From assembly GCA_029532415.1 (NCBI GenBank), contig JAQOTA010000056.1, forward strand, positions 146,716 through 210,715: a stretch of 64,000 bases of DNA, read 5' to 3'. Numbering within the stretch: position 1 is the stretch's first letter; each line of letters opens with the position of its first letter. The notes under the pieces were generated by a model. That model saw nothing but the letters and a program-made list of their open reading frames with translations, searched no databases and was not told the origin of the DNA. The translations under genes and the position numbers were made by a program. The stretch is from Marasmius tenuissimus. Taxonomy: Eukaryota > Basidiomycota > Agaricomycetes > Agaricales > Marasmiaceae. This document shows positions 1 to 64,000 of this stretch, one piece after another.

Positions 1-842
1 CGAAGTATCCCCCAGCAGCGGGTAGTTAATTCAATCGAGGAGAAGCTTGCAGGGGGGCACCTTGACCGCGAAAGCTGCTGGCGTAGAACCGAGTCAGAAT
101 ATTCCGAGACGTCCGCGCCCTCCAAACATCGGCGTCGTCACGGTCAGAAGGTAAGAACGAGTCGATGAATTGGATAGGAATTGGTTGTAGCGGGAGAGGC
201 TGAACAGGCTACAGAGATGGATGCAAAGACTGAGGACAAGGTTTTCAATCTCTGAAGCCTTGTGTGGTTAGCCTTCCGAACTGGCCATTGTTATTGCTAT
301 CTAGGCTGAGAATTCAATGTCGAACATGGTGGTCAGGAAGAGGAGCCGGTGACAAAATGTGAAACCAGTGCCCCCTCCCACTTGTCAAGGAGTCAGGAGA
401 TTTCAAATGTAACCTCGACACCAATGTCGGGGGAGAGCACACGGTACACTACGCAAGAGACCAAGAGAGAAAGATGAAATATAATCTATTAATTCACCAG
501 CGTTTAAGTACACGGCATCAACACCAGAGACGGCACATCATACCCAATATAGATTTCAAAAGGCACAAGTAGTTTCTTGGCGTACTCCGGAGCTGCTGGG
601 AATGACTGTCAGGTTCACATAAAAAAACTAGAGCTCTCGTCAGAAAGTCGAGCGTTCTAGCTCAACGACTAGTCAGTAAACGTTTCGCGTGAATTTCGAT
701 TCTTAAGTAGTCCCAACGACTCGGAGCTCGCGTGCATCGTAATAACACGGCAAATTATCGTGCCATGGCCATCAGCAGGAGCGTGTATTTCATACAATTC
801 ATACCGCCGTAGGTACATATTGTTATGACGGAGCCACAAACT
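1..842. other. duplicated non-coding flank
   Basis: No convincing gene is visible. The stretch resembles about 30570-31220 in the same order. Shared landmarks are the 'atcccccca' start near 7, the 'gtgtcgggggagagcac' block near 424 and the 'aaatataatctatt' block near 476. It therefore looks like one copy of a segmental duplication. Confidence 0.5.
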
Positions 843-2467
843 TCAAACGTTGCTAGCACTGCTGTTGACCACCAGGGTATCTCGGAAGTGATTGCTAGGT
901 TCAATAGAAAGCGACCCGTTCGAAAAATTGACTTCGTGGTGAGAATTATGCACGTTAGGTTCTGACGCTACCCGCCGTATATAGAGAATCACACGGCTAC
1001 TCAAGATCGAATGTGTTATGCGTTCGAAACTGTATAGTGTAGGCGTTTTGAATATCAGTGTCAGATATTAATCTGTAATGTGAGAAATGCCCTCCAGTAC
1101 GCACGCAGCAAAGCGGTGAACCATGTCGCGCTGGTCGAAGGAGAAAGAAGGTTAGCGGAGACAGCGGTAGCTCAAAACAACTCAGTTGGACTAACAGAAA
1201 GGGTAAGAATCACCAACACATTGACTAGCGACAAGACTGGATGCGAGATCTTAGTAGCATATCTCCCACAAATTCACCGAAGATTCTCACCGAAGATTAA
1301 GCCATAGTATGTAACGCCTACGGTCGAGAACAATGGTTTAGATGTCGAGATTGTTCTGACAGGCAGCAACGCACCGTCTTCATAAACTGTTTTCATGAGT
1401 CTGGATGTCCCACCAATCCGAACTGGAAAAAGGATCAGTCATGGAGTTACTGGAGTAGAGTGGACCGATGACTGACAGGCTGCGACCCCAGGAATTAACA
1501 TCACAATCAGCATCGCTATCACTGCCATTCAGTATCGACAGTTTCCTACGCCGAGCCATAAGCTTACCAGTGTCGTAGATCATCATCAACACCCAGCACA
1601 AGTAGAGAGCGCGGCTTTCGCTAGAAACAAAAGACCCTTGAAAATGGGGGAACGGCAGTCTAGCGTCTTCCTGGGTGTCAAATGATAATCTCTCGGGCAC
1701 TCAAGTTCAAGGAGAGACTTACACTGAGTCGCATTCAAGAATTGATGGAGGAGGACAAAACATGGCGTCCATATTCCTAGATAAAAAACGACGAGTCCAA
1801 CTCCCACTCGAGCATGTCCCTGCCAAATGGCCCAAATACGGACTGTGAGTAGTACTGTGCCCGACGTAGTGAGTCCGTATCCCGGGAGGTGGGAAAGACG
1901 TTTGGGTATTGCATACCTTCAGAGAGGGCAATACCAATGGCAAGGCACCCTGAGAGTATAGTATAAGGTGCTCGCGTGAGCGGTCAATGCACTGGTTATG
2001 ATGTTGGATGCACCTACATCCGCTTATATGGTAAGTTATGTCGCAATATCGCGGGCTCGCATTGTCCACAAAGTGGTCTGGGCGCAAACGACAGTGACGA
2101 TCACGCAATAGGGAAGTGGCAACCAATAGACGTACGCTGGAGTCCCACGCCTATGATATCTAGGAAGGGGAGGTATCGCTGTAATAGATAGAGAGTTGTG
2201 ATGATAGACCACTGCTTGCTCCAAATATGTCGCATCTCCGAGTCGACGTTGAGAGCAATATCGTACAAGAATAACGTAGAGCTGACAACTGCGAGGCCAT
2301 ATGAGGAATTCAGGACAGCACCAACCACCCGAGGGCGAAACTGACCGTCCATATACTGATTCACCATTAGATGACATTGATATCACTAGTAGGCTTGGGC
2401 CCGTGCTCACCGTAACTATTTTCTGTTGCTCAAGTGCAGTAGTGATGACAGCTGAGGTGTCGGCCAT
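843..2467 (-). CDS. DUF6533-type seven-helix membrane protein (copy D1)
   Basis: This is a multi-exon gene for a fungal integral membrane protein of the DUF6533 type; the family's function is unknown. Exon 1 (2467-2411) reads MADTSAVITTALEQQ and ends at a GTGAGC donor. The next exons give YMDV, then VSSTLFLYDIALNV and EMRHIWSKQWS, ending in LLQRYLPFLDI, which is the DUF6533 signature. Later exons give HFVDNASPRYCDITY, VRIWAIWQGH, FLNATQC and CWVLMMIYDT. The last exon gives ERITHSILSSRVILYIRR and stops at 843-845. At least six short introns with GT..AG ends are needed. The start was chosen because all copies in the window begin at the same M-x-D-x-S motif. I saw no internal stop once the introns are removed, so this copy is probably intact. 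Five copies lie in the window, four of them on this strand. Confidence 0.72.
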
Positions 2468-3124
2468 TGAATACCAAATTGTTTAGGTGACGCCGGGACA
2501 GGGATAACTTCCTTTATATGGCAGAAGTAACAGCGCTATCTTCTCAACTGTTAGATATGGCGGTACGCGAGAGATGAACAAACGCTGGACAAGATCGGAA
2601 CAAAGCTCTACATCAAATGAGCCCTCACTTTGACTGAGGGCCTAATAAATTAGTGATCCCGAGCTCGTAGCTCGTAACGGTGCACGCAAGGTTAGGGGAA
2701 ACGCAAATTAGAGATGGCGTTCAAAGAAAAAAAGAATGGCATAGGTCAGATGAAAAGAGGGATCGTCGTCGTCGTGATCAAAGCGGTGATGACATATTCC
2801 AAACTCGCAATGGATCCTCATGAATCCCGCCTCCCGCAAAAATTTCATCCCGAGCATCGACTGCCCCTGATGGTAACTCGGCCACGGACGGCGATGGCTA
2901 TCTAGCATCTTGAGTTGCCTCAACTCCGAATCTTTCGAGGGACCGATTTGGAGAGGCAATGCGGAGGTGGTAAGACATGCAGAGCTTCCGCCGCATCTGA
3001 GAGTTCACTTCACATCGACCGTTATTCGCGTTCAAAGATACAACAAAAAATATGATTCATCCGAACACTACACTATGTTTACATCGCATGATCTCCCGTA
3101 GTCCATCAGGTCTTCTTGGGCCGC
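2468..3124. other. intergenic, no gene seen
   Basis: The first ~70 bases resemble the sequence just upstream of the other DUF6533 genes (near 7820, 29435 and 40485), so it is probably a shared promoter flank. The rest holds only short, unconvincing open frames. Confidence 0.5.
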
Positions 3125-3606
3125 TTAGAGGCTGATGGGAAGGCATCCGATAGAGATGAGACCACCTAGAAGAGTCAAACAGTCAGCCTTCAGAACTACA
3201 AAATAAACGCGAAATGTATCAAGCAAATTTACCGTGGCTATTATCCTCACAGCACACAGGGTTCGCAGAGCTACGCAGGAAGCGATCAGCACAGTCCTCT
3301 CCCGCATGGGCATCGAAGATCATGGACTCACCATCCGCCATTGCCGCCGCCAATAACGGTGATCGGACTGCAGGTAAGACCAACTCTGACGTTGAGGTCC
3401 TGGAGGACGATACCGAGCAATCCAAGAATGAGAGCCGCAGCGGGATCTTTGGCAGTCGTAACGGTGTTGCAGCACTGGAGGGTACCAGTGTTGCATTTAC
3501 CACCAGTGCTTCCTCCACCCCCACCACCGCCGGTGCGGGAAACGAGAGGTGTGGCGACCGCAAGGGTGGTAAGAGTAGAGAGAGCAAAGAACTTGTTGAA
3601 AAGCAT
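3125..3606 (-). CDS. class I hydrophobin
   Basis: Small secreted amphipathic protein that coats fungal aerial structures and spores. Three exons (3606-3332, 3270-3233, 3165-3125) are separated by introns of 61 and 67 bp with GT..AG ends and join to 117 residues, the usual size for the family. Residues 1-20 form a signal peptide ([14 protein letters not shown]...). Then comes a glycine run (26-32) and eight cysteines at 38, 45, 46, 79, 92, 98, 99 and 112, giving C-x6-CC-x32-C-x12-C-x5-CC-x12-C. This matches the class I spacing. Cys92 is encoded across the first splice junction, and both terminal cysteine blocks are lost if the introns are not removed, which supports the splice model. A longer in-frame start at 3897 was rejected because it would bury the signal peptide. 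It lies alone between duplicated spacers. Confidence 0.92.
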
Positions 3607-6249
3607 GTTGGTTTGAGGGTGCTTGAACAGACGACTGCAGGAGTATTCGAGTGAGGAATCAGGTGTTTTAACCGGGTTTTTATACGTTTTCGTGGAAGCT
3701 AGGGACCTGGTGCATTCCGGAGGTTCTGGGAACGAGCCTCGAGTCCTCGCGTCACAAGTGGAGCTCTTGTCAAGAAAGAGTATAGGCGGGTACCTAATTA
3801 AAAGTGTGTAGGATGTGAGCGCATAGCTAGAATTAGTTGGTGGTTGACCGTTGAGCTGAGAGGACTGACGTGGACAGGCGGAATGCTCAGAGTTCAATGG
3901 CAGTCGTACAGTAATGACGCGGATCCCATTTCGGACTCTTAAGTGGGCGGATCTTAGTCAACGCCAGGCTGGAAAGCGAATTCATGGGTGACAAAATCGT
4001 ACTTCCTAGTTGTGCCGGCTTTACGAGACCTCAAAATATAGCTCGAAAGGACCCAAAATAAGACGGGTTCAGTATAATTATAAAATCGCCCCAAGGAAAC
4101 AGGTGCCTGTGACGATCCATTGTCGGGAGACCCTCCATGCATCACACAATCCATTAGAAATGACACGTACCTGAGGAATTGAACGTATGACGACTCGTGA
4201 AAGTCAAAGGCCTGTCTGATGTGGGGTATGCATTACATAGTGTCCCATTCCGAGTGTCAGCACTAGGAAAGGAACATCGGGGTTAGCAGACGCGCACCCT
4301 CCGTTCTACGAAAGGACGTGTTTTATGTCAGAGAGACGTAAAATGAGAAATTGAAGGGGTCTTGATGATGTCGAGTCATGTCAAGTTGGAACCCACTGGA
4401 GAACTGAAGCCGTCGGAGTCGCTGGAACCACGAGTGTACGGTTGGTGCCTAAGCCGAGGTAGTACACGAGTCGTATATTGGGACAGAAAACAAGTACAAC
4501 TCCAATAAGATTCAAGGAGAGTCGGGAATGGCGGGGAGCTGAGGTGACGTTCCGTTCATAGTAGGATCTTTTAGCACGAAGATCGCTATTACCTTCATAA
4601 CGCTGTGCCTGCAGTTGAAGGCACTGGTTTTTACCAGACTTGAGACGTGGAACGTCGATGAATCCAGTGGTATCAGAAGTGTAACGAGGCCTGATAACTG
4701 GTTGCAACTATCAATATCGCCACATCCATGATCCAACCCCATTACCGAATCGTGGGCATTGAATTTCCCGTTACATGGGCGAGAGGTTCAGTATCGAGTC
4801 CGGCGGTGCCCCATTCAAGAATATCGTAGACTCGAGCCATTCACTTCGCCGCGCTCGTGCCTCGCTGCCGGCTTCGCTCAGCCCGAGGTACGAGGGGTCG
4901 CGAAGTGAGTGGTTTCGAGTCTAAGAATATCGGTACGATTCCCAATAGTTCTCGATTCGGTTCGTCTCGATGGTCTGAATAGGAGATTGCGAGAGGCGTT
5001 GTCGAGATAGAGAAGAGAATGCTCTGATGACAGATTGAGAGAACAGCTAAGTAACGAGGTTTGGGATTGATTATTGCATGACGGTGCGGGGCGCGGGAGG
5101 AAGAACTCGTGTGTGAACCACTATTCATATCAAGCACAACGGATTACGAGTTGCTCGGGGTGTGGGGAGGAGGGGTTAGAGATGTGACGTTTTGAAGTTT
5201 TAAAGAACAAGATGGCCCTTGCGAGACGACGACGACGACGTTCATACGGCGGAATATTTCCCATCAGCCACTAGCCCAATAAATCGGGAAGAAATATGTA
5301 GGAGGTCATAGCCAGCTCTAAGGCCGTGAAGACAAGAAAAAGATCCTCTAGAGCTTTCCAGGACGTCGCCGTTGACAGATTAAAAAAAGAAAGAGAACAG
5401 GCCGACACACGCTCAATAGAACGGAAGCCCTGTTCGTTGCATGATCAAAAAGAAACCAAAAACAACGACCACACAGCAGCTTCGGCGTCAGGCTTTCCTC
5501 GAGACAGTCCCATATGCGGATCCCAAGTTCTTCGTAGTTTTGCCTTGTCTTTGTCGGTTCCTTTACTTATGTCCGTATGGGTGTGTGACTGGGCCACAGC
5601 AGCCATCGACTTGACTATAGTGAATGTAGTACCAGGACAGAAGTAGCCAGTGCGAGGTAAAGGAAAGCGCGACATACACTCCGCAGCAATTCTTCCGGGA
5701 ACATTCTCCCCGATGTGTTGTTACAAGCACGGTATTACCTTGACTTTCTGTATCCGGAGCGACAAAATACGTTATTCCAAGTATTATTATGGCCGTCGCT
5801 CCCGACTTTCTGTATTCTGAGAGACGTTCACTATTGAGTTTGACCGCATTCCATTCAGATTCATCAATGCAGTTCCTGATTGGATTCACGCGGATGACCG
5901 TCTAGCTTCGAGATTGCGACTCAAAGCATTTGGCGAGCCTAATTGCGTGCGAGAGTAAGACCAAGATATAATAGAAGGGGACTTGAAATTTGTCGAATGG
6001 GAACGTCCTCATATTTGAGATTTCGACAAACAGGCATAATGGCCCATGGGAGGCAAAGTGGCCATGGCCTAGATCTAATAACGTTCCGTATATGACGAGG
6101 CAAGACGGGTCTTCAACCCGTACTTCGAATTCTATACATTCCATAAAGACGTATAAGGTGAATGATACAGCAATTGAGCCACGAAGGTCTAAACTTTACT
6201 AATAATACGTCCTTGACCACCGAAATACTTTGGAACTCAGTCGCCAGAT
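3607..6249. other. hydrophobin promoter, then duplicated spacer
   Basis: About 3990-5480 is a diverged copy of about 29640-30830. Matching landmarks are the 'ccgttctacgaaagga' block (4302 and 29849), the 'caagtac' block (4492 and 30030) and the 'aaggccgtgaagacaagaaaaa' type block (5319 and 30640). The minus-strand open frame at 4381-4707 has a hydrophobic stretch but no family I recognise. No gene is called. Confidence 0.45.
3677..3684 (-). promoter_or_regulatory. TATA-like box of the hydrophobin gene
   Basis: On the minus strand this reads TATAAAAA, about 70 bases before the hydrophobin ATG at 3606. Position and sequence fit a core promoter element. No other regulatory motif is claimed. Confidence 0.45.
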
Positions 6250-7803
6250 TTAATCAATGTCAAAAAAGGATCCAACCGATATGCTTGTTTCGTGAAGGTC
6301 GCTGAAATACACGTCGGGCTGCAACGCTACCCGTCGTATGTGAAGGATAGCATGGCTGCAGAGGATCGAGTGCATTACGTTCTCGAAGCTATGGACGTTG
6401 GAGTTAGCCGCTAATGTTGATATGGAATCAATGTCTTTGTACGATACGCACGCAGCAAGGAGGTGAACCATGACATCTTGCTGATCGAGTAACGCGAAAG
6501 GAGATCAGTCGAGGCAGCCGCGGCCTAGCAAAGCTCGGATTTGGACTTACAGAAAGGGTGAGAACCACAATCATATTGATCAGCGATAAGACTGAATATG
6601 AGACTCTGTTGAGTAGGGTATCTACTGGGCATCAGGTCCAATGAGGATTCTCACGCAAGGTGAAGCTATAGTACAGAACACCTGTCGAGAATAGCATATT
6701 AGATATCAAGGTGGTCCTCAACAAAAGGCAATTCACCATCTTCATATATGGTCTTCATGAGTCTGGATCTCCCGCCGATCCTAACTGGAGCAAGAATCAG
6801 TCATGGATTACGCCAGAATAGGGGTGACCGACAAGCAGAGACCCCAGGAATCAGGATCATGATCAGCATCACTATTATAACCATTCAATATTGATAGAAC
6901 CTCGAATTGTACGAGCCATGGGCCTACCAGTGTCGTAGATCATCATCAGTAACCAGGACAAGTAGAGATCGCGATTTCCGGGGGAAATCAAACACCCTCG
7001 AGACAACGGCAATGTAGTGACTTCAAAAGCATCAATCTAGTTTAAGGTCGGGTGCTAAAGCAGAGACTTACCCTGAATTTTGTTGTGGAATTGGTGAATG
7101 AAGACAAAACAAGATATCCATACTCCTAGATAGAAAATGATGAGTCCAACTCCCACTTGACTGGATCTATGCCAAACGGCCCAGATACGAATTGTGAGTA
7201 GTGCTATATCCGACGTTACACATCAGTACTCAGGACCCTGCCAGACATGAAATATGATTAAATGTCGCATACCTTCAGAGAGTACAATCCCAACGGCAAC
7301 AGTCCCTGAATGTATTTGTGAGGTGCTTGTTTGGGCCTTGTGTCGGCGATGATACACCTACAGCTGCAGATGCGATAGGTTATATCGCAGTAATGCACGC
7401 TCGGGCTGTCCGCAAAGTGGTCTGGAGAAAGAAAAGAGTGAGGACCACATGTTGATGACAAGTGAAGAGAAATCTGCATACGCTGGAGTATCACCCCCAT
7501 CATATTGAAGAAGGGGAGGTATCGCTGTGACAGGTAGAGAACTGTGACTATGGACCACGGCTTCCTCCACATATATCGTATCTCCGAGTTGACGTTGAGA
7601 GTAATATCATAAACAAGTAACGCCGAGCTGGCAACTGCGACTCCGGAGTCCGTATTGAAGCTAAGTTAGAGTGCCAACCACCTGTCAAGGGTCGAACTGA
7701 CCGTTCACATATCCGTTCTGAATCGAGATCAGCTACTAGCAGTAATGTCCATCGTGTCCACACTCACTATAAGCGCAGTAGCGATGGTAGAAGCGTCGAC
7801 CAT
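6250..7803 (-). CDS. DUF6533-type membrane protein (copy D2), possibly decayed
   Basis: Second DUF6533 copy, same strand and order of exons as the copy at 843-2467. Exon 1 begins MVDASTIATALI and lacks the E-x-Q-K-I-V end present in the other copies, so it is shortened. The signature exon reads ASSALLVYDITLNV, then RYMWRKPWSIVTVLYLSQ and RYLPFFNMMG. Later exons contain HFADSPSVHYCDITY, VRIWAVWHRSSQ-like and LMMIYDT sequence. The C-terminal exon has FENVMHSILCSHAILHIRR and stops at 6250. Several introns are expected. The shortened first exon and the uncertain splice sites in the middle mean this could be a pseudogene. The family function is not known. Confidence 0.58.
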
Positions 7804-9337
7804 CAGATAATTGTTGAGGTGATACCAAGACAAGAAAATTTGCTTTATGGCAGGAACACAGGGCTACCGTCTCGATTGGGACTGGCGGTGTGAGTCTGTG
7901 AGCTCCTCAAAAGATGATCATCTTATGATCATAACCCAAGTATATCTTGAAGCCAACGAAGTTACACACCTTGATCTCATGTACAGCCCTTGCCACTTTG
8001 AGAGCAAAGTTAACATACGGGATTCTGGGCCAAGGTCATCACGGCATGGCTGACAAGAAGAAAAGTGTCCGTGATGATCCATTGTTGGGAGGCCCTCCAG
8101 GCATCATACCATCCATAAGAGGTAAGATCTGGTAAGAGGTTGACCTGCGGTGGTCCCATTTAGGAACTGCAGAGTTCCGTAGTCGTACACTACGGCACAG
8201 ATACAGTCATGCTGTTTTGATAAATACTTTTCAGTATCCTCTCATGGACAAATGACATATATCCATGGTCATAGATATGATTATCGCAATCGCAGCAAGA
8301 TAAAATTTGTTCATACGTTCACTGAGTCTTGTTGTTGTAGTCTCTATTGATGCACTGTATCCCGTCCTCCACTATTGAATATTCCCTCATCTTGAACTAG
8401 CTCCCCAGACGAAGCAAAATACCTTTGGAGGATGTACGAATGTCATAATCAGACACCCGAGGGATTCTTGGGGGCATTGAGCAACGAGATGAGTGTGATC
8501 CTCCATTTCTCTGATTTCCGGAGAAGGACTTGAGACAAGTATACAAGATCATGGCATAATGACGTTATAACACAGGTTCCATGGCATCTTCACCGTGTAC
8601 AAGAATATTGCAAACAGTGGCATTGTGAGCACAAACCTTTTCGTGTGTCATCACAAGGCACATTGTCATCCGAGACAAGTCGCGCTTGCTATTGTCTTCC
8701 GGAATCGCGAGGGTAATGGTGACAGCGCCATGCTAAGGCATCTATGTTGTACCAGGCCTTTGTCTTACCTCTCTGAGCATGGTGGAGGTACTTGTAAGAC
8801 TTTCGTACAGCTCTACACTCGTGGCCGTGAAGAGGTATCCGGGCCCTCAGCCAGAATGGACTGAACCACGCAATGATGTCAATGTAAATGTCAGCATGGT
8901 GATAGGAATGAATCTTTTTGTTAGTGAAAATTGGTTGAGGCGCTACCAATCCGTCTCTGGTCTTTGCACGTTTTGAATCTTGTTGTGGACTTTGAGCTTG
9001 TTGTCAACCATGGATGGTGGTGGTCTGACAACTTTTGGAAGTCAGAGACATGTCTGGGGTGGGGTGTGTATTTCAGTGCACCATTTTGAATGTCAGCTCA
9101 AGGAAAGGAACACTGGGATTACCAGACACATGGCCTTTGTTCTACAACAGGACATAGCCTACGTCTGAGAGATGTACAAGGGAACTTCTGGCGATTCCAA
9201 TGCACACGGGGCATGGCAGTCAAAGCTCAGTTTGGACTCCCACCACCACCACCACGCAGCAAAGAGATGGTGAGTGTCATGATTTTGCTCTGTAAATCAT
9301 GTTCATGGCCTTTTAGAACCTGCTGCAGTGTGCACAC
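7804..9337. other. intergenic spacer, duplicated in part
   Basis: About 7820-8130 resembles 29430-29750, including the 'gatgatcat' and 'atcatgg' blocks. About 9090-9180 resembles 4250-4340 and 29805-29890. From about 8400 onward the sequence becomes poor in CG dinucleotides. The last ~150 bases resemble the sequence before the intact F-box gene at 35207 and contain a possible 5' leader intron (gtgagtgtcatgatt...). No gene is called. Confidence 0.45.
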
Positions 9338-10612
9338 ATGAACATGACAGAATTACTTTGGATATCTATCAACCGTGTTCTGTTCATCAAGAACTATCAT
9401 CTCAAGCAAGGATCGCCTCATGATCTGGAGACCATCTGCCAGCATCTTCCACCAATCCAGAGCAATATCACATGCTTGAACTCAGAGATCATTCGGCTCA
9501 GATTGACCTTAACTTTTTTGAAGAACCATCGGGAACAATTGAGCTGTTCCATTGCAAAGGGAAGGTCGTTAATCCCGCTGCCCGTGCATAGATTGCCCAG
9601 TGAGCTCTTGTCCTGCATTTTTGAAATGGCCTCCAAACTGTTTACCAAACTTTCTGCCCTCCTCTGGTTCACATGTCCTCCATGGATCGTTGAAGAATCC
9701 ATGGTGTGTGCTCGCTGGAGAGCAATCGCACTTTCTACACCGAGATTGTGGTTGGCAGTGAAATTTGTTGTGTTGTGCATGACAATCACTGACATAGAAC
9801 ATCTACGCAGGATGACAAAAAGGTTCATCACCCACGCTTGCATCTCTCCTTTGACTGTCAAGTCCGACTTGCTCCAAGATGGCAAGATCACTTTGGATCC
9901 TGGCAATCTGTTCATGCTTCTTGTCAATTGGGCAGTGGAGATATTATGCGAGCGCTCATTTCAATGGCTTGATGTCGAATTTGTTGTTCCACCCAATTTC
10001 TTCTTGCTCCCCACCATTCAAAGTATCAGAGGCAACCTCCCAAACCTTCAAAAAATCTCTATCCGCGGTCCTAAAACTCCTTTAGCCTTCACACACATAC
10101 TTCTCGATGGTGGATGTCCAGCTCTTTGAGCTATTGAGATTTATGAACTTGGAGAGCTAGAAGAGGAATTGTTGCAAACCATTCCATGGCAGCAGGTTGA
10201 AGACCTGAAGCTTGACAATTGCCGCTCGACATTAACACGTTGTCCTTTTTACCTTGCGTCTCTTTGTCCGAAGCTCAAGTCCCTGAACCTTGGTGGCAAC
10301 GGGGGGGACAAACAGAACGGCTATCACTTTACTGGCCATGTGACCTCCAATATGGAGTCCCTCACCCTCACGTTGATGTCCGATTACAATGAGGCCCAAG
10401 ACACATGGGTAGCATTTTTTGACCACATCACACTCCCTTGACTATCCTCTTTAACTCTCCAAGGCACCTATCATACTCACCAGATCGAGGATATTTCCTC
10501 CATCTTACAGTGTGTTACTCAATCAGCATGCCTAATCATATCACTGACTCTCAAGTTCAGTCTACTCTCAATGACAGAGAATTACTGTCTTCTTTCCCTC
10601 CTGCTGAGTCTA
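9338..10612 (+). pseudogene. F-box protein pseudogene (copy F1)
   Basis: It aligns along its length with the intact F-box gene at 35207-36943. It keeps the N-terminal helical region, the F-box core (VHRLPSELLSCIFEM, then VCARWRAIALSTPRLW) and much of the leucine-rich C-terminal part. Two in-frame stops interrupt it, TGA at 10127-10129 and TGA at 10439-10441. At both positions the intact gene has CGA, so each is a single C to T change at a CG site. After about 10612 similarity stops and the last ~150 codons are missing. Many other differences from the intact copy are CG to TG or CA. F-box proteins normally recruit substrates to SCF ubiquitin ligases; this copy is most likely dead. Confidence 0.85.
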
Positions 10613-11095
10613 GCGTTGCCAACAGTCGGTTTGGTTTGGTTACAGCTCCTGAGCCGTGGTTCCAACGAACCGCAGTTCCTGGAGCTGTTGACAAGTAGTG
10701 GTTCAGCTCCCAAGAGCTGCTTGAGCCGGTCAAAAAACTTCCCAGAAAAAAACTTTGTTCGGTCACAGGGTATCGTAAGATACTGACCTATTTCACTCAA
10801 TTTGCTTGGTCACAGGTCACACACCCCAAAATTGACAAATATTCTTGGTGTGGTCACTGGGTCACAGGGGGTCCATCTGAATTGTCCCTAGGTGTGACAG
10901 GGTGTGACACATCTGAAAGTGCCAAAATTAGCCATCCAGAGCCTAAATTTTTATATTTTTCTTCATGCCACACGCCGCAGGGGTGTCCTTCAAGCTTTTG
11001 TTGTCACCAGAAGTGGTCACAGCAACGAGGCCATCCAAATTAATTACATTTCTACAGTAAATATTCTGGGGCGGTTCGAACCGGTTAAACCGGTT
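10613..11095. repeat. repeat-like insert with CCGGTT and GTCACA motifs
   Basis: The stretch that replaces the end of the F-box pseudogene begins with 'caacagtcggtttggtttgg' and ends with 'ccggttaaaccggtttgttg', a loose inverted pair. The interior has many GTCACAG or CTGTGAC units (10740-10910). It may be a decayed inverted-repeat element; ends and target duplication are not clear. Confidence 0.3.
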
Positions 11096-11296
11096 TGTTG
11101 TGATATGGCCCCTGCCGAGTGTACTGCGGTTGCTATGGCCTTGAACACCCAAATACCTGGCCTTATTTTCTCTTATCTCTCTTGTTCTTATTCTCCTATT
11201 CTATGTAGTATTTAGTCTGGCTTGAATGTTAGGATTCAGGACCTCCCCGGGTTTCTCTCATCTGCAGACCTGAGATTCTAACAGGTTATGGGCCCC
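11096..11296 (+). mobile_element. possible LTR and primer site of a second copia family
   Basis: The sequence TGTTGTGATATGG...GAGATTCTAACA (11096-11283) has TG..CA ends. It is followed at once by GGTTATGGGCCCC (11284-11296), the same motif that follows the three copia 5' LTRs in this window. It does not resemble those LTRs. I infer a remnant of a different copia family cut off by the insertion of copia copy A at 11458. The 5' end is uncertain. Confidence 0.4.
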
Positions 11297-11457
11297 ACGC
11301 CCCTGCTTTAATTCGCTGCTGTCATCTACTCTTTGCCACTACACCGTCTACACGCCTCACTGTCACACCGACTCTCCTGCGGGAGCCTCTTGCCGTCTAT
11401 ATCCTTGCAAGGATCCGTATTCTCCTGTGGGAGCCGTTGCCGAGTACCCTTGCAAGG

Positions 11458-11778
11458 TGTTGAATCCGTGAACTATAAATAGATCCCAGTATATCCAAAG
11501 TCCCGGTTCATACTTCCCGCCATTGTATTATGCGGGACAATGCATTCGCTATTGTTCTATTCTTCATTGTTCACTATGCTCATATGTACAATTTCTATTG
11601 TTGTCCTCATATGGTAACTCTATTGTATCTTTGTGTATATAAGCTCATAGTTCTCTACCTGAATCTACAGTGTGCTTGAGCTTCTACATCTTGCCTCTAT
11701 CCCTCTAAACTCCTCTCTGGTAAGTAGTAGTGTAGCCATGTTGTAGTCCTCTGCGCTAGGCATCATGCCGGCTCATCA
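11458..11778 (+). repeat. copia 5' LTR, copy A
   Basis: 321 bp, starting TGTTGAATCC and ending GGCTCATCA, with TATATAAGC inside. It is a diverged relative of the LTRs of copies B and C. Confidence 0.92.
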
Positions 11779-11793
11779 GGTTATGGGCCCTGG
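11779..11793 (+). promoter_or_regulatory. copia primer binding site, copy A
   Basis: GGTTATGGGCCCTGG starts directly at the LTR end. It is complementary to the anticodon arm of initiator tRNA-Met (CCCAUAACC), as in Drosophila copia, rather than to a tRNA 3' end. Confidence 0.65.
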
Positions 11794-12049
11794 TTAGCCC
11801 GACTACAATGACGAGCGCCCCTAGGCTGCTGTCACCGGCTAGCTAGGCTAGACCTGCATGTTGCCATCGACCTCTTAATTGAGTGCTTGATCTATGGCAT
11901 TGATGTATGTCCTTTGACGACATCGGATCTCAAGGATCCAATGCTCCTCATTGAGCATAGTGCCTTAATGGCTGCTCCCTGTGTTGATTAGACGCATGCT
12001 GATGCTGTCTTTTCTAGATCCCACACCAAACTCTAAACCTCTTACTACC

Positions 12050-14374
12050 ATGTTCGACGTCAAGAAATTCTTCTCCGGTTGCTTCGACGGCACTGGATTC
12101 CGCCAGACCTATAACAGCGAAATGGAAGCTGTTACCAAGGCTCAAGGCCTTTATTGCCACCTTACTGGTGCAGCTAAGAAGCCAACGTACCCTCTGGGGG
12201 ACATCATTCCAACCATTACGGTCACTCCTTCCCCCAGTGCGGCAGCTACGCCTGCAGCTGCACCTGCTGATTCTGACAAAGAACCTGATCAGGCAGACCC
12301 TACTGAAGCCCAGATCACAGCGTACAACACTGCGCTGGAAGCATGGGAGGAGAAAGACCTCCAGCTGATGGGTATCATTCAGTTGACCTCTACGAAGGAA
12401 GTCTTTGAACCTCTCAAGGACATGGATGCTGCTAAAGCCTGGTCCACCATCGTCACCACCTACGGCGAACGAACCTTGTCTGCCATTTATGGTGACTTTG
12501 TCAAATTGGTGTCCTTCCGGCTTACCACCAGCCATCCCCAGGCTGGCATTGCCAAGTTCAAACACTACATTGAACATCTTGCTGAGGTCGGGGTTGAACT
12601 CCCTGAGTTGATCAAAGCCCTCCTTTTCATCACAGCTATACCCCCTGAATGGGACACCGCTTCCTCCAAGTCCCTTCATGACTTTGATATGGATCCTGAG
12701 AGCTCCAGCACCCTCACCGTTGCTGACATTCATGAAGCTATCATGATCAAATACGGGTGTCAGAACCCTCAGCTTGCCAACTGCCTCTCTGCGGTCAAGC
12801 ATGCTGGTAACCACGAACCATCCTTTGGTCAGCAGCAGCATCCACCGCAGCAATGTCAGCAGCGTGGACAGCAGCAGTGTGGACAGCAGCAGTGTGGCCA
12901 ACAGCGTCAACCACAGCAGCAGCAGCAATGTCCTTTTTCGAACTAGAACAACAGTAAGAAAAAGAAGCAGCAGCAGCATGGTACTCGTGGTGGTATCAAC
13001 CAGCACCAGGGTCCCGGCCACGCTGGCAGTAACAACGGTGGTAACAATCGGTCGCATGGTCACTCTCATCTGGCATCATATGCATCTGTCGTAGCTTTCC
13101 CTGCTCCTATCCGTCCTTATTCCTCAATCACTGATCGCAGGGAACATATCGCGTTGAACGCAGTTAACAACTCCTTGCATGCTGAGATCGCAAGCGCCCC
13201 TCCTGTTCGCGCTATAGGATCACTGCCCCCAGCTCACTTCACTGGTCACTGGAACAAGTCCTGCAACAGCACTGTCCCTCAGCCAGCTGTCAAGAAGAAC
13301 CCAGCTGCTATGCAGTCCTTCACTGGCTTCAAGCCGTCTCAGTCAGTATTTGATGATGTCTGTGAAGTGCATTCCCTTGCTGACAGACTTGGTGCCCCCA
13401 AGACGGTGGGGTATCTCAAACCCTTCGAACAGATTGTCATGTCTGCCACCAATCGTTCGCTCCAGGACCACATTGAACAACCACGTGCGTCCTTGTCTAA
13501 GCGTCTTTTGGAGGATGATGAGGGATATGAGGGAGCCGGATCTCCTTCTTCTACTTCTTCTAAACACTCTCGTAGCGCTGATCCTGATGAAGATGTAGAG
13601 ATGGATTGGGGATCTGACGACGGTATGGAAGACATGACCTCTCTATTCGGTAATGATGTTGACAACAATATTGCTGAAGCTGCAGGGGTTGAGGACGTCC
13701 CAGATGACGTCTCTCTTGGATTGTTCCACGATGACAGGCAAGTACCGTACCTTGACCTGCTTTCCCAATCTGATGCAACCTTACAGCGATGCTCACAACT
13801 AGTTGGTATCAGTAGTTTGCGTCGTAGTCGTAGTGATCTGGCATCACTTGTATCATATTGTAATGCTATCTCCACTCACTTTGTGGGTTGTACTCAGTGC
13901 AAGGAAAAGAAAAGTGTGAACAACGCACAGGGTTGGCTCCTTGATTCTGGTGCCTCCTCTCATTTCACAAATGATATGAATGATTTCGCTGAATATGAAT
14001 TGCTTGATGGTCCTATTGTGAATACTGCGAATAAGGGCAACCCTATACAGATCAAGGGTAAAGGCACACTCTTCATTAAGCATAACGTTGAAGGACATGA
14101 CGGGAAACTTACTGAGCGTGTTTCGCATCTCTATCCTGTCTATTACATACCTCAATTGGACATACGTCTACTATCAATGGGAGAGTTCCTTCAAGATGGT
14201 CTATCAATTCATGGAAATGCGAAGAAGTTAGCCTTCTACTCATCACAGCGACGACAGTCGCTTGTTTCCTACCCTCATATGCCTGGTCAAACCATTTATT
14301 GGGTACAGAGCCTCAATGTTTGTTGTGACTTGTACCCAAACTCACTGATACCACTGTTTGATGCTCCAGCATAG
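12050..14374 (+). pseudogene. gag-pol fragment of copia copy A
   Basis: The frame opens at MFDVKKFFSG, the start shared by all three copies. It runs through the gag region, a glutamine-rich basic stretch and the protease (WLLDSGASSHF). A TAG at 12944-12946 interrupts it where the related copies have CAG, a C to T change. The frame then reopens without shift. At 14307 it leaves the copia sequence and ends in 22 unrelated codons before a stop at 14372-14374. Integrase, reverse transcriptase and RNase H are missing. It cannot move by itself. Confidence 0.88.
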
Positions 14375-15428
14375 TAAAGATGTCAGCCATGTGAGTCCAG
14401 AATTTTGAGTAGATCCTGAGGCAGCAAAGGCTTTTATGTTGTAGAAAGGACAACACTTCCTTCTAATCATCACTTGAGATAGGTGACCAGCCCCAGAGTT
14501 TGATATCAGAACAAGCAGTTGCTGAAGGTGGCGCAGAATGTTCTGTTTTGAGATTCTTTCGCATTGCAATCATCATCAACCATATATCTCCCACCCACGC
14601 ACTGTCAAGTGCAAGCAAAGCAGGGACTGCAAAGTTTTGACTATAGACAATGACAATGCGAAGAAGATTTGTTTTCCTTTCTGCTTAGTTGTTTATGGGT
14701 TGCTTGTATAACTTGAGAGACAACCTGGGAAGAGCAAAGAGAGAGCAGATCAAAAAACCCAGCTATGACTGTGACCTCATGGTTTGGTACTCCACAGCCT
14801 TGGCAGTGGCGATCTGTTGCACACCATTTCCTATGGCAAGCTGAGCAAGGGAAAGACCTGCACGGTATGTCCATTGTGGTGTTCCATGTTCTGGTTGTGG
14901 TCACAAAAAGACAAGACGTCACAAAGTCACAATGATACTCATGCTCATTCACCTTGTCACACTGACACCTACAGGCTTCGAGCATCGAATCAAATAGTCC
15001 TGAAAGTTACAATGAGTAAGTCAATCCTAGGCTTGTTCAGAAAGAGAGGTCTAGATGTAGCAACTTGTTCAACCATCAAGATTAGGGTCTGCTCTCTCTC
15101 AACTTTATCATAAAGATGCAGGCAAAAAAAGGGCTTTAAGAAGTATATAACATACCAGCGTCTATGGGCCATAGCATCACAGAAACAAAGGCATGTGACT
15201 GATACCTGCACACCCTCGAGGCTAGCAATACTCCTCAAGCTTGACTGTTGAAGCTCTCCACAACCTGTGAACCCACAGACCTTCTTCCAGAGATTCCATC
15301 CTGTACATTTTCCAGCAAAAACATAACAAGCGGCCATGACTGACAAGCATGAATGGAATTCAATGCTGTAGGAGCTGTAGCCTATCGCACCAGTTTCCAA
15401 ATTCAAACTAGAAGCCTATGCACTAGAA
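14308..15428. other. intergenic, CG-poor, no gene seen
   Basis: Sequence after the break in copia copy A has no gene I can support. The last ~300 bases resemble the upstream flank of the KWF-P genes at 31435 and 42260, for example 'ccagcgtctatg' at 15158 and 'tgaatggaattc' at 15350. Confidence 0.4.
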
Positions 15429-16141
15429 ATGCCAGTTCTGATTGTTGAGTTGTCTGTTTCAGCTGTGGCTGAGGGGATTTTGGCTTCCACCGATCCCAGT
15501 AACAGTCTGTTGATGAAGATGGTGATTGTTGGGATGCTTGTCGTTGTCATTGCAGTCGCAGCCAAAAAGTGGTTCTTCCCTTACACAATTGAAGACCTGA
15601 AGAGCTTGGTGACGAGTATTGAAGACTTGATTGAAGAAAAGTCAGCTCTCAAATGGAATTTACTCAGGGATTCTGCAGTTCAGTTTAAGCAGATGCTAGA
15701 AAAGTACGTGCTGAACGTAGTACACACCTTTATCCGAGATCACTGACATTTGTAACTCATTATTTGCTCTCATCTTCTCCGTTTGTCTATCAATGACCAT
15801 CCGGATGTTCTTACATCTGTCTGGGAACTGATATGCAGGCAGAATGGAGAAATGTGCCGGATTAGGATGGGAAGTATTGCTGAGCTAGATGGAATGAAAG
15901 TTCTCACTTGGATGGCTTTCCAATGTCGGCAGGTGAACCAAGTAAATGCTTGCCATGTGTCACTGTCGCAATTGGAGTACAGGTTATTGGTGTGTGAGCC
16001 TGCTCTGATGTGATGGTAAACAGTCCTTAGTCATATATGCAGGAAGAGATTGAGAAAAGGGAGCATACAGAGCATGCTTTGAGTGCAAGGGTATTGAGCT
16101 CCCATATTAGCAGGCCATGCCATCCGGTCCATCGCTGCTAG
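15429..16141 (+). CDS. KWF-P family small membrane protein (copy W1)
   Basis: I do not recognise this family. Three exons (15429-15703, 15839-15989, 16043-16141) with GT..AG introns of 135 and 53 bp give 174 residues. The protein starts MPVLIVELS and has one predicted transmembrane helix at about 31-45. It is followed at once by KKWFFPYTIEDL (46-57), then a charged, probably coiled region. Exon 2 carries a WMAFQCRQVNQVNA segment and exon 3 a short charged tail (EEIEKREHTEH). Exons 1 and 2 have exactly the same lengths and phases (275 and 151 nt) as in the copies at 31435 and 33868. This strongly supports the model and a real protein. The orientation in the membrane is unknown; no catalytic motif is visible. 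It sits in CG-poor sequence between transposon remnants. Confidence 0.72.
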
Positions 16142-17159
16142 CATTGGTGCCATCCATAACTGCCAACCACTGTTGTCCATTGTTGCGACCATTACACATT
16201 GAACAGCTAATTTTCTTTCATCATTTAGCCTCCTGTAACACTTGGTTGTACTGCTTGATTTGATCTGTTTGGATTGCTGTGTCCAAGGACCATGAAGAGC
16301 GAGCGAAGAAACAGGAAAGGAGACAAATCATATCCTGCACAATAGCCGCAGTATTTGTTCAATCTTGCTGTGACGAACCAAAGCTGCATGTACAGAGATG
16401 TGATGAATCTGTCATTGAGTAAGTTGTGGCCATCAAGGAGAAAGAAGACAAGACAACATGATACTGTTGCAAAGATATTAGCATGTATGTTGTTGAATCA
16501 ACCAGTATCCTAGGAGCAGCATCCAATACCTACTCTCTGCCCATTTGGATGGCTTAATGAGGATGAGCTGACAAAAAAAAGTCAGAATGAGATTGAAGAG
16601 TGGAGTCTAAAAACATACCGCATGCTTTAGCAATCAAATCCTCAAGCACGTGGATGCTATACAGATGTCTTGCAGGGAGGAAGCAAGAGCATGTGCATCA
16701 GCAAACCTCCAAATCATAGACCATTAATGGAGCAGACCTACATCTATGGGACCAGCCAGTGTCTGATACCATGATGTTCCCAACAGGTATTTGTCAAACA
16801 TTTCCCTACCATGATGTGCTCCCATGTACTGGAGACTACAGGATGCAGACTCAATGTACAACAAGTATGCATAATGTAGCAGAAAAACGTAATGGGTGAC
16901 TCCTGCACGTTTCTGGCACAATGAGCACGCAACAGGTACAGTGCGCGAATCATGTGTACATATCATTCAAATAAGGGAGCCCAAACCGAGATATGGCTTT
17001 GAGAGTAAAATTCACATAGCTGTAGTGCCTTCAGAAGATAAACAATCAACATGGATGTAGTATACAGCACGGCCGCAATAAACATTAGTGGGGAGATCAG
17101 CTACTAGCATGTAAGCCTTGTAGGTACCGAGACACCAGAATCATAGGGAAGTGAACGAT
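16142..17159. other. intergenic, no gene seen
   Basis: About 16250-16400 resembles the downstream flank of the KWF-P gene at 31435 (near 32290-32420), including 'ggattgctgtgtcca'. The rest has no supportable gene. Confidence 0.4.
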
Positions 17160-17491
17160 GGAAGTGATGAGCCGGCATGACACCTAGTGCAGAGGACTAC
17201 AACATGGCTACACTACTACTTACCAGAGAGGAGTTTAGAGAGGTAGAGGCAAGACGTAGAAGCTCAAGCACACTGTAGATTCAAGTAGAGAACTACAAGC
17301 TTATATACATGTGGAGACAATAGTAAATACCATATATGGACGACAATAGAAATTGTACATATGAGCATAGTGAACAATGAAGAATAGAACAATAGCAAAT
17401 GCATTGTCCTGCATAATACAATGGCGGGAAGTATGAACCGGGACTTCTGATATACCGGGATCTAATTATAGTCCACAGATTCAACAGGAAG
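17160..17491 (-). mobile_element. solo copia LTR with target duplication
   Basis: The LTR proper is 17165-17486 (322 bp), minus strand, TGTTGAATCT...GGCTCATCA. It is flanked by the 5-bp direct repeat GGAAG at 17160-17164 and 17487-17491. No internal element sequence is present, so it arose by LTR-LTR recombination of a copia element of the same family. Confidence 0.93.
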
Positions 17492-19744
17492 ATGGTGAGC
17501 ATGTAGAGTAAAAACACGGGAGGGTACAGTGACTAGCAGTCACAAAATTGGTACTATCAATTGAGTCTGGTTCAGTTCCAATAGTCAAAAAACATAAGTC
17601 AATCACTCACATGGGTGGAAGCTTGAGAGAGCAAAGGAAAACCTGCATCTCAGAGATGTCGTCAGTACAATCAGAAGCAGATGGCGGAGTCCAGGTGTAA
17701 TGGAATGACGCACACACACATTTCTTGTTTCCATGTTGCCAGTACTCAGCCAGCTTGCCAAACCTCGTCGTGATGTGAAGCATGCAACGTGAAGCATTCG
17801 ATCCAGGCAAAATAAGTGCTGTGAGTGTTCCTGATCCAGCGACATTCTTTCTCAATCCGAATTCATGTTCTGTGTAAGTAGTAAGATTGGGTCTAAAAAT
17901 AGGCGCATATAGCCACTTAGCTGAGATGATGGTCCAGTCCAAGGCCTCCTTGTTGGAGTTTGCAAGATTCTTGATGTCATCCAACCATCTATATCATCCT
18001 TCACCAATGTTCCTCAATGAGCTTCAAATGGTGTCAACAAACTTGTCGGGGCGTGCTTGTGAGCATAAGTCAACTTTGAGTCTTGACAGTCTCATTGGCA
18101 TTCTTGTGTGATTTTTATCACTGAGATTCTCTTCTTCACAGAGCTGAGAGGAGGGCCAGTGTTGGTGCTGAGGAAAAAGGAGAGCAAAACAATGGTGATG
18201 TTCAAAGGAAAGGATGTGTGTAAGCGCCGGACAGTTTGACACGTCGCCTTTATATGGAACCATAGGGTTAGGGTATTTATTGGCAGCACTTCAACGGCAC
18301 TTTCTCCAGGGGGGACCCCCACCTCAACTTACTTATTCTTGACCTTGAGCACTTGAGCTGCAACATCATTACTGTGGTCGTGGTCGCTGCCTGAGATACT
18401 GCCATCATTGTTCAATTATGTAAGGAAAATCCTGTAGATATCTTATAGTCAGGGCTCACCAGCGTCACCCAGGCCGTCTCCTAGTCTCCTTGCGGCCCAG
18501 TCTCTTGTTCCTCTTTGACTTTTTACTTTGACCACTATCGTGTAAACCACAATATGACATGTACACTATCTCTAGTTGAGTATCATACACTTCTATATCA
18601 CATTTTGAGGGCTCTTGTACACTGCCATTACAGCTTGCAACCCAGAGATGCATTCTTCTTACATTACACCAAGTCATGTACAGGGGAATGTAGTATGCTC
18701 ACTAGTTACATTGATTGGACTCCATGTACATTCACACAAAGTCATGTGCTCCAATGTAGATCACGATAACATGGATGTATGGTCATGTAAAGCCTCAACT
18801 GGGCTGTAAAGGCTATACATCAATGTTCTACAGTTTGGGAGTTTGCTGATGTGAGCGATGACTCTTGAGACATCTGTAGCGACTCAAAATAAGGACGAGT
18901 AGCTGGACGAAAGTCTGGGTGGGGAGGACGGTTCTGGTACTCAATTGGTCAAAGCAAAATCTGTCAAAGCGGCACTATTTGGCTACCCAGCTATTATGTA
19001 ATCATATATATTATTCTGCCGCTTTGACTGACAACATTTTGACAGTGATTGACTACCCGGGTCCCGCGCTCGGGGCTCACCAACCTCTCTATATCCTTGT
19101 CATCCCTCGACCTTCATCTGTAAAATGCTCTAGTGTCAATAGCAGGCATCGCTGTTTCACCTTGAGGCAAACCTCCGTTATTTGACTGCTCGAAGTACGT
19201 CTCCCGATCCTTCTTCTCGCTCTGACTTGATTTCTCAACAGCTTGTCATCGTCTGTCTGTGGACTGCTCAAGAGAGTAGAGGACAGGCAAAAGGTCTAGC
19301 CACAACTCGCCGTGCTTCATTGTATTGTTCAAACTCGTTGTGCTGAGTATCAAGACGGTTCAGCTCGCAGAATGTGCAGCCTTCTTACGGTATCTCTTCA
19401 AGCACATGGAGCACTGAGCACGCTGGGAAACCTTTTGGAATCATAAGCGTGTCCCTCGCTGGGTGTTTGTGTTCTCGTCTCTGGTCATGTAAAACAATGC
19501 TGACTGGAAGATTTTCTTCTGATAGGCGAAAAAGACATTGATATCCTGTCCTGATGGGCACCACATACACAACAATACAGCCCTAGCAAACGAATCGATG
19601 ACAACCACGCAACAGTTGCTGTAGCCTTGGATATAAGGGAACTGATGTCCTTCTTGGTGGGCATACCACGCGTGAGACCTTCAATGGGTATTTGGGACAT
19701 TCCATCAGACGTTAGCCTTGCAATTGTAGTATGTTGCTCCTACG
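17492..19744. other. mostly non-coding stretch, one possible exon
   Basis: Apart from the open frame at 17607-17984 (listed separately) I see no gene. The sequence is CG-poor. The part near 19580 ('cagccctagcaaac') resembles 33755, consistent with duplication of the flank of the KWF-P genes at 19745 and 33868. Confidence 0.35.
17607..17984 (-). CDS. hypothetical open frame, possible exon
   Basis: A 125-codon frame (MDDIKNLANSNKEALDW..., ending LPPM) has protein-like composition, with several W and Y residues, a RPNLTTYTEHEFGL segment and a cysteine-containing end. It matches no family I know. The frame may extend upstream through an exon near 18000-18260. Nothing nearby supports a role. It may be a gene fragment. 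Confidence 0.25.
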   Translation of the reverse strand: MDDIKNLANSNKEALDWTIISAKWLYAPIFRPNLTTYTEHEFGLRKNVAGSGTLTALILPGSNASRCMLHITTRFGKLAEYWQHGNKKCVCASFHYTWTPPSASDCTDDISEMQVFLCSLKLPPM

Positions 19745-20195
19745 TCAATTCACTTCCATCTGAAAGTTAATGGACACCATGAGCTGTCAGCTGGCTATCA
19801 TTCGGGCAAATCCACAAACATACTCACCGCCACTTCCCTCTTCAGCTTTATCACCAAGCCATAGCATTCCTTCACATCCCTCAACTCCTGCCAACGAAGA
19901 ACAATCCAAGTGACCAGATTACATTCATTTGGCCCTAACATTGAACGTTCCTCAATTTCCCTCATTTTTTGGTACTCTCTGCTCTGAAATTATCAGGATA
20001 ACTGCACTAGAAAACCGCAAAATCAACGCCTTGCCTGTTCAACCTTCCTCAGATTCTTGACTCCAAATCTTCCAACAAATTCCTCCCAATAGCCGTATTC
20101 TTTTTGATAGTCTTCCGAATGGAGTCGATTTGTTCCTTCAAGTCATCAAGTGTGTGTGGGTAGAACCATTTCTTGGCTCCAGCAACTGTTACAAG
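19745..20195 (-). pseudogene. KWF-P family gene, 3' part, split by copia B (copy W4)
   Basis: This is the downstream half of a KWF-P gene whose upstream half lies at 26520-26638. After the insertion point it reads VTVAGAKKWFYPHTLDDL, matching the membrane helix end and KWF-P motif of the other copies. Next comes the charged region (NTAIGRNLLEDLES), where an in-frame TGA follows RI. Exon 2 reads KMREIEE, then WIVLRWQELRDVKECY and ends at a GTGAGT donor (19828). Exon 3 reads MEVN and stops at 19745. The layout is closest to the copy at 33868-34462. The TGA and the transposon insertion make it a pseudogene. Confidence 0.82.
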
Positions 20196-20510
20196 TGTTG
20201 AATCCGTGGACTAAAATTAGATCCCGGTATATCCGAAGTCCCGGTTCATACTTCCTGCCATTGTATTATGCGGGACAATGCATGTGTTCCATTCTTCATT
20301 GTTCATTATGGTCATATGTACAATTTCTATTGTTCTCCCTATATGGTAATTCTATTGTATCTACATGTATATAAGCTCGTAGTTCTCTACTTGAATCTAC
20401 AGTGTACTTGAGCTTCTACGTCTTGCCTCTATCTCTCTAAACTCCTCTCTGTTAAGTAGTAGTGTAGCCATGTTGTAGTCCTCTGCGCTAGGCGTCATGC
20501 CGGCTCATCA
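20196..20510 (+). repeat. copia 5' LTR, copy B
   Basis: TGTTGAATCC...GGCTCATCA, 315 bp. It lacks a short stretch after 'gcat' (near 20282) that is present in the other LTRs. Confidence 0.94.
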
Positions 20511-20525
20511 GGTTATGGGCCCCGG
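20511..20525 (+). promoter_or_regulatory. copia primer binding site, copy B
   Basis: GGTTATGGGCCCCGG directly follows the LTR; it differs from copies A and C at one base. Confidence 0.65.
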
Positions 20526-20810
20526 TTAGCCCGACTACAATGACGAGCGCCTTAATGGCTGCTGTCAGCGACAAGCGCCCCTAGGCTGCTGTCATCGGCT
20601 AGCTAGGCTAGACCTGCATGTTGCCATCGACCTCTTAATTGAGTGTTCGATCTATGGCATTGATGTACGTCCTTCGACGACATTGGATCTCAAGGATCCA
20701 ATGCTCCTTGTTGAGCATAGCGCCTTGATGGCTGCTCCCTGTGTTGATTAGACGCATGCTGATGCTGTCTTTTCTAGATCCAACACCAAAACTCTCAACC
20801 TCTTACTACC

Positions 20811-23800
20811 ATGTTCGACGTTAAGAAATACTTCTCTGGTCGCTTCGACAGCACCAACTTCAAACAGACCTACTACAGCGAGATGGAAGCTGTGTGTAAG
20901 ACCCAAGGTCTTTACAGTCATCTCACTGGCCAAGAACCACGTCCCTCCATGCCCCTTGGCACTGTGACTAGCCCCGCAGGGGTTACTCCTGTTACTCGTG
21001 CTACCGTCCCTCCCGAGGAGCACGCTGCCTGGGTCAAGGAAAGTCTTGCTTGGGACAAGGAAGATCTCCAGCTCATGGGAATCATCCAGATCACCACCAC
21101 CAAGGAGGTCTTTGATCCGATCAAGGACATGAACGCCGAAAAAGCTTGGGAACAGCTGAACCTCACCTACGGCGAGCCCACTTTGTCTGCCATCTATGGC
21201 GACTTTGTTAAACTCGTCTCTTTCAGACTTGCCACCTCTCATCCCCAAGCCGGCATCACCAAGTTCAAGTCCTACATCGAACGACTCTCCGAGGTAGGAG
21301 TGGTTCTCCCTGAGTTGATCAAGTCCCTCTTGCTCATTGCCGCTATTCCTCCCGAATGGGACATTGCCTCATCTAAATCCCTCCATGACTATGTCAGGGA
21401 TTCCGAGGATGAAGAATGCATCACTGTTTCAAAAGTCCATGACGCTATCATGGTCGAGTACGAATGCCAGAACCCTCAGCTTGCCAACCGCCTCTCTGCG
21501 GTGAAGCGTGCTGGTAATCATGAACCATTGTTTGGTCAGCAGCAATGTCCGCAGCAGCAACGTCAGCAGCATGGGTATCAGCAGCAGACCAACACCCGTC
21601 CACCACAGCAGCAGCAGCAACACCCCTTTTCGAACCAGAACAAGGGTAAGAAGAAGAAGCAGCAGCAGTGTGGTACCCGCGGTGGTATCAACCAGCACCA
21701 GGGTCCCGGCAACGCCGGTGGTAACAGCGGTAACAATCGGTCTCATGGTCACTCCCATCTTGTGTCCTACACATCCGTCGTTGCTTCCCCTCCTCCTGTC
21801 CGTCCTTACTCCTCAATCACTGACCGCAGGGAACGTATTGCGTTGAACGCAGTCAACAACTCCTTGCGCGCTGAGATTGCCAGTGCCCCTTCTAGCCGTG
21901 CTAGAGGATCTCTGCCCCCAGCGCACTTCACTGGTCACTGGGACAAGTCTTGTGACAGCACTGTCACTCCTGCTGTCAAAAAGAATCCGGCTGCCATGCA
22001 GTCCTTCACCGGCTTCAAGCCATCCGAGTCAGTATTTGATGATGTACGTGAAGCACGTTCACTTGCTGACAGACTTGGTGTCCCTAATACGGCGCGGCAT
22101 CTCAAACCGTTCAAACAGATCGTCACGTCCGCCGCCAATCGTTCGCTCCAGGATCGTATCTCGAAGCCTGGTTCCTTGTCCAAGCAAGTTCTGGAGGACG
22201 ATTCGGAAGATGAAGGAGCCGGATGTCCTTCTTCTACTTCTTCTAAATGTGCTCGCAGCACTGATCCTGATGAAGATGTAGAAATGGACTGGGGATCTGA
22301 TGATGGTATGGACGATATGACTTCTCTATTCGGTAATGATGTTGACAACGACATTGCTGAAGCTGCAGGAGTAGAGGACGTCCCAGATGACGTCTCCCTC
22401 GGATCGTTCCACGATGACAGGCAAGTACCATACCTTGACCTGCTTTCCCAAGCTGATGCAAACCTACAGCGCTGCTCTCAACTAGTTGGTATCAGTAGTG
22501 CGCGCGGTAGTCGTAGTGATCTGGTATCACCTGTAAATTTTTGCAATGCTATTTCAACCCACTTTGTGGGATGTACTCGATGTAAGGGAGAGAAAAGTGT
22601 GAACAACACACAGGGTTGGCTCCTTGATTCTGGTGCCTCCTCTCATTTCACGAATGATTTGAATGATTTCGCTGAATATGAATCGCTTGATGGTCCTATC
22701 GTAAATACTGCGAATAAGGGCAACCCTATACAAATCAAGGGCAAAGGCACAGTCTTCATTAAGCATAATGTTGAAGGACATGACGGGAAACTTACTGAGC
22801 GCGTTTCGCGTCTCTATCCTGTCTATTACATACCACAATTGGATATACGCTTGCTATCCATGGGAGAGTTCCTTCAAGATGGTCTATCAATTTGTGGAAA
22901 CGCGAAGAAGTTAGCCTTCTACTCATCACAGCGACGACAGTCGCTTGTTTCCTACCCTCATATGCCTGGTCAAACCATTTATTGGGTACACTCGCGGAAA
23001 GCATCTGCTGAAGTTTTAATGGCCAAGTCAGTCGTTTACAACATCGACTACGATATTGAGCACAGACGCTTTGGGCATCCGTCGGATAAAGCCCTAAACA
23101 AAGCTCGGAAACATATGCAAGGTTTCCCACTTGACCTTAAGATGCCTACTAAGAAGACACCTTTGTGTCGTGGTTGTGCTGAAGGCAAGATGCATGAGAA
23201 ATCGTTCCCCAACTCTACAACTAGAGCTTCTAAACCATTTGAACACATACATTCGGATTTGAAGTCGTATCCGGTTGAATCATATCACCGGTACAAGTAC
23301 TACATCTCTTTTCTCGATGACTGCACGTCCTACGTTTGGACTTCCAAGCTCAAGACGAAGGACGAGGCAGTACCCGCTTTGAGGGACTTCCTTACTATGG
23401 TCAAGACACAATTCAATGCTGTTGTCAAGACCTGGATGTCCGATGAAGGGGGAGAGTACAAAGGAGATAAGTTCGATGCAGTACTGAAAGAGTATGGGAT
23501 CCAAAGGGATCAAAGCATACCGTATACACCACAACAGAATGGTCGTGCTGAATGATTTAACAGGACTATTCATGAGAAGGCTGAAGCTCTTCGCTTTGAA
23601 GCTTGTATGCCTCAGTCCTGGTGGGAGTTCTGCCATGTGCACGCCGTCCACCTCTACAATCGCACTCCTGTGCAACGTTTGAGCTGGCGAACTCCATTCG
23701 AAATGCTTTACAGCGAAGTACCTGATGTTTCACATCTCCGAGTTATGGGTTGTGCAGTCTACATCTTCATTCCTGAAGATCGTAGAGAGAATAAGCTCGC

Positions 23801-26156
23801 TCCTCGTAGTGAGTTAATGACTTTTATCGGCTACCAAGATGGGATGAAAGGCTTCCTGTTCATGCAAAGTAATAATTCCGTATTCACAAGTAGCACTGCA
23901 CTATTCGATGAGACACTATACAATAAGTGTTCTGATGCCAAAACTCGTGGCTTCACACCTGTTGGTAGTGAACCTTTTACTTTGGGTGAAAATCCCAACA
24001 TTCCTTCGGAAGATGAAGACTCTGATGACGACGGTTTTGATACTCCACTACCAGATCTCAGACGTCGCTCTGAACCTTCTAAGAGATCAGAACCTCAGGT
24101 TGACAAACCTGCAGGTGGCCCTGCGCCAGGGGATGTGCCACTCCCTCAATCTGGTCCTCTGACGCCTCCAGGCAAACCCGCTGTTCCCCTGCCTGCACCA
24201 GCAGCGGATGGTCCACGCCGGTCTTTGAGGCAGCGGAAGGGTACAATGCAACCTGGTAATATATTTGGGGAAAAGCGGAACCCAAATAAACCCTCAGACA
24301 TAATTCGCGACTTAGAGAATAAGAATACTTGGAGAAACGTCACTGGAGACAAAGAACCGTCGCATCCAGTTGATCGTCCTAGCTCTTCGCGATCTAGGAA
24401 AGGCAAAGGTGGTAAAAAAGGGATTCCTGGTCCACTTCTGCCTCTGCCTGCTCCAGAACCTAGTGGAAGCACTGAGTCACATGAGGAAGAAAGCATAGTC
24501 GAAAGACTGACCCAAGAAGGGGGAGTAGGATTCGTGATTTACCTGTTGAACAATGCCGTTCCAGTTCAAGATTCGCTTCCAACGTCCAATACTCCTGATT
24601 TCTCTAACATCAGAGAGTGGACACTCCGTGATATTCTAAAGTTGCCTGTCGAGCAACAGAAGGAATGGAAGAACACTTGCCACGAAGAACTTGAGGCACT
24701 TCATAAGCGCAAGGTCTTCGAACTCTGTGACTTGCCTAAAGGTCGCAAAGCCATCAGAAATAGATGGGTCTTCGACATTAAGTCGAATGGTCGCAAGAAA
24801 GCAAGACTTGTTGCCAAGGGTTTCTCTCAGGTCGAAGGTGTAGACTTTGATGAGATCTTCTCACCAGTTTTTCGTTATGAGACTGTTCATATGATGCTTG
24901 CTCTCACAGCTCTCAAAAACTGGTACATCACTTCTGTTGATGTTAAGAACGCTTTCCTTTATGGCGATCTTGTTGAGGAGATTTACATGGAACAACCTGA
25001 AGGCTTCAAAGTCAAGGGCCAAGAACGTAAGGTACTACGCCTGCGTCGTGCATTATATGGACTAAAGCAAGCTGCCCTTGAATGGTGGCAAACCCTCAGC
25101 TTGTCCATGGAAGTACTAGGCTTCAAACGCCTGACTTCTGATGCTGGACTCTTTATCTGCAAAGATCCGAAGAGTGGTGAAATTATGTATGCGATCATCT
25201 ATGTTGACGATGCACTTTTCATGGGTCCTAACAAAGCTTTTGTTGACAAGAAGAAAGCAGAGTTCATGGCTTGATGGGAATGCCGCAATATGGGCGATGC
25301 TAGCGAGTTTCTCCGCATGAGCATTCGTCGCGAAGGCAATAAGATCATGATTGACCAGAAGGATTATCTGAAGAAAGTCCTTGAACGTTTTGGGATGCAG
25401 AATGCAAAAGGTGCTCCTACGCCCTTACCTGCTGGCTATGTGCCAACTCCCAACGATGGTCCAGTCAATCCTGCCATTCGCTCCAGATTCCAGTCTGTGA
25501 TTGGGTCGCTTCTGTACATTATGCTGGGTACACATCCTGATATTGCCTATGCAGTTACGAAGCTTTCCCAGTTCTCTTCTAATCCAACGAAGGAACACCT
25601 TGATAAAGCTCTGTATATCTGCCACTATCTAGCTGGCACATCAGATTATTCACTCATCTACGATGGTGACTCTGATGGAGGTCTTCTTGCGTTCACAGAC
25701 GCGGATTGGGCTGCCGATCCTATCAAACGCTGTTTGATCACTGACTACTTCTTCAAGTTAGCAGGCGGCATCTTTTTGTGGCAATCACACACCCAGAAGA
25801 CTGTAGCTCTTTCTTCCACTGAGGCTGAGTATATGGCACTGTCGGATTGCAGTCGTCAAGCTTCCTGGATAAGATCGCTACTCTCTGAACTTGGAATCAA
25901 CTTGGGTCCTATTCCAATCTGCGGAGACAATCAGGGCTCTATCTTCATTGCATCTAATCCAGTTCAAGAACGCCAAACCAAGCACATCAATATTCGATAT
26001 GATTATATTTGATCGTGTGTTGAAGATGGTAAAGTCGAGTTGTTCTTTATTGAAGGAGTCTATAATCCCGCAGACATGTTTACGAAGAATCTCGGACATG
26101 AGAAGTTCTTACGGTTCAGAGATCACCTTGGACTTGAATTCTATTCGTCCACTTGA
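20811..26156 (+). pseudogene. gag-pol of copia copy B, three nonsense changes
   Basis: A single frame from MFDVKKYFSG to the TGA at 26154-26156 (1782 codons) matches copy C throughout, in the order gag, protease (DSGA), integrase (HRRFGH, CRGC, D-D-E), reverse transcriptase (YVDD) and RNase H. Three in-frame TGA codons break it, at 23553-23555 (inside QNGRAE/RFN of the integrase), 25272-25274 and 26010-26012. In copy C these codons are CGG, CGA and CGA. Many other differences from copy C are CG to TG or CA. The frame itself is not shifted. It cannot make a complete polyprotein. Confidence 0.93.
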
Positions 26157-26198
26157 TTCGCTCAGATGCGCTTTTCAGCTGCACTTAGCGAGGGGGTG

Positions 26199-26519
26199 TG
26201 TTGAATCTGTGGACTATAATTAGATCCCGGTATATCCGAAGTCCTGGTTCATACTTCCCGCCATTGTATTATGCGGGACAATGCATTCGCTATTGTTCCA
26301 TTCTTCATTGTTCATTATGGTCATATGTACAATTTCTATTGTTCTCCCTATATGGTAATTCTATTGTATCTACATGTATATAAGCTCATAGTTCTCTACT
26401 TGAATCTACAGTGTACTTGAGCTTCTACGTCTTGCCTCTATCTCTCTAAACTCCTCTCTGTTAAGTAGTAGTGTAGCCATGTTGTAGTCCTCTGCGCTAG
26501 GCGTCATGCCGGCTCATCA
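26199..26519 (+). repeat. copia 3' LTR, copy B
   Basis: TGTTGAATCT...GGCTCATCA, 321 bp, preceded by the purine tract GCGAGGGGGTG. Confidence 0.94.
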
Positions 26520-26638
26520 ACAAGTAGGATTGCACCTATGGCAAAAGCCTTCATCAATGTGCCTCCATCACTATTATCAGCGGCCAAAACCCCTTCCATC
26601 GTTGCTGAAATAGATCTTCCCCCCAAGATTACTGGCAT
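26520..26638 (-). pseudogene. KWF-P family gene, 5' part, split by copia B (copy W4)
   Basis: The minus strand starts MPVILGGRSISATMEGVLA at 26638, like MPVLIVELS and MPALLTETS of the other copies. It runs into the membrane helix (AFAIGAILLV) and stops at the copia B insertion. The frame continues at 20190 when one copy of the ACAAG duplication is removed. Confidence 0.85.
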
Positions 26639-27324
26639 TTCTCGCTTGTCTAGTAATGTTGAGCAATGCTGTGTCGTCGCTGCAGCGGTCAACCTGGGAA
26701 TAGTGAATAGTTGGGGGTATTACACACTGGATGCTTGACAGTTCGGGTTTTGTCCAGGTAGTGATGCTTATTTGCGGAATATACGAGCTTGCTTTCTCTT
26801 CTGAGTCCGGTGGTCTGTGAGGTCTTGGGTTTGCCCTTTGATGGACAAAGCTGTTGGCAGGACTGCGTGAATTTGCACGTGACTGGGGTGCCCCATTGAG
26901 CGGGGTGCCCGTTTGGGTGCTCCGACTGGTGAGTACACCGAGTGTGTTCAGCTCACACACAGGGCAGTGTGGTTGCAGAGGCACTGAAGTGCTGAAAGAC
27001 TTACTGCTTAGTGCTCAGCACTCAGAGACTTGGGTGTGCATATCATACCACCGACGCAGCTTTGGCCTCAAGGCCTGAATTTTCAACTTATTGCTCCCGA
27101 AATCACAGGGTACAACACAAGTACAACATATTATTATCTATCAGGACCTGCGTTGATTGGCCCATTATGCATGGAACTTCATCCAAGTTTGGATAGTCCA
27201 TGTGTCAGTCGACCCCCAGAGTTTGACTGGACACCAAAACACCCAGTTTCAATTGCCACGCTGTAGGCGTGAGGGTTCTCTGTCGTCTGAAAATAATGGT
27301 AAGACGCAGCCAGAGCTGGATTCT
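26639..27324. other. intergenic, no gene seen
   Basis: Upstream side of the split KWF-P gene. Short open frames overlap on the plus strand, but none resembles a known protein. Confidence 0.4.
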
Positions 27325-28905
27325 TTTCCAGGAAGGCCTTTCACATTGGCTTCAGTCACGTCATAGACATATTATGCGCACGCTCATCTCAATGGATCAA
27401 TGTCAACTTGGATTGCTTAGTGCGTTCCAACATTGTTAGCCCTGCTTTCTATGTTTTCCCTGCCTTGCAAAGTATCAAAGGCAATCTTCCTAATCTTGAA
27501 AGGTTTGCTGGTTACATGGAAACCCTTTCATCCTTGACACATATATTCAATTCTTCATGTCCAGCTCTTCGGAGCCTTGATATCAGAGAAGTTGGAACCA
27601 GAGATGAGCGGTTGGTGAATACTATTCCGCGGCAGCAGATCGAAGACCCAGTGCTTGATGTCATGAATTTCCCTCCTATCTTATCTTTTCTCCTTATCTT
27701 ATCATTTTCCATCTTATCTATATCTTATCCCTCACATGACTCATATCTTATCATATAGACACATGGTAGATACATGAAGGGACCCACATGCTGTAGACAC
27801 ATGTTGGTCCTGTTTCAGATACCATTTCACGATGTCATACCTTGATGTCATACCTCACCGTAGACACACACCGTAGTCCTCTCAGTAGTATATAAGAAGT
27901 AGATACTCTGCATGTATTCCCCAGTCTTGAGCTGGTTTATTCCTCACCAGTATAGAGTTCTCTATTCTTTGCCTCGTTCCCTCTTGTCTGAAAGCTTAGT
28001 GCGACGCGTCACCAGGTCAGATCTGGTGATTGCTGACACTTGACGTAAAGCAGGCAGATTACCCTTTGGACCTCGTGTCGTTCTGTCCAAGTCTCAAGTC
28101 CTTGGACCTCATCTACAACCACTAGACCCCTATACACATACCTGACCATCATAATCATTTGACCTCCGACTTGGAGTTGTTGACCCTCAACACAGGCGAA
28201 CTCAACATTCAATGCTCGGTCCACTTGGGTACCGTTCTTTGACCGCATCACTCTCCCTCGACTCTCCTCACTCACCCTTTACCACGTATATCCAACAATC
28301 AAAGATGCTTCCCCTCGTTTGCAGTGTATCACACGCTCAAGACGCCCGATGACTTCACTAGCTCTCGTGCGACATGCTCTCGCCGAAAGACAACCGCTAC
28401 CTTCTTTCTCTTACTCCGTGGCTAACGACCCTCATTCTTCACGAAAGGCTGGAAGTAGGAACACGATTAAATTGCATCAAAGATTTCTCTGCATTTTATA
28501 TGTCGAGCACGACTCTCAGTCTACGATGTGAACACCGAAAGGGAGACACCACGCTTTTTAGCCCGATTCCAACACGTCTCCATCAGCATATCTCGTTCGC
28601 CATACGCATCCACGGGTCCCTTCTCACAGCAACTCTCAGATAACTCGTTTCGCTCCTTCTTTGACTCAAACGGGAATGTCGATGATATGACTGTATAAAG
28701 CAGTCGCCTCGCGGTGGTTACCTGACTGAGGGGAGGCCGTACGAGCTGGTGTCGATTGCCTACGTTCTGTGACGATTGAGTTGAATTTGGCATCCAGACA
28801 CAGGGGTTTGACTTCTCGCGATCTTCCGGACTTGGAGGGATTGAGGGAGCTGGGTGAGGGGAGTTGGAGGTGTTTATCGACTTGGGATCAGAATCTTGAT
28901 TGTCA
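27325..28905 (+). pseudogene. F-box protein pseudogene (copy F3) with inserted solo LTR
   Basis: It matches the C-terminal two thirds of the F-box gene at 35207. Landmarks are the region before SFQWLDVE, then FPALQSIKGNLPNLERF, SCPALRSLDI and NTIPRQQIED. After the inserted LTR (27652-28011) come the KLxSLNL-type region, DNRYLLSLTPWLTTLIL and near the end DLPDLEGLRELGEG (28820-28860). Frames shift several times and stops are frequent. The N-terminal part with the F-box is missing. Its 3' end lies against the truncated DUF6533 copy at 28962. Confidence 0.78.
27648..28015 (+). mobile_element. probable solo LTR of an unidentified family in F3
   Basis: Sequence 27652-28011 (360 bp) interrupts the F-box similarity and begins TGCTTGATG and ends GACGCGTCA. 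It contains TATATAAG near 27889. It is flanked by CCAG at 27648-27651 and 28012-28015. Removing it restores alignment with the intact F-box gene. The 4-bp duplication and the TG..CA ends fit an LTR, but no matching element is in the window and the strand is assumed. Confidence 0.6.
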
Positions 28906-28961
28906 GAATACACAGATGGTCGAGATGATAGTGCGTTCATGGCTCACTCTGGTAACACGAG

Positions 28962-29418
28962 TGATATTACACCTACAGCTGCAGATGCGATAGGTTATAC
29001 CACAATAATGCACGCTCGGTTCGTCCGCAAAGTGGTCTGTAGAAAGAAAAGAGTGAGGACCACGTCGATGACGAGTGAAGAGCGATCTGCGTACGCTGGA
29101 GTACCACCCCTATCAAATTAAAGAAGGGAGGTATCGCTGTAACAGGTAGAGAACTGTGACTATGGACCACGGCCTCCTCCAGATATATCGTATCTCCGAG
29201 TTGACGTTGAGAGTAATATCATAAAACAGTAACGCCGAGCTGGCAACTGCGACGCCGTATTGCAGCTAAGTTACAGTGCCAACCACCTGAGGGTCAGACT
29301 GACCGTTCACAAACTGAAATCGAGATCAGCGAATAGTAGTAACGTCTGTCGTGTACGCACTCACCATAACCGCCCTCTGGTGCTCAAGCACAGTAGCGAG
29401 GGTAGAGTTATCGACCAT
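28962..29418 (-). pseudogene. truncated DUF6533 gene (copy D3)
   Basis: The first four exons of a DUF6533 gene are present. Exon 1 is MVDNSTLATVLEHQRAVM (from 29418) with a GTGAGT donor. Then FVNV and ASSALLFYDITLNV with the DUF6533 signature, a short intron, and HFADEPSVHYCGITY. Similarity ends near 28962, where F-box sequence of the opposite strand begins. All later membrane segments are missing. Confidence 0.8.
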
Positions 29419-31434
29419 CGGATTCAGATTCTTGAGGTGATACCGAGACAAGAAAAACTTGTTTTATGGGAGAAACATCAACGCTACCGTCTCAGTTCGC
29501 ATTAGCGGCGCGAGTCCATGGATTTGAGATGATCATAAGATGATCAAAACCCTAGTCTATCTCAGAGCCGACGAATCCTCACACCTCCAACGGGTTTCTG
29601 ACTTCATGTACGGCCCTTAACATATTAGGAGCAGAGCCATCACGGGGAATCTGGGCCCGAGCCGTCTCAGTGCATACATGAACCGGCGGGGTCGCTAGGC
29701 AGGAGAAAAGTGCCTGTGATGACCTGTGACGACTCGTGAAAGTCAGAAACATGTATGGGGTGTGTGTATCAATGTCGAGTCCCACTCCGCGTCCTAGCCC
29801 TGGGAAGGAAAGTTGGAATTGACAAAAGCGTACCCTCCGTTCTATGAAAGGATGTGGTCTGTGTCAGACGGACGTAGAACGAGAGCACGAAGAGGACTTG
29901 ATTCCGGCGAGTAAAGAAAGTTGAATGGTTTTCGATGCAACCGTCGTAGCCACTCGAGAACCGAAGTCGTCATTAGCGCCCTGAATGGACGGCTAGCGCC
30001 GAAGCCGGGGCTCATGCTCGGAAGAAGAATAAGTACAGATGCAGCAAGAAACCAAGGAGATTCGGGATGCCAACGTTACGTTCGTTCACAGTAAAACAGT
30101 TCGGGACAAACAAATTCTGATGACTGGTTGCAACGACCGAGACCGCTTTAACTGACCCGGGGGCATCGAACTTCGTGTATCCTGAGCGAGACTCAGATAT
30201 TGAGTCAATCTCGCCCGAATCATCTGTCTCGTAGATTGCAAGGTGCGTCGTCGAGGTGGAGAAGAGGATATCCCGTGGTGTGTATTGCGGACTGAGAGAA
30301 TAGCTAGGTGAGGAGGTTTGAAATTGTGTGACGGTGCGGCGTTCAGGAGGAACAACTCGAACGTGTGAAATCCATAATCAATATCGAGCGGCGCCCAGAC
30401 TGACGGATTGAGGGTTGTAGAGAGCGTCGGTGCATCTTGAGACTTTTGACGAACGAACTTTGATCCTTGCGAAGTACTTGGTTTCTCTCCCAAAACGCAG
30501 CCCAAGGTCAAGTTCTTGTTACCGACTCCGATTTCTTCTCGAGCCTAACGCCGTAGGCTCTTCATAGAGCGAGATATCCCCCCAGAGTAGCCAGTAGCCT
30601 ATCAAATTGAGAGAAAACTTGCAGAGGGTTGTAGCCAGCTACAAGGCCGTAAGCGTAAAGACAAGAAAAAAGATCCGGAGTTTCTAAGACGTCAACGTCG
30701 CCTTTTCAGTATAAGAAAAAAGGCAGAACAGAACGACGCACACCACTCAACTTTGGACCGTAGAGCGGGAACTCCGTTCATTACATGAAAAAAAAAACCA
30801 CGTAACAGCCTCAGCCTCCGTCGTCAGCCATTCCTCGGGATGGTCCCGTATAGACTAAACACTTCAAGTATGTACACGAGTGCGAGGTCATTGTGTCGAT
30901 GAAATAGACAGGTTGGAGTATGGAAGTAGCAGATGTGGACAATGAGGTGGACTGAGAACGAGTAGCAGAGGTGGCCTTCGTTGTCAGTATCTCGATAGAC
31001 AAAGAATTGACCATGGTGGTCGGGACGAGGAGCCTGTGACAAAATGTGACGCCTACAGGCTACGGCCCCTCTACCTTGGGTTTTCAAATATAACATCAAC
31101 ACCAGTGTCGGGGGAGAGCACGATAAACAACGCGCGAGGGCAAGAGAGATAGATAAAATATAATCTATTCAGTCCCCAGCGTCTATGTATTTACACGGCG
31201 TCAACGCTAAAGGCACATGACACAGAACGACACTGCTACACCCTTGCAAGGTCGTCGAGCTCGACAGTAACTCCCGCGTACGTCGACCTGAGCACCTGAG
31301 AATAATCGATACCATCTGATTCGGTAAGAAATCCAGCTAGAAAGACCCAGCGACCATAACTGATATCCCCAAATATATTTCGATGTTGCCAGCCCAGCAC
31401 CCCGAGTTTCAGCTCGAAGCCTCTTCACCGAATA
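29419..31434. other. duplicated spacer upstream of a KWF-P gene
   Basis: The part 29640-30830 matches 3990-5480, and 30570-31220 matches 1-540. This is one unit of a segmental duplication. An A-run is present at about 30786-30797. No gene is called. Confidence 0.5.
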
Positions 31435-32119
31435 ATGCCAGCGTTGACTGTCGAATCGTCCGTTTTGGAGGTAGCCGAAAAGGTTGAGGCGTCCAGTAAC
31501 TCAGGCGGAGGTCTCTTGTCCAAATTAGCATTAGTCGGAGTACTCGTCGTCGTTGCTGCACTAGCAGCAAAGAGATGGTTCTTCCCGTACACCATCGAGG
31601 ACTTAGAGGACTTGGTAAAGAGCATTGATAACCTGATAAAGGATAATATGAGGCGTGAGTGGAATCTGCTGGGAGGTTCCGCGAAGGGATTTAGATGTAG
31701 GCTTCAAAAGTGAGTGTGGAGGTGGTGCATACCTTGTCACCGAGACGACTGACTTTGGCCTCTTAAATCTCTGCAAAAACTCTTTGTACGCCCAAAAACG
31801 TTCATTCCAACGTACTCAATGGCCAACTTGGATCCAACGTAGACGGAACGAGGAGGTGCGCCATATCAAGATGAGGGGTGTCGCCGAGCCGGACAGGACG
31901 AGGATTTTGGCTTGGATGATCTCCCAATGGCATCAGCTGAAGCGCGTGAATGCTTCCCATGCGTTGCTGTCGCAACTGAAGTACGATTTGATGGTGCGTG
32001 GGCTTGTCCATACCTGATGGCAAAAAAAAAACCCATAAAAATGTTTGATACAGCTCGAGATCGAAGAAAAAGAGCGTAACTTCCATGCAAGAGCATTATC
32101 CTCGTCGACGAGAGTGTGA
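31435..32119 (+). CDS. KWF-P family small membrane protein (copy W2)
   Basis: Exons 31435-31709, 31843-31993 and 32054-32119 have GT..AG introns of 133 and 60 bp and encode 163 residues. The N-terminus (MPALTVESS) is followed by a hydrophobic helix (LALVGVLVVVAALAA), the motif KRWFFPYTIEDL and a charged helix (LVKSIDNLIKDNMRREW). Exon 2 contains RHIKMRGVAE and WMISQWHQLKRVNASHALL. Exon 3 is a charged tail (LEIEEKERNFHARAL). Exon 1 and exon 2 lengths equal those of the copies at 15429 and 33868. Function unknown; it is probably a single-pass membrane protein with a coiled-coil tail. The reading frame is intact. Compared with the copy at 15429 this one is CG-rich. Confidence 0.75.
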
Positions 32120-32476
32120 TGCCATCCAACTCGCTGCCGCTTGACATGTTATTGACCATCATCATCGACCACCACGCTCGTCGTCCATCACCAAGACCCT
32201 CTGATTCTCCACTGCTATCCCCAGCTCTGTTTCTGCTATCATCTGGCCTCCTATATCACTTGCTCGTGTTGCCTCGTATTGCTCGAATTTGATTCATCTC
32301 GATTGCTGTGTCCAGCTACCCAGGAAGAGGGAACGAGGAGACCACGAGGGAGCCGGATCAAGTCCAGCACGATGACTGCGACACCGGTCCGTCTTTCCCT
32401 GAATATGCTACATCTGCACCGGTCCCGATGTAGCGAGCCTGGATGACTGTCGGGCATGGTAAGTTAACATCGTGAT

Positions 32477-32662
32477 TTGTCGAGGGAGAAGAGGAAAGAT
32501 GATCGTACGATTGACGACGCGAATGTCAGCGCGAACGTTGCTGAATCAGGTGGTGACTTGGGCAGAGATATCTTCGAAATCTTCAGCCGTTTTGAGCAGT
32601 TTGAAGAGGATCAGCTAGCGGAGGAGAGTCAGAGGAGACAGAAGGAGGAATCGAAGTCATAG
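32477..32662 (+). CDS. hypothetical small charged protein
   Basis: A 61-codon frame (MSREKRKDDRT..., FEIFSRFEQFEEDQLAEESQ) is highly charged and could form a helix. It follows the KWF-P gene at 31435-32119 by ~360 bp. No relative is recognised. It may be chance or a separate exon. Confidence 0.2.
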   Translation: MSREKRKDDRTIDDANVSANVAESGGDLGRDIFEIFSRFEQFEEDQLAEESQRRQKEESKS

Positions 32663-33035
32663 CGCATGCTCAAGAGAATGAATTTGCGAGCATTGAAATC
32701 TGAGAAGGAGTAGACTGGCAGCTGATTGGCGAGAGGTTAATGGCAATCGCATCTGAGGGCCGTTTGTAGCGATACGAGTCGAAGGATGAGAATGAGGACA
32801 AGCTGGAGACAAACAACAAAGGTGAGGGAGGAGTATTTGGGGTCCTTGAGTTGCGGCGGGATCATCGTGGATTCATTTGTTCTACCCGTGGCTATGCCTG
32901 GCGGAAACGGTGGCAATGCACGGCTTGTCACGTCCTAAATACGGAAAGTCTCTCCTGGGCCTTAAACTGGTTACTTCCTCCAATTCTAATTGGCACTGGT
33001 GTGTGCTCACACAGCGGACCCAAAGGTGATCAAAC

Positions 33036-33250
33036 GGGCGAGACAGACCCACACCGGCGCCACTGCATCAGAGCCACATCGGTGACACTGTATTGGACCC
33101 ACACCTAGATCAACTTGAAGGACCCACACACAGACCGATTTGACGGACCCACACCCCAGAGCGACTTGACGGACCCACACCGGCGCCACTGCATCGGACC
33201 CACACGGACTTTGCGGACCCACACCGGCGGGACAGGAGCAGACCCCGGAC
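33036..33250. repeat. GACCCACACC minisatellite
   Basis: Irregular tandem units share the core GGACCCACACC, often followed by GGCGCCACTGCATC or by a TTGACGGACC spacer. At least seven cores are visible. Open frames on either strand here are low-complexity artefacts. Confidence 0.75.
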
Positions 33251-33867
33251 ACCCACACTGTTGTGACCTCCAGACCTCCTTCGTTGCCCTTCATTTCCCC
33301 CCTACGTTTGCTTGTTCATCCGACAGCCAATATCTGTCTTCCTCGAGGTTCCTCTATTCAACCTGATTCTGCCACATTCTATCCTCATACACACAAATCT
33401 CACAACCCTTATGCCCGCGAAAGGTCCGTGTTGAGGACTTCACCATAGGACACATTGCTCAACTGAATGATAGCATGCAAATCGTTGACAGGTAAGCCGG
33501 ATGTCTTGTCGCCACAATGCCTTCCTGTTCCTTTTTCCAAGCAATAATTGACCTTCAAACAGCAATTAAACAGATTCGCCCAGCCGCCTTTTCAGTCGAG
33601 ACCGATGGGCAACGGTCGCGACCTTTCTGCTGTCTACCCACTGTGGGTACGTTCCCTACTTTCGTCTTCGACGTTGTGAAATAATGCCAACCTCAACACA
33701 CACCTTCTATAGCCAAAGAAAGACGATGTCTTGAAGGTATGCAAATTTACGAGACTACAGCCCTAGCAAACAGGAAACCGGCGACAGTGCAGTGGATGGT
33801 GCGGATATCAGAACAGATCAGTGTTGCTGGACACCTTCGGCGGGTATGCATCACCTGTGCTTGGACG

Positions 33868-34462
33868 TCAGGCTGGGAATTGCAGTAAGTCATGCTTGTG
33901 TTTCACTTCCATCTGAAAACAAAAGGTTGCCATGGACCATTAGCCGACGTTCTTTTAGTGTCTCAAGAATTCAAGCTCATACCAAGACATGCTTCTTCAG
34001 GTCCAGCACCGAGCAATAACACGTCTTCACCTCCCTCATCTCCCGCCAACGAAACCGGGTCCAAACGAGCAAATTCCATCTATGCGGCTCGGCCGTCGCC
34101 CATTCCCGGATTTCACCCATCTTTCGGTATTCCCTACACGGAATCATCAACAAAGTTGCAGTAGAAGCCCTCAGTTCATCAACATACCCATCCAGCCGTT
34201 CTCGGAATCTCCACCCCGAATCTCCCAACAAATCCCGCTCAAGAGTTGTATTGCGTTCGATTAAGTCCTCAACGTAGTTCGTTTGGCGTTCCAAGTCCTC
34301 CATTGTATATGGATAGAACCATTTCGTGACAATGACCCCCGTAAAGAGGAAAATTACACCCATGACGAAAACCTTGGTCAAGATCCCTCCTTTACTGCTG
34401 TCTGCTGCCAAAATGCCCTCCGCCGTTGTGGAAACGGAAGTTTCTGTCAATAAAGCTGGCAT
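33868..34462 (-). CDS. KWF-P family small membrane protein (copy W3)
   Basis: Exons 34462-34188, 34133-33983 and 33912-33868 give 156 residues. Introns are 54 and 70 bp. The 54-bp intron is a multiple of three with no stop, so the gene can be misread as one exon. The start MPALLTETS aligns with the other copies; an in-frame Met at 34561 would add a basic extension and cannot be excluded. A membrane helix (VFVMGVIFLFTGVIV) is followed by TKWFYPYTMEDL, a charged helix with many E and R, then exon 2 with KMGEIREWATAEPH and WTRFRWREMREVKTCY. The short tail is MEVKHKHDLLQF. Exon 1 and exon 2 lengths (275 and 151) equal those of copies at 15429 and 31435. Function unknown. Confidence 0.72.
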
Positions 34463-35206
34463 TTGTCGGTCGTATTCCGGGTTACTAGTTTCTCGTTCGA
34501 TCTTCGCTGTCCGTCGTTTTGCCTTTCTGTTCCCCGCTAGTCTATTTAGTAAGAGCGACACTTTTGTAGGCGGTCACGTACCGTTCTGTGTAGATAGCAA
34601 TGGTTCTTGGAGAATACAAGATGGGTTTTGATTTTACTTCTTGCTAGATGATTCCGACCTTGGGTCCGTTCACCCTCTGGCCAAAGCTGTGAGAGCAAGG
34701 TGGAGTTTGTGCGAACGATGTCGGCGTGACCTTGGTGGGCGCTCAATGTTGCAACATCGAATTTGTTAGATGCTCGCCGATGAAAGCTGGCGCTTGGGTC
34801 TGGAGGCCTGACTCCCGAGGTTTTGTTGCAGGTTCGCGTACTTGTCTTCAACCTGACCTTGACAAAGAGTGAACGTCAGTGATAACAAACATTAATGATA
34901 TGCGGACGACCCCGGCACGTGTGTTGCTGCTATAGACAACATTTCTCGAATGCTCTACAAGGGGTTCATGAATCTGAAGGTGTTAGATAGGCTCAAAAGC
35001 AGAGCAGGGCGTAGCCAGGAAGATTTAATGACATGACCATGAGGAGATGGGAACTTGGCCGGCAATACACGTGGTTTTGGCACCGTGGTGCAGTAGTCAA
35101 GCTCAGCTTGAACTCACACCACCGCCATCACGCTTTGAAGAGACAGTAAGTGTCATGATCTGGCTTTGCAAACTATGCTCATGGTCTCTTAGAGCTCACC
35201 GCATCC
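34463..35206. other. promoter region between KWF-P and F-box genes
   Basis: The stretch separates two divergent genes. The last 150 bases resemble the sequence before the F-box pseudogene at 9338 and hold a likely 5' leader intron (gtaagtgtcatgatctgg...cttag, about 35148-35190). Confidence 0.45.
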
Positions 35207-36943
35207 ATGGATCCAAACGTATTAGCAGAATTACTCCGAACATCCATGGATCGTGTGCTGTTTATCGAGAACTACCACGAGCAAGGATCGCATCACGATT
35301 CAGAGACCATTCTCCAGCATCTTCCAGCAATCCAGAGCGACATCGCACACTTGAACTCTGAGATCACTCGGCTCAAATCAGCCTTAACCTCGTTGGAGAA
35401 CTATCGAGAACGACTGAACCGTTGCGTTGCGATCGGAAAGTCGTTAATCCCGCCGCCCGTGCATAGATTGCCCAGTGAACTCTTGTCCCACATTTTCAAA
35501 GTCATTTGTGATGATGGACCTATCAGCGAACTTTCCTCTAGTAACCTCCGGTATACACCTCCTCCACCGCCCGTGCGAATGTCCGCGGTGTGTGCTTATT
35601 GGAGAGCAATCGCACTTTCTACGTCGAACTTGTGGTCGGCGGTGAAATTTGCTTTGGAGCTCTCACCAAACACAAATGTAGAACGGCTACACAGGATGAC
35701 CGAAAGGTTTATTACCCGCGCCCGCACCTCTCCCTTGACCATCGCCTTTGAAATACCCGAAGGCCAGAGGGCTTTGGATCCTGGAGATCCATTCACAGTA
35801 GTCGTCAACCATGCAGTGGAGGTATTATGCGAGCGCTCATTTCAATGGCTCGATGTCGAATTAAATGTTCCGTCCAATTTCTTCTTGCTCCCCGCCATTC
35901 GAGGTATCAGAGGCAATCTCCCGAATCTTCGAAACATCTCCATATGCGATCTACAAATCCCTTTGGCCTCCACATACATACTTTTTGATGGTGGATGTCC
36001 GGCTCTTCGAGCTATGACAATCCACATGCTTGGAGAGCAAGAAGACATAATATTCCAAACTATTCCATGGCAGCAGGTTGAGGACCTAAAGCTTGGCGAT
36101 TTCCGCCCAAACTTGGCACGTTCTCCTCTGTACCTTGTGTCTCTTTGTCCAAAGCTCATATCCCTGAACCTTGATTACAACTTGGAGGTCCATCAACCGA
36201 GCGTCGATCACTTTACCGGCCATGTAACCTCCAATATGGAGTCCCTTACCCTCATGCTGAAATCCGACTACAACGAGGCCCAGGACACATGGGTAGAATT
36301 TTTTGACCACATCACCCTCCCTCGACTATCCTCTCTAACTCTCCAAGGCACCTATTCTACTCACCAGTTCGAGGATATTTCCTCCATCTTACAGTGTGTT
36401 ACTCGATCGGCATGCCCAATCACATCTCTGACCCTCAGGTTCAACTTACTCTCGATGACAGAGAATCACCGTCTTCTTTCCCTCCTGCCGAGTTTAACTA
36501 CCCTTGCTCTCTACGAAGACTGGACCGCAACGTATTCTAAACTAAAAGTGAAACTAGACCGCGTGAAAGATTTCTCTCGCCTACTATACGTCGACTCCGG
36601 TTCTCCGGCTTCGACTACCCAACTGGAGACGCCACACCTATTACCCCGACTCCACCAAGTCTCATTCGATCTTCCTAATTTTCACGATCCCAAAACTCTC
36701 CTTTGCCCTCTCTTTGATTCCGACCAAGGTGTCGACGGGAACTTGTACAGAACGGTAGCCTCTAGATGGCTTCCTGACCGGCGAGAGGCAGTGGTTCCAA
36801 GAGGTGGCGTCGATAGCCTACAGTCTGTGACAATTATGTTCGCAAATTCATGGCGGCGCCGTCCCAATCTTCCGGATTTGGCGAAACTGAGGAAGCTTGG
36901 TGAGGAGGGATTGGAGGTCTTTATCCGCGACAAAGATTCTTAG
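35207..36943 (+). CDS. F-box protein (copy F2, intact)
   Basis: A single open frame of 578 codons starts at MDPNVLAELL. Residues ~34-75 form a heptad-like helix (LNSEITRLKSALTSLENY). The F-box-like domain follows at about 84-150, with VHRLPSELLSHIFKVI, then CAYWRAIALSTSNLWSAV. The remainder is leucine-rich with repeated hydrophobic strands, such as LPNLRNISI, LCPKLISLNL, LSSLTLQGTY and LPSLTTLALY, resembling degenerate leucine-rich repeats used for substrate binding. In this family the F-box contacts Skp1 in SCF ubiquitin ligases and the C-terminal part selects the target; the target here is unknown. Large F-box families of this style are common in Agaricomycetes. Three broken copies lie in the window at 9338, 27325 and 60100. 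A leader intron just before the ATG is likely. Confidence 0.85.
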   Translation: MDPNVLAELLRTSMDRVLFIENYHEQGSHHDSETILQHLPAIQSDIAHLNSEITRLKSALTSLENYRERLNRCVAIGKSLIPPPVHRLPSELLSHIFKVICDDGPISELSSSNLRYTPPPPPVRMSAVCAYWRAIALSTSNLWSAVKFALELSPNTNVERLHRMTERFITRARTSPLTIAFEIPEGQRALDPGDPFTVVVNHAVEVLCERSFQWLDVELNVPSNFFLLPAIRGIRGNLPNLRNISICDLQIPLASTYILFDGGCPALRAMTIHMLGEQEDIIFQTIPWQQVEDLKLGDFRPNLARSPLYLVSLCPKLISLNLDYNLEVHQPSVDHFTGHVTSNMESLTLMLKSDYNEAQDTWVEFFDHITLPRLSSLTLQGTYSTHQFEDISSILQCVTRSACPITSLTLRFNLLSMTENHRLLSLLPSLTTLALYEDWTATYSKLKVKLDRVKDFSRLLYVDSGSPASTTQLETPHLLPRLHQVSFDLPNFHDPKTLLCPLFDSDQGVDGNLYRTVASRWLPDRREAVVPRGGVDSLQSVTIMFANSWRRRPNLPDLAKLRKLGEEGLEVFIRDKDS

Positions 36944-37531
36944 TATCAGAAATGATACTGTGATTGCTTCGATTTGCTAGATGGAGACATACACTCTTAG
37001 GTCTATATAGGGAGCAGGGGTAGTTTGAAAATACTCCAGTTCTCCTATCATCTCGCTACGCTTCCACCACATTCTTCTCTCTATCGTGTTGGACAGCGTC
37101 TGCGCATTCTCCTCCCGATTCATTACTCGAGTCATGTGCCTTCCATCGGTATCTCGTCTGAAATAAAACCTCGTGTGCCTCTGGAATACACTTAAGGCTC
37201 GTCAACGAGCAATACATTTATGTTTTCCAGAGTTCATACAAATAGACTGAGAGATACACCATAGGTCGCGTTCCAAAAATACTCTTCATCGTGTCATGGA
37301 TTTCTCGGCGCCCATGATACATGTCCTAAGCCCTTTAGAGATCCTCCTGCGAGACTGCAAGAGACATCAATTACGGTGTAGTGATGAGGGTTCAAACAAA
37401 CGGATGCTCACCCTCTTTTTCTCGTCGTGAGCCCACCCTCCACAGCAGCAAATGTTCAATTCCTTCACCAGCTTTCCATGGCAAAACTTGATCTTCCTTC
37501 GGTCCGACACGTACCGCCTCAGCAAGTTCCA
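36944..37531. other. intergenic between convergent genes
   Basis: 3' flanks of the F-box gene and of the minus-strand gene at 37532. No gene seen. Confidence 0.5.
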
Positions 37532-38239
37532 TTAATCCAACTGCAACATGTTCGCCCCCGCAGTCCTTTTATCGATGCTGAACGGTTTTGAGAACGAATA
37601 AACAGTGGCTGGATCTCCCTTCGCGTCGTTAAACACCGTCAGCACGACATACGAAAGAGCCCCAAAGAAGTCGTTCTCCAACTCGATCTTCCCCATCCTC
37701 TCCGTCTTGGCATAGGTCCCCAAACTGAGATCAACCACAGACTTGTGATTTCCGACCTTCTCGCGACCGACACTCTCTACTTTGAACTGGGGATGCACAG
37801 AAATGTCCATCTGACCCGTATGCATGATATTAACGCAGAGAAACTCCTTCGATTCGGCGTAGGATCGTAATGGGAGGAGTGCAGAGGATATGGCACAGTT
37901 CTTGAGGAACGCGTTGTAGTACCCCCACCCAGGCCCAGACGTCTTCGAGGGTCGTTGCAATACCGGTATTTTCGGCGTAGTATTCGCGCTTCGATTTGAA
38001 CTCTTTACAAGCAGAGATGCGGGCGGGCCAGTCATTTTTCCGACGTTCTTTGCTCTGAGGAGAAGATATAATAGATCAGAACAAAGAAACACGTCTTTGA
38101 GAGCGTCGAGCAAGGAGGCTTACGCAGTAGATCACTCGGCAGCAGCCACCATACCGCGGGAGCTTTTCGTGGTGAGTAAGTTGACGGAGTTGGAGGCATC
38201 AATTACACTTTTAGTGAGTGTGGGCGACAAGGCCGTCAT
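37532..38239 (-). pseudogene. unrecognised gene with a one-base frameshift
   Basis: I do not recognise this protein. The C-terminal part is well coded: YYNAFLKNCAISSALLPLR, then a strand-rich part (FKVESVGREKVGNHKS, LSLGTYAKTERMGKIEL) and the end KRTAGANMLQLD. Upstream the better frame is one base out: FKSKREYYAENTGIATTL, then EDVWAWVG. The two frames meet at a run of five C on the plus strand (37922-37926). With four C they would join as WAWVG-YYNAF. A likely first exon starts at 38239 (MTALSPTLTKSVIDASNS), followed by an intron ending near 38058, though the first junction does not fit cleanly. No signal peptide is evident. This is a recent pseudogene or a sequence error. No function is proposed. 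Confidence 0.5.
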
Positions 38240-38908
38240 AAAACATGGGAAAGTCGGATTGGACGACGTTGAGTCTGTTGATGCGTAGAATGGAGCTATC
38301 TTCTTTCATGATTGCAATTTATCGCAAGCCGGTGGGCGGTTCAGGTGATCGTTCTGCTTACCATTCTGTAGGCATCCAGCAGTGAGTGAGTTCCCAGAAA
38401 ACAATTAAGAGGTTGAAGAGCTTACTTCGAGTAGGATGTGAGAGGAGACGTAGAGGCGCACCAGTGACTAAGAAGGGAACAAAGAGAACGTACCACAGTA
38501 GCACGTTTGTACCTGAGCGACTCACCGCGGGACCATTTGCCATTTCAAGGCACGGTGCCGCTTGCCGCGTTGAGGGCAAGTTCTTTCGCGCTTGCCTCCC
38601 GACCTCAGAGCAGGTTACACTCTGAATACTGATCTCGCCCACAGGATTTTCTCAGTATGATGGCGGGCACAAGCTTTCGCTCCAGAAACCGCTCACTAGC
38701 TCGGTTTCCATCTGAATACGGACATAGACGCAAGTAAGAGACAGCATAACCAATCTATCCAGAGATGATCAATACTAACGGAGGTAAACTCAAAGATGGC
38801 TGAGCCTGGTAGACCCCTACGTGCCAGCAATATTTTCACCGCGGGGGTATATATTGAGAAAATCGTCGACAAGCTGAACCAAAAGTGAAAAGATCGCCCC
38901 TAGATATG
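38240..38908. other. intergenic, no gene seen
   Basis: Between two minus-strand genes. Overlapping short frames at 38358-38642 are on both strands and look like chance. Confidence 0.45.
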
Positions 38909-40465
38909 TCAAACAGAACGTGTTTGCGGGAACGTATACTCTAAAGATACGTCGGTTTCGTGAAGGTGGTGGGAGTTCACGCTGGGCTCCCACGTTACTC
39001 GCCGTATGTGAAGAATTGCACGGCTGGTGAGAATCGAGTGCATTACGCGCTCGAAACTATAAGCACTGATGTCAGACGTTGATCGGTAAAGTAGATTATC
39101 AATGATTCTGTTACGCACGCAGTGAGGAGGTGAACCAAGTCGGGCTAATTGAGTCAAGAGAGAAATTTAGCGAAACGCACCGAAGTTCTGTTGTCTGGGC
39201 TTACAGGAAGAAGGACGATTACCACCACGTTGATCAACGATATCACTAAATGTTGGATGTCAGTAGCGAGGTCCGCCCTCGAACTAACTGGAGATACACA
39301 CGGAAGACGAAGCCATAGTAGATAAGACCTGTAGAGAGCATGCCATCAGATCCCCGAACGGCGCACAGCAAAGTAGCTTACCATCTTCGTAGATGGCTTT
39401 CATGAGTTTGGAACTCCCGCCCATTCGAACTGCAAAATAGATTAGCCATGGAGGCATCATGACTGTCTTGGATCTATATTTGGCCTACAGTGTGAGATTC
39501 CCGGAATCAGAATCATGATCAACATTGCTGCAACCAGCCTTCAGCATCGACCAGGTCCTTGAGCGACGGGATCGCTTACCAGTATCGTAGATCATCAATA
39601 GGGTCCAGCACAGGTAAAGTATATGGTTTCCGACAGAAATAAAACACCCTCGAAACTCTGGTATTGGTAGTTTTTCAACTAGTAAAGAGTCAAATATGAG
39701 GGTCGTATGCTGAAGATGAGACTTACATCGAGTTGCGTCTAAGAATCGTTGGACCACAACGAAACACGGAGCCCATGTTCCTAAGGAAAAGACAAAAAGT
39801 CCTATTCCTATTATAACGCTTTTTCTCCACATTGCCCAAATACGGAGCGTCAGGAGCACTGCGTTGATTAGGGAGGTGAGCTGTAACATCCAGAGGCTAA
39901 AAAAATCGAGCGTTATACACCTTCAGAAAGCACAAGGCCTGTGATAAAAGACCCTGAAGTAAAGGTTTCCCGGCGCACAGGTCAGAAACTCGCATGAATG
40001 AAGAGGGGTCGGATCACCTACATCCAATGATACGATAAGCAATATCGCAACGTTGCGGACTCAGGTTCTCCGCGAAATGCACTGGATAAGGAAATAACAG
40101 TAAGCACTGCGCAGTGGATCAGGCGAGATCAATGAGCGTACGATACAGTAGCACCCCTGTGTCGAAGAAGGGGAGATATCGTTGTATCACGTAGAGAACC
40201 GTGGCGAGCGACCATTTCTTCCTCCAGATACACCGTACCTCTGGCCCGAGGTTGAGAGCGACATCGTAAACGAGTAAAGCCGAGGTGGCCACTGCAGGGA
40301 GGGATTGAAGCTGAGTTGCAATGTTGACATGCACTGGGTCGAACCAACCGTTTAGATACTAAGTCAAGGTCAGTGAACCATCGTATTTGAAGTTGTGATA
40401 CCCAAACTGACCGAAACTGTCTTCTGGTGCTCAAGCGCGATGGTGGCGGCAGAGACGTCAGCCAT
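38909..40465 (-). CDS. DUF6533-type membrane protein (copy D5)
   Basis: This DUF6533 gene starts MADVSAATIALEHQK at 40465. Exons then give YLNV and ATSALLVYDVALNL, and EVRCIWRKKWSLATV, then QRYLPFFDTG, a clear DUF6533 signature. Next come HFAENLSPQRCDIAYR, a short exon GSFITGLVLSE, an exon with LRIWAMWRKSVIIGIGLFVF and GTWAPCFVVVQRFLDATRC, then CWTLLMIYDT. The last exon reads FERVMHSILTSRAILHIRR and stops at 38909. Hydrophobic segments fit seven helices. Introns are about 50-65 bp. No internal stop was seen after splicing, so it is probably intact. Function unknown. Confidence 0.72.
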
Positions 40466-42259
40466 TGGGCTCCAAAACTTTGAGGTGATACCAAGGTAGG
40501 AGGACCTTTAAGTGGGCAGAACGGACAGCGATACCTTCTCAACTGCATTCGGCAGTGGAAACGATGATCGAACACTTGTAATAATCCACACGAACCTCAA
40601 CACCGACCGATCTGGGCATCATCACGAGGGAGGGGATATCAGGTGTCTTGAATGAGCCCTAATGTGCAAATCAGTGACCGCGCAAAATTTGGCCCCAGAT
40701 GATCATGATTCGCGCGTAAGCAGGAATCTGGTGGGGTTGCAAAGCGGGTGTTTCTAGACAGTCCTTGATCAAGGAACAGCGAGTCAGTGGCAAGTAATGT
40801 TTGTTGGCCAAGGCGGAGACCGCGAAAGTACAGAGTGGCCTCTTGAGCATTCGAACAGCCACTCACGACGCTCGGAGTCAAGACCTCTTTGCCCCAACTC
40901 GAGCATTGATGCTAATCATTGGTAAGTAACGGATCGTATATGGAGCATCGTCCCGCGGCTATCAAGAGTCGAGCAGAGGACGCATTTGAGCCTGGAGTTT
41001 TGGGTGAGCTGATTAGCACACTGTCTTGTACCTCAAGACGTTGAAACGAGATGAACGGGATCGGGCCGGAGTTGGAGTGTTGTCAACGGAGGCTGTTGCG
41101 ATGATAAAGAAGTTCTTGTACTTACAGGATGAGTGCTGAGGGATCAAAGTGATGATGTCGATCACAGATATCGTCAGATGAGATTGAAACGCTAGGTCTA
41201 CACCAAGCTCGATGTTAATAGCCCAGACCAGAAATGGTACTTTCAGCTGGAACGATACCGACAGCAAAAAGCCCTAGTGGGTAGATGTTGGTGGCATTTC
41301 TGTGTCGATGACATTGGAAAATCGATATGACGTTGAGCAGGTCCAATTCGCAGTATCTGGCACTGAGACTTTCATCCAGAGTAATATCTTCTCGATTTCC
41401 ATGCCCGGTCTCGTTGATGACGCTGAAGTACCGTTGCGGTTTGTCCTGTCGCGTCGAAGAACCGTTAATATTGTTGTACTAGGCACGTAAACGTTATGTC
41501 GTGCGAAGTCCGAGCTGGCAAGCTGAGAGATGTATTAGATACAAGCTGAAGACCCACTGAAACAAGTTTGTTTCCCTTTTTGTTGCCGAAAGGAGTGTTC
41601 CAACATTGGCTTTACCGCTCGGAATCTATGCATAATGCTGTACCCAACGAATTAGAAAAAGCGTACGCAACCAAGACGCTTGATATCGAGCCTGTCTCAG
41701 GATTTTGGGGGAGGCTTCGAGAGTGGAGGCGAGTCTTTAACGTTCAATGAGTGCGGCTGGCTATGGTGGTCGCGGATAGACCATTGATCGGCGCCTGTCA
41801 GTCACGGTGTTAAGCCCACAATCCCACAATCCCACACGTGCCCCCGAGGGCCCTATACATGTGTTAAAGTTGGGAGCTCAGTCAACTCAACTCACACTCT
41901 TTCAAGAGAGAGAGCCTGCTCTCGCTGTCTCACGAAGGCATGACAATACGAGGGAGAAAAAGAGATGATGTATTCAATTCGACTTGCGTCGGTCGACACG
42001 GCGTCAACATTTGATATCCGAACGAGGTTCGTGACAAACTGCATACGCTCGAAGGCCAACATACCTGTCGAAGTCGAAAACCAAACTACACCGGCCCACA
42101 TACACGTATAAAGCCTCGACACGAACTCTTTAAATACCATTCGGAAGGTCTCCTAGCCAGGAAGGACCAAGGCACCATGTGCATGGCTAACAACCGTGAA
42201 TGGAATTCGATGGTAGAATCCATTGCACAAGTTTCCAACTCGAGGCGTAACCGTCGAGT
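40466..42259. other. intergenic, no firm gene
   Basis: Open frames at 41013-41267 and 41274-41486 (minus) are partly hydrophobic, and might be decayed exons of a membrane protein, but no family signature is visible. About 42160-42259 resembles the upstream flank of the KWF-P gene at 15429. Confidence 0.35.
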
Positions 42260-42790
42260 AAGGCCAGTTTTGATCATTGAATCGTCCGCTTCCGCAGCTA
42301 CTTGAGGGGTTTTTAGCCTCCAACGATACCAGCGGTCGTGGACCCCAGACCGTAATAGTCGTCGTCGGTATCCTGGTGTCTCTGGAGTAGTACTGGCCAT
42401 AGAACAGGGTCTTCCTTCAACGATTAAGGATCCAGAGGGCATCGCAAAGAGAATTGACGACTTGTTTGAGGAGGATTCGACCTCGGGACGCGATTTGCTA
42501 ACGGAACTCAAACAGATGGTAGACAAGTATATGGCGGGTGATGCGCACCTTTGACCCCAGAGCGACTGACGTCTGTCTCTCGAATTTCCTAAATTCTCAT
42601 ATGCACGCCAACGGCCATTTGAACATTCTTGAGATCCGGCTACCCAACATAGACGGGACGGCAAGTGCGCCAGATCAGAATGAGAGATATCGATAAGCCA
42701 AATGTAACGAGAATTCTCAATGTGATAGTCTTCTGATGGCAAAGTGGATGCCTACTGTCGCAGTTGAAGGACGAATGTGATTGCTTGAGC
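42260..42790 (+). pseudogene. KWF-P family pseudogene (copy W5)
   Basis: It aligns with the KWF-P genes at 15429 and 31435, including upstream flank. The start codon position is AGG (42260-42262) where the others have ATG. The first codons read PVLIIESSASAAT and then hit TGA at 42303-42305. The membrane segment (VIVVVGILVSLE) ends in another stop and the KWF-P motif is lost. Later parts still match (IDDLFEEDSTSGRDLLTEL). It is dead. A 218-codon open frame on the opposite strand is a shadow of it. Confidence 0.75.
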
Positions 42791-43154
42791 ACCTACTAGT
42801 ACCTAATAGGAAAAATATTTAGCAAAATCTGCAGTTGAAGATCGACATAGGGGCCTACCTTGGGTGGGAGGGTAATTCTCTGACTGACGCGAAGGTGATA
42901 GTAATACGTCCCAGTGCGTATGTTGTCCATCGCCGTGGGTCGCTACGCTCATGGTCCATTGTCATTGTCTACGCCTCTTTTTCCCCCCGCTTGGTCGTCT
43001 GTACGCCTGGCTCCTACTTGAAGTTCGAATTATGTGGATTGTTGCATCCGACAATCCAGGAAAGGTGAAGGGGATTCTGAGGGGAGAGACAGATCAAGTC
43101 CAGCATGATGACCGCGACTCTTTCTGAGAGGAGTATCCAGGGTCCTGCCGATAT
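42791..43154. other. downstream flank of KWF-P pseudogene
   Basis: About 43060-43130 resembles 32330-32400 ('agatcaagtccagcatgatgaccgcgac'). No gene seen. Confidence 0.4.
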
Positions 43155-43929
43155 TAGTGACGGTCAGAGTTGACTTGACCGCGCGGTCAAGTGGTCGATC
43201 AAAATTTCGAGCAAAAACTCGGTCAAGTCTTGATCGACTTTTGATCGCGTCTTTTTTTGCTCGACTCTGGAGCCGAGCAAACGCTCTTGACCGCAATTAA
43301 ACTGAGGCGATCAAGTTGAATACAGGCCTTTTTACTTTTAATCATTTATTTTTGCAGCCTGCAACTGGCATAACATTACCCAAATAGTGTTTTGAGCCTC
43401 TTGTCAAGTCTATCCCCCCAACTCTAGGTACTTTGATTTATCTGCAGTGGTCAAAAAATACACTAAAAATAGGGAGCAAAGTCATATTACACTGAACAAC
43501 TCAAAACACACACACAAGAGACAGCTACTCCCACATCTGAGCTCACAGTGTACAGTGCTAGCATGGTTCTTAGTGTGGTTCTTTGTACAAAAAAAACTGA
43601 TTTCGCGAGAAGAGTTTGAGGAATACAGAGGGAGCTGATCAGAGGGCGGTCAGAGTTGAACGCGATCAAAACAAGATCAAATGAGTTTGAACGAAAACTT
43701 GACCTTGTCTTGACCGCGAGTTGACCGCGCGGTCAACTCAATGAGGAGTCCATGTAAGGTTATTATAATGAGCCCTTGTCCAACAGGGCAGAGGTGTTAT
43801 AATGTTTGGCAGGGCTTACAAGAGCCCAGCCCCATTGTAATGACCCACTTGCAACAGCCTAGCCCCATTGCAATGACCCATTATAATGACTGCCTGGGCA
43901 CCAAGATTAAATAAATAAAACTTACTTCA

Positions 43930-44013
43930 TGACAACTGAGGGAATTGAACCCAAGAGTCTTGGTTAGAACTGACTATTGTAATGAGAGAGACTTCCAACT
44001 GAGCCATAGGACC
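43930..44013 (-). other. tRNA-like segment in left arm of E2
   Basis: Minus strand: GGTCCTATGGCTCAGTTGG ... GGTTCAATTCCCTC. The A box (TGGCTCAGTTGG, 43995-44006) fits the Pol III consensus exactly and the B box (GGTTCAATTCC, 43941-43951) differs at one base. The acceptor stem does not pair well, so a functional tRNA is unlikely. Confidence 0.5.
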
Positions 44014-44226
44014 ATATATTATCCCCTGCTATGAACATCTGTTATACCCAAGCCCCAACCCTAAACCTAACCCCTAACCTGGGGGGTGCCCCCCCCAGAC
44101 CCCCGCTATTATCATTCTCTCACCCCATACCCTAACCCTAACCCCTAACCTGGGGGGCAAGCCCCCCAGACCCCCCAGTCAAATCATTTGAGGTAGTATA
44201 GCCTAAACCTCATTCAGATCTATCAT

Positions 44227-44307
44227 GGTATTATAGCTCAGTTGGATTGTTGCCATTAATAACTGTAATGAAGTCGAGAGGCTGTAAGTTCAGTCCCTGT
44301 TGCTGCC
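44227..44307 (+). other. tRNA-like segment in right arm of E2
   Basis: Plus strand: GGTATTATAGCTCAGTTGG ... AAGTTCAGTCCCTG. The A box (TAGCTCAGTTGG, 44234-44245) fits the consensus; the B box (44286-44296) is weaker. It is the inverted counterpart of the segment at 43930-44013, so it belongs to the element's arms. Confidence 0.45.
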
Positions 44308-44503
44308 ATCACTACTTATATTCAATTTTATCTTGACCGGTGGCACCGCATTATAATGTCAAAATTTTGGCCGTCACATAGTCATTATAATGAAGCTGGG
44401 CTCCTGCAAGCCCTGCCAAACATTATAACGTGTCCACCCTGTTAGACAAGAACTCATTATAATGACCTTACATGGTCTGTTGACTCAACTCTGACTGTCA
44501 CTA

Positions 44504-45906
44504 TTTTCCCCACACCTTGAAGCGCGCACAAACCTGTCCTGAGCGGCCCGAGTCAGAAAAGTCGGGCCACTGGGACCCTGGATACTCCTTTCCACCTGCA
44601 TATCTCAAGCTTCTTTGGCCTCCTCTCCTCACACTTGCATACCTGTCTGATTCGCCACTCTTCGTGGTCGGCCCAACTTCTGCAGGAGCATGAATCAGGC
44701 CACGAGTGTACTGCCAGTGAAATAGCTCGTACTTGGTCTATTGCGGCACCTACGCTCATGGAATACTCTTCCCCTCCTTTTGCTTTGCTAGCATGATCAA
44801 GGATTTGGTCACCTTATACTATGGTCACCGTACTGTATCACCTGTGGGCTACAGAACGGCTTTGGTAGCGAGTTGAACTGGCGCTAGGTGTTTGTGCAAC
44901 AAACAAGAAAATAAGCGCCTTCTAGGGGCTGCTCCTTTGCACTGAACCACAATGAACCTTGCACTCTCATTCTTTGTTCACCACAAATCCACATAGCATA
45001 AGTCGCTACTCAAGCCTAATTCTCAATCACAAGCCTCACTAGGCGAAATACTGTACCTGGAATCCAATCTGAATTGGAACCCCCAAAAAAAATCTTGTTC
45101 TCAGCGAATTATTCGATATACGACACTAGACAGAACACTCCGACTTATTATCCAGGCCCAGACACTGTCGCTTGCATACTTTTAGTGGCAGTCGACCTTG
45201 AGTCAGATATTCAAGGAATTGAGGGGCAGTTTTAGGGGTAATTAAAGTTGGGTGATATAGCTGAGGTGCGAAGATTATCTGTTTTTCAACCTCAGGTCAT
45301 CGAGTCATATTCAATTTTGGATTGAGACAAGTCTGTCGCTAATTTCTCACAATTAAAACCCGCAGCAGACCACAGATATTAATAATGGCAACTCACGGTC
45401 GATCATTAGAGACCTCCTCAACATCGACATTGACCCGCCAAAGAATCCGATGGAAGACTCACTTTATCAACATACGCCATTTGAGTATCCACACTCATCT
45501 GGCACGCAAGGAAACCACTCACGCACTCTCCCACATCTTACCTTACGGCCTTGACCGGTACTATCCTCATATCGTACGTTTACTAGAGTCGAGTAGGGGT
45601 GTTGCACAAGGTGCATAATCTCAATCCCTGGCCTTCAATCTTTGAAACTCAAAGGGTTGCCGGTTATAGTTGAGGGAAAACTCGTCGTTCTTGTTCGAGA
45701 CGACGAAGCTATGCTATGACGTCTCAAAAGGGTTTTTTATTCTTCGTGCTTGGATTGGTTCTCGAAGCTGAACTTGGGAGCTCATCATGTAAATGCAAAC
45801 AACCCTGTCCCGTGGGCAATGGAGATAAGTCTATTTGCTCACAGCTCCTCCAAGGTAGACACTCGAATATCAAGATCTGTCGCTTTTTTGACCTTCTTCC
45901 GCTTAA
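44504..45906. other. intergenic, no firm gene
   Basis: The only open frames are short, such as 45385-45618 (77 codons, MATHGRSLETSS...), and have no recognisable features. Confidence 0.35.
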
Positions 45907-46050
45907 GGCTGCTCAATTCTTCCAGTTCGTAACCAGTTCGTAGTTCGTCCCAGTTCGTCAGATCATAAACGCGGAGACACTTCAGCAAAAATCACCTTAC
46001 GAACTGCAACGAACTGGCGAACTGGCAACGAACTGTAGAATTGAGCAGCC
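45907..46050. mobile_element. 144-bp MITE with CAGTTCG repeats
   Basis: GGCTGCTCAATTCT at the left end is an exact inverted copy of AGAATTGAGCAGCC at the right end, apart from one shifted base. Between them the units CAGTTCGT (left half) and ACGAACTG (right half) recur seven or eight times, so the whole can fold into a hairpin. No coding sequence. Target duplication is unclear. Confidence 0.65.
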
Positions 46051-46886
46051 CTCTTGACTCAATGAGCACAACCCAGTTCACCTCTTCACTCCGTTCGTAC
46101 TAGAGGCATTGGTTTCTTATCTCCTATCCATATCTAATGTTCGAAAATTTCCGAGTACGTGGCGCACTTTGTTCTCGCCAGTAACGCAACCCTTTGATAC
46201 GGTGACAATAATAAGCCCAACGGAGTTTTAAAGACCACCTTCTTTTAGCCTTTGACGGTATTTTCCACACAATCTCAGGCTCCAGGCGAGGCTTGGGATC
46301 TTGATTGGGCATAATCCAGTCTTGGGGTCAAACAAGTCCGGGGATTGCGCTCTTCCGAACCATAAGTAAAACCTAGTCTCTGAGCAAAGATCTGCCGTGC
46401 TACTAGAGCTCGTGTACGGGATAAGGTTTGGAATATGCCACATATTCCGTGCTTTAGCCAAGTTTAGCCACAACAGCGAGTTACGGCAACTTGACAATAT
46501 CTTTGCCTGGTAGTCAACTGTTGCCGAGTGGGTGGTATTTGTCAAACTCCCGTTCCCTTTTTGTCGTTAACATTGCTCAAGGCCTGCGACATACTGTAGT
46601 TCACCCCACCAAGCCATGTGTAGACCAAGATACAGCAGGACCAAATTTCGCGTGTTCCCACTCTCAAGGAAGTAAGATAAGGCCTGATACACAATATCAG
46701 AAGAACAACTGTTGAACGTGCTTAGGTTCGTCCATATCGAGCTATATCTATCTCGATGATGATGATCCTCCGATCATCTCAGGGACTATCAGTGCAGCCA
46801 AATTCACCTTGAGAAAGGTACTCATAATGCTGCTTCTGCCACTCGGATTTTCTGCCTCGGTATCACCCCAACACATCTGAGTCCAG
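46051..46886. other. intergenic, no gene seen
   Basis: The last ~50 bases before 46887 resemble the upstream flanks of other DUF6533 genes. A minus-strand frame at 46228-46545 has no recognisable features. Confidence 0.4.
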
Positions 46887-48464
46887 ATGGTTGATATCTC
46901 TGCCCTCGCAACAACTGCGCTTGAGCATCAGAAAATAGTTTCGGTGAGTACAGCCATGAACAACCACAATTTGAACCTCGACTAATCTCGATTCAGTATA
47001 TGGACGGTGAGTAATCAGTGCCAGTGGGTGGTGTAGTAACTGGGCCTCAACATGACGACCCTGTAGTTGTCAGCTCGGTGTTGCTTGTTTATGAAGTCAC
47101 TCTCAACTTCAGCTCGGAGATACGGCATATCTGGAGAAAGCGGTTGTCTATCATCATAATTTTCTACTTAATACAACAATACCCCCCATTCTTTGACACT
47201 GTGGGGCTTGTGCTATATTGTACACCTATAACCTTTAACTTGCTTACCGTGTAGTCCTTACTACTGTCTTTGTTCAGACCATTTCGTGGAAAACCTGAGC
47301 CCACAATACTGCAACATCAATTACCAAGTCAGTGGATGGGAGTGGACCTTCTTGCTGTTTTCATACAAGGTCCTGACATATGTACGAAACCATCACAGGG
47401 TCTTTCATCACTGGTATAATTTTCTCTGAAGGTGTGCAATCCTCAGTCACTGTTTCGATCGCTGGACGTTGGAGTCCAGGTTACAACCCGTTTTTGACGC
47501 AGCACTCCTCACGATCCACATCTGGGCCGTCTGGAAAAAGCGCACTCCAGTAGGCATTATGCTCCTTGTTTTTTTCTGGGGAATCTGGGGACCGGGCCTT
47601 TTTTTGCTTCATCAATTCTTGAATGCAGCTCAGTGTAAGTCATTCTTTCTTTCATTCGCGGATCGCTGAATTTGACACATAATCAGTCGGTAGCCTCCTG
47701 GTACCTCATTTTCGAGGGTGTTTTATTTCTGGCAGAAACCATATACTTTTCCTGAACTGGGTGTTGATGATGATCTACGACACTGGTAAGCTTGTCAGTT
47801 AGAGGGCATAGTCAATACTGAAGGCTTGGGATAGTGATGCTGATCATGATTCTAATCCCTGGACTCTTGGTTCGTAAGTCAAAACTTGGACCTCAAATTG
47901 AATATCTCCGTGACTGATCTATGTTATAGTTCGGATGGGTGGAAGGTCCAGGCTCCTAAAGTCCGTTTACGAAGATGGTAGGTCAGTTAGTTGCTGGGCA
48001 CAGCTTTGCTGAATCCTAATCCGTCACTCTCAACAGGTGTTATATACTATGCTTTCATTTTCTGTGTGTATCCCAACCGAGCTAGGCAAAAGACCACGCC
48101 ACTAAGGTCTCACATCCAGTGATATCTTTGATCAATGTAGTGGTGATCATCACTCTTCCCGTGAGTCCAAATCCGGGTATTCTATCAGAGCCCCGATGGT
48201 GTCTGCTGACCGTTGACCTGTGCTTTCTTTCTGTAAACAGCACAACCTGGTCCACCTCCTTACTGCGTGAGTACCATAGACTTTCATTTTGTGTGATCAA
48301 TCCACAACAGATGCTATGCTTTCAGCTTTGAGCACATTATGCACTCAATCCTCACCAGCCGTGCTATTCTTTGCTTGCGGCGAATAGCATTGCAGCCCAA
48401 CGTACATTCCCACTACCCCAACAAGATCAGCGTCTGGGATACATCCTTTTTCAGTGTTGATTAA
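46887..48464 (+). CDS. DUF6533-type membrane protein (copy D4)
   Basis: The only plus-strand DUF6533 copy. Exon 1 reads MVDISALATTALEHQKIVS and ends at a GTGAGT donor. Then YMDV and VSSVLLVYEVTLNF, EIRHIWRKRLSIIIIF, QQYPPFFDTVG (the DUF6533 signature, with the usual arginine before Y replaced by Q). Later exons give HFVENLSPQYCNINYQ, GSFITGIIFSE, IHIWAVWKKRTPVGIMLLVF, FLNAAQC, NWVLMMIYDT and FEHIMHSILTSRAILCLRR. The stop is TAA at 48462-48464. Splice ends are GT..AG at each junction examined. It lies in CG-poor sequence. I saw no stop after splicing, but the exon near 47940 is uncertain. Confidence 0.62.
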
Positions 48465-48970
48465 ATTTGCCGACGACCTTCTGATATATATCCCGCCGGT
48501 GGTCGGGACACTGCTCGTATTTTGTGGCTTTGAAGTCTTGTTTATCTGGGTTTTATCAACTTTTATGGATCGTTTATGGATGGAATACACACTACAACCA
48601 TAATACGATAATCATCTGCTGTCTAATGCGTGTCACACTACTTCGGAATCCGAGTTTACTATGCAAAAAGAAGGACCTATGTTGACTTGGACATTGAGTC
48701 AGGGAACTGAAGTTGTGCTAATCGTTGCGAGACAGCGATTTGGAATTAGTGCAAGACTTCAAGCCCGTATGTCCTTCATATCCACTCAAATTGGAAGCTT
48801 GTCAAGACTTGCGGGCACGCTTGAGGGTCGCCGGCATTGTGATGTTATTTATCTCGTGCCAGATCTCGCCCTTGGTCGGAAGTGGCGTTGATGGTGGGTT
48901 CAGCGAGCAGCATCGCAACAAAACCCGCTTTAAACTCCGCTTGCAGAACATGAACCAAGAACAACCACCG
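48465..48970. other. intergenic, no firm gene
   Basis: Overlapping plus-strand frames at 48661-48991 have no recognisable features. Confidence 0.35.
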
Positions 48971-49505
48971 GTGTTTATTGAGCCAGCATAGTTAAATGCA
49001 CAGTGAGATGAAACTAAAACCTCACATATTGACTATAAGAGAATTCTTGTGTTCTTGCAGATGCTTGATAGAGGTGATAATTGAGTAGATTGTCCTAAAG
49101 CTTTGAGACGCAAAGTCTCCAGCTTTTATACAAGAGTCCTTGCCTATCTATGAGTCATGGAACATAGGTAAGTGAGAATATAGCATATGGTACATATTGC
49201 ATATCAGTAAGCATAAGTGCTCGAAGAGCAGAGTGAGTAAGTAGGCATAGTCATACTAGCTTTCTATCTAAGTAATCTAGAGAGAAAGCTCAGTCAGCTT
49301 TGAACGCTATTGGATGCAAAGCTGAACCTTGTTATAAACCATATAGATAAGGTGTGAGTACTGACTAACTACAGAGTCCATCTGAGTAAGTACAGGATCT
49401 TTCATACGAGTGCAAGTGTCATAGTGAAAGAGTCTATAAATAATAGACGCGTAAACAACACGTCAATAAAGTGTATCACATGATAACTACATGTTCAACA
49501 GTGTT
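48971..49505 (-). mobile_element. solo LTR of a different retrotransposon family
   Basis: On the minus strand, 49500-48976 (525 bp) runs TGTTGAACATG...GGCTCAATA and is flanked by the 5-bp direct repeat GTGTT (48971-48975 and 49501-49505). It has TATAAAAGC near 49120. The 3' end is TA, not CA. It shares only the first bases with the copia LTRs. No internal sequence is present. Confidence 0.7.
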
Positions 49506-49692
49506 GGCATGCAATCATGAGAGAATACGACTTCATCAACTGACTTGTCAGTGGTACTCCATCATGGCCTGGGTCGTTCGTACTCACTAGGAACGTAACT
49601 GATACCTGCAGTTCCGTCGACCCCATTATGCAAAGCTCATTTATGGCGGTGATTGGTGTCACCCAGAGGTACATTGCACGGATCCTTATCAT

Positions 49693-50013
49693 TGTTGAAT
49701 CTGTGGACTATAATTAGATCCCGGTATATCCGAAGTCCCGGTTCATACTTCCCGCCATTGTATTATGCGGGACAATGCATTCGCTATTGTTCTATTCTTC
49801 ATTGTTCATTATGCTCATATGTACAATTTCTATTGTCGTCCCTATATGGTAGTTCTATTGTCTCTACATGTATATAAGCTCGTAGTTCTCTACATGAATC
49901 TACAGTGTGCTTGAGCTTCTACGTCTCGCCTCTACCTCTCTAAACTCCTCTCTGGTAAGTAGTAGTGTAGCCATGTTGTAGTCCTCTGCGCTAGGCGTCA
50001 TGCCGGCTCATCA
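49693..50013 (+). repeat. copia 5' LTR, copy C
   Basis: TGTTGAATCT...GGCTCATCA, 321 bp, with TATATAAGC at 49871, the likely promoter of the element. Confidence 0.97.
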
Positions 50014-50028
50014 GGTTATGGGCCCTGG
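50014..50028 (+). promoter_or_regulatory. copia primer binding site, copy C
   Basis: GGTTATGGGCCCTGG directly after the LTR, complementary to the anticodon arm of initiator tRNA-Met. The next ~280 bases are an untranslated leader with two copies of 'gacgagcgcc'. Confidence 0.68.
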
Positions 50029-50312
50029 TTAGCCCGACTACAATGACGAGCGCCTTAATGGCTGCTGTCAGCGACGAGCGCCCCTAGGCTGCTGTCATCG
50101 GCTAGCTAGGCTAGACCTGCATGTTGCCATCGACCTCTTAATTGAGTGCTCGATCTATGGCATTGATGTACGTCCTTCGACGACATCGGATCTCAAGGAT
50201 CCAATGCTCCTTGTTGAGCATAGCGCCTTGATGGCTGCTCCCTGTGTTGATTAGACGCATGCTGATGCTGTCTTTTCTAGATCCAACACAAATCTCTCAA
50301 CCTCTTACTACC

Positions 50313-53300
50313 ATGTTCGACGTTAAGAAATACTTCTCTGGTCACTTCGATGGCACCAACTTCAAACAGACCTACTACAGCGAGATGGAAGCTGTATGCA
50401 AGACCCAAGGTCTTTATGGTCATCTCACTGGTGATGAACCACGTCCCTCCATGCCTCTTGGCAGAGTCACTAGCCCTACCGGGGTTACTCCTGTTGTTCG
50501 TGACGAAGTCCCTCCTGAAGAGTATGCCGCATGGCAAAAGGAGAGTCTTGCATGGGATAAGGAAGATCTCCAACTCATGGGAATCATCCAGATCACCACC
50601 ACTAAGGAGGTCTTCGATCCGATCAAGGACATGAACGCCGAAAAAGCTTGGGAACAGCTGAACCTCACCTACGGCGAGCCCACTTTGTCCGCCATCTATG
50701 GCGACTTTGTTAAACTCGTCTCTTTCAGACTTACCACCTCTCATCCCCAAGCCGGCATTGCCAAGTTCAAGTCCTACATCGAACGACTCTCCGAGGTAGG
50801 AGTGGTTCTCCCCGAGTTGATCAAGTCCCTCTTGCTCATTGCCGCTATTCCTCCCGAATGGGACGCCGCCTCATCCAAATCCCTTCATGACTATATCAGG
50901 GATCCCGAGGATGAAGACTGCATCACCGTTTCGAAAGTCCATGACGCTATCATGGTCGAGTACGAACACCAAAACCCTCAGCTCGCCAACCGCCTCTCTG
51001 CAGTTAAGCGTGCTGGTAATCGTGAACCATCGTTCGGTCAGCAGCAATGCCCGCAGCAGCAACGTCAGCAGCGTGGGTATCAGCAGCAGACCAACACCCG
51101 TCCACCACAGCAGCAGCAGCAACGCCAATCTTCGAACCAGAACAAGGGTAAGAAGAAGAAGCAGCAGCAGCGTGGTACCCGCGGTGGTATCAACCAGCAT
51201 CAGGGTCCTGGCAACGCAGGCAGTAACAATCGGTCTCATGGTCACTCCCATCTTGCGTCCTACGCATCCGTCGTCGCTTCCCCTCCTCCTGTTCGTCCTT
51301 ACTCCTCGATCACTGACCGCAGGGAACGTATTGCATTGAACGCAGTCAACAACTCCTTGCGCGCCGAGATTGCCAGCGCCCCTCCTAGCCGTGCTAGAGG
51401 ATCTCCGCCCCCAGCGCACTTCACTGGTCACTGGGACAAGTCTTGTGACAGCACTGTCGCTCCCGCTGTCAAGAAGAATCCGGCTGCCATGCAGTCCTTC
51501 ACCGGCTTCAAGCCATCTGAGTCAGTATTTGATGATGTACGTGAAGCACGTTCACTTGCTGACAGACTTGGTGTCCCTAAGACGGCGCGGCATCTCAAAC
51601 CGTTCGAACAGATCGTCACGTCTGCCGCCAATCGTTTGCTCCAGGATCGTATCTCGAAGCCTGGTTCCTCGTCCAAGCGAGTTCTGGAGGACGATTCGGA
51701 AGATGAAGGAGCCAGATGTCCTTCTTCTACTTCTTCTAAACGTGCTCGCAGCACTGATCCTGATGAAGATGTAGAGATGGACTGGGGATCTGACGACGGT
51801 ATGGACAATATGACTTCTCTATTCGGTAATGATGTTGACAACGACATTGCTGAAGCTGCAGGAGTAGAGGACGTCCCAGATGACGTCTCCCTCGGATCGT
51901 TCCACGATGACAGGCAAGTACCATACCTTGACCTGCTTTCCCAAGCTGATGCAAACCTACAGCGCTGCTCTCAACTAGTTGGTATCAGTAGTGCGCGCGG
52001 TAGTCGTAGTGATCTGGTATCACTTGTACAATTTTGCAATGCTATTTCCACCCACTTTGTGGAATGTACTCAATGTAAGGGAAAGAAAAGTGTGAACAAC
52101 ACACAGGGTTGGCTCCTTGATTCTGGTGCCTCCTCTCATTTCACGAATGACATGAATGATTTCGCTGAATATGAATCGCTTGATGGTCCTATCGTAAATA
52201 CTGCGAATAAGGGCAACCCTATACAGATCAAGGGTAAAGGCACAGTCTTCATTAAGCATAATGTTGAAGGACATGACGGGAGACTTACTGAGCGCATTTC
52301 GCGTCTATATCCTGTCTATTACATACCTCAATTGGACATACGTCTACTATCAATGGGAGAGTTCCTTCAAGATGGTCTATCAATTCGTGGAAACGCGAAG
52401 AAGTTAGCCTTCTACTCTTCACAGCGACGACAGTCACTTGTTTCCTATCCTCATATGCCTGGTCAAACCATTTATTGGGTACACTCGCGGAAAGCATCTG
52501 CTGAGTTTTTAATGGCCAAGTCGGTCGTTTACAACGTCGACTACGATATTGAGCACAGACGCTTTGGGCATCCATCTGATAAAGCCCTGAATAAAGCTCG
52601 GAAACATACGCAAGGTTTCCCACTTGACCTTAAGATGCCTACTAAGAAGACACCTCTGTGTCGTGGTTGTGCTGAAGGCAAGATGCATGAGAAATTGTTC
52701 CCCAACTCTACAACAAGAGCTTCTAAACCGTTTGAACGCATACATTCAGATTTGAAGTCGTACCCGGCTGAATCGTATCACCGGTACAAGTACTACATCT
52801 CTTTTCTCGATGACTGCACGTCCTACGTTTGGACTTCCAAGCTCAAGACGAAAGACGAGGCAGTACCCGCTTTGAGGGACTTTCTTACTATGGTCAAGAC
52901 ACAATTCAATGCTGTTGTCAAGACCTGGATGTCCGATGAAGGGGGAGAGTACAAAGGAGATAAGTTCGATGCAGTACTGAAAGAGTATGGGATCCAAAGG
53001 GATCAAAGCATACCGTATACACCACAACAAAACGGTTGTGCTGAACGGTTTAACAGGACTATTCATGAGAAGGCTGAAGCTCTTCGCTTTGAAGCTTGTA
53101 TGCCTCAGTCCTGGTGGGAATTCTGCCATGTGCACGCCGTCCACCTCTACAATCGCACTCCTGTGCAACGTTTGAGCTGGCGAACCCCGTTCGAAATGCT
53201 TTACGGCGAAGCACCTGATGTTTCACATCTCCGAGTTATGGGTTGTGCAGCCTACGTCTTCATTCCTGAAGATCGTAGAAAAAATAAGCTCGCTCCTCGT

Positions 53301-55649
53301 AGTGAGTTGATGACTTTCATCGGCTACCAGGATGGTATGAAAGGCTTCCTGTTCATGCGAAGTAATAATTCCGTATTCAAAGGTAGCACTGCACTATTCG
53401 ATGAGACGCTATACAATAAGTGTCCTGATGCCAAAACTCGTGGCTTTACACCTGTTGGTAGTGAACCATTTACTTTGGGTGAAAATCCCAACATTCCTTC
53501 GGAAGATGAAGACTCTGATGATGATGGTTTTGATACTCCATTACCAGATCTCAGACGTCGCTCCGAACCTTCTAAGAGATCAGAACCTCAGGTTGACGAA
53601 CCTGCAGGTGGCCCTGCGCCAGGGGATGTGCCACTCCCTCAATCTGGTCCTCCGACGCCTCCAGGCGAACCCGCCGTTCCTCTGCCTGCACCAGCAGCAG
53701 ATGGTCCACGCCGGTCTTCGAGGCAGCGGAAGGGTACAACGCAACCTGGTAATATATTTGGGGAAAAGCGGAACCCAAATAGACCCTCAGATATTATTCG
53801 CGACTTAGAGAATAAGAATACTTGGAGAAATGTCACTGGAGACAAAGAACCTTCACATCCAGTTGATCGTCCTAGCTCTTTGCGATCTAGGAAAGGCAAA
53901 GGTGGTAAAAAGGGGATTCCTGGTCCACTTCCGCCTCCGCCTGCTCCAGAACCCAGTGGAAGCACTGAGTCGCATGAGGAAGAAAGCGTAGTCGAAAGAC
54001 TTACCCAAGAAGGGGGAGTAGGATTTGTGATTTACCTGTTGAACAATGCCGTTCCAGTTCACGATTCGCTTCCAACGTCCGATACTCCTGATTTCTCTAA
54101 CATCAGAGAGTGGACACTCCGCGATATTCTAAAGTTGCCTGTTGAGCAACAGAAGGAATGGAAGAATGCTTGCCACGAAGAACTTGAGGCACTTTGTAAG
54201 CGCAAGGTCTTCAAACTCTGTGACTTGCCTAAAGGTCGCAAAGCCATCAGAAATAGATGGGTCTTCGACGTTAAGTCGAATGGTCGCAAGAAAGCTAGAC
54301 TTGTTGCCAAGGGTTTCTCTCAGGTCGAAGGTGTCGATTTTGATGAAATCTTCTCACCAGTTGTTCGTTATGAGACTGTTCGTATGATGCTTGCTCTCGC
54401 AGCTCTAAAAAACTGGTACATCACTTCTGTTGATGTTAAGAACGCCTTCCTTTATGGTGATCTTGTTGAGGAGATTTACATGGAACAACCTGAAGGCTTC
54501 AAAGTCAAGGGCCAAGAACGTAAGGTACTACGCCTGCGTTGTGCATTATATGGACTGAAGCAAGCTGCCCTAGAGTGGTGGCGAACCCTCAGCTCGTCCA
54601 TGGAAGTATTAGGCTTCAAACGCCTGACTTCTGATGCTGGACTCTTCATCTGCAAAGATCCGAAGAGTGGTGAAGTTGTGTATGCGATCATATACGTTGA
54701 CGATGCACTCTTCATGGGTCCTAACAAAGCTTTTGTTGACAAGAAGAAAGCCGAGTTCATGGATCGATGGGAATGTCGTGATATGGGCGATGCTAGCGAG
54801 TTTCTTCGCATGAGCATTCGTCGCGAAGGCAATAAGATCATGATTGACCAGAAGGATTATCTGAAGAAAGTCCTTGAACGTTTTGGGATGCAGAATGCAA
54901 AAGGTGCTCCTACACCCTTGCCTGCTGGCTATGTGCCAACTCCCAACGATGGTCCAGTCAATCCTGCCATTCGCTCCAGATTCCAGTCTGTGATTGGGTC
55001 GCTTCTGTATATTATGCTGGGTACACGTCCTGATATTGCCTATGCAGTTACGAAGCTTTCCCAGTTCTCTTCTAATCCAACAAAAGAACACCTCGATAAA
55101 GCTCTGTATATCTGCCGCTATCTAGCTGGCACATCAGATTATTCACTTGTCTACGATGGTGACTCTGATGGAGGTCTTCTTGCGTTCACAGACTCGGATT
55201 GGGCTGCCGATCCTATCAAACGCCGTTCGATCACTGGCTACTTCTTCAAGTTAGCAGGCGGCATCTTCTCGTGGCAATCACACGCCCAGAAGACTGTAGC
55301 TCTTTCTTCCACTGAGGCTGAGTATATGGCACTGTCGGATTGCAGTCGTCAAGCTTCCTGGATAAGATCACTACTCTCTGAACTTGGAATCGACTTAGGT
55401 CCTATTCCAATCTGCGGAGACAATCAAGGCTCGATCTTTATTGCATCTAATCCGGTTCAAGAACGCCGAACCAAACACATTGACATTCGATATCATTACA
55501 TTCGATCGTGTGTTGAAGATGGCAAAGTTGAATTGTTCTTCATTGAAGGAGTCTATAATCCCGCAGACATGTTTACGAAGAATCTTGGACATGAGAAGTT
55601 CTTACGGTTCAGAGATCACCTTGGACTTGAATTCTATTCGTTCACTTGA
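50313..55649 (+). CDS. copia gag-pol polyprotein
   Basis: One frame of 1778 codons. I start at MFDVKKYFSG because this Met has good context (ACCATG) and is the start in all copies; an in-frame Met 23 codons earlier (50244) is not kept in copy B. Order: gag (about 1-300, with LLIAAIPPEWD), a Q-rich and lysine-rich stretch, a degenerate zinc knuckle (HFTGHWDKSC), an acidic linker, aspartic protease with DSGA at Asp603, integrase zinc finger (HRRFGH, CRGC), integrase core Asp813, Asp875, Glu911 (spacing typical of copia), reverse transcriptase with YVDD at 1461-1464, and RNase H with Asp1627 and STEAEYMAL. The order integrase before reverse transcriptase defines Ty1/copia. Gag and pol share a single frame without a shift signal. 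The product copies and integrates the element. Confidence 0.97.
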   Translation: MFDVKKYFSGHFDGTNFKQTYYSEMEAVCKTQGLYGHLTGDEPRPSMPLGRVTSPTGVTPVVRDEVPPEEYAAWQKESLAWDKEDLQLMGIIQITTTKEVFDPIKDMNAEKAWEQLNLTYGEPTLSAIYGDFVKLVSFRLTTSHPQAGIAKFKSYIERLSEVGVVLPELIKSLLLIAAIPPEWDAASSKSLHDYIRDPEDEDCITVSKVHDAIMVEYEHQNPQLANRLSAVKRAGNREPSFGQQQCPQQQRQQRGYQQQTNTRPPQQQQQRQSSNQNKGKKKKQQQRGTRGGINQHQGPGNAGSNNRSHGHSHLASYASVVASPPPVRPYSSITDRRERIALNAVNNSLRAEIASAPPSRARGSPPPAHFTGHWDKSCDSTVAPAVKKNPAAMQSFTGFKPSESVFDDVREARSLADRLGVPKTARHLKPFEQIVTSAANRLLQDRISKPGSSSKRVLEDDSEDEGARCPSSTSSKRARSTDPDEDVEMDWGSDDGMDNMTSLFGNDVDNDIAEAAGVEDVPDDVSLGSFHDDRQVPYLDLLSQADANLQRCSQLVGISSARGSRSDLVSLVQFCNAISTHFVECTQCKGKKSVNNTQGWLLDSGASSHFTNDMNDFAEYESLDGPIVNTANKGNPIQIKGKGTVFIKHNVEGHDGRLTERISRLYPVYYIPQLDIRLLSMGEFLQDGLSIRGNAKKLAFYSSQRRQSLVSYPHMPGQTIYWVHSRKASAEFLMAKSVVYNVDYDIEHRRFGHPSDKALNKARKHTQGFPLDLKMPTKKTPLCRGCAEGKMHEKLFPNSTTRASKPFERIHSDLKSYPAESYHRYKYYISFLDDCTSYVWTSKLKTKDEAVPALRDFLTMVKTQFNAVVKTWMSDEGGEYKGDKFDAVLKEYGIQRDQSIPYTPQQNGCAERFNRTIHEKAEALRFEACMPQSWWEFCHVHAVHLYNRTPVQRLSWRTPFEMLYGEAPDVSHLRVMGCAAYVFIPEDRRKNKLAPRSELMTFIGYQDGMKGFLFMRSNNSVFKGSTALFDETLYNKCPDAKTRGFTPVGSEPFTLGENPNIPSEDEDSDDDGFDTPLPDLRRRSEPSKRSEPQVDEPAGGPAPGDVPLPQSGPPTPPGEPAVPLPAPAADGPRRSSRQRKGTTQPGNIFGEKRNPNRPSDIIRDLENKNTWRNVTGDKEPSHPVDRPSSLRSRKGKGGKKGIPGPLPPPPAPEPSGSTESHEEESVVERLTQEGGVGFVIYLLNNAVPVHDSLPTSDTPDFSNIREWTLRDILKLPVEQQKEWKNACHEELEALCKRKVFKLCDLPKGRKAIRNRWVFDVKSNGRKKARLVAKGFSQVEGVDFDEIFSPVVRYETVRMMLALAALKNWYITSVDVKNAFLYGDLVEEIYMEQPEGFKVKGQERKVLRLRCALYGLKQAALEWWRTLSSSMEVLGFKRLTSDAGLFICKDPKSGEVVYAIIYVDDALFMGPNKAFVDKKKAEFMDRWECRDMGDASEFLRMSIRREGNKIMIDQKDYLKKVLERFGMQNAKGAPTPLPAGYVPTPNDGPVNPAIRSRFQSVIGSLLYIMLGTRPDIAYAVTKLSQFSSNPTKEHLDKALYICRYLAGTSDYSLVYDGDSDGGLLAFTDSDWAADPIKRRSITGYFFKLAGGIFSWQSHAQKTVALSSTEAEYMALSDCSRQASWIRSLLSELGIDLGPIPICGDNQGSIFIASNPVQERRTKHIDIRYHYIRSCVEDGKVELFFIEGVYNPADMFTKNLGHEKFLRFRDHLGLEFYSFT

Positions 55650-55680
55650 TTCGCTCAGATGCGCTTTCCAGCTGCACTTA

Positions 55681-55691
55681 GCGAGGGGGTG
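55681..55691 (+). promoter_or_regulatory. polypurine tract, copy C
   Basis: GCGAGGGGGTG ends at the 3' LTR; it is the expected primer site for plus-strand synthesis. The same tract is at 26188-26198 in copy B. Confidence 0.7.
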
Positions 55692-56012
55692 TGTTGAATC
55701 TGTGGACTATAATTAGATCCCGGTATATCCGAAGTCCCGGTTCATACTTCCCGCCATTGTATTATGCGGGACAATGCATTCGCTATTGTTCTATTCTTCA
55801 TTGTTCATTATGCTCATATGTACAATTTCTATTGTCGTCCCTATATGGTAGTTCTATTGTCTCTACATGTATATAAGCTCGTAGTTCTCTACATGAATCT
55901 ACAGTGTGCTTGAGCTTCTACGTCTCGCCTCTACCTCTCTAAACTCCTCTCTGGTAAGTAGTAGTGTAGCCATGTTGTAGTCCTCTGCGCTAGGCGTCAT
56001 GCCGGCTCATCA
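55692..56012 (+). repeat. copia 3' LTR, copy C
   Basis: 321 bp, apparently identical to the LTR at 49693-50013. Confidence 0.97.
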
Positions 56013-56017
56013 ATCAT

Positions 56018-56708
56018 ATGGACGTGTCCTGTCCTGGAACCAAAGCTAAGTATGGGTCCAGAACGGCGGGCAGGCTCAGGAGGACGGGAGACATGAGGCC
56101 TGAAGGCTTGAAGCTTGAAGATTGGACCTATGCTTCGAAGGCATGGGACCCGCTACAGTTACCGCAGTATACCTGTGCATCGATCGTGTATAGTCTGAGT
56201 TGGGACAGCTCAGTTGAAGAGATACTGTGCTGCCTATATTCTCTTTGCAGGTGGGAGGCTTGTTCACTCTATCCGACCCAACACAGAAAGGCTCGTGAAA
56301 GATGCAGGACAGAAATGAATAAACTTTACGGAGGTGACTCCAGCTGATGATCCTACTCGGGGGAACTCACCTACTAGATAGATTCATGAGGCTTGAGACT
56401 ATAGAGACAAAACACGACCCTTAAGACCTGAGGGCAATTTGAATCGTCACTTAGAGCTTTGATATGAGGTAATGTACCATGTGATATTGTAACGCTCAAT
56501 GGAGTTCAAACGAGACAGCTTCCTAGCAGGACAGAGAATAATAGTTGCCAACCATCGCCTCAAGCAATCTTGACAAGATACATGTTGTGTTATAAGATAC
56601 GAATGATCATTTCAGCATTGACGGCGTACGAATCTGGTCAAAAACTGACTAGAAAACCCCCCATCTGAGCCACTATGTTTTGTCCAATTCACCTCCAAGC
56701 TTCAACAC
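56018..56708. other. intergenic, no gene seen
   Basis: A plus-strand frame at 56018-56347 (109 codons) begins at the edge of the copia element and has no recognisable features. Confidence 0.4.
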
Positions 56709-58124
56709 TCAGCACCTCTTCTCCAACTCCTCAATCACTCCAATAGCACCTGGGGTCTCCACCCAAGCATTGTAGCTGTACTGTAACTGAACCTGCATCT
56801 CGTTCATCTCCCCGGAAGATGTATAATGCGGCCAAGCAGCCAAATTAACCCCCAGCTTCAACATCACAGGCCAAAAGTGCTTGTTCGCCGTTTTGACTAC
56901 CTCATAAAGTTCCTTGACCTGCTTCTCCAACTCCTTGATATGCGGTCCCTGATCCTCACATTCAAGAATCTGGCGGTTTTTTGCGACAATCGTGCCCACG
57001 GCCTCAGTGTTGATCCTATGAATGATTTCATTTGGAATACGTGTACTCGCCTCACATTGAATACACGCGAGGGTCTGCAGGTGGCTGAGAAGACACATCT
57101 TCAAGAGAGTGATGGAGACGGTGTGTGCTAGACTGGGATACCTTTTAACAATAGAATCGATGGGTTCAAAGACATCGTCATCTTTGATGCTGAGATACGG
57201 GAGCTCCATGTCATCCCAGTTGTATTGGCCATCCAGACAGATAGCCCACCACTTGCAATAATCCTAACACTCCTGGTCTCTTCCAAGGCAGTCAATATTC
57301 CAGTATGGCAACCTCGGATTGGCCACTCGTAGTACCTGCTGGACTCTGCTGTGCTTCCATCATTGTATGATATCATTCCCCTTTGCCCAGTCTTACTCAC
57401 ATAGCTCCATAACCCTTTACCTCTGTGATCGTACTTACTCCTACATACATCATGCACAGTTGGACCTACATCATGCGTAGTATATTCTTTCCTGTTCTCT
57501 CATATTCTCTACCTACTTCTGTACAGTATATAAACTACCTACCAAATCCCATACTACCTCAGCGGTTTGTTAACCCACTGAGGTCTTCTACATTTCTCTT
57601 ACCTTGCCCCGCTCCGAGCTCTTTCTCTGCACCGTATTGCGACTGAGGCAGAGGTAGAGTGCGGGTGCAATGGACCTCAAGCCGAGATTGTCGCTTTGGC
57701 AGAGCCTGAACATGTCGAGGATATGATCCAAGGCTGCTTTAACTGCTTCCTGTGTATTGATCTTGAGCGACTCATGCAATAACGCACTCCTGGCCCTCAT
57801 ATAGGCTCGGGTACCGTCAATCCCCCAAAAATGCCCAACAGCTGTCTCGAATGGATTGGGTGGGGTCGTGAAATCATTGCTGGGGTGGTTACGGAGTATG
57901 GTTTCTTTGGATTCAAGTTTGTCTTTGGCTTTATTTATCTTGTTGCAGAGTTTCTTGTGCGCAAGATGTTCCGAAATCTGGTGATCACCAATGCACTGGC
58001 AGTAGAGGACAGCCTTGCAGGACGAGCAGTGGTGGAGATCGGCCGTTCGGTGACAAATGAAGCACCCTTTTTCGAGGCCCTTCAAGACATAAAAGCGGAC
58101 AGGAGGTCCATATTCATGCGACAT
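56709..58124 (-). CDS. MYND-type zinc finger protein
   Basis: Exon 1 (58124-57603, 174 codons) begins MSHEYGPPV. It holds a MYND finger at 21-60 with Cys21, Cys24, Cys33, Cys36, Cys42, His56 and Cys60. The sixth ligand is out of register (Cys44 instead of the usual place near 46). Then comes a helical region (MRARSALLHESLKINTQEAV, DMFRLCQSDNLGLRSIAPAL). A good donor (AAG-GTAAGAG) follows. The second coding block (57263-56709, 184 codons plus stop) reads DYCKWWAICLDGQYNW, IKDDDVFEP and ends IEELEKRC. The two blocks are in phase and give 358 residues, a usual size for fungal MYND proteins. The 339-bp gap ends in LGRDQEC followed by TAG (57264-57266), which looks like family sequence; see findings. 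MYND fingers mediate protein contacts; the role here is unknown. Confidence 0.66.
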
Positions 58125-58329
58125 GATGAGCTACAGAATACATGTCAACGGCAACTCGTCGGCCAATGTGAAATGTCAACGAAGACGTACCTATGCAGGT
58201 CGCGTTTTCTGAGTCTTGATCGAGGCAATGTGAATATGTAGTACCGAAGATTTGAGTAGCGTATGTCAAGAAATAGAACCCAGTATGGAGATTGGAAATG
58301 AACTTCCTCTGTGAACGCGGGATAGATTG
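58125..58329. other. 5' flank of the MYND gene
   Basis: Upstream region on the minus strand. No other feature seen. Confidence 0.4.
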
Positions 58330-58530
58330 AAATTCAACCTCCAGTTTCAACCTATCATTTTGTTATTTTCAACCTGAGCCTTCATGGGTTTCAACCTTTG
58401 TAGGTTGAAATTACGTCTACCCCAGGGCAGGTTGAATTGCAGTCTAAAACATACCACTTCAACCTACGATGTTTTTGGCCTCATTGGGACACGCAAAGGT
58501 TGATAGTCAGTCAAAAGTAGGTTGTTTAGC
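58330..58530. repeat. TTCAACC/GGTTGAA motif cluster, left
   Basis: The unit TTCAACCT or its inverse AGGTTGAA recurs about nine times in both directions. The left edge reads ATTGAAATTCAACCTC. A similar cluster with an inverted edge lies at 59332-59450, so the two may be the arms of one element. Confidence 0.45.
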
Positions 58531-59331
58531 CACGGCTTCAATTTTCCCGCTAGAAACAGTTTGTTTTTCCTTTGTTTTTAGGTAGTTTGTTGTACTCAAA
58601 TGCTCCCAGGGAAACACAGTACGAAATAGAAACAAAGCCATAAATTTATTGGGCGTACAACTACGAAACAAGCATATACTAGGGGCTCATGGTATCTGAC
58701 TGGAGCCTCTGCAAGTCCCTATCTTTCTGCTCCCCTTCAACGGTACCTGGCTTTTTCAGTGTCGACGTTTGAGAATTACGATAAAGGAGAAAAACATACC
58801 TTCAATCTGCTACTTATTAATCGAAGACTTTGACATTGAAACCTGTGTTTGCGTTGCCAGTGAGCCGGGAACAAGACCTCAGCGTATATTGTGGATGGTC
58901 TTGCACAGAACCAAGAGAGGATTTTCCAGACAGGTGCAAGAGATACATGTCTAAAAAACCAAGCTGAGGAGAACGAGAGCTAGAGCCAGACTTGAGGGTT
59001 CGAGACTTGAAGCTTGAAGGTCAAAGGGCAACAAATTGATCTCGCCCATACGCATACTAGATATGTTTGTTTGTGTCCATAGAGTAACGTGTCACCCGTG
59101 GCAAGCCACCTCGGAGATTCCCGAAGAACTGTACAGTTCTTCCCACACTTCCATAAAAGGCAATGCAAGCAACGGAAATTATTCAAAGCACAAGTTTGCT
59201 TGAGCTTCGTTGTACTATAGAGCTTGTACACTTTGTAGGACCCTGTAAGCAATTAGTACACTCGCTATTAAAAGCTGATTGAGCCGTTAAGTCAAGGCGT
59301 CGACTCCCAGGGGTGTTGATAATCCCCCAAA
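58531..59331. other. stretch between two GGTTGAA clusters
   Basis: Short frames on both strands (58769-58954 plus, 58980-59252 minus) have no recognisable features. Confidence 0.35.
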
Positions 59332-59450
59332 TTTAGGTTGAATCGACTAGCTTGAATTGTAGTCTAATCCGAATGAAATTAACTGAATCAACTAATTATA
59401 GGTTGGTTGTGAATTTCACTTAGAAGTTGGTTGAATTTCAACCTCATTGA
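59332..59450. repeat. TTCAACC/GGTTGAA motif cluster, right
   Basis: Units AGGTTGAAT, AGGTTGGTT and GGTTGAATTTCAACCTC. The last is an inverted match of the edge at 58338. Confidence 0.4.
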
Positions 59451-59917
59451 CTTTCATAGTGTTCAGAGTCAAGCAACCGAGCGGTCTGACTCAAGCTGGC
59501 CTTTAGTGTGTGCTGGCTAGTATAGACCCTTGTGATCGAAGGGAGTGAGTAGTGAAACTCCTCTCTTCGAATCCACTGAAGAGCTCACCGACGATTGTAT
59601 GACCAAGACGCTCTATATCAGGACGGCAGATGGTGGTAGGAAAATGAGTTTGTGCAGGTCACGTTCCTACGGCAACCTGTTCAAACAGGCTGCCTTTTGA
59701 GTTCCCATGATCGCCTCCTACTGGTATCTCAGCATTCCTGTTCATTGCTCATGGCTAACATCTGCGAATACTCGGACTAGAACAAGAGCCCTCAATGCGT
59801 TGAGCCTGTGCCAGTTTTAAGTCACAGCAGTCTACGAAACGGTGAAATGTTTGTTCTGAGTCGTCCGCAGCATCGGAGTTGCTCACAATCCCCTAGAAAT
59901 CTGGATAATCGAGGATG
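59451..59917. other. intergenic, no gene seen
   Basis: Nothing supportable was found. Confidence 0.4.
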
Positions 59918-60098
59918 TACAGTGGAATACCTCATATGGAATATGCTTGGGGAAGCCAAAATCTCATTCCATATCACAGTTATTCCATATGACATGCAGA
60001 AATATATAGAGTGTTTTGAACTTTTGTTCCACCAAAACCATATTCCATATGACCTATTATTCCAAATGATGTTATTCCATATGATGTATTCTACTGTA
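59918..60098. mobile_element. 181-bp MITE with TCATATGGAATA repeats
   Basis: The left end TACAGTGGAATACCTCATATG and the right end (inverted) TACAGTAGAATACATCATATG agree at most positions. Both ends are TA, fitting a TA target site as in mariner-type elements. Between them ATTCCATATGA or its inverse recurs about six times. No coding sequence. Confidence 0.65.
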
Positions 60099-60099
60099 C

Positions 60100-61130
60100 C
60101 AGAATGCGAAAGAGTTACCGCAGGTTTCCCTCGACCACTTCATGTTTATCGAGGAATGTTTCGACCAGAACCTCCCTCTCGTGACCACACAAAATCATCC
60201 AGCATTTCCGAGCGATTCGGAACGACATCACTTGTCTCAATGTTGAGATTGCACGGCTTAAATCAACCATGGAGCTGTTGAAGCAACACCAGGATTGATT
60301 GACCAGGGCCATCGAAAGTAGATGCAGTTTGATTTCAACCCTGGTTCATGGATTGCCCAGCATACTCTTGGCCAGCATCTTCAAAGTCGTTTTTTCCTTT
60401 AGCATATATGGCAGTCTCCTCGCGGCCCCAGAGAAGCCACCTCCCTGTTCCAATCCCTGTGACATTGTCCGTTGTATGCAACTCCTGGAGTACGATTGCG
60501 CCTTCGCACCAAGCATATGGCCAGCTGTGTAATTTCAATTAGATGAGAATCCGGTGGGTGGTCTAGATATGATACACCGGAAGGAGCAGAGCACCCAAGG
60601 TGAATGGCAGATTTGCTCATAGCCTGCGCTCGCGCTTCTCCTTTAGTCCTTCGGTTCAACACTCCAATGGGTCTCCGGGCTTACTAGATCAATGATCCAT
60701 TTGCAAGGAGTCTCAATTGCGCATTAAATTCACTGTGCCACTGCTCTTCCTAATGGAATAGTGTCTAATTCTCCGTGTTAACATAGGAATCATTCCTTCT
60801 CTTTCCTGTCATGCACATCATGAAAGGGAATTTACCCAACCTTTGCAAAATAGAGGTTGCGGGCAAAGCACTCTTGGGCTTGACGTCTATATTCATCGGT
60901 TCATGTCCTGGCACCTGCTCTCAGGGCTGGCTCAGAGATGTTCATGTACCACTCTTGGACAATATTCTATGGCACTAGGTAGAGGAACTTGGATGGAATT
61001 TTTCAAGCACATCACCCTCCCTCGAAATTATCATTGCTTGCCCTCAACCTTCCCAAAAAAAAGATTTCCCCGCTTCTGTAGTGCAATGCTCAATCATCCT
61101 GCACAATAACTACCTCAATTGTTTATCGGG
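60100..61130 (+). pseudogene. F-box protein pseudogene (copy F4)
   Basis: A heavily decayed relative of the F-box gene at 35207. Still visible are the N-terminal helical region, the F-box start (LVHGLPSILLASIFKVV, frame at 60299-60532), a segment like GNLPNLCKIEV near 60830 and WMEFFKHITLP near 61000. The middle is deleted and frames shift. The small element at 59918-60098 sits directly at its 5' end. Confidence 0.7.
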
Positions 61131-61451
61131 TATGCCACCCCCTCGAGAGATCAGAATTGTCGTCTTTGCGTCCTTGTGCCACGACTCACACAACGGTCAT
61201 TATACACAACCAGCATCCGGACGTACTGGTTTCGAAGGGCACTTTTCTCGGTCTGTTGGTTGTTGACCACAGCTCTGCTGCATCTGCCACGGACGACGAG
61301 ATCTCCCTACGTCGTTTGCCCTGACTCCGAGATATCAGTGTTGATGTGATACCGGACATGGATCAATTATGCTCGGTGGTAACATCCAGATGGAGCCCTG
61401 ATTGGAGTCAGAAGCCACATAAGTTGGTGTGGACTCCCTACATACCCTACA
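61131..61451. other. decayed F-box flank or intergenic
   Basis: No firm feature. The last bases, CCCTACATACC (61436-61446), resemble CCCCACATACC at 63598-63608, on the other side of the next element. Confidence 0.35.
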
Positions 61452-61804
61452 GTAGGACGAGCTATAATTAAACCACCCCAGGCTATACCTGGGCATAATT
61501 AAACAGGTTTAAACAAGCCCGGGGGCATTCTATGGCATTCACTACCTACTATACACACTATCTAGTTTATCAGTAAAATTAAACAAAGGCATTTAAACAC
61601 GAACGGCCAGGAAGATGTTACTGGTTTAAACCACCGCATTGTCAGGTTTAAACACGGTTGTTTAACCCGACACGTGAGGCGTCGAACCAGGTGTTTAAAC
61701 CTGCTTGTAGCATATAAAACAAAACGAATTGAGCCACAGCTGCGGAGAAGGTTCAACTCTCACTGAATGTCAGCCGTAGGACAGCTGTTTAAACAGGCAG
61801 CATA
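61452..61804 (+). repeat. left terminal inverted repeat of E3
   Basis: 353 bp with GTTTAAAC or a near variant about seven times (for example 61503, 61632, 61656, 61692 and 61787 regions). Confidence 0.88.
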
Positions 61805-62177
61805 TCCAGACCGGGAGACCACTCTTTGTGACTCAAACATGAAAGAATAATAAGCTAATCAGAGATCAGGCTAAGTGAACGAAACACAGGAGGAGACTGA
61901 CCGTAGGTCGTCGCTGGAGCCACAAAGCTGCGGATATCTCCATGATGGGTTAACAAATAAATATAAGAGAAATAATCAGCCATAGTCTCACCAACATTGT
62001 AGGTGTTCTCCACCCAGCCCAACCCAGCCTAACCTATTACCCCAACCTCTACGAAAATTGAGATGAAGGGACCTTTATACTGGCACAGTCAGCGGGGACG
62101 CTGGAGAACCACTCACCAGTCGGCATACGGGACAGCAATTGATAGCAGACGGAAGCTGATAGGGAAAAGCTAAAAAG

Positions 62178-62495
62178 ATGCCAGTTACTGTTACTATGCC
62201 TCGGGTTTATGATCGACGCTTGGTCGGAGGTTTCTCAAAGCTGGGTGATTTCGGTGGTGGTGGTTTCGGAGTGAGCTGGCATAATTTGCTTCTGTTTGCC
62301 CGTCAGTTTATGACATGTGAATTTTCTGGGAGTATGGGCGCTTTGGCAAGTAAATGGCAAAGAGGCGCCCGGATGTCCAAAATTTCTGCGACCCAAGGTT
62401 CCAGAGCGCAAACAATAACAAACTCTGCCAGCTCATCCTTTACCACCACAACCCACTGCACGTCGCCGCATCTAACTTACATTCCAACTCCATGA
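62178..62495 (+). CDS. hypothetical frame inside E3
   Basis: A 105-codon frame (MPVTVTMPRVYDRRLVGG...) has a glycine-rich part (GDFGGGGFGVSWHN) and a serine/threonine-rich end. It resembles no transposase. It may be captured host DNA or chance. Confidence 0.22.
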   Translation: MPVTVTMPRVYDRRLVGGFSKLGDFGGGGFGVSWHNLLLFARQFMTCEFSGSMGALASKWQRGARMSKISATQGSRAQTITNSASSSFTTTTHCTSPHLTYIPTP

Positions 62496-62917
62496 TGGAT
62501 TATTGGGGACTTTTCACCGCCAAACGCCATTGGTAAAAGTCTGAAGGATACCTCTCGGCTTTTCGCCTCCTGCTGAGCAGACGGCGTTGCACATTGCCCG
62601 TTGCCAGTATTTGTACAATCTATTCCAATTTTCACCCTCCAGCCTCCAAGCTTATATGCCTCACGTATTCTCCAGGCCGCTGGGCTTGCCCCGTCAACAG
62701 CTAAGTGCGGTAAGTTCATACTCAACTACAGTTGTTATCACACTTACCCTCATGTCAGGATTCAAGGTTTGACAACAATAAATTGAACGTTATGTATCTC
62801 CTTCTGTTCTTCGCGGCTGACATTTGGCTCGGGCTTGTTTAAACGCTCGGTCTACTGCATTCAAACATGTCAGTTTAAACAGTCGTTTGAGCCTGATGAT
62901 GTGGTTTGAACAGGTAT

Positions 62918-63596
62918 TATGCTGCCTGTTTAAACAGCTGTCCTGATGAGCCGGCATGACACCTAGCGCAGAGGACTACAACATGGCTACACTACTACTT
63001 ACCAGAGAGGAGTTTAGAGAGATAGAGGCGAGACGTAGAAGCTCAAGCACACTGTAGATTCAGGTAGAGAACTACGAGCTTATATACATGTAAAGACAAT
63101 AGAACTACCATATAGGGACGACAATAGAAATTGTACATATGAGCATAATGAACAATGAAGAATGGAACAATAGCAAATGCATTGTCCTGCATAATACAAT
63201 GGCAGGAAGTATGAACCGGGACTTCAGATATACCAGGATCTAATTATAGTCCACGGATTCAACATGTCCTACGGCTGACATTCGGTGAGAGTTTAACCTT
63301 CTCCGCAGCTGTGGCTCAATTCGTTTTGTTTTATACGCTACAAGCGGGTTTAAACACCTGGTTCGACGCCTCACGTGTCGGGTTAAACAACCGTGTTTAA
63401 ACCTGACAATGCGGTGGTTTAAACCAGTAACATCTTCCTGGCCGTTCGTGTTTAAATGCCTTTGTTTAATTTTACTGATAAACTAGATAGTGTGTATAGT
63501 AGGTAGTGAATGCCATAGAATGCCCCCGGGCTTGTTTAAACCTGTTTAATTATGCCCAGGTATAGCCTGGGGTGGTTTAATTATAGCTCGTCCTAC
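62918..63596 (-). repeat. right terminal inverted repeat of E3, interrupted
   Basis: The inverted copy of 61452-61804. It is broken after 62943 by a solo copia LTR plus a 5-bp target copy. Confidence 0.88.
62939..63269 (-). mobile_element. solo copia LTR inside E3, with target duplication
   Basis: The LTR 62944-63264 (321 bp, minus strand) belongs to the same family as copies A-C and is flanked by TGTCC (62939-62943 and 63265-63269). It lies inside the right arm of E3, so E3 was there first. Confidence 0.95.
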
Positions 63597-63758
63597 CCCC
63601 CACATACCTTCGCAGTTCGCTTTGGTGCAGATACCTACTACTGGCACCAGCATTTTGTGGAATTGAAGGAATTGAAGAATCTGGGAGATGAGGTACTGAA
63701 AACTGTCTTCATTCTCGGGCCTCCTGTCCCCGAATACGGACCTGACTGGTTTTTCTAA
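63597..63758 (+). CDS. C-terminal coding fragment, partial
   Basis: The frame after E3 reads HTFAVRFGADTYYWHQHF, VELKELKNLG and ends VPEYGPDWFF with a TAA at 63756-63758. The composition is strongly protein-like, with conserved-looking W, Y, H and P residues. I do not recognise the family. The upstream part is cut off by the element at 61452-63596 or lies in an unseen exon. The rest to 64000 shows no gene. Confidence 0.35.
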   Translation, partial: PPHTFAVRFGADTYYWHQHFVELKELKNLGDEVLKTVFILGPPVPEYGPDWFF

Positions 63759-64000
63759 TCGCCGATATCGTTGCAATGGCCAAATGACCAAAGTAAGTCT
63801 TCAGTGGTACCGCTGGCACGGGGGCCTTGGGGGACTATACTACTGACAGTCTGAAAATCTCAGTCACGGGCTCCGATGTATCACTACTCTGTCTATATTC
63901 CGGAATGTTACTTGAAAACACGCAACTGAACGAACACGCCTTTGAGCCATCCATCTTTGTATTTCCAGTCGTTGTGCTAGTCGTGAGAAGGTCGCGAAAA

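Follow-up and report, generated by a model that had tools for sequence, protein, structure and literature searches.

An unrecognised Marasmius protein family under purifying selection, with two subfamilies encoded by tail-to-tail gene pairs

The 64,000-nt stretch of Marasmius tenuissimus DNA analysed here (the window, part of the contig that we call C22) carries several copies of a gene for a small protein, which we refer to as KWF-P, among F-box-like and DUF6533 genes (Table 1). M. tenuissimus has been named among the agents of thread blight in cacao. A preliminary description of the window, made from its letters, reported five copies of the gene. Three of these are open (A, C and D) and two are broken (B and E), and the pieces at 19745 and 26638 are parts of one gene, copy B, which was split by the insertion of an LTR element. 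This element is flanked by the target duplication ACAAG (20191-20195 and 26520-26524) and is, judging from its open frames, presumably of the Ty1/copia type; the 3′ piece of copy B has an in-frame stop besides the insertion. The F-box and DUF6533 neighbours named in the preliminary description were recovered as profile matches to PF12937, above its cut-off, and PF20151. Rfam searches at gathering scores and a tRNA scan found nothing in the window.

Table 1. Features of the window (positions counted from its first letter)
Feature	Positions	Strand	Remarks
Copy A (C-type; locus L023), whole span	15429-16141	+	predicted product 174 aa
Copy A, exon 1	15429..15703	+	275 nt
Copy A, exon 2	15839..15989	+	151 nt
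Copy A, exon 3	16043..16141	+	99 nt including stop; end unlike other C-type copies
Copy B (D-type)	19745..26638	-	one broken gene split by LTR element; premature stop
LTR element inside copy B	20196..26519	+	LTRs 96% identical
Copy C (C-type; locus L001), whole span	31435-32119	+	predicted product 163 aa
Copy C, exon 1	31435..31709	+	275 nt
Copy C, exon 2	31843..31993	+	151 nt
Copy C, exon 3	32054..32119	+	66 nt including stop; end as in public model P0001
C-type 3′ part and following DNA	31994..32732	+	8 of 9 other pairs (C44 allele excluded) align with it, at 67-73% over 352-739 nt
Copy D (D-type; locus L032), whole span	34462-33868	-	predicted product 156 aa
Copy D, exon 1	34188..34462	-	275 nt
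Copy D, exon 2	33983..34133	-	151 nt
Copy D, exon 3	33868..33912	-	45 nt including stop; supported by the alignment
F-box-like gene	35159..36940	+	divergent neighbour of D; PF12937, 25.0 bits, cut-off 24.3
DUF6533 exon of neighbouring gene	40122..40358	-	PF20151, 47.9 bits
Copy E (C-type remnant)	42260..42790	+	decayed; no ATG, broken frames

The lengths and common phase of exons 1 and 2 given in the preliminary description hold for copies A, C and D, with GT..AG borders throughout; the two-exon structure proposed there had overlooked a short third coding exon. This exon would form the C-terminus of the predicted proteins. Its stop position, scored by eye from the alignment, is kept in 10/10 D-type and 8/11 C-type rows, the exceptions being A, L010 and L021. 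Public gene models disagree at this point: P0001, P0019 and P0020 use exon 3, P0006, P0007, P0011, P0018 and P0022 lack it and end inside or before intron 2, and P0004, P0005, P0009, P0010, P0024, P0026, P0027 and P0029 run into intron 1.

Based on exon-level searches of the genome, we identified about 48 copies at the level of exon 1, located on C22 and three other contigs (C44, C13 and C10); with types assigned by score, copy B counted once and copy E left out, they comprise 21 C-type and 27 D-type or D-like copies. C44 carries close counterparts of the C22 copies in reverse order; for example, the copies at 178150 on C22 and 330636 on C44 are 100% and 99% identical to copy C over exon 1. 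Among RPB1-like genes, two loci each recurred on a second contig with the same or a similar score (C23/C41 and C19/C59), and others were found once. The assembly thus probably represents two haplotypes in part, and the copy counts are not haploid. Gene models with unfixed exon lengths were fitted for the 41 of the 48 copies that had DNA loci: 33 are open, seven contain one stop, and for one no model was found. The combination of 275 and 151 nt is kept more often than chance would give, in 26/33 open models (exon 1 of 275 nt in 28, exon 2 of 151 nt in 30), in a fit that aligns to 142-residue references and therefore favours equal lengths. Three other open models have a sound-looking exon 1 of 272, 272 and 284 nt (L015, L047 and L048, respectively), and the remaining four look truncated or mis-fitted (L009, L016, L017 and L042).

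The preliminary description had contrasted fixed exon lengths with freely varying introns and had taken this as an argument for selection on the protein. We reject that argument because intron 1 falls into two length classes, 130-135 nt (the 14 standard C-type models) and 54-64 nt (the 12 standard D-type models), and is as conserved as third codon positions. The median pairwise identity of intron 1 over aligned columns was 0.73 (C-type) and 0.71 (D-type), compared with 0.52 and 0.55 after shuffling; third codon positions reached no higher values (0.66 and 0.69).

Selection on the protein is nevertheless supported by dN/dS, which the preliminary description had proposed to compute between copies. 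For the 14 C-type and 12 D-type copies with standard exons, and requiring dS <1.5, the median dN/dS was 0.26 for C-type pairs (79/91 scored) and 0.31 for D-type pairs (65/66 scored), values from non-independent pairs that average over single sites. All 79 scorable C-type pairs and all 65 scorable D-type pairs gave a ratio below 1, and the MG codon model returned 0.258 and 0.316, respectively. The pairs not scored were 12 C-type ones, with dS >=1.5 or saturated, and the allelic pair L031/L032, with a dN of 0.006 and a dS of 0. Among A, C and D alone the comparison was uninformative, with dS saturated. The KWF-P family evolves under purifying selection, and neutral decay does not fit these data.

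Within a core of about 142 residues, the motif W-[FYLW]-[FY]-P-x-x-x-x-D-[LS] is found in all 33 open models, and its W, P and penultimate D are kept in every one. The stricter motif of the preliminary description, [KR]-W-F-[FY]-P-[YH]-T-[IML]-[ED]-D-L, was said to be common to all copies; it is present in A, B, C and D and in only 12/33 open models genome-wide. The arrangement that it reported, a membrane helix followed by [KR]WF[FY]P, stands for A, C and D, each with one hydrophobic helix and the motif; in copy E the motif is unreadable. The core alignment (20 rows) has hardly any gaps; P0014 and P0025 show small internal gaps or insertions, and the N terminus is shortened in seven rows. Each protein has one hydrophobic stretch, preceded by a median net charge of -3 (32 models), and a median of two K/R residues surrounds the W. 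In an AlphaFold2 model of P0012 (pLDDT 80, pTM 0.58), the predicted membrane helix spans residues 26-49 and is followed by helices 54-73, 82-105 and 113-162; an earlier, shallower model had reached a pLDDT of 68 and a pTM of 0.33. In fold searches, the P0012 model resembles generic helical bundles only. Foldseek found nothing at E <=0.001 against the PDB and viral models, and neither HeLo nor MLKL domains were among the matches listed (50 per fold search).

Tandemly expanded families restricted to one lineage are frequent in mushrooms, and few have been explained. KWF-P is such an unrecognised family, so far found in Marasmius only. Of the 29 distinct public relatives, Marasmius sp. AFHP31 contributes 16, M. 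tenuissimus 8 and M. fiardii PR-910 1, and the other 4 are unnamed ORFs on contigs of 1.0-3.2 kb. All 25 named relatives are thus Marasmius proteins, and none of the 29 is listed with a Pfam domain. No other genus appeared among the relatives returned by three protein searches, which need shared 5-residue words, scored up to 7,997 candidates and rely on annotated gene models, in which small genes are often missing. The preliminary description had guessed a restriction to Agaricomycetes; the range found so far, Marasmius only, is narrower than that. Its view that the family is unrecognised agrees with the profile searches. Pfam gave nothing significant for copies A, C and D (best 12.6 bits, cut-off 27) or for 35 alignment rows (including six window exons), whose best match had an E of 0.0078 and 16.7 bits against a cut-off of 27.7, the next family reaching an E of 0.029 or weaker. 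The DUF6533 profile was absent from the matches of A, C and D (E up to 10) and of the 35 rows (E up to 1), and a profile search of PDB sequences returned only CENP-N, with an E of 1.6. A limited, mostly open-access search of the literature on Marasmius genomes and DUF6533 found no description of the family.

M. tenuissimus P0026 is contained whole (166/166) in a C44 locus, and P0011, P0016, P0020, P0022, P0027 and P0029 share exact runs of 59-127 residues with loci of this genome; for AFHP31 P0001 and P0006, the longest exact runs are 20 and 19 residues.

A tree of 20 proteins, rooted at the midpoint, separates the two subfamilies. The C-type clade (support 100/99) contains A, C, P0001 and P0002, and D, P0006 and the rest lie opposite. 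Copy C groups with AFHP31 P0001 (97/93) and not with copy A, which suggests that A and C arose by duplication before the species split. The two subfamilies, and the tail-to-tail pairing of their genes, had both been missed by the preliminary description. A convergent D-type gene faces 18/21 C-type genes, with 2.4-6.5 kb between the two exons 1 (test limit 7 kb); this count takes presumed alleles on C22 and C44 as separate pairs, so the 18 are not independent events. The remaining three C-type genes have no D-type gene within 8 kb, and 9/27 D-type or D-like copies stand alone. In the window, A is paired with B and C with D. In AFHP31, C-type and D-type homologues have adjacent locus tags twice (P0001/P0006 and P0008/P0015, by tag order only).

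The spacer between the two exons 2 measures 1,950-2,503 nt in the 11 pairs with overlapping loci. With the C-D spacer as the query, the ends align to most other pairs and the middle does not; the similarity of the ends lies in several frames, and the comparison showed no additional conserved gene. Distances within the two subfamilies are correlated (Mantel r 0.73, 16 of the 18 pairs, 0/5000 permutations as high). The correlation remains with one allele per locus (r 0.53, 11 pairs, 86/5000) and, more weakly, within contigs (C22, 6 pairs, r 0.61, 201/5000; C44 and C13, 10 pairs, r 0.55, 102/5000), so the pairs have largely been copied as units. As for the 5′ flanks, shared DNA is clear between A and E (score 44, shuffled maximum 32) and weak for A/C and C/E (5/200 and 4/200 shuffles scored as high), and the seven remaining pairs of window copies show none.

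Based on these observations, we propose that KWF-P is a Marasmius family of single-pass proteins whose C-type and D-type genes are copied as pairs and whose paired products associate as an anchored protein-binding module. We put this forward tentatively, giving the scheme as a whole somewhat less than an even chance of being right. Each protein would start with a short acidic tail, cross the membrane by one helix and continue through a hinge, marked by K/R and W-F-[FY]-P-Y, into a helical domain of about 110 residues. The positive-inside rule would leave the N terminus on the outer side and put the helical domain into the cytosol. Gene order and correlated distances support the copying of C-type and D-type genes, tail to tail and about 2 kb apart, as a unit. 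Their products would most likely come together in the membrane and serve as a small anchored module for protein binding, with copies diverging in the partner that they bind; the neighbouring seven-helix DUF6533 proteins are, by position, candidate partners. The step from pairing to interaction is the weakest link of this scheme because co-duplication alone can yield the pattern.

The pairing may accordingly be a mere footprint of tandem duplication, with C-type and D-type products acting as independent membrane proteins that hitch-hike in a repeat-rich region, a reading that we consider a serious possibility short of probable. It agrees with the joint copying of spacer length and gene ends in the 11 pairs, with the LTR elements and broken copies of the window, and with the occurrence of either type without the other nearby. 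However, pairs are kept at 18/21 C-type loci although the non-allelic dS is at least 0.2, and the adjacent tags recur in a second species.

RAMP and MRAP are accessory proteins of animal receptors. By analogy, KWF-P proteins could be accessory single-pass partners of the neighbouring DUF6533 proteins, although this is unlikely. Using 17 F-box genes and 32 DUF6533 exons on C22 and in or near the C44 array, we located a divergent DUF6533 exon within 6 kb of 11/21 C-type genes, and SNB1, a Coprinopsis member of the DUF6533 family, is a predicted seven-helix protein with its N terminus outside (PMC10949477). Against such a role, the other 10/21 C-type genes have no DUF6533 neighbour in this list, and a cluster of DUF6533 matches on contig C7 (11 rows) has no listed KWF-P copy. 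In the same list, a divergent F-box-like gene lies within 3 kb of the D-type gene in 7/18 pairs.

A wider version of the scheme, for which we see only a slim chance, would make the region a modular recognition array that varies between haplotypes and in which DUF6533, paired C/D single-pass and F-box proteins are duplicated side by side and each pair forms a specific complex that tunes or reads its own receptor. It is very improbable that the pairs serve in self/non-self recognition or as killer and protector, one product harming and the other protecting, with haplotypes differing in the pairs that they carry. That the copies are decaying, functionless remnants, as the broken state of B and E and the 8/41 loci without an open model might suggest, is scarcely credible given the 33/41 open models, a dN/dS of about 0.3 and the relatives in other Marasmius proteomes.

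On the proposed reading, a duplication unit made of two related proteins whose genes face each other, with strong purifying selection and an exact exon architecture, is open to testing, and every pair would be a natural experiment on specificity if its partners bind. With a domain model, the 25 hypothetical Marasmius proteins could be named, as could the copies overlooked by annotation.

Among known sequences, the closest are Marasmius hypothetical proteins (PQX77_001391 and PQX77_001392 of sp. AFHP31; PM082_013804 and others of M. tenuissimus), which belong to the same family by sequence and show the same C/D division; P0001 is 81% identical to copy C and P0006 74% identical to copy D. These relatives are listed as hypothetical only, with no family, domain or pairing named, and several of their models run into an intron. 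In predicted structure, the KWF-P model is comparable to the FAT domain of focal adhesion kinase and to designed three-helix coiled coils, which likewise form antiparallel helical bundles; with a best Foldseek E of 0.39 and 9-12% identity in the top rows, the likeness points to a common arrangement and not to kinship. The DUF6533 proteins (PF20151), represented by SNB1, which is required for fruiting-body patterning in Coprinopsis (PMC10949477), resemble KWF-P in being basidiomycete membrane proteins encoded in the same arrays, with the N terminus predicted outside, but differ from it in having seven predicted helices instead of one.

Intron 1 of the C-type genes, one of the two subfamilies of the KWF-P membrane proteins, is perhaps constrained. 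Its median identity among C-type copies is 0.73, compared with 0.66 at third positions, in a sequence count that ignores gaps. Beyond C-type exon 3, the DNA (window 31994-32732) aligns across pairs, and the acceptor-like motif TGTCCA(A/G) is often conserved there, perhaps pointing to a 3′-UTR intron. In the middle of the spacer between convergent copies C and D (33042-33204), short CGGACCCACACC-like units are repeated.

The LTR element that splits the D-type copy B has further copies in the window, of which the full-length one carries LTRs identical to each other across 321 nt. As no counterpart of the C-type copy A with more than 59% identity over exon 1 was found on contig C44, which carries the presumed alleles, the pair A+B (15429-26638) may be limited to one haplotype.

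Features in the window and solitary D-type copies elsewhere in the genome
Feature	Location	Strand	Detail
LTR element, second full-length copy	49693-56013		94.9% identity to element in B
Same element, partial copy	11457-14374		diverged further
Same element, LTR only	17165-17486
Same element, LTR only	62944-63264
C-type intron 1, copy A	15704-15838
C-type intron 1, copy C	31710-31842
Hydrophobin exon	3331-3957	-	PF01185, 51.7 bits
Weak MYND-finger match	57591-58130	-	sub-threshold, 17.2 bits (cut-off 22.7)
Solitary D-type/D-like copies	C10:1069159-1295782
Solitary D-type/D-like copies	C44:521277, 581159, 586231, 863794

Nine copies on contigs C10 and C44 of the same assembly (G000), all of them D-type or D-like, stand alone, and these may represent an older form of the family. 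Compared by eye, the fitted gene model of one C10 locus (L047) is similar to P0025, a public family protein from Marasmius sp. AFHP31.
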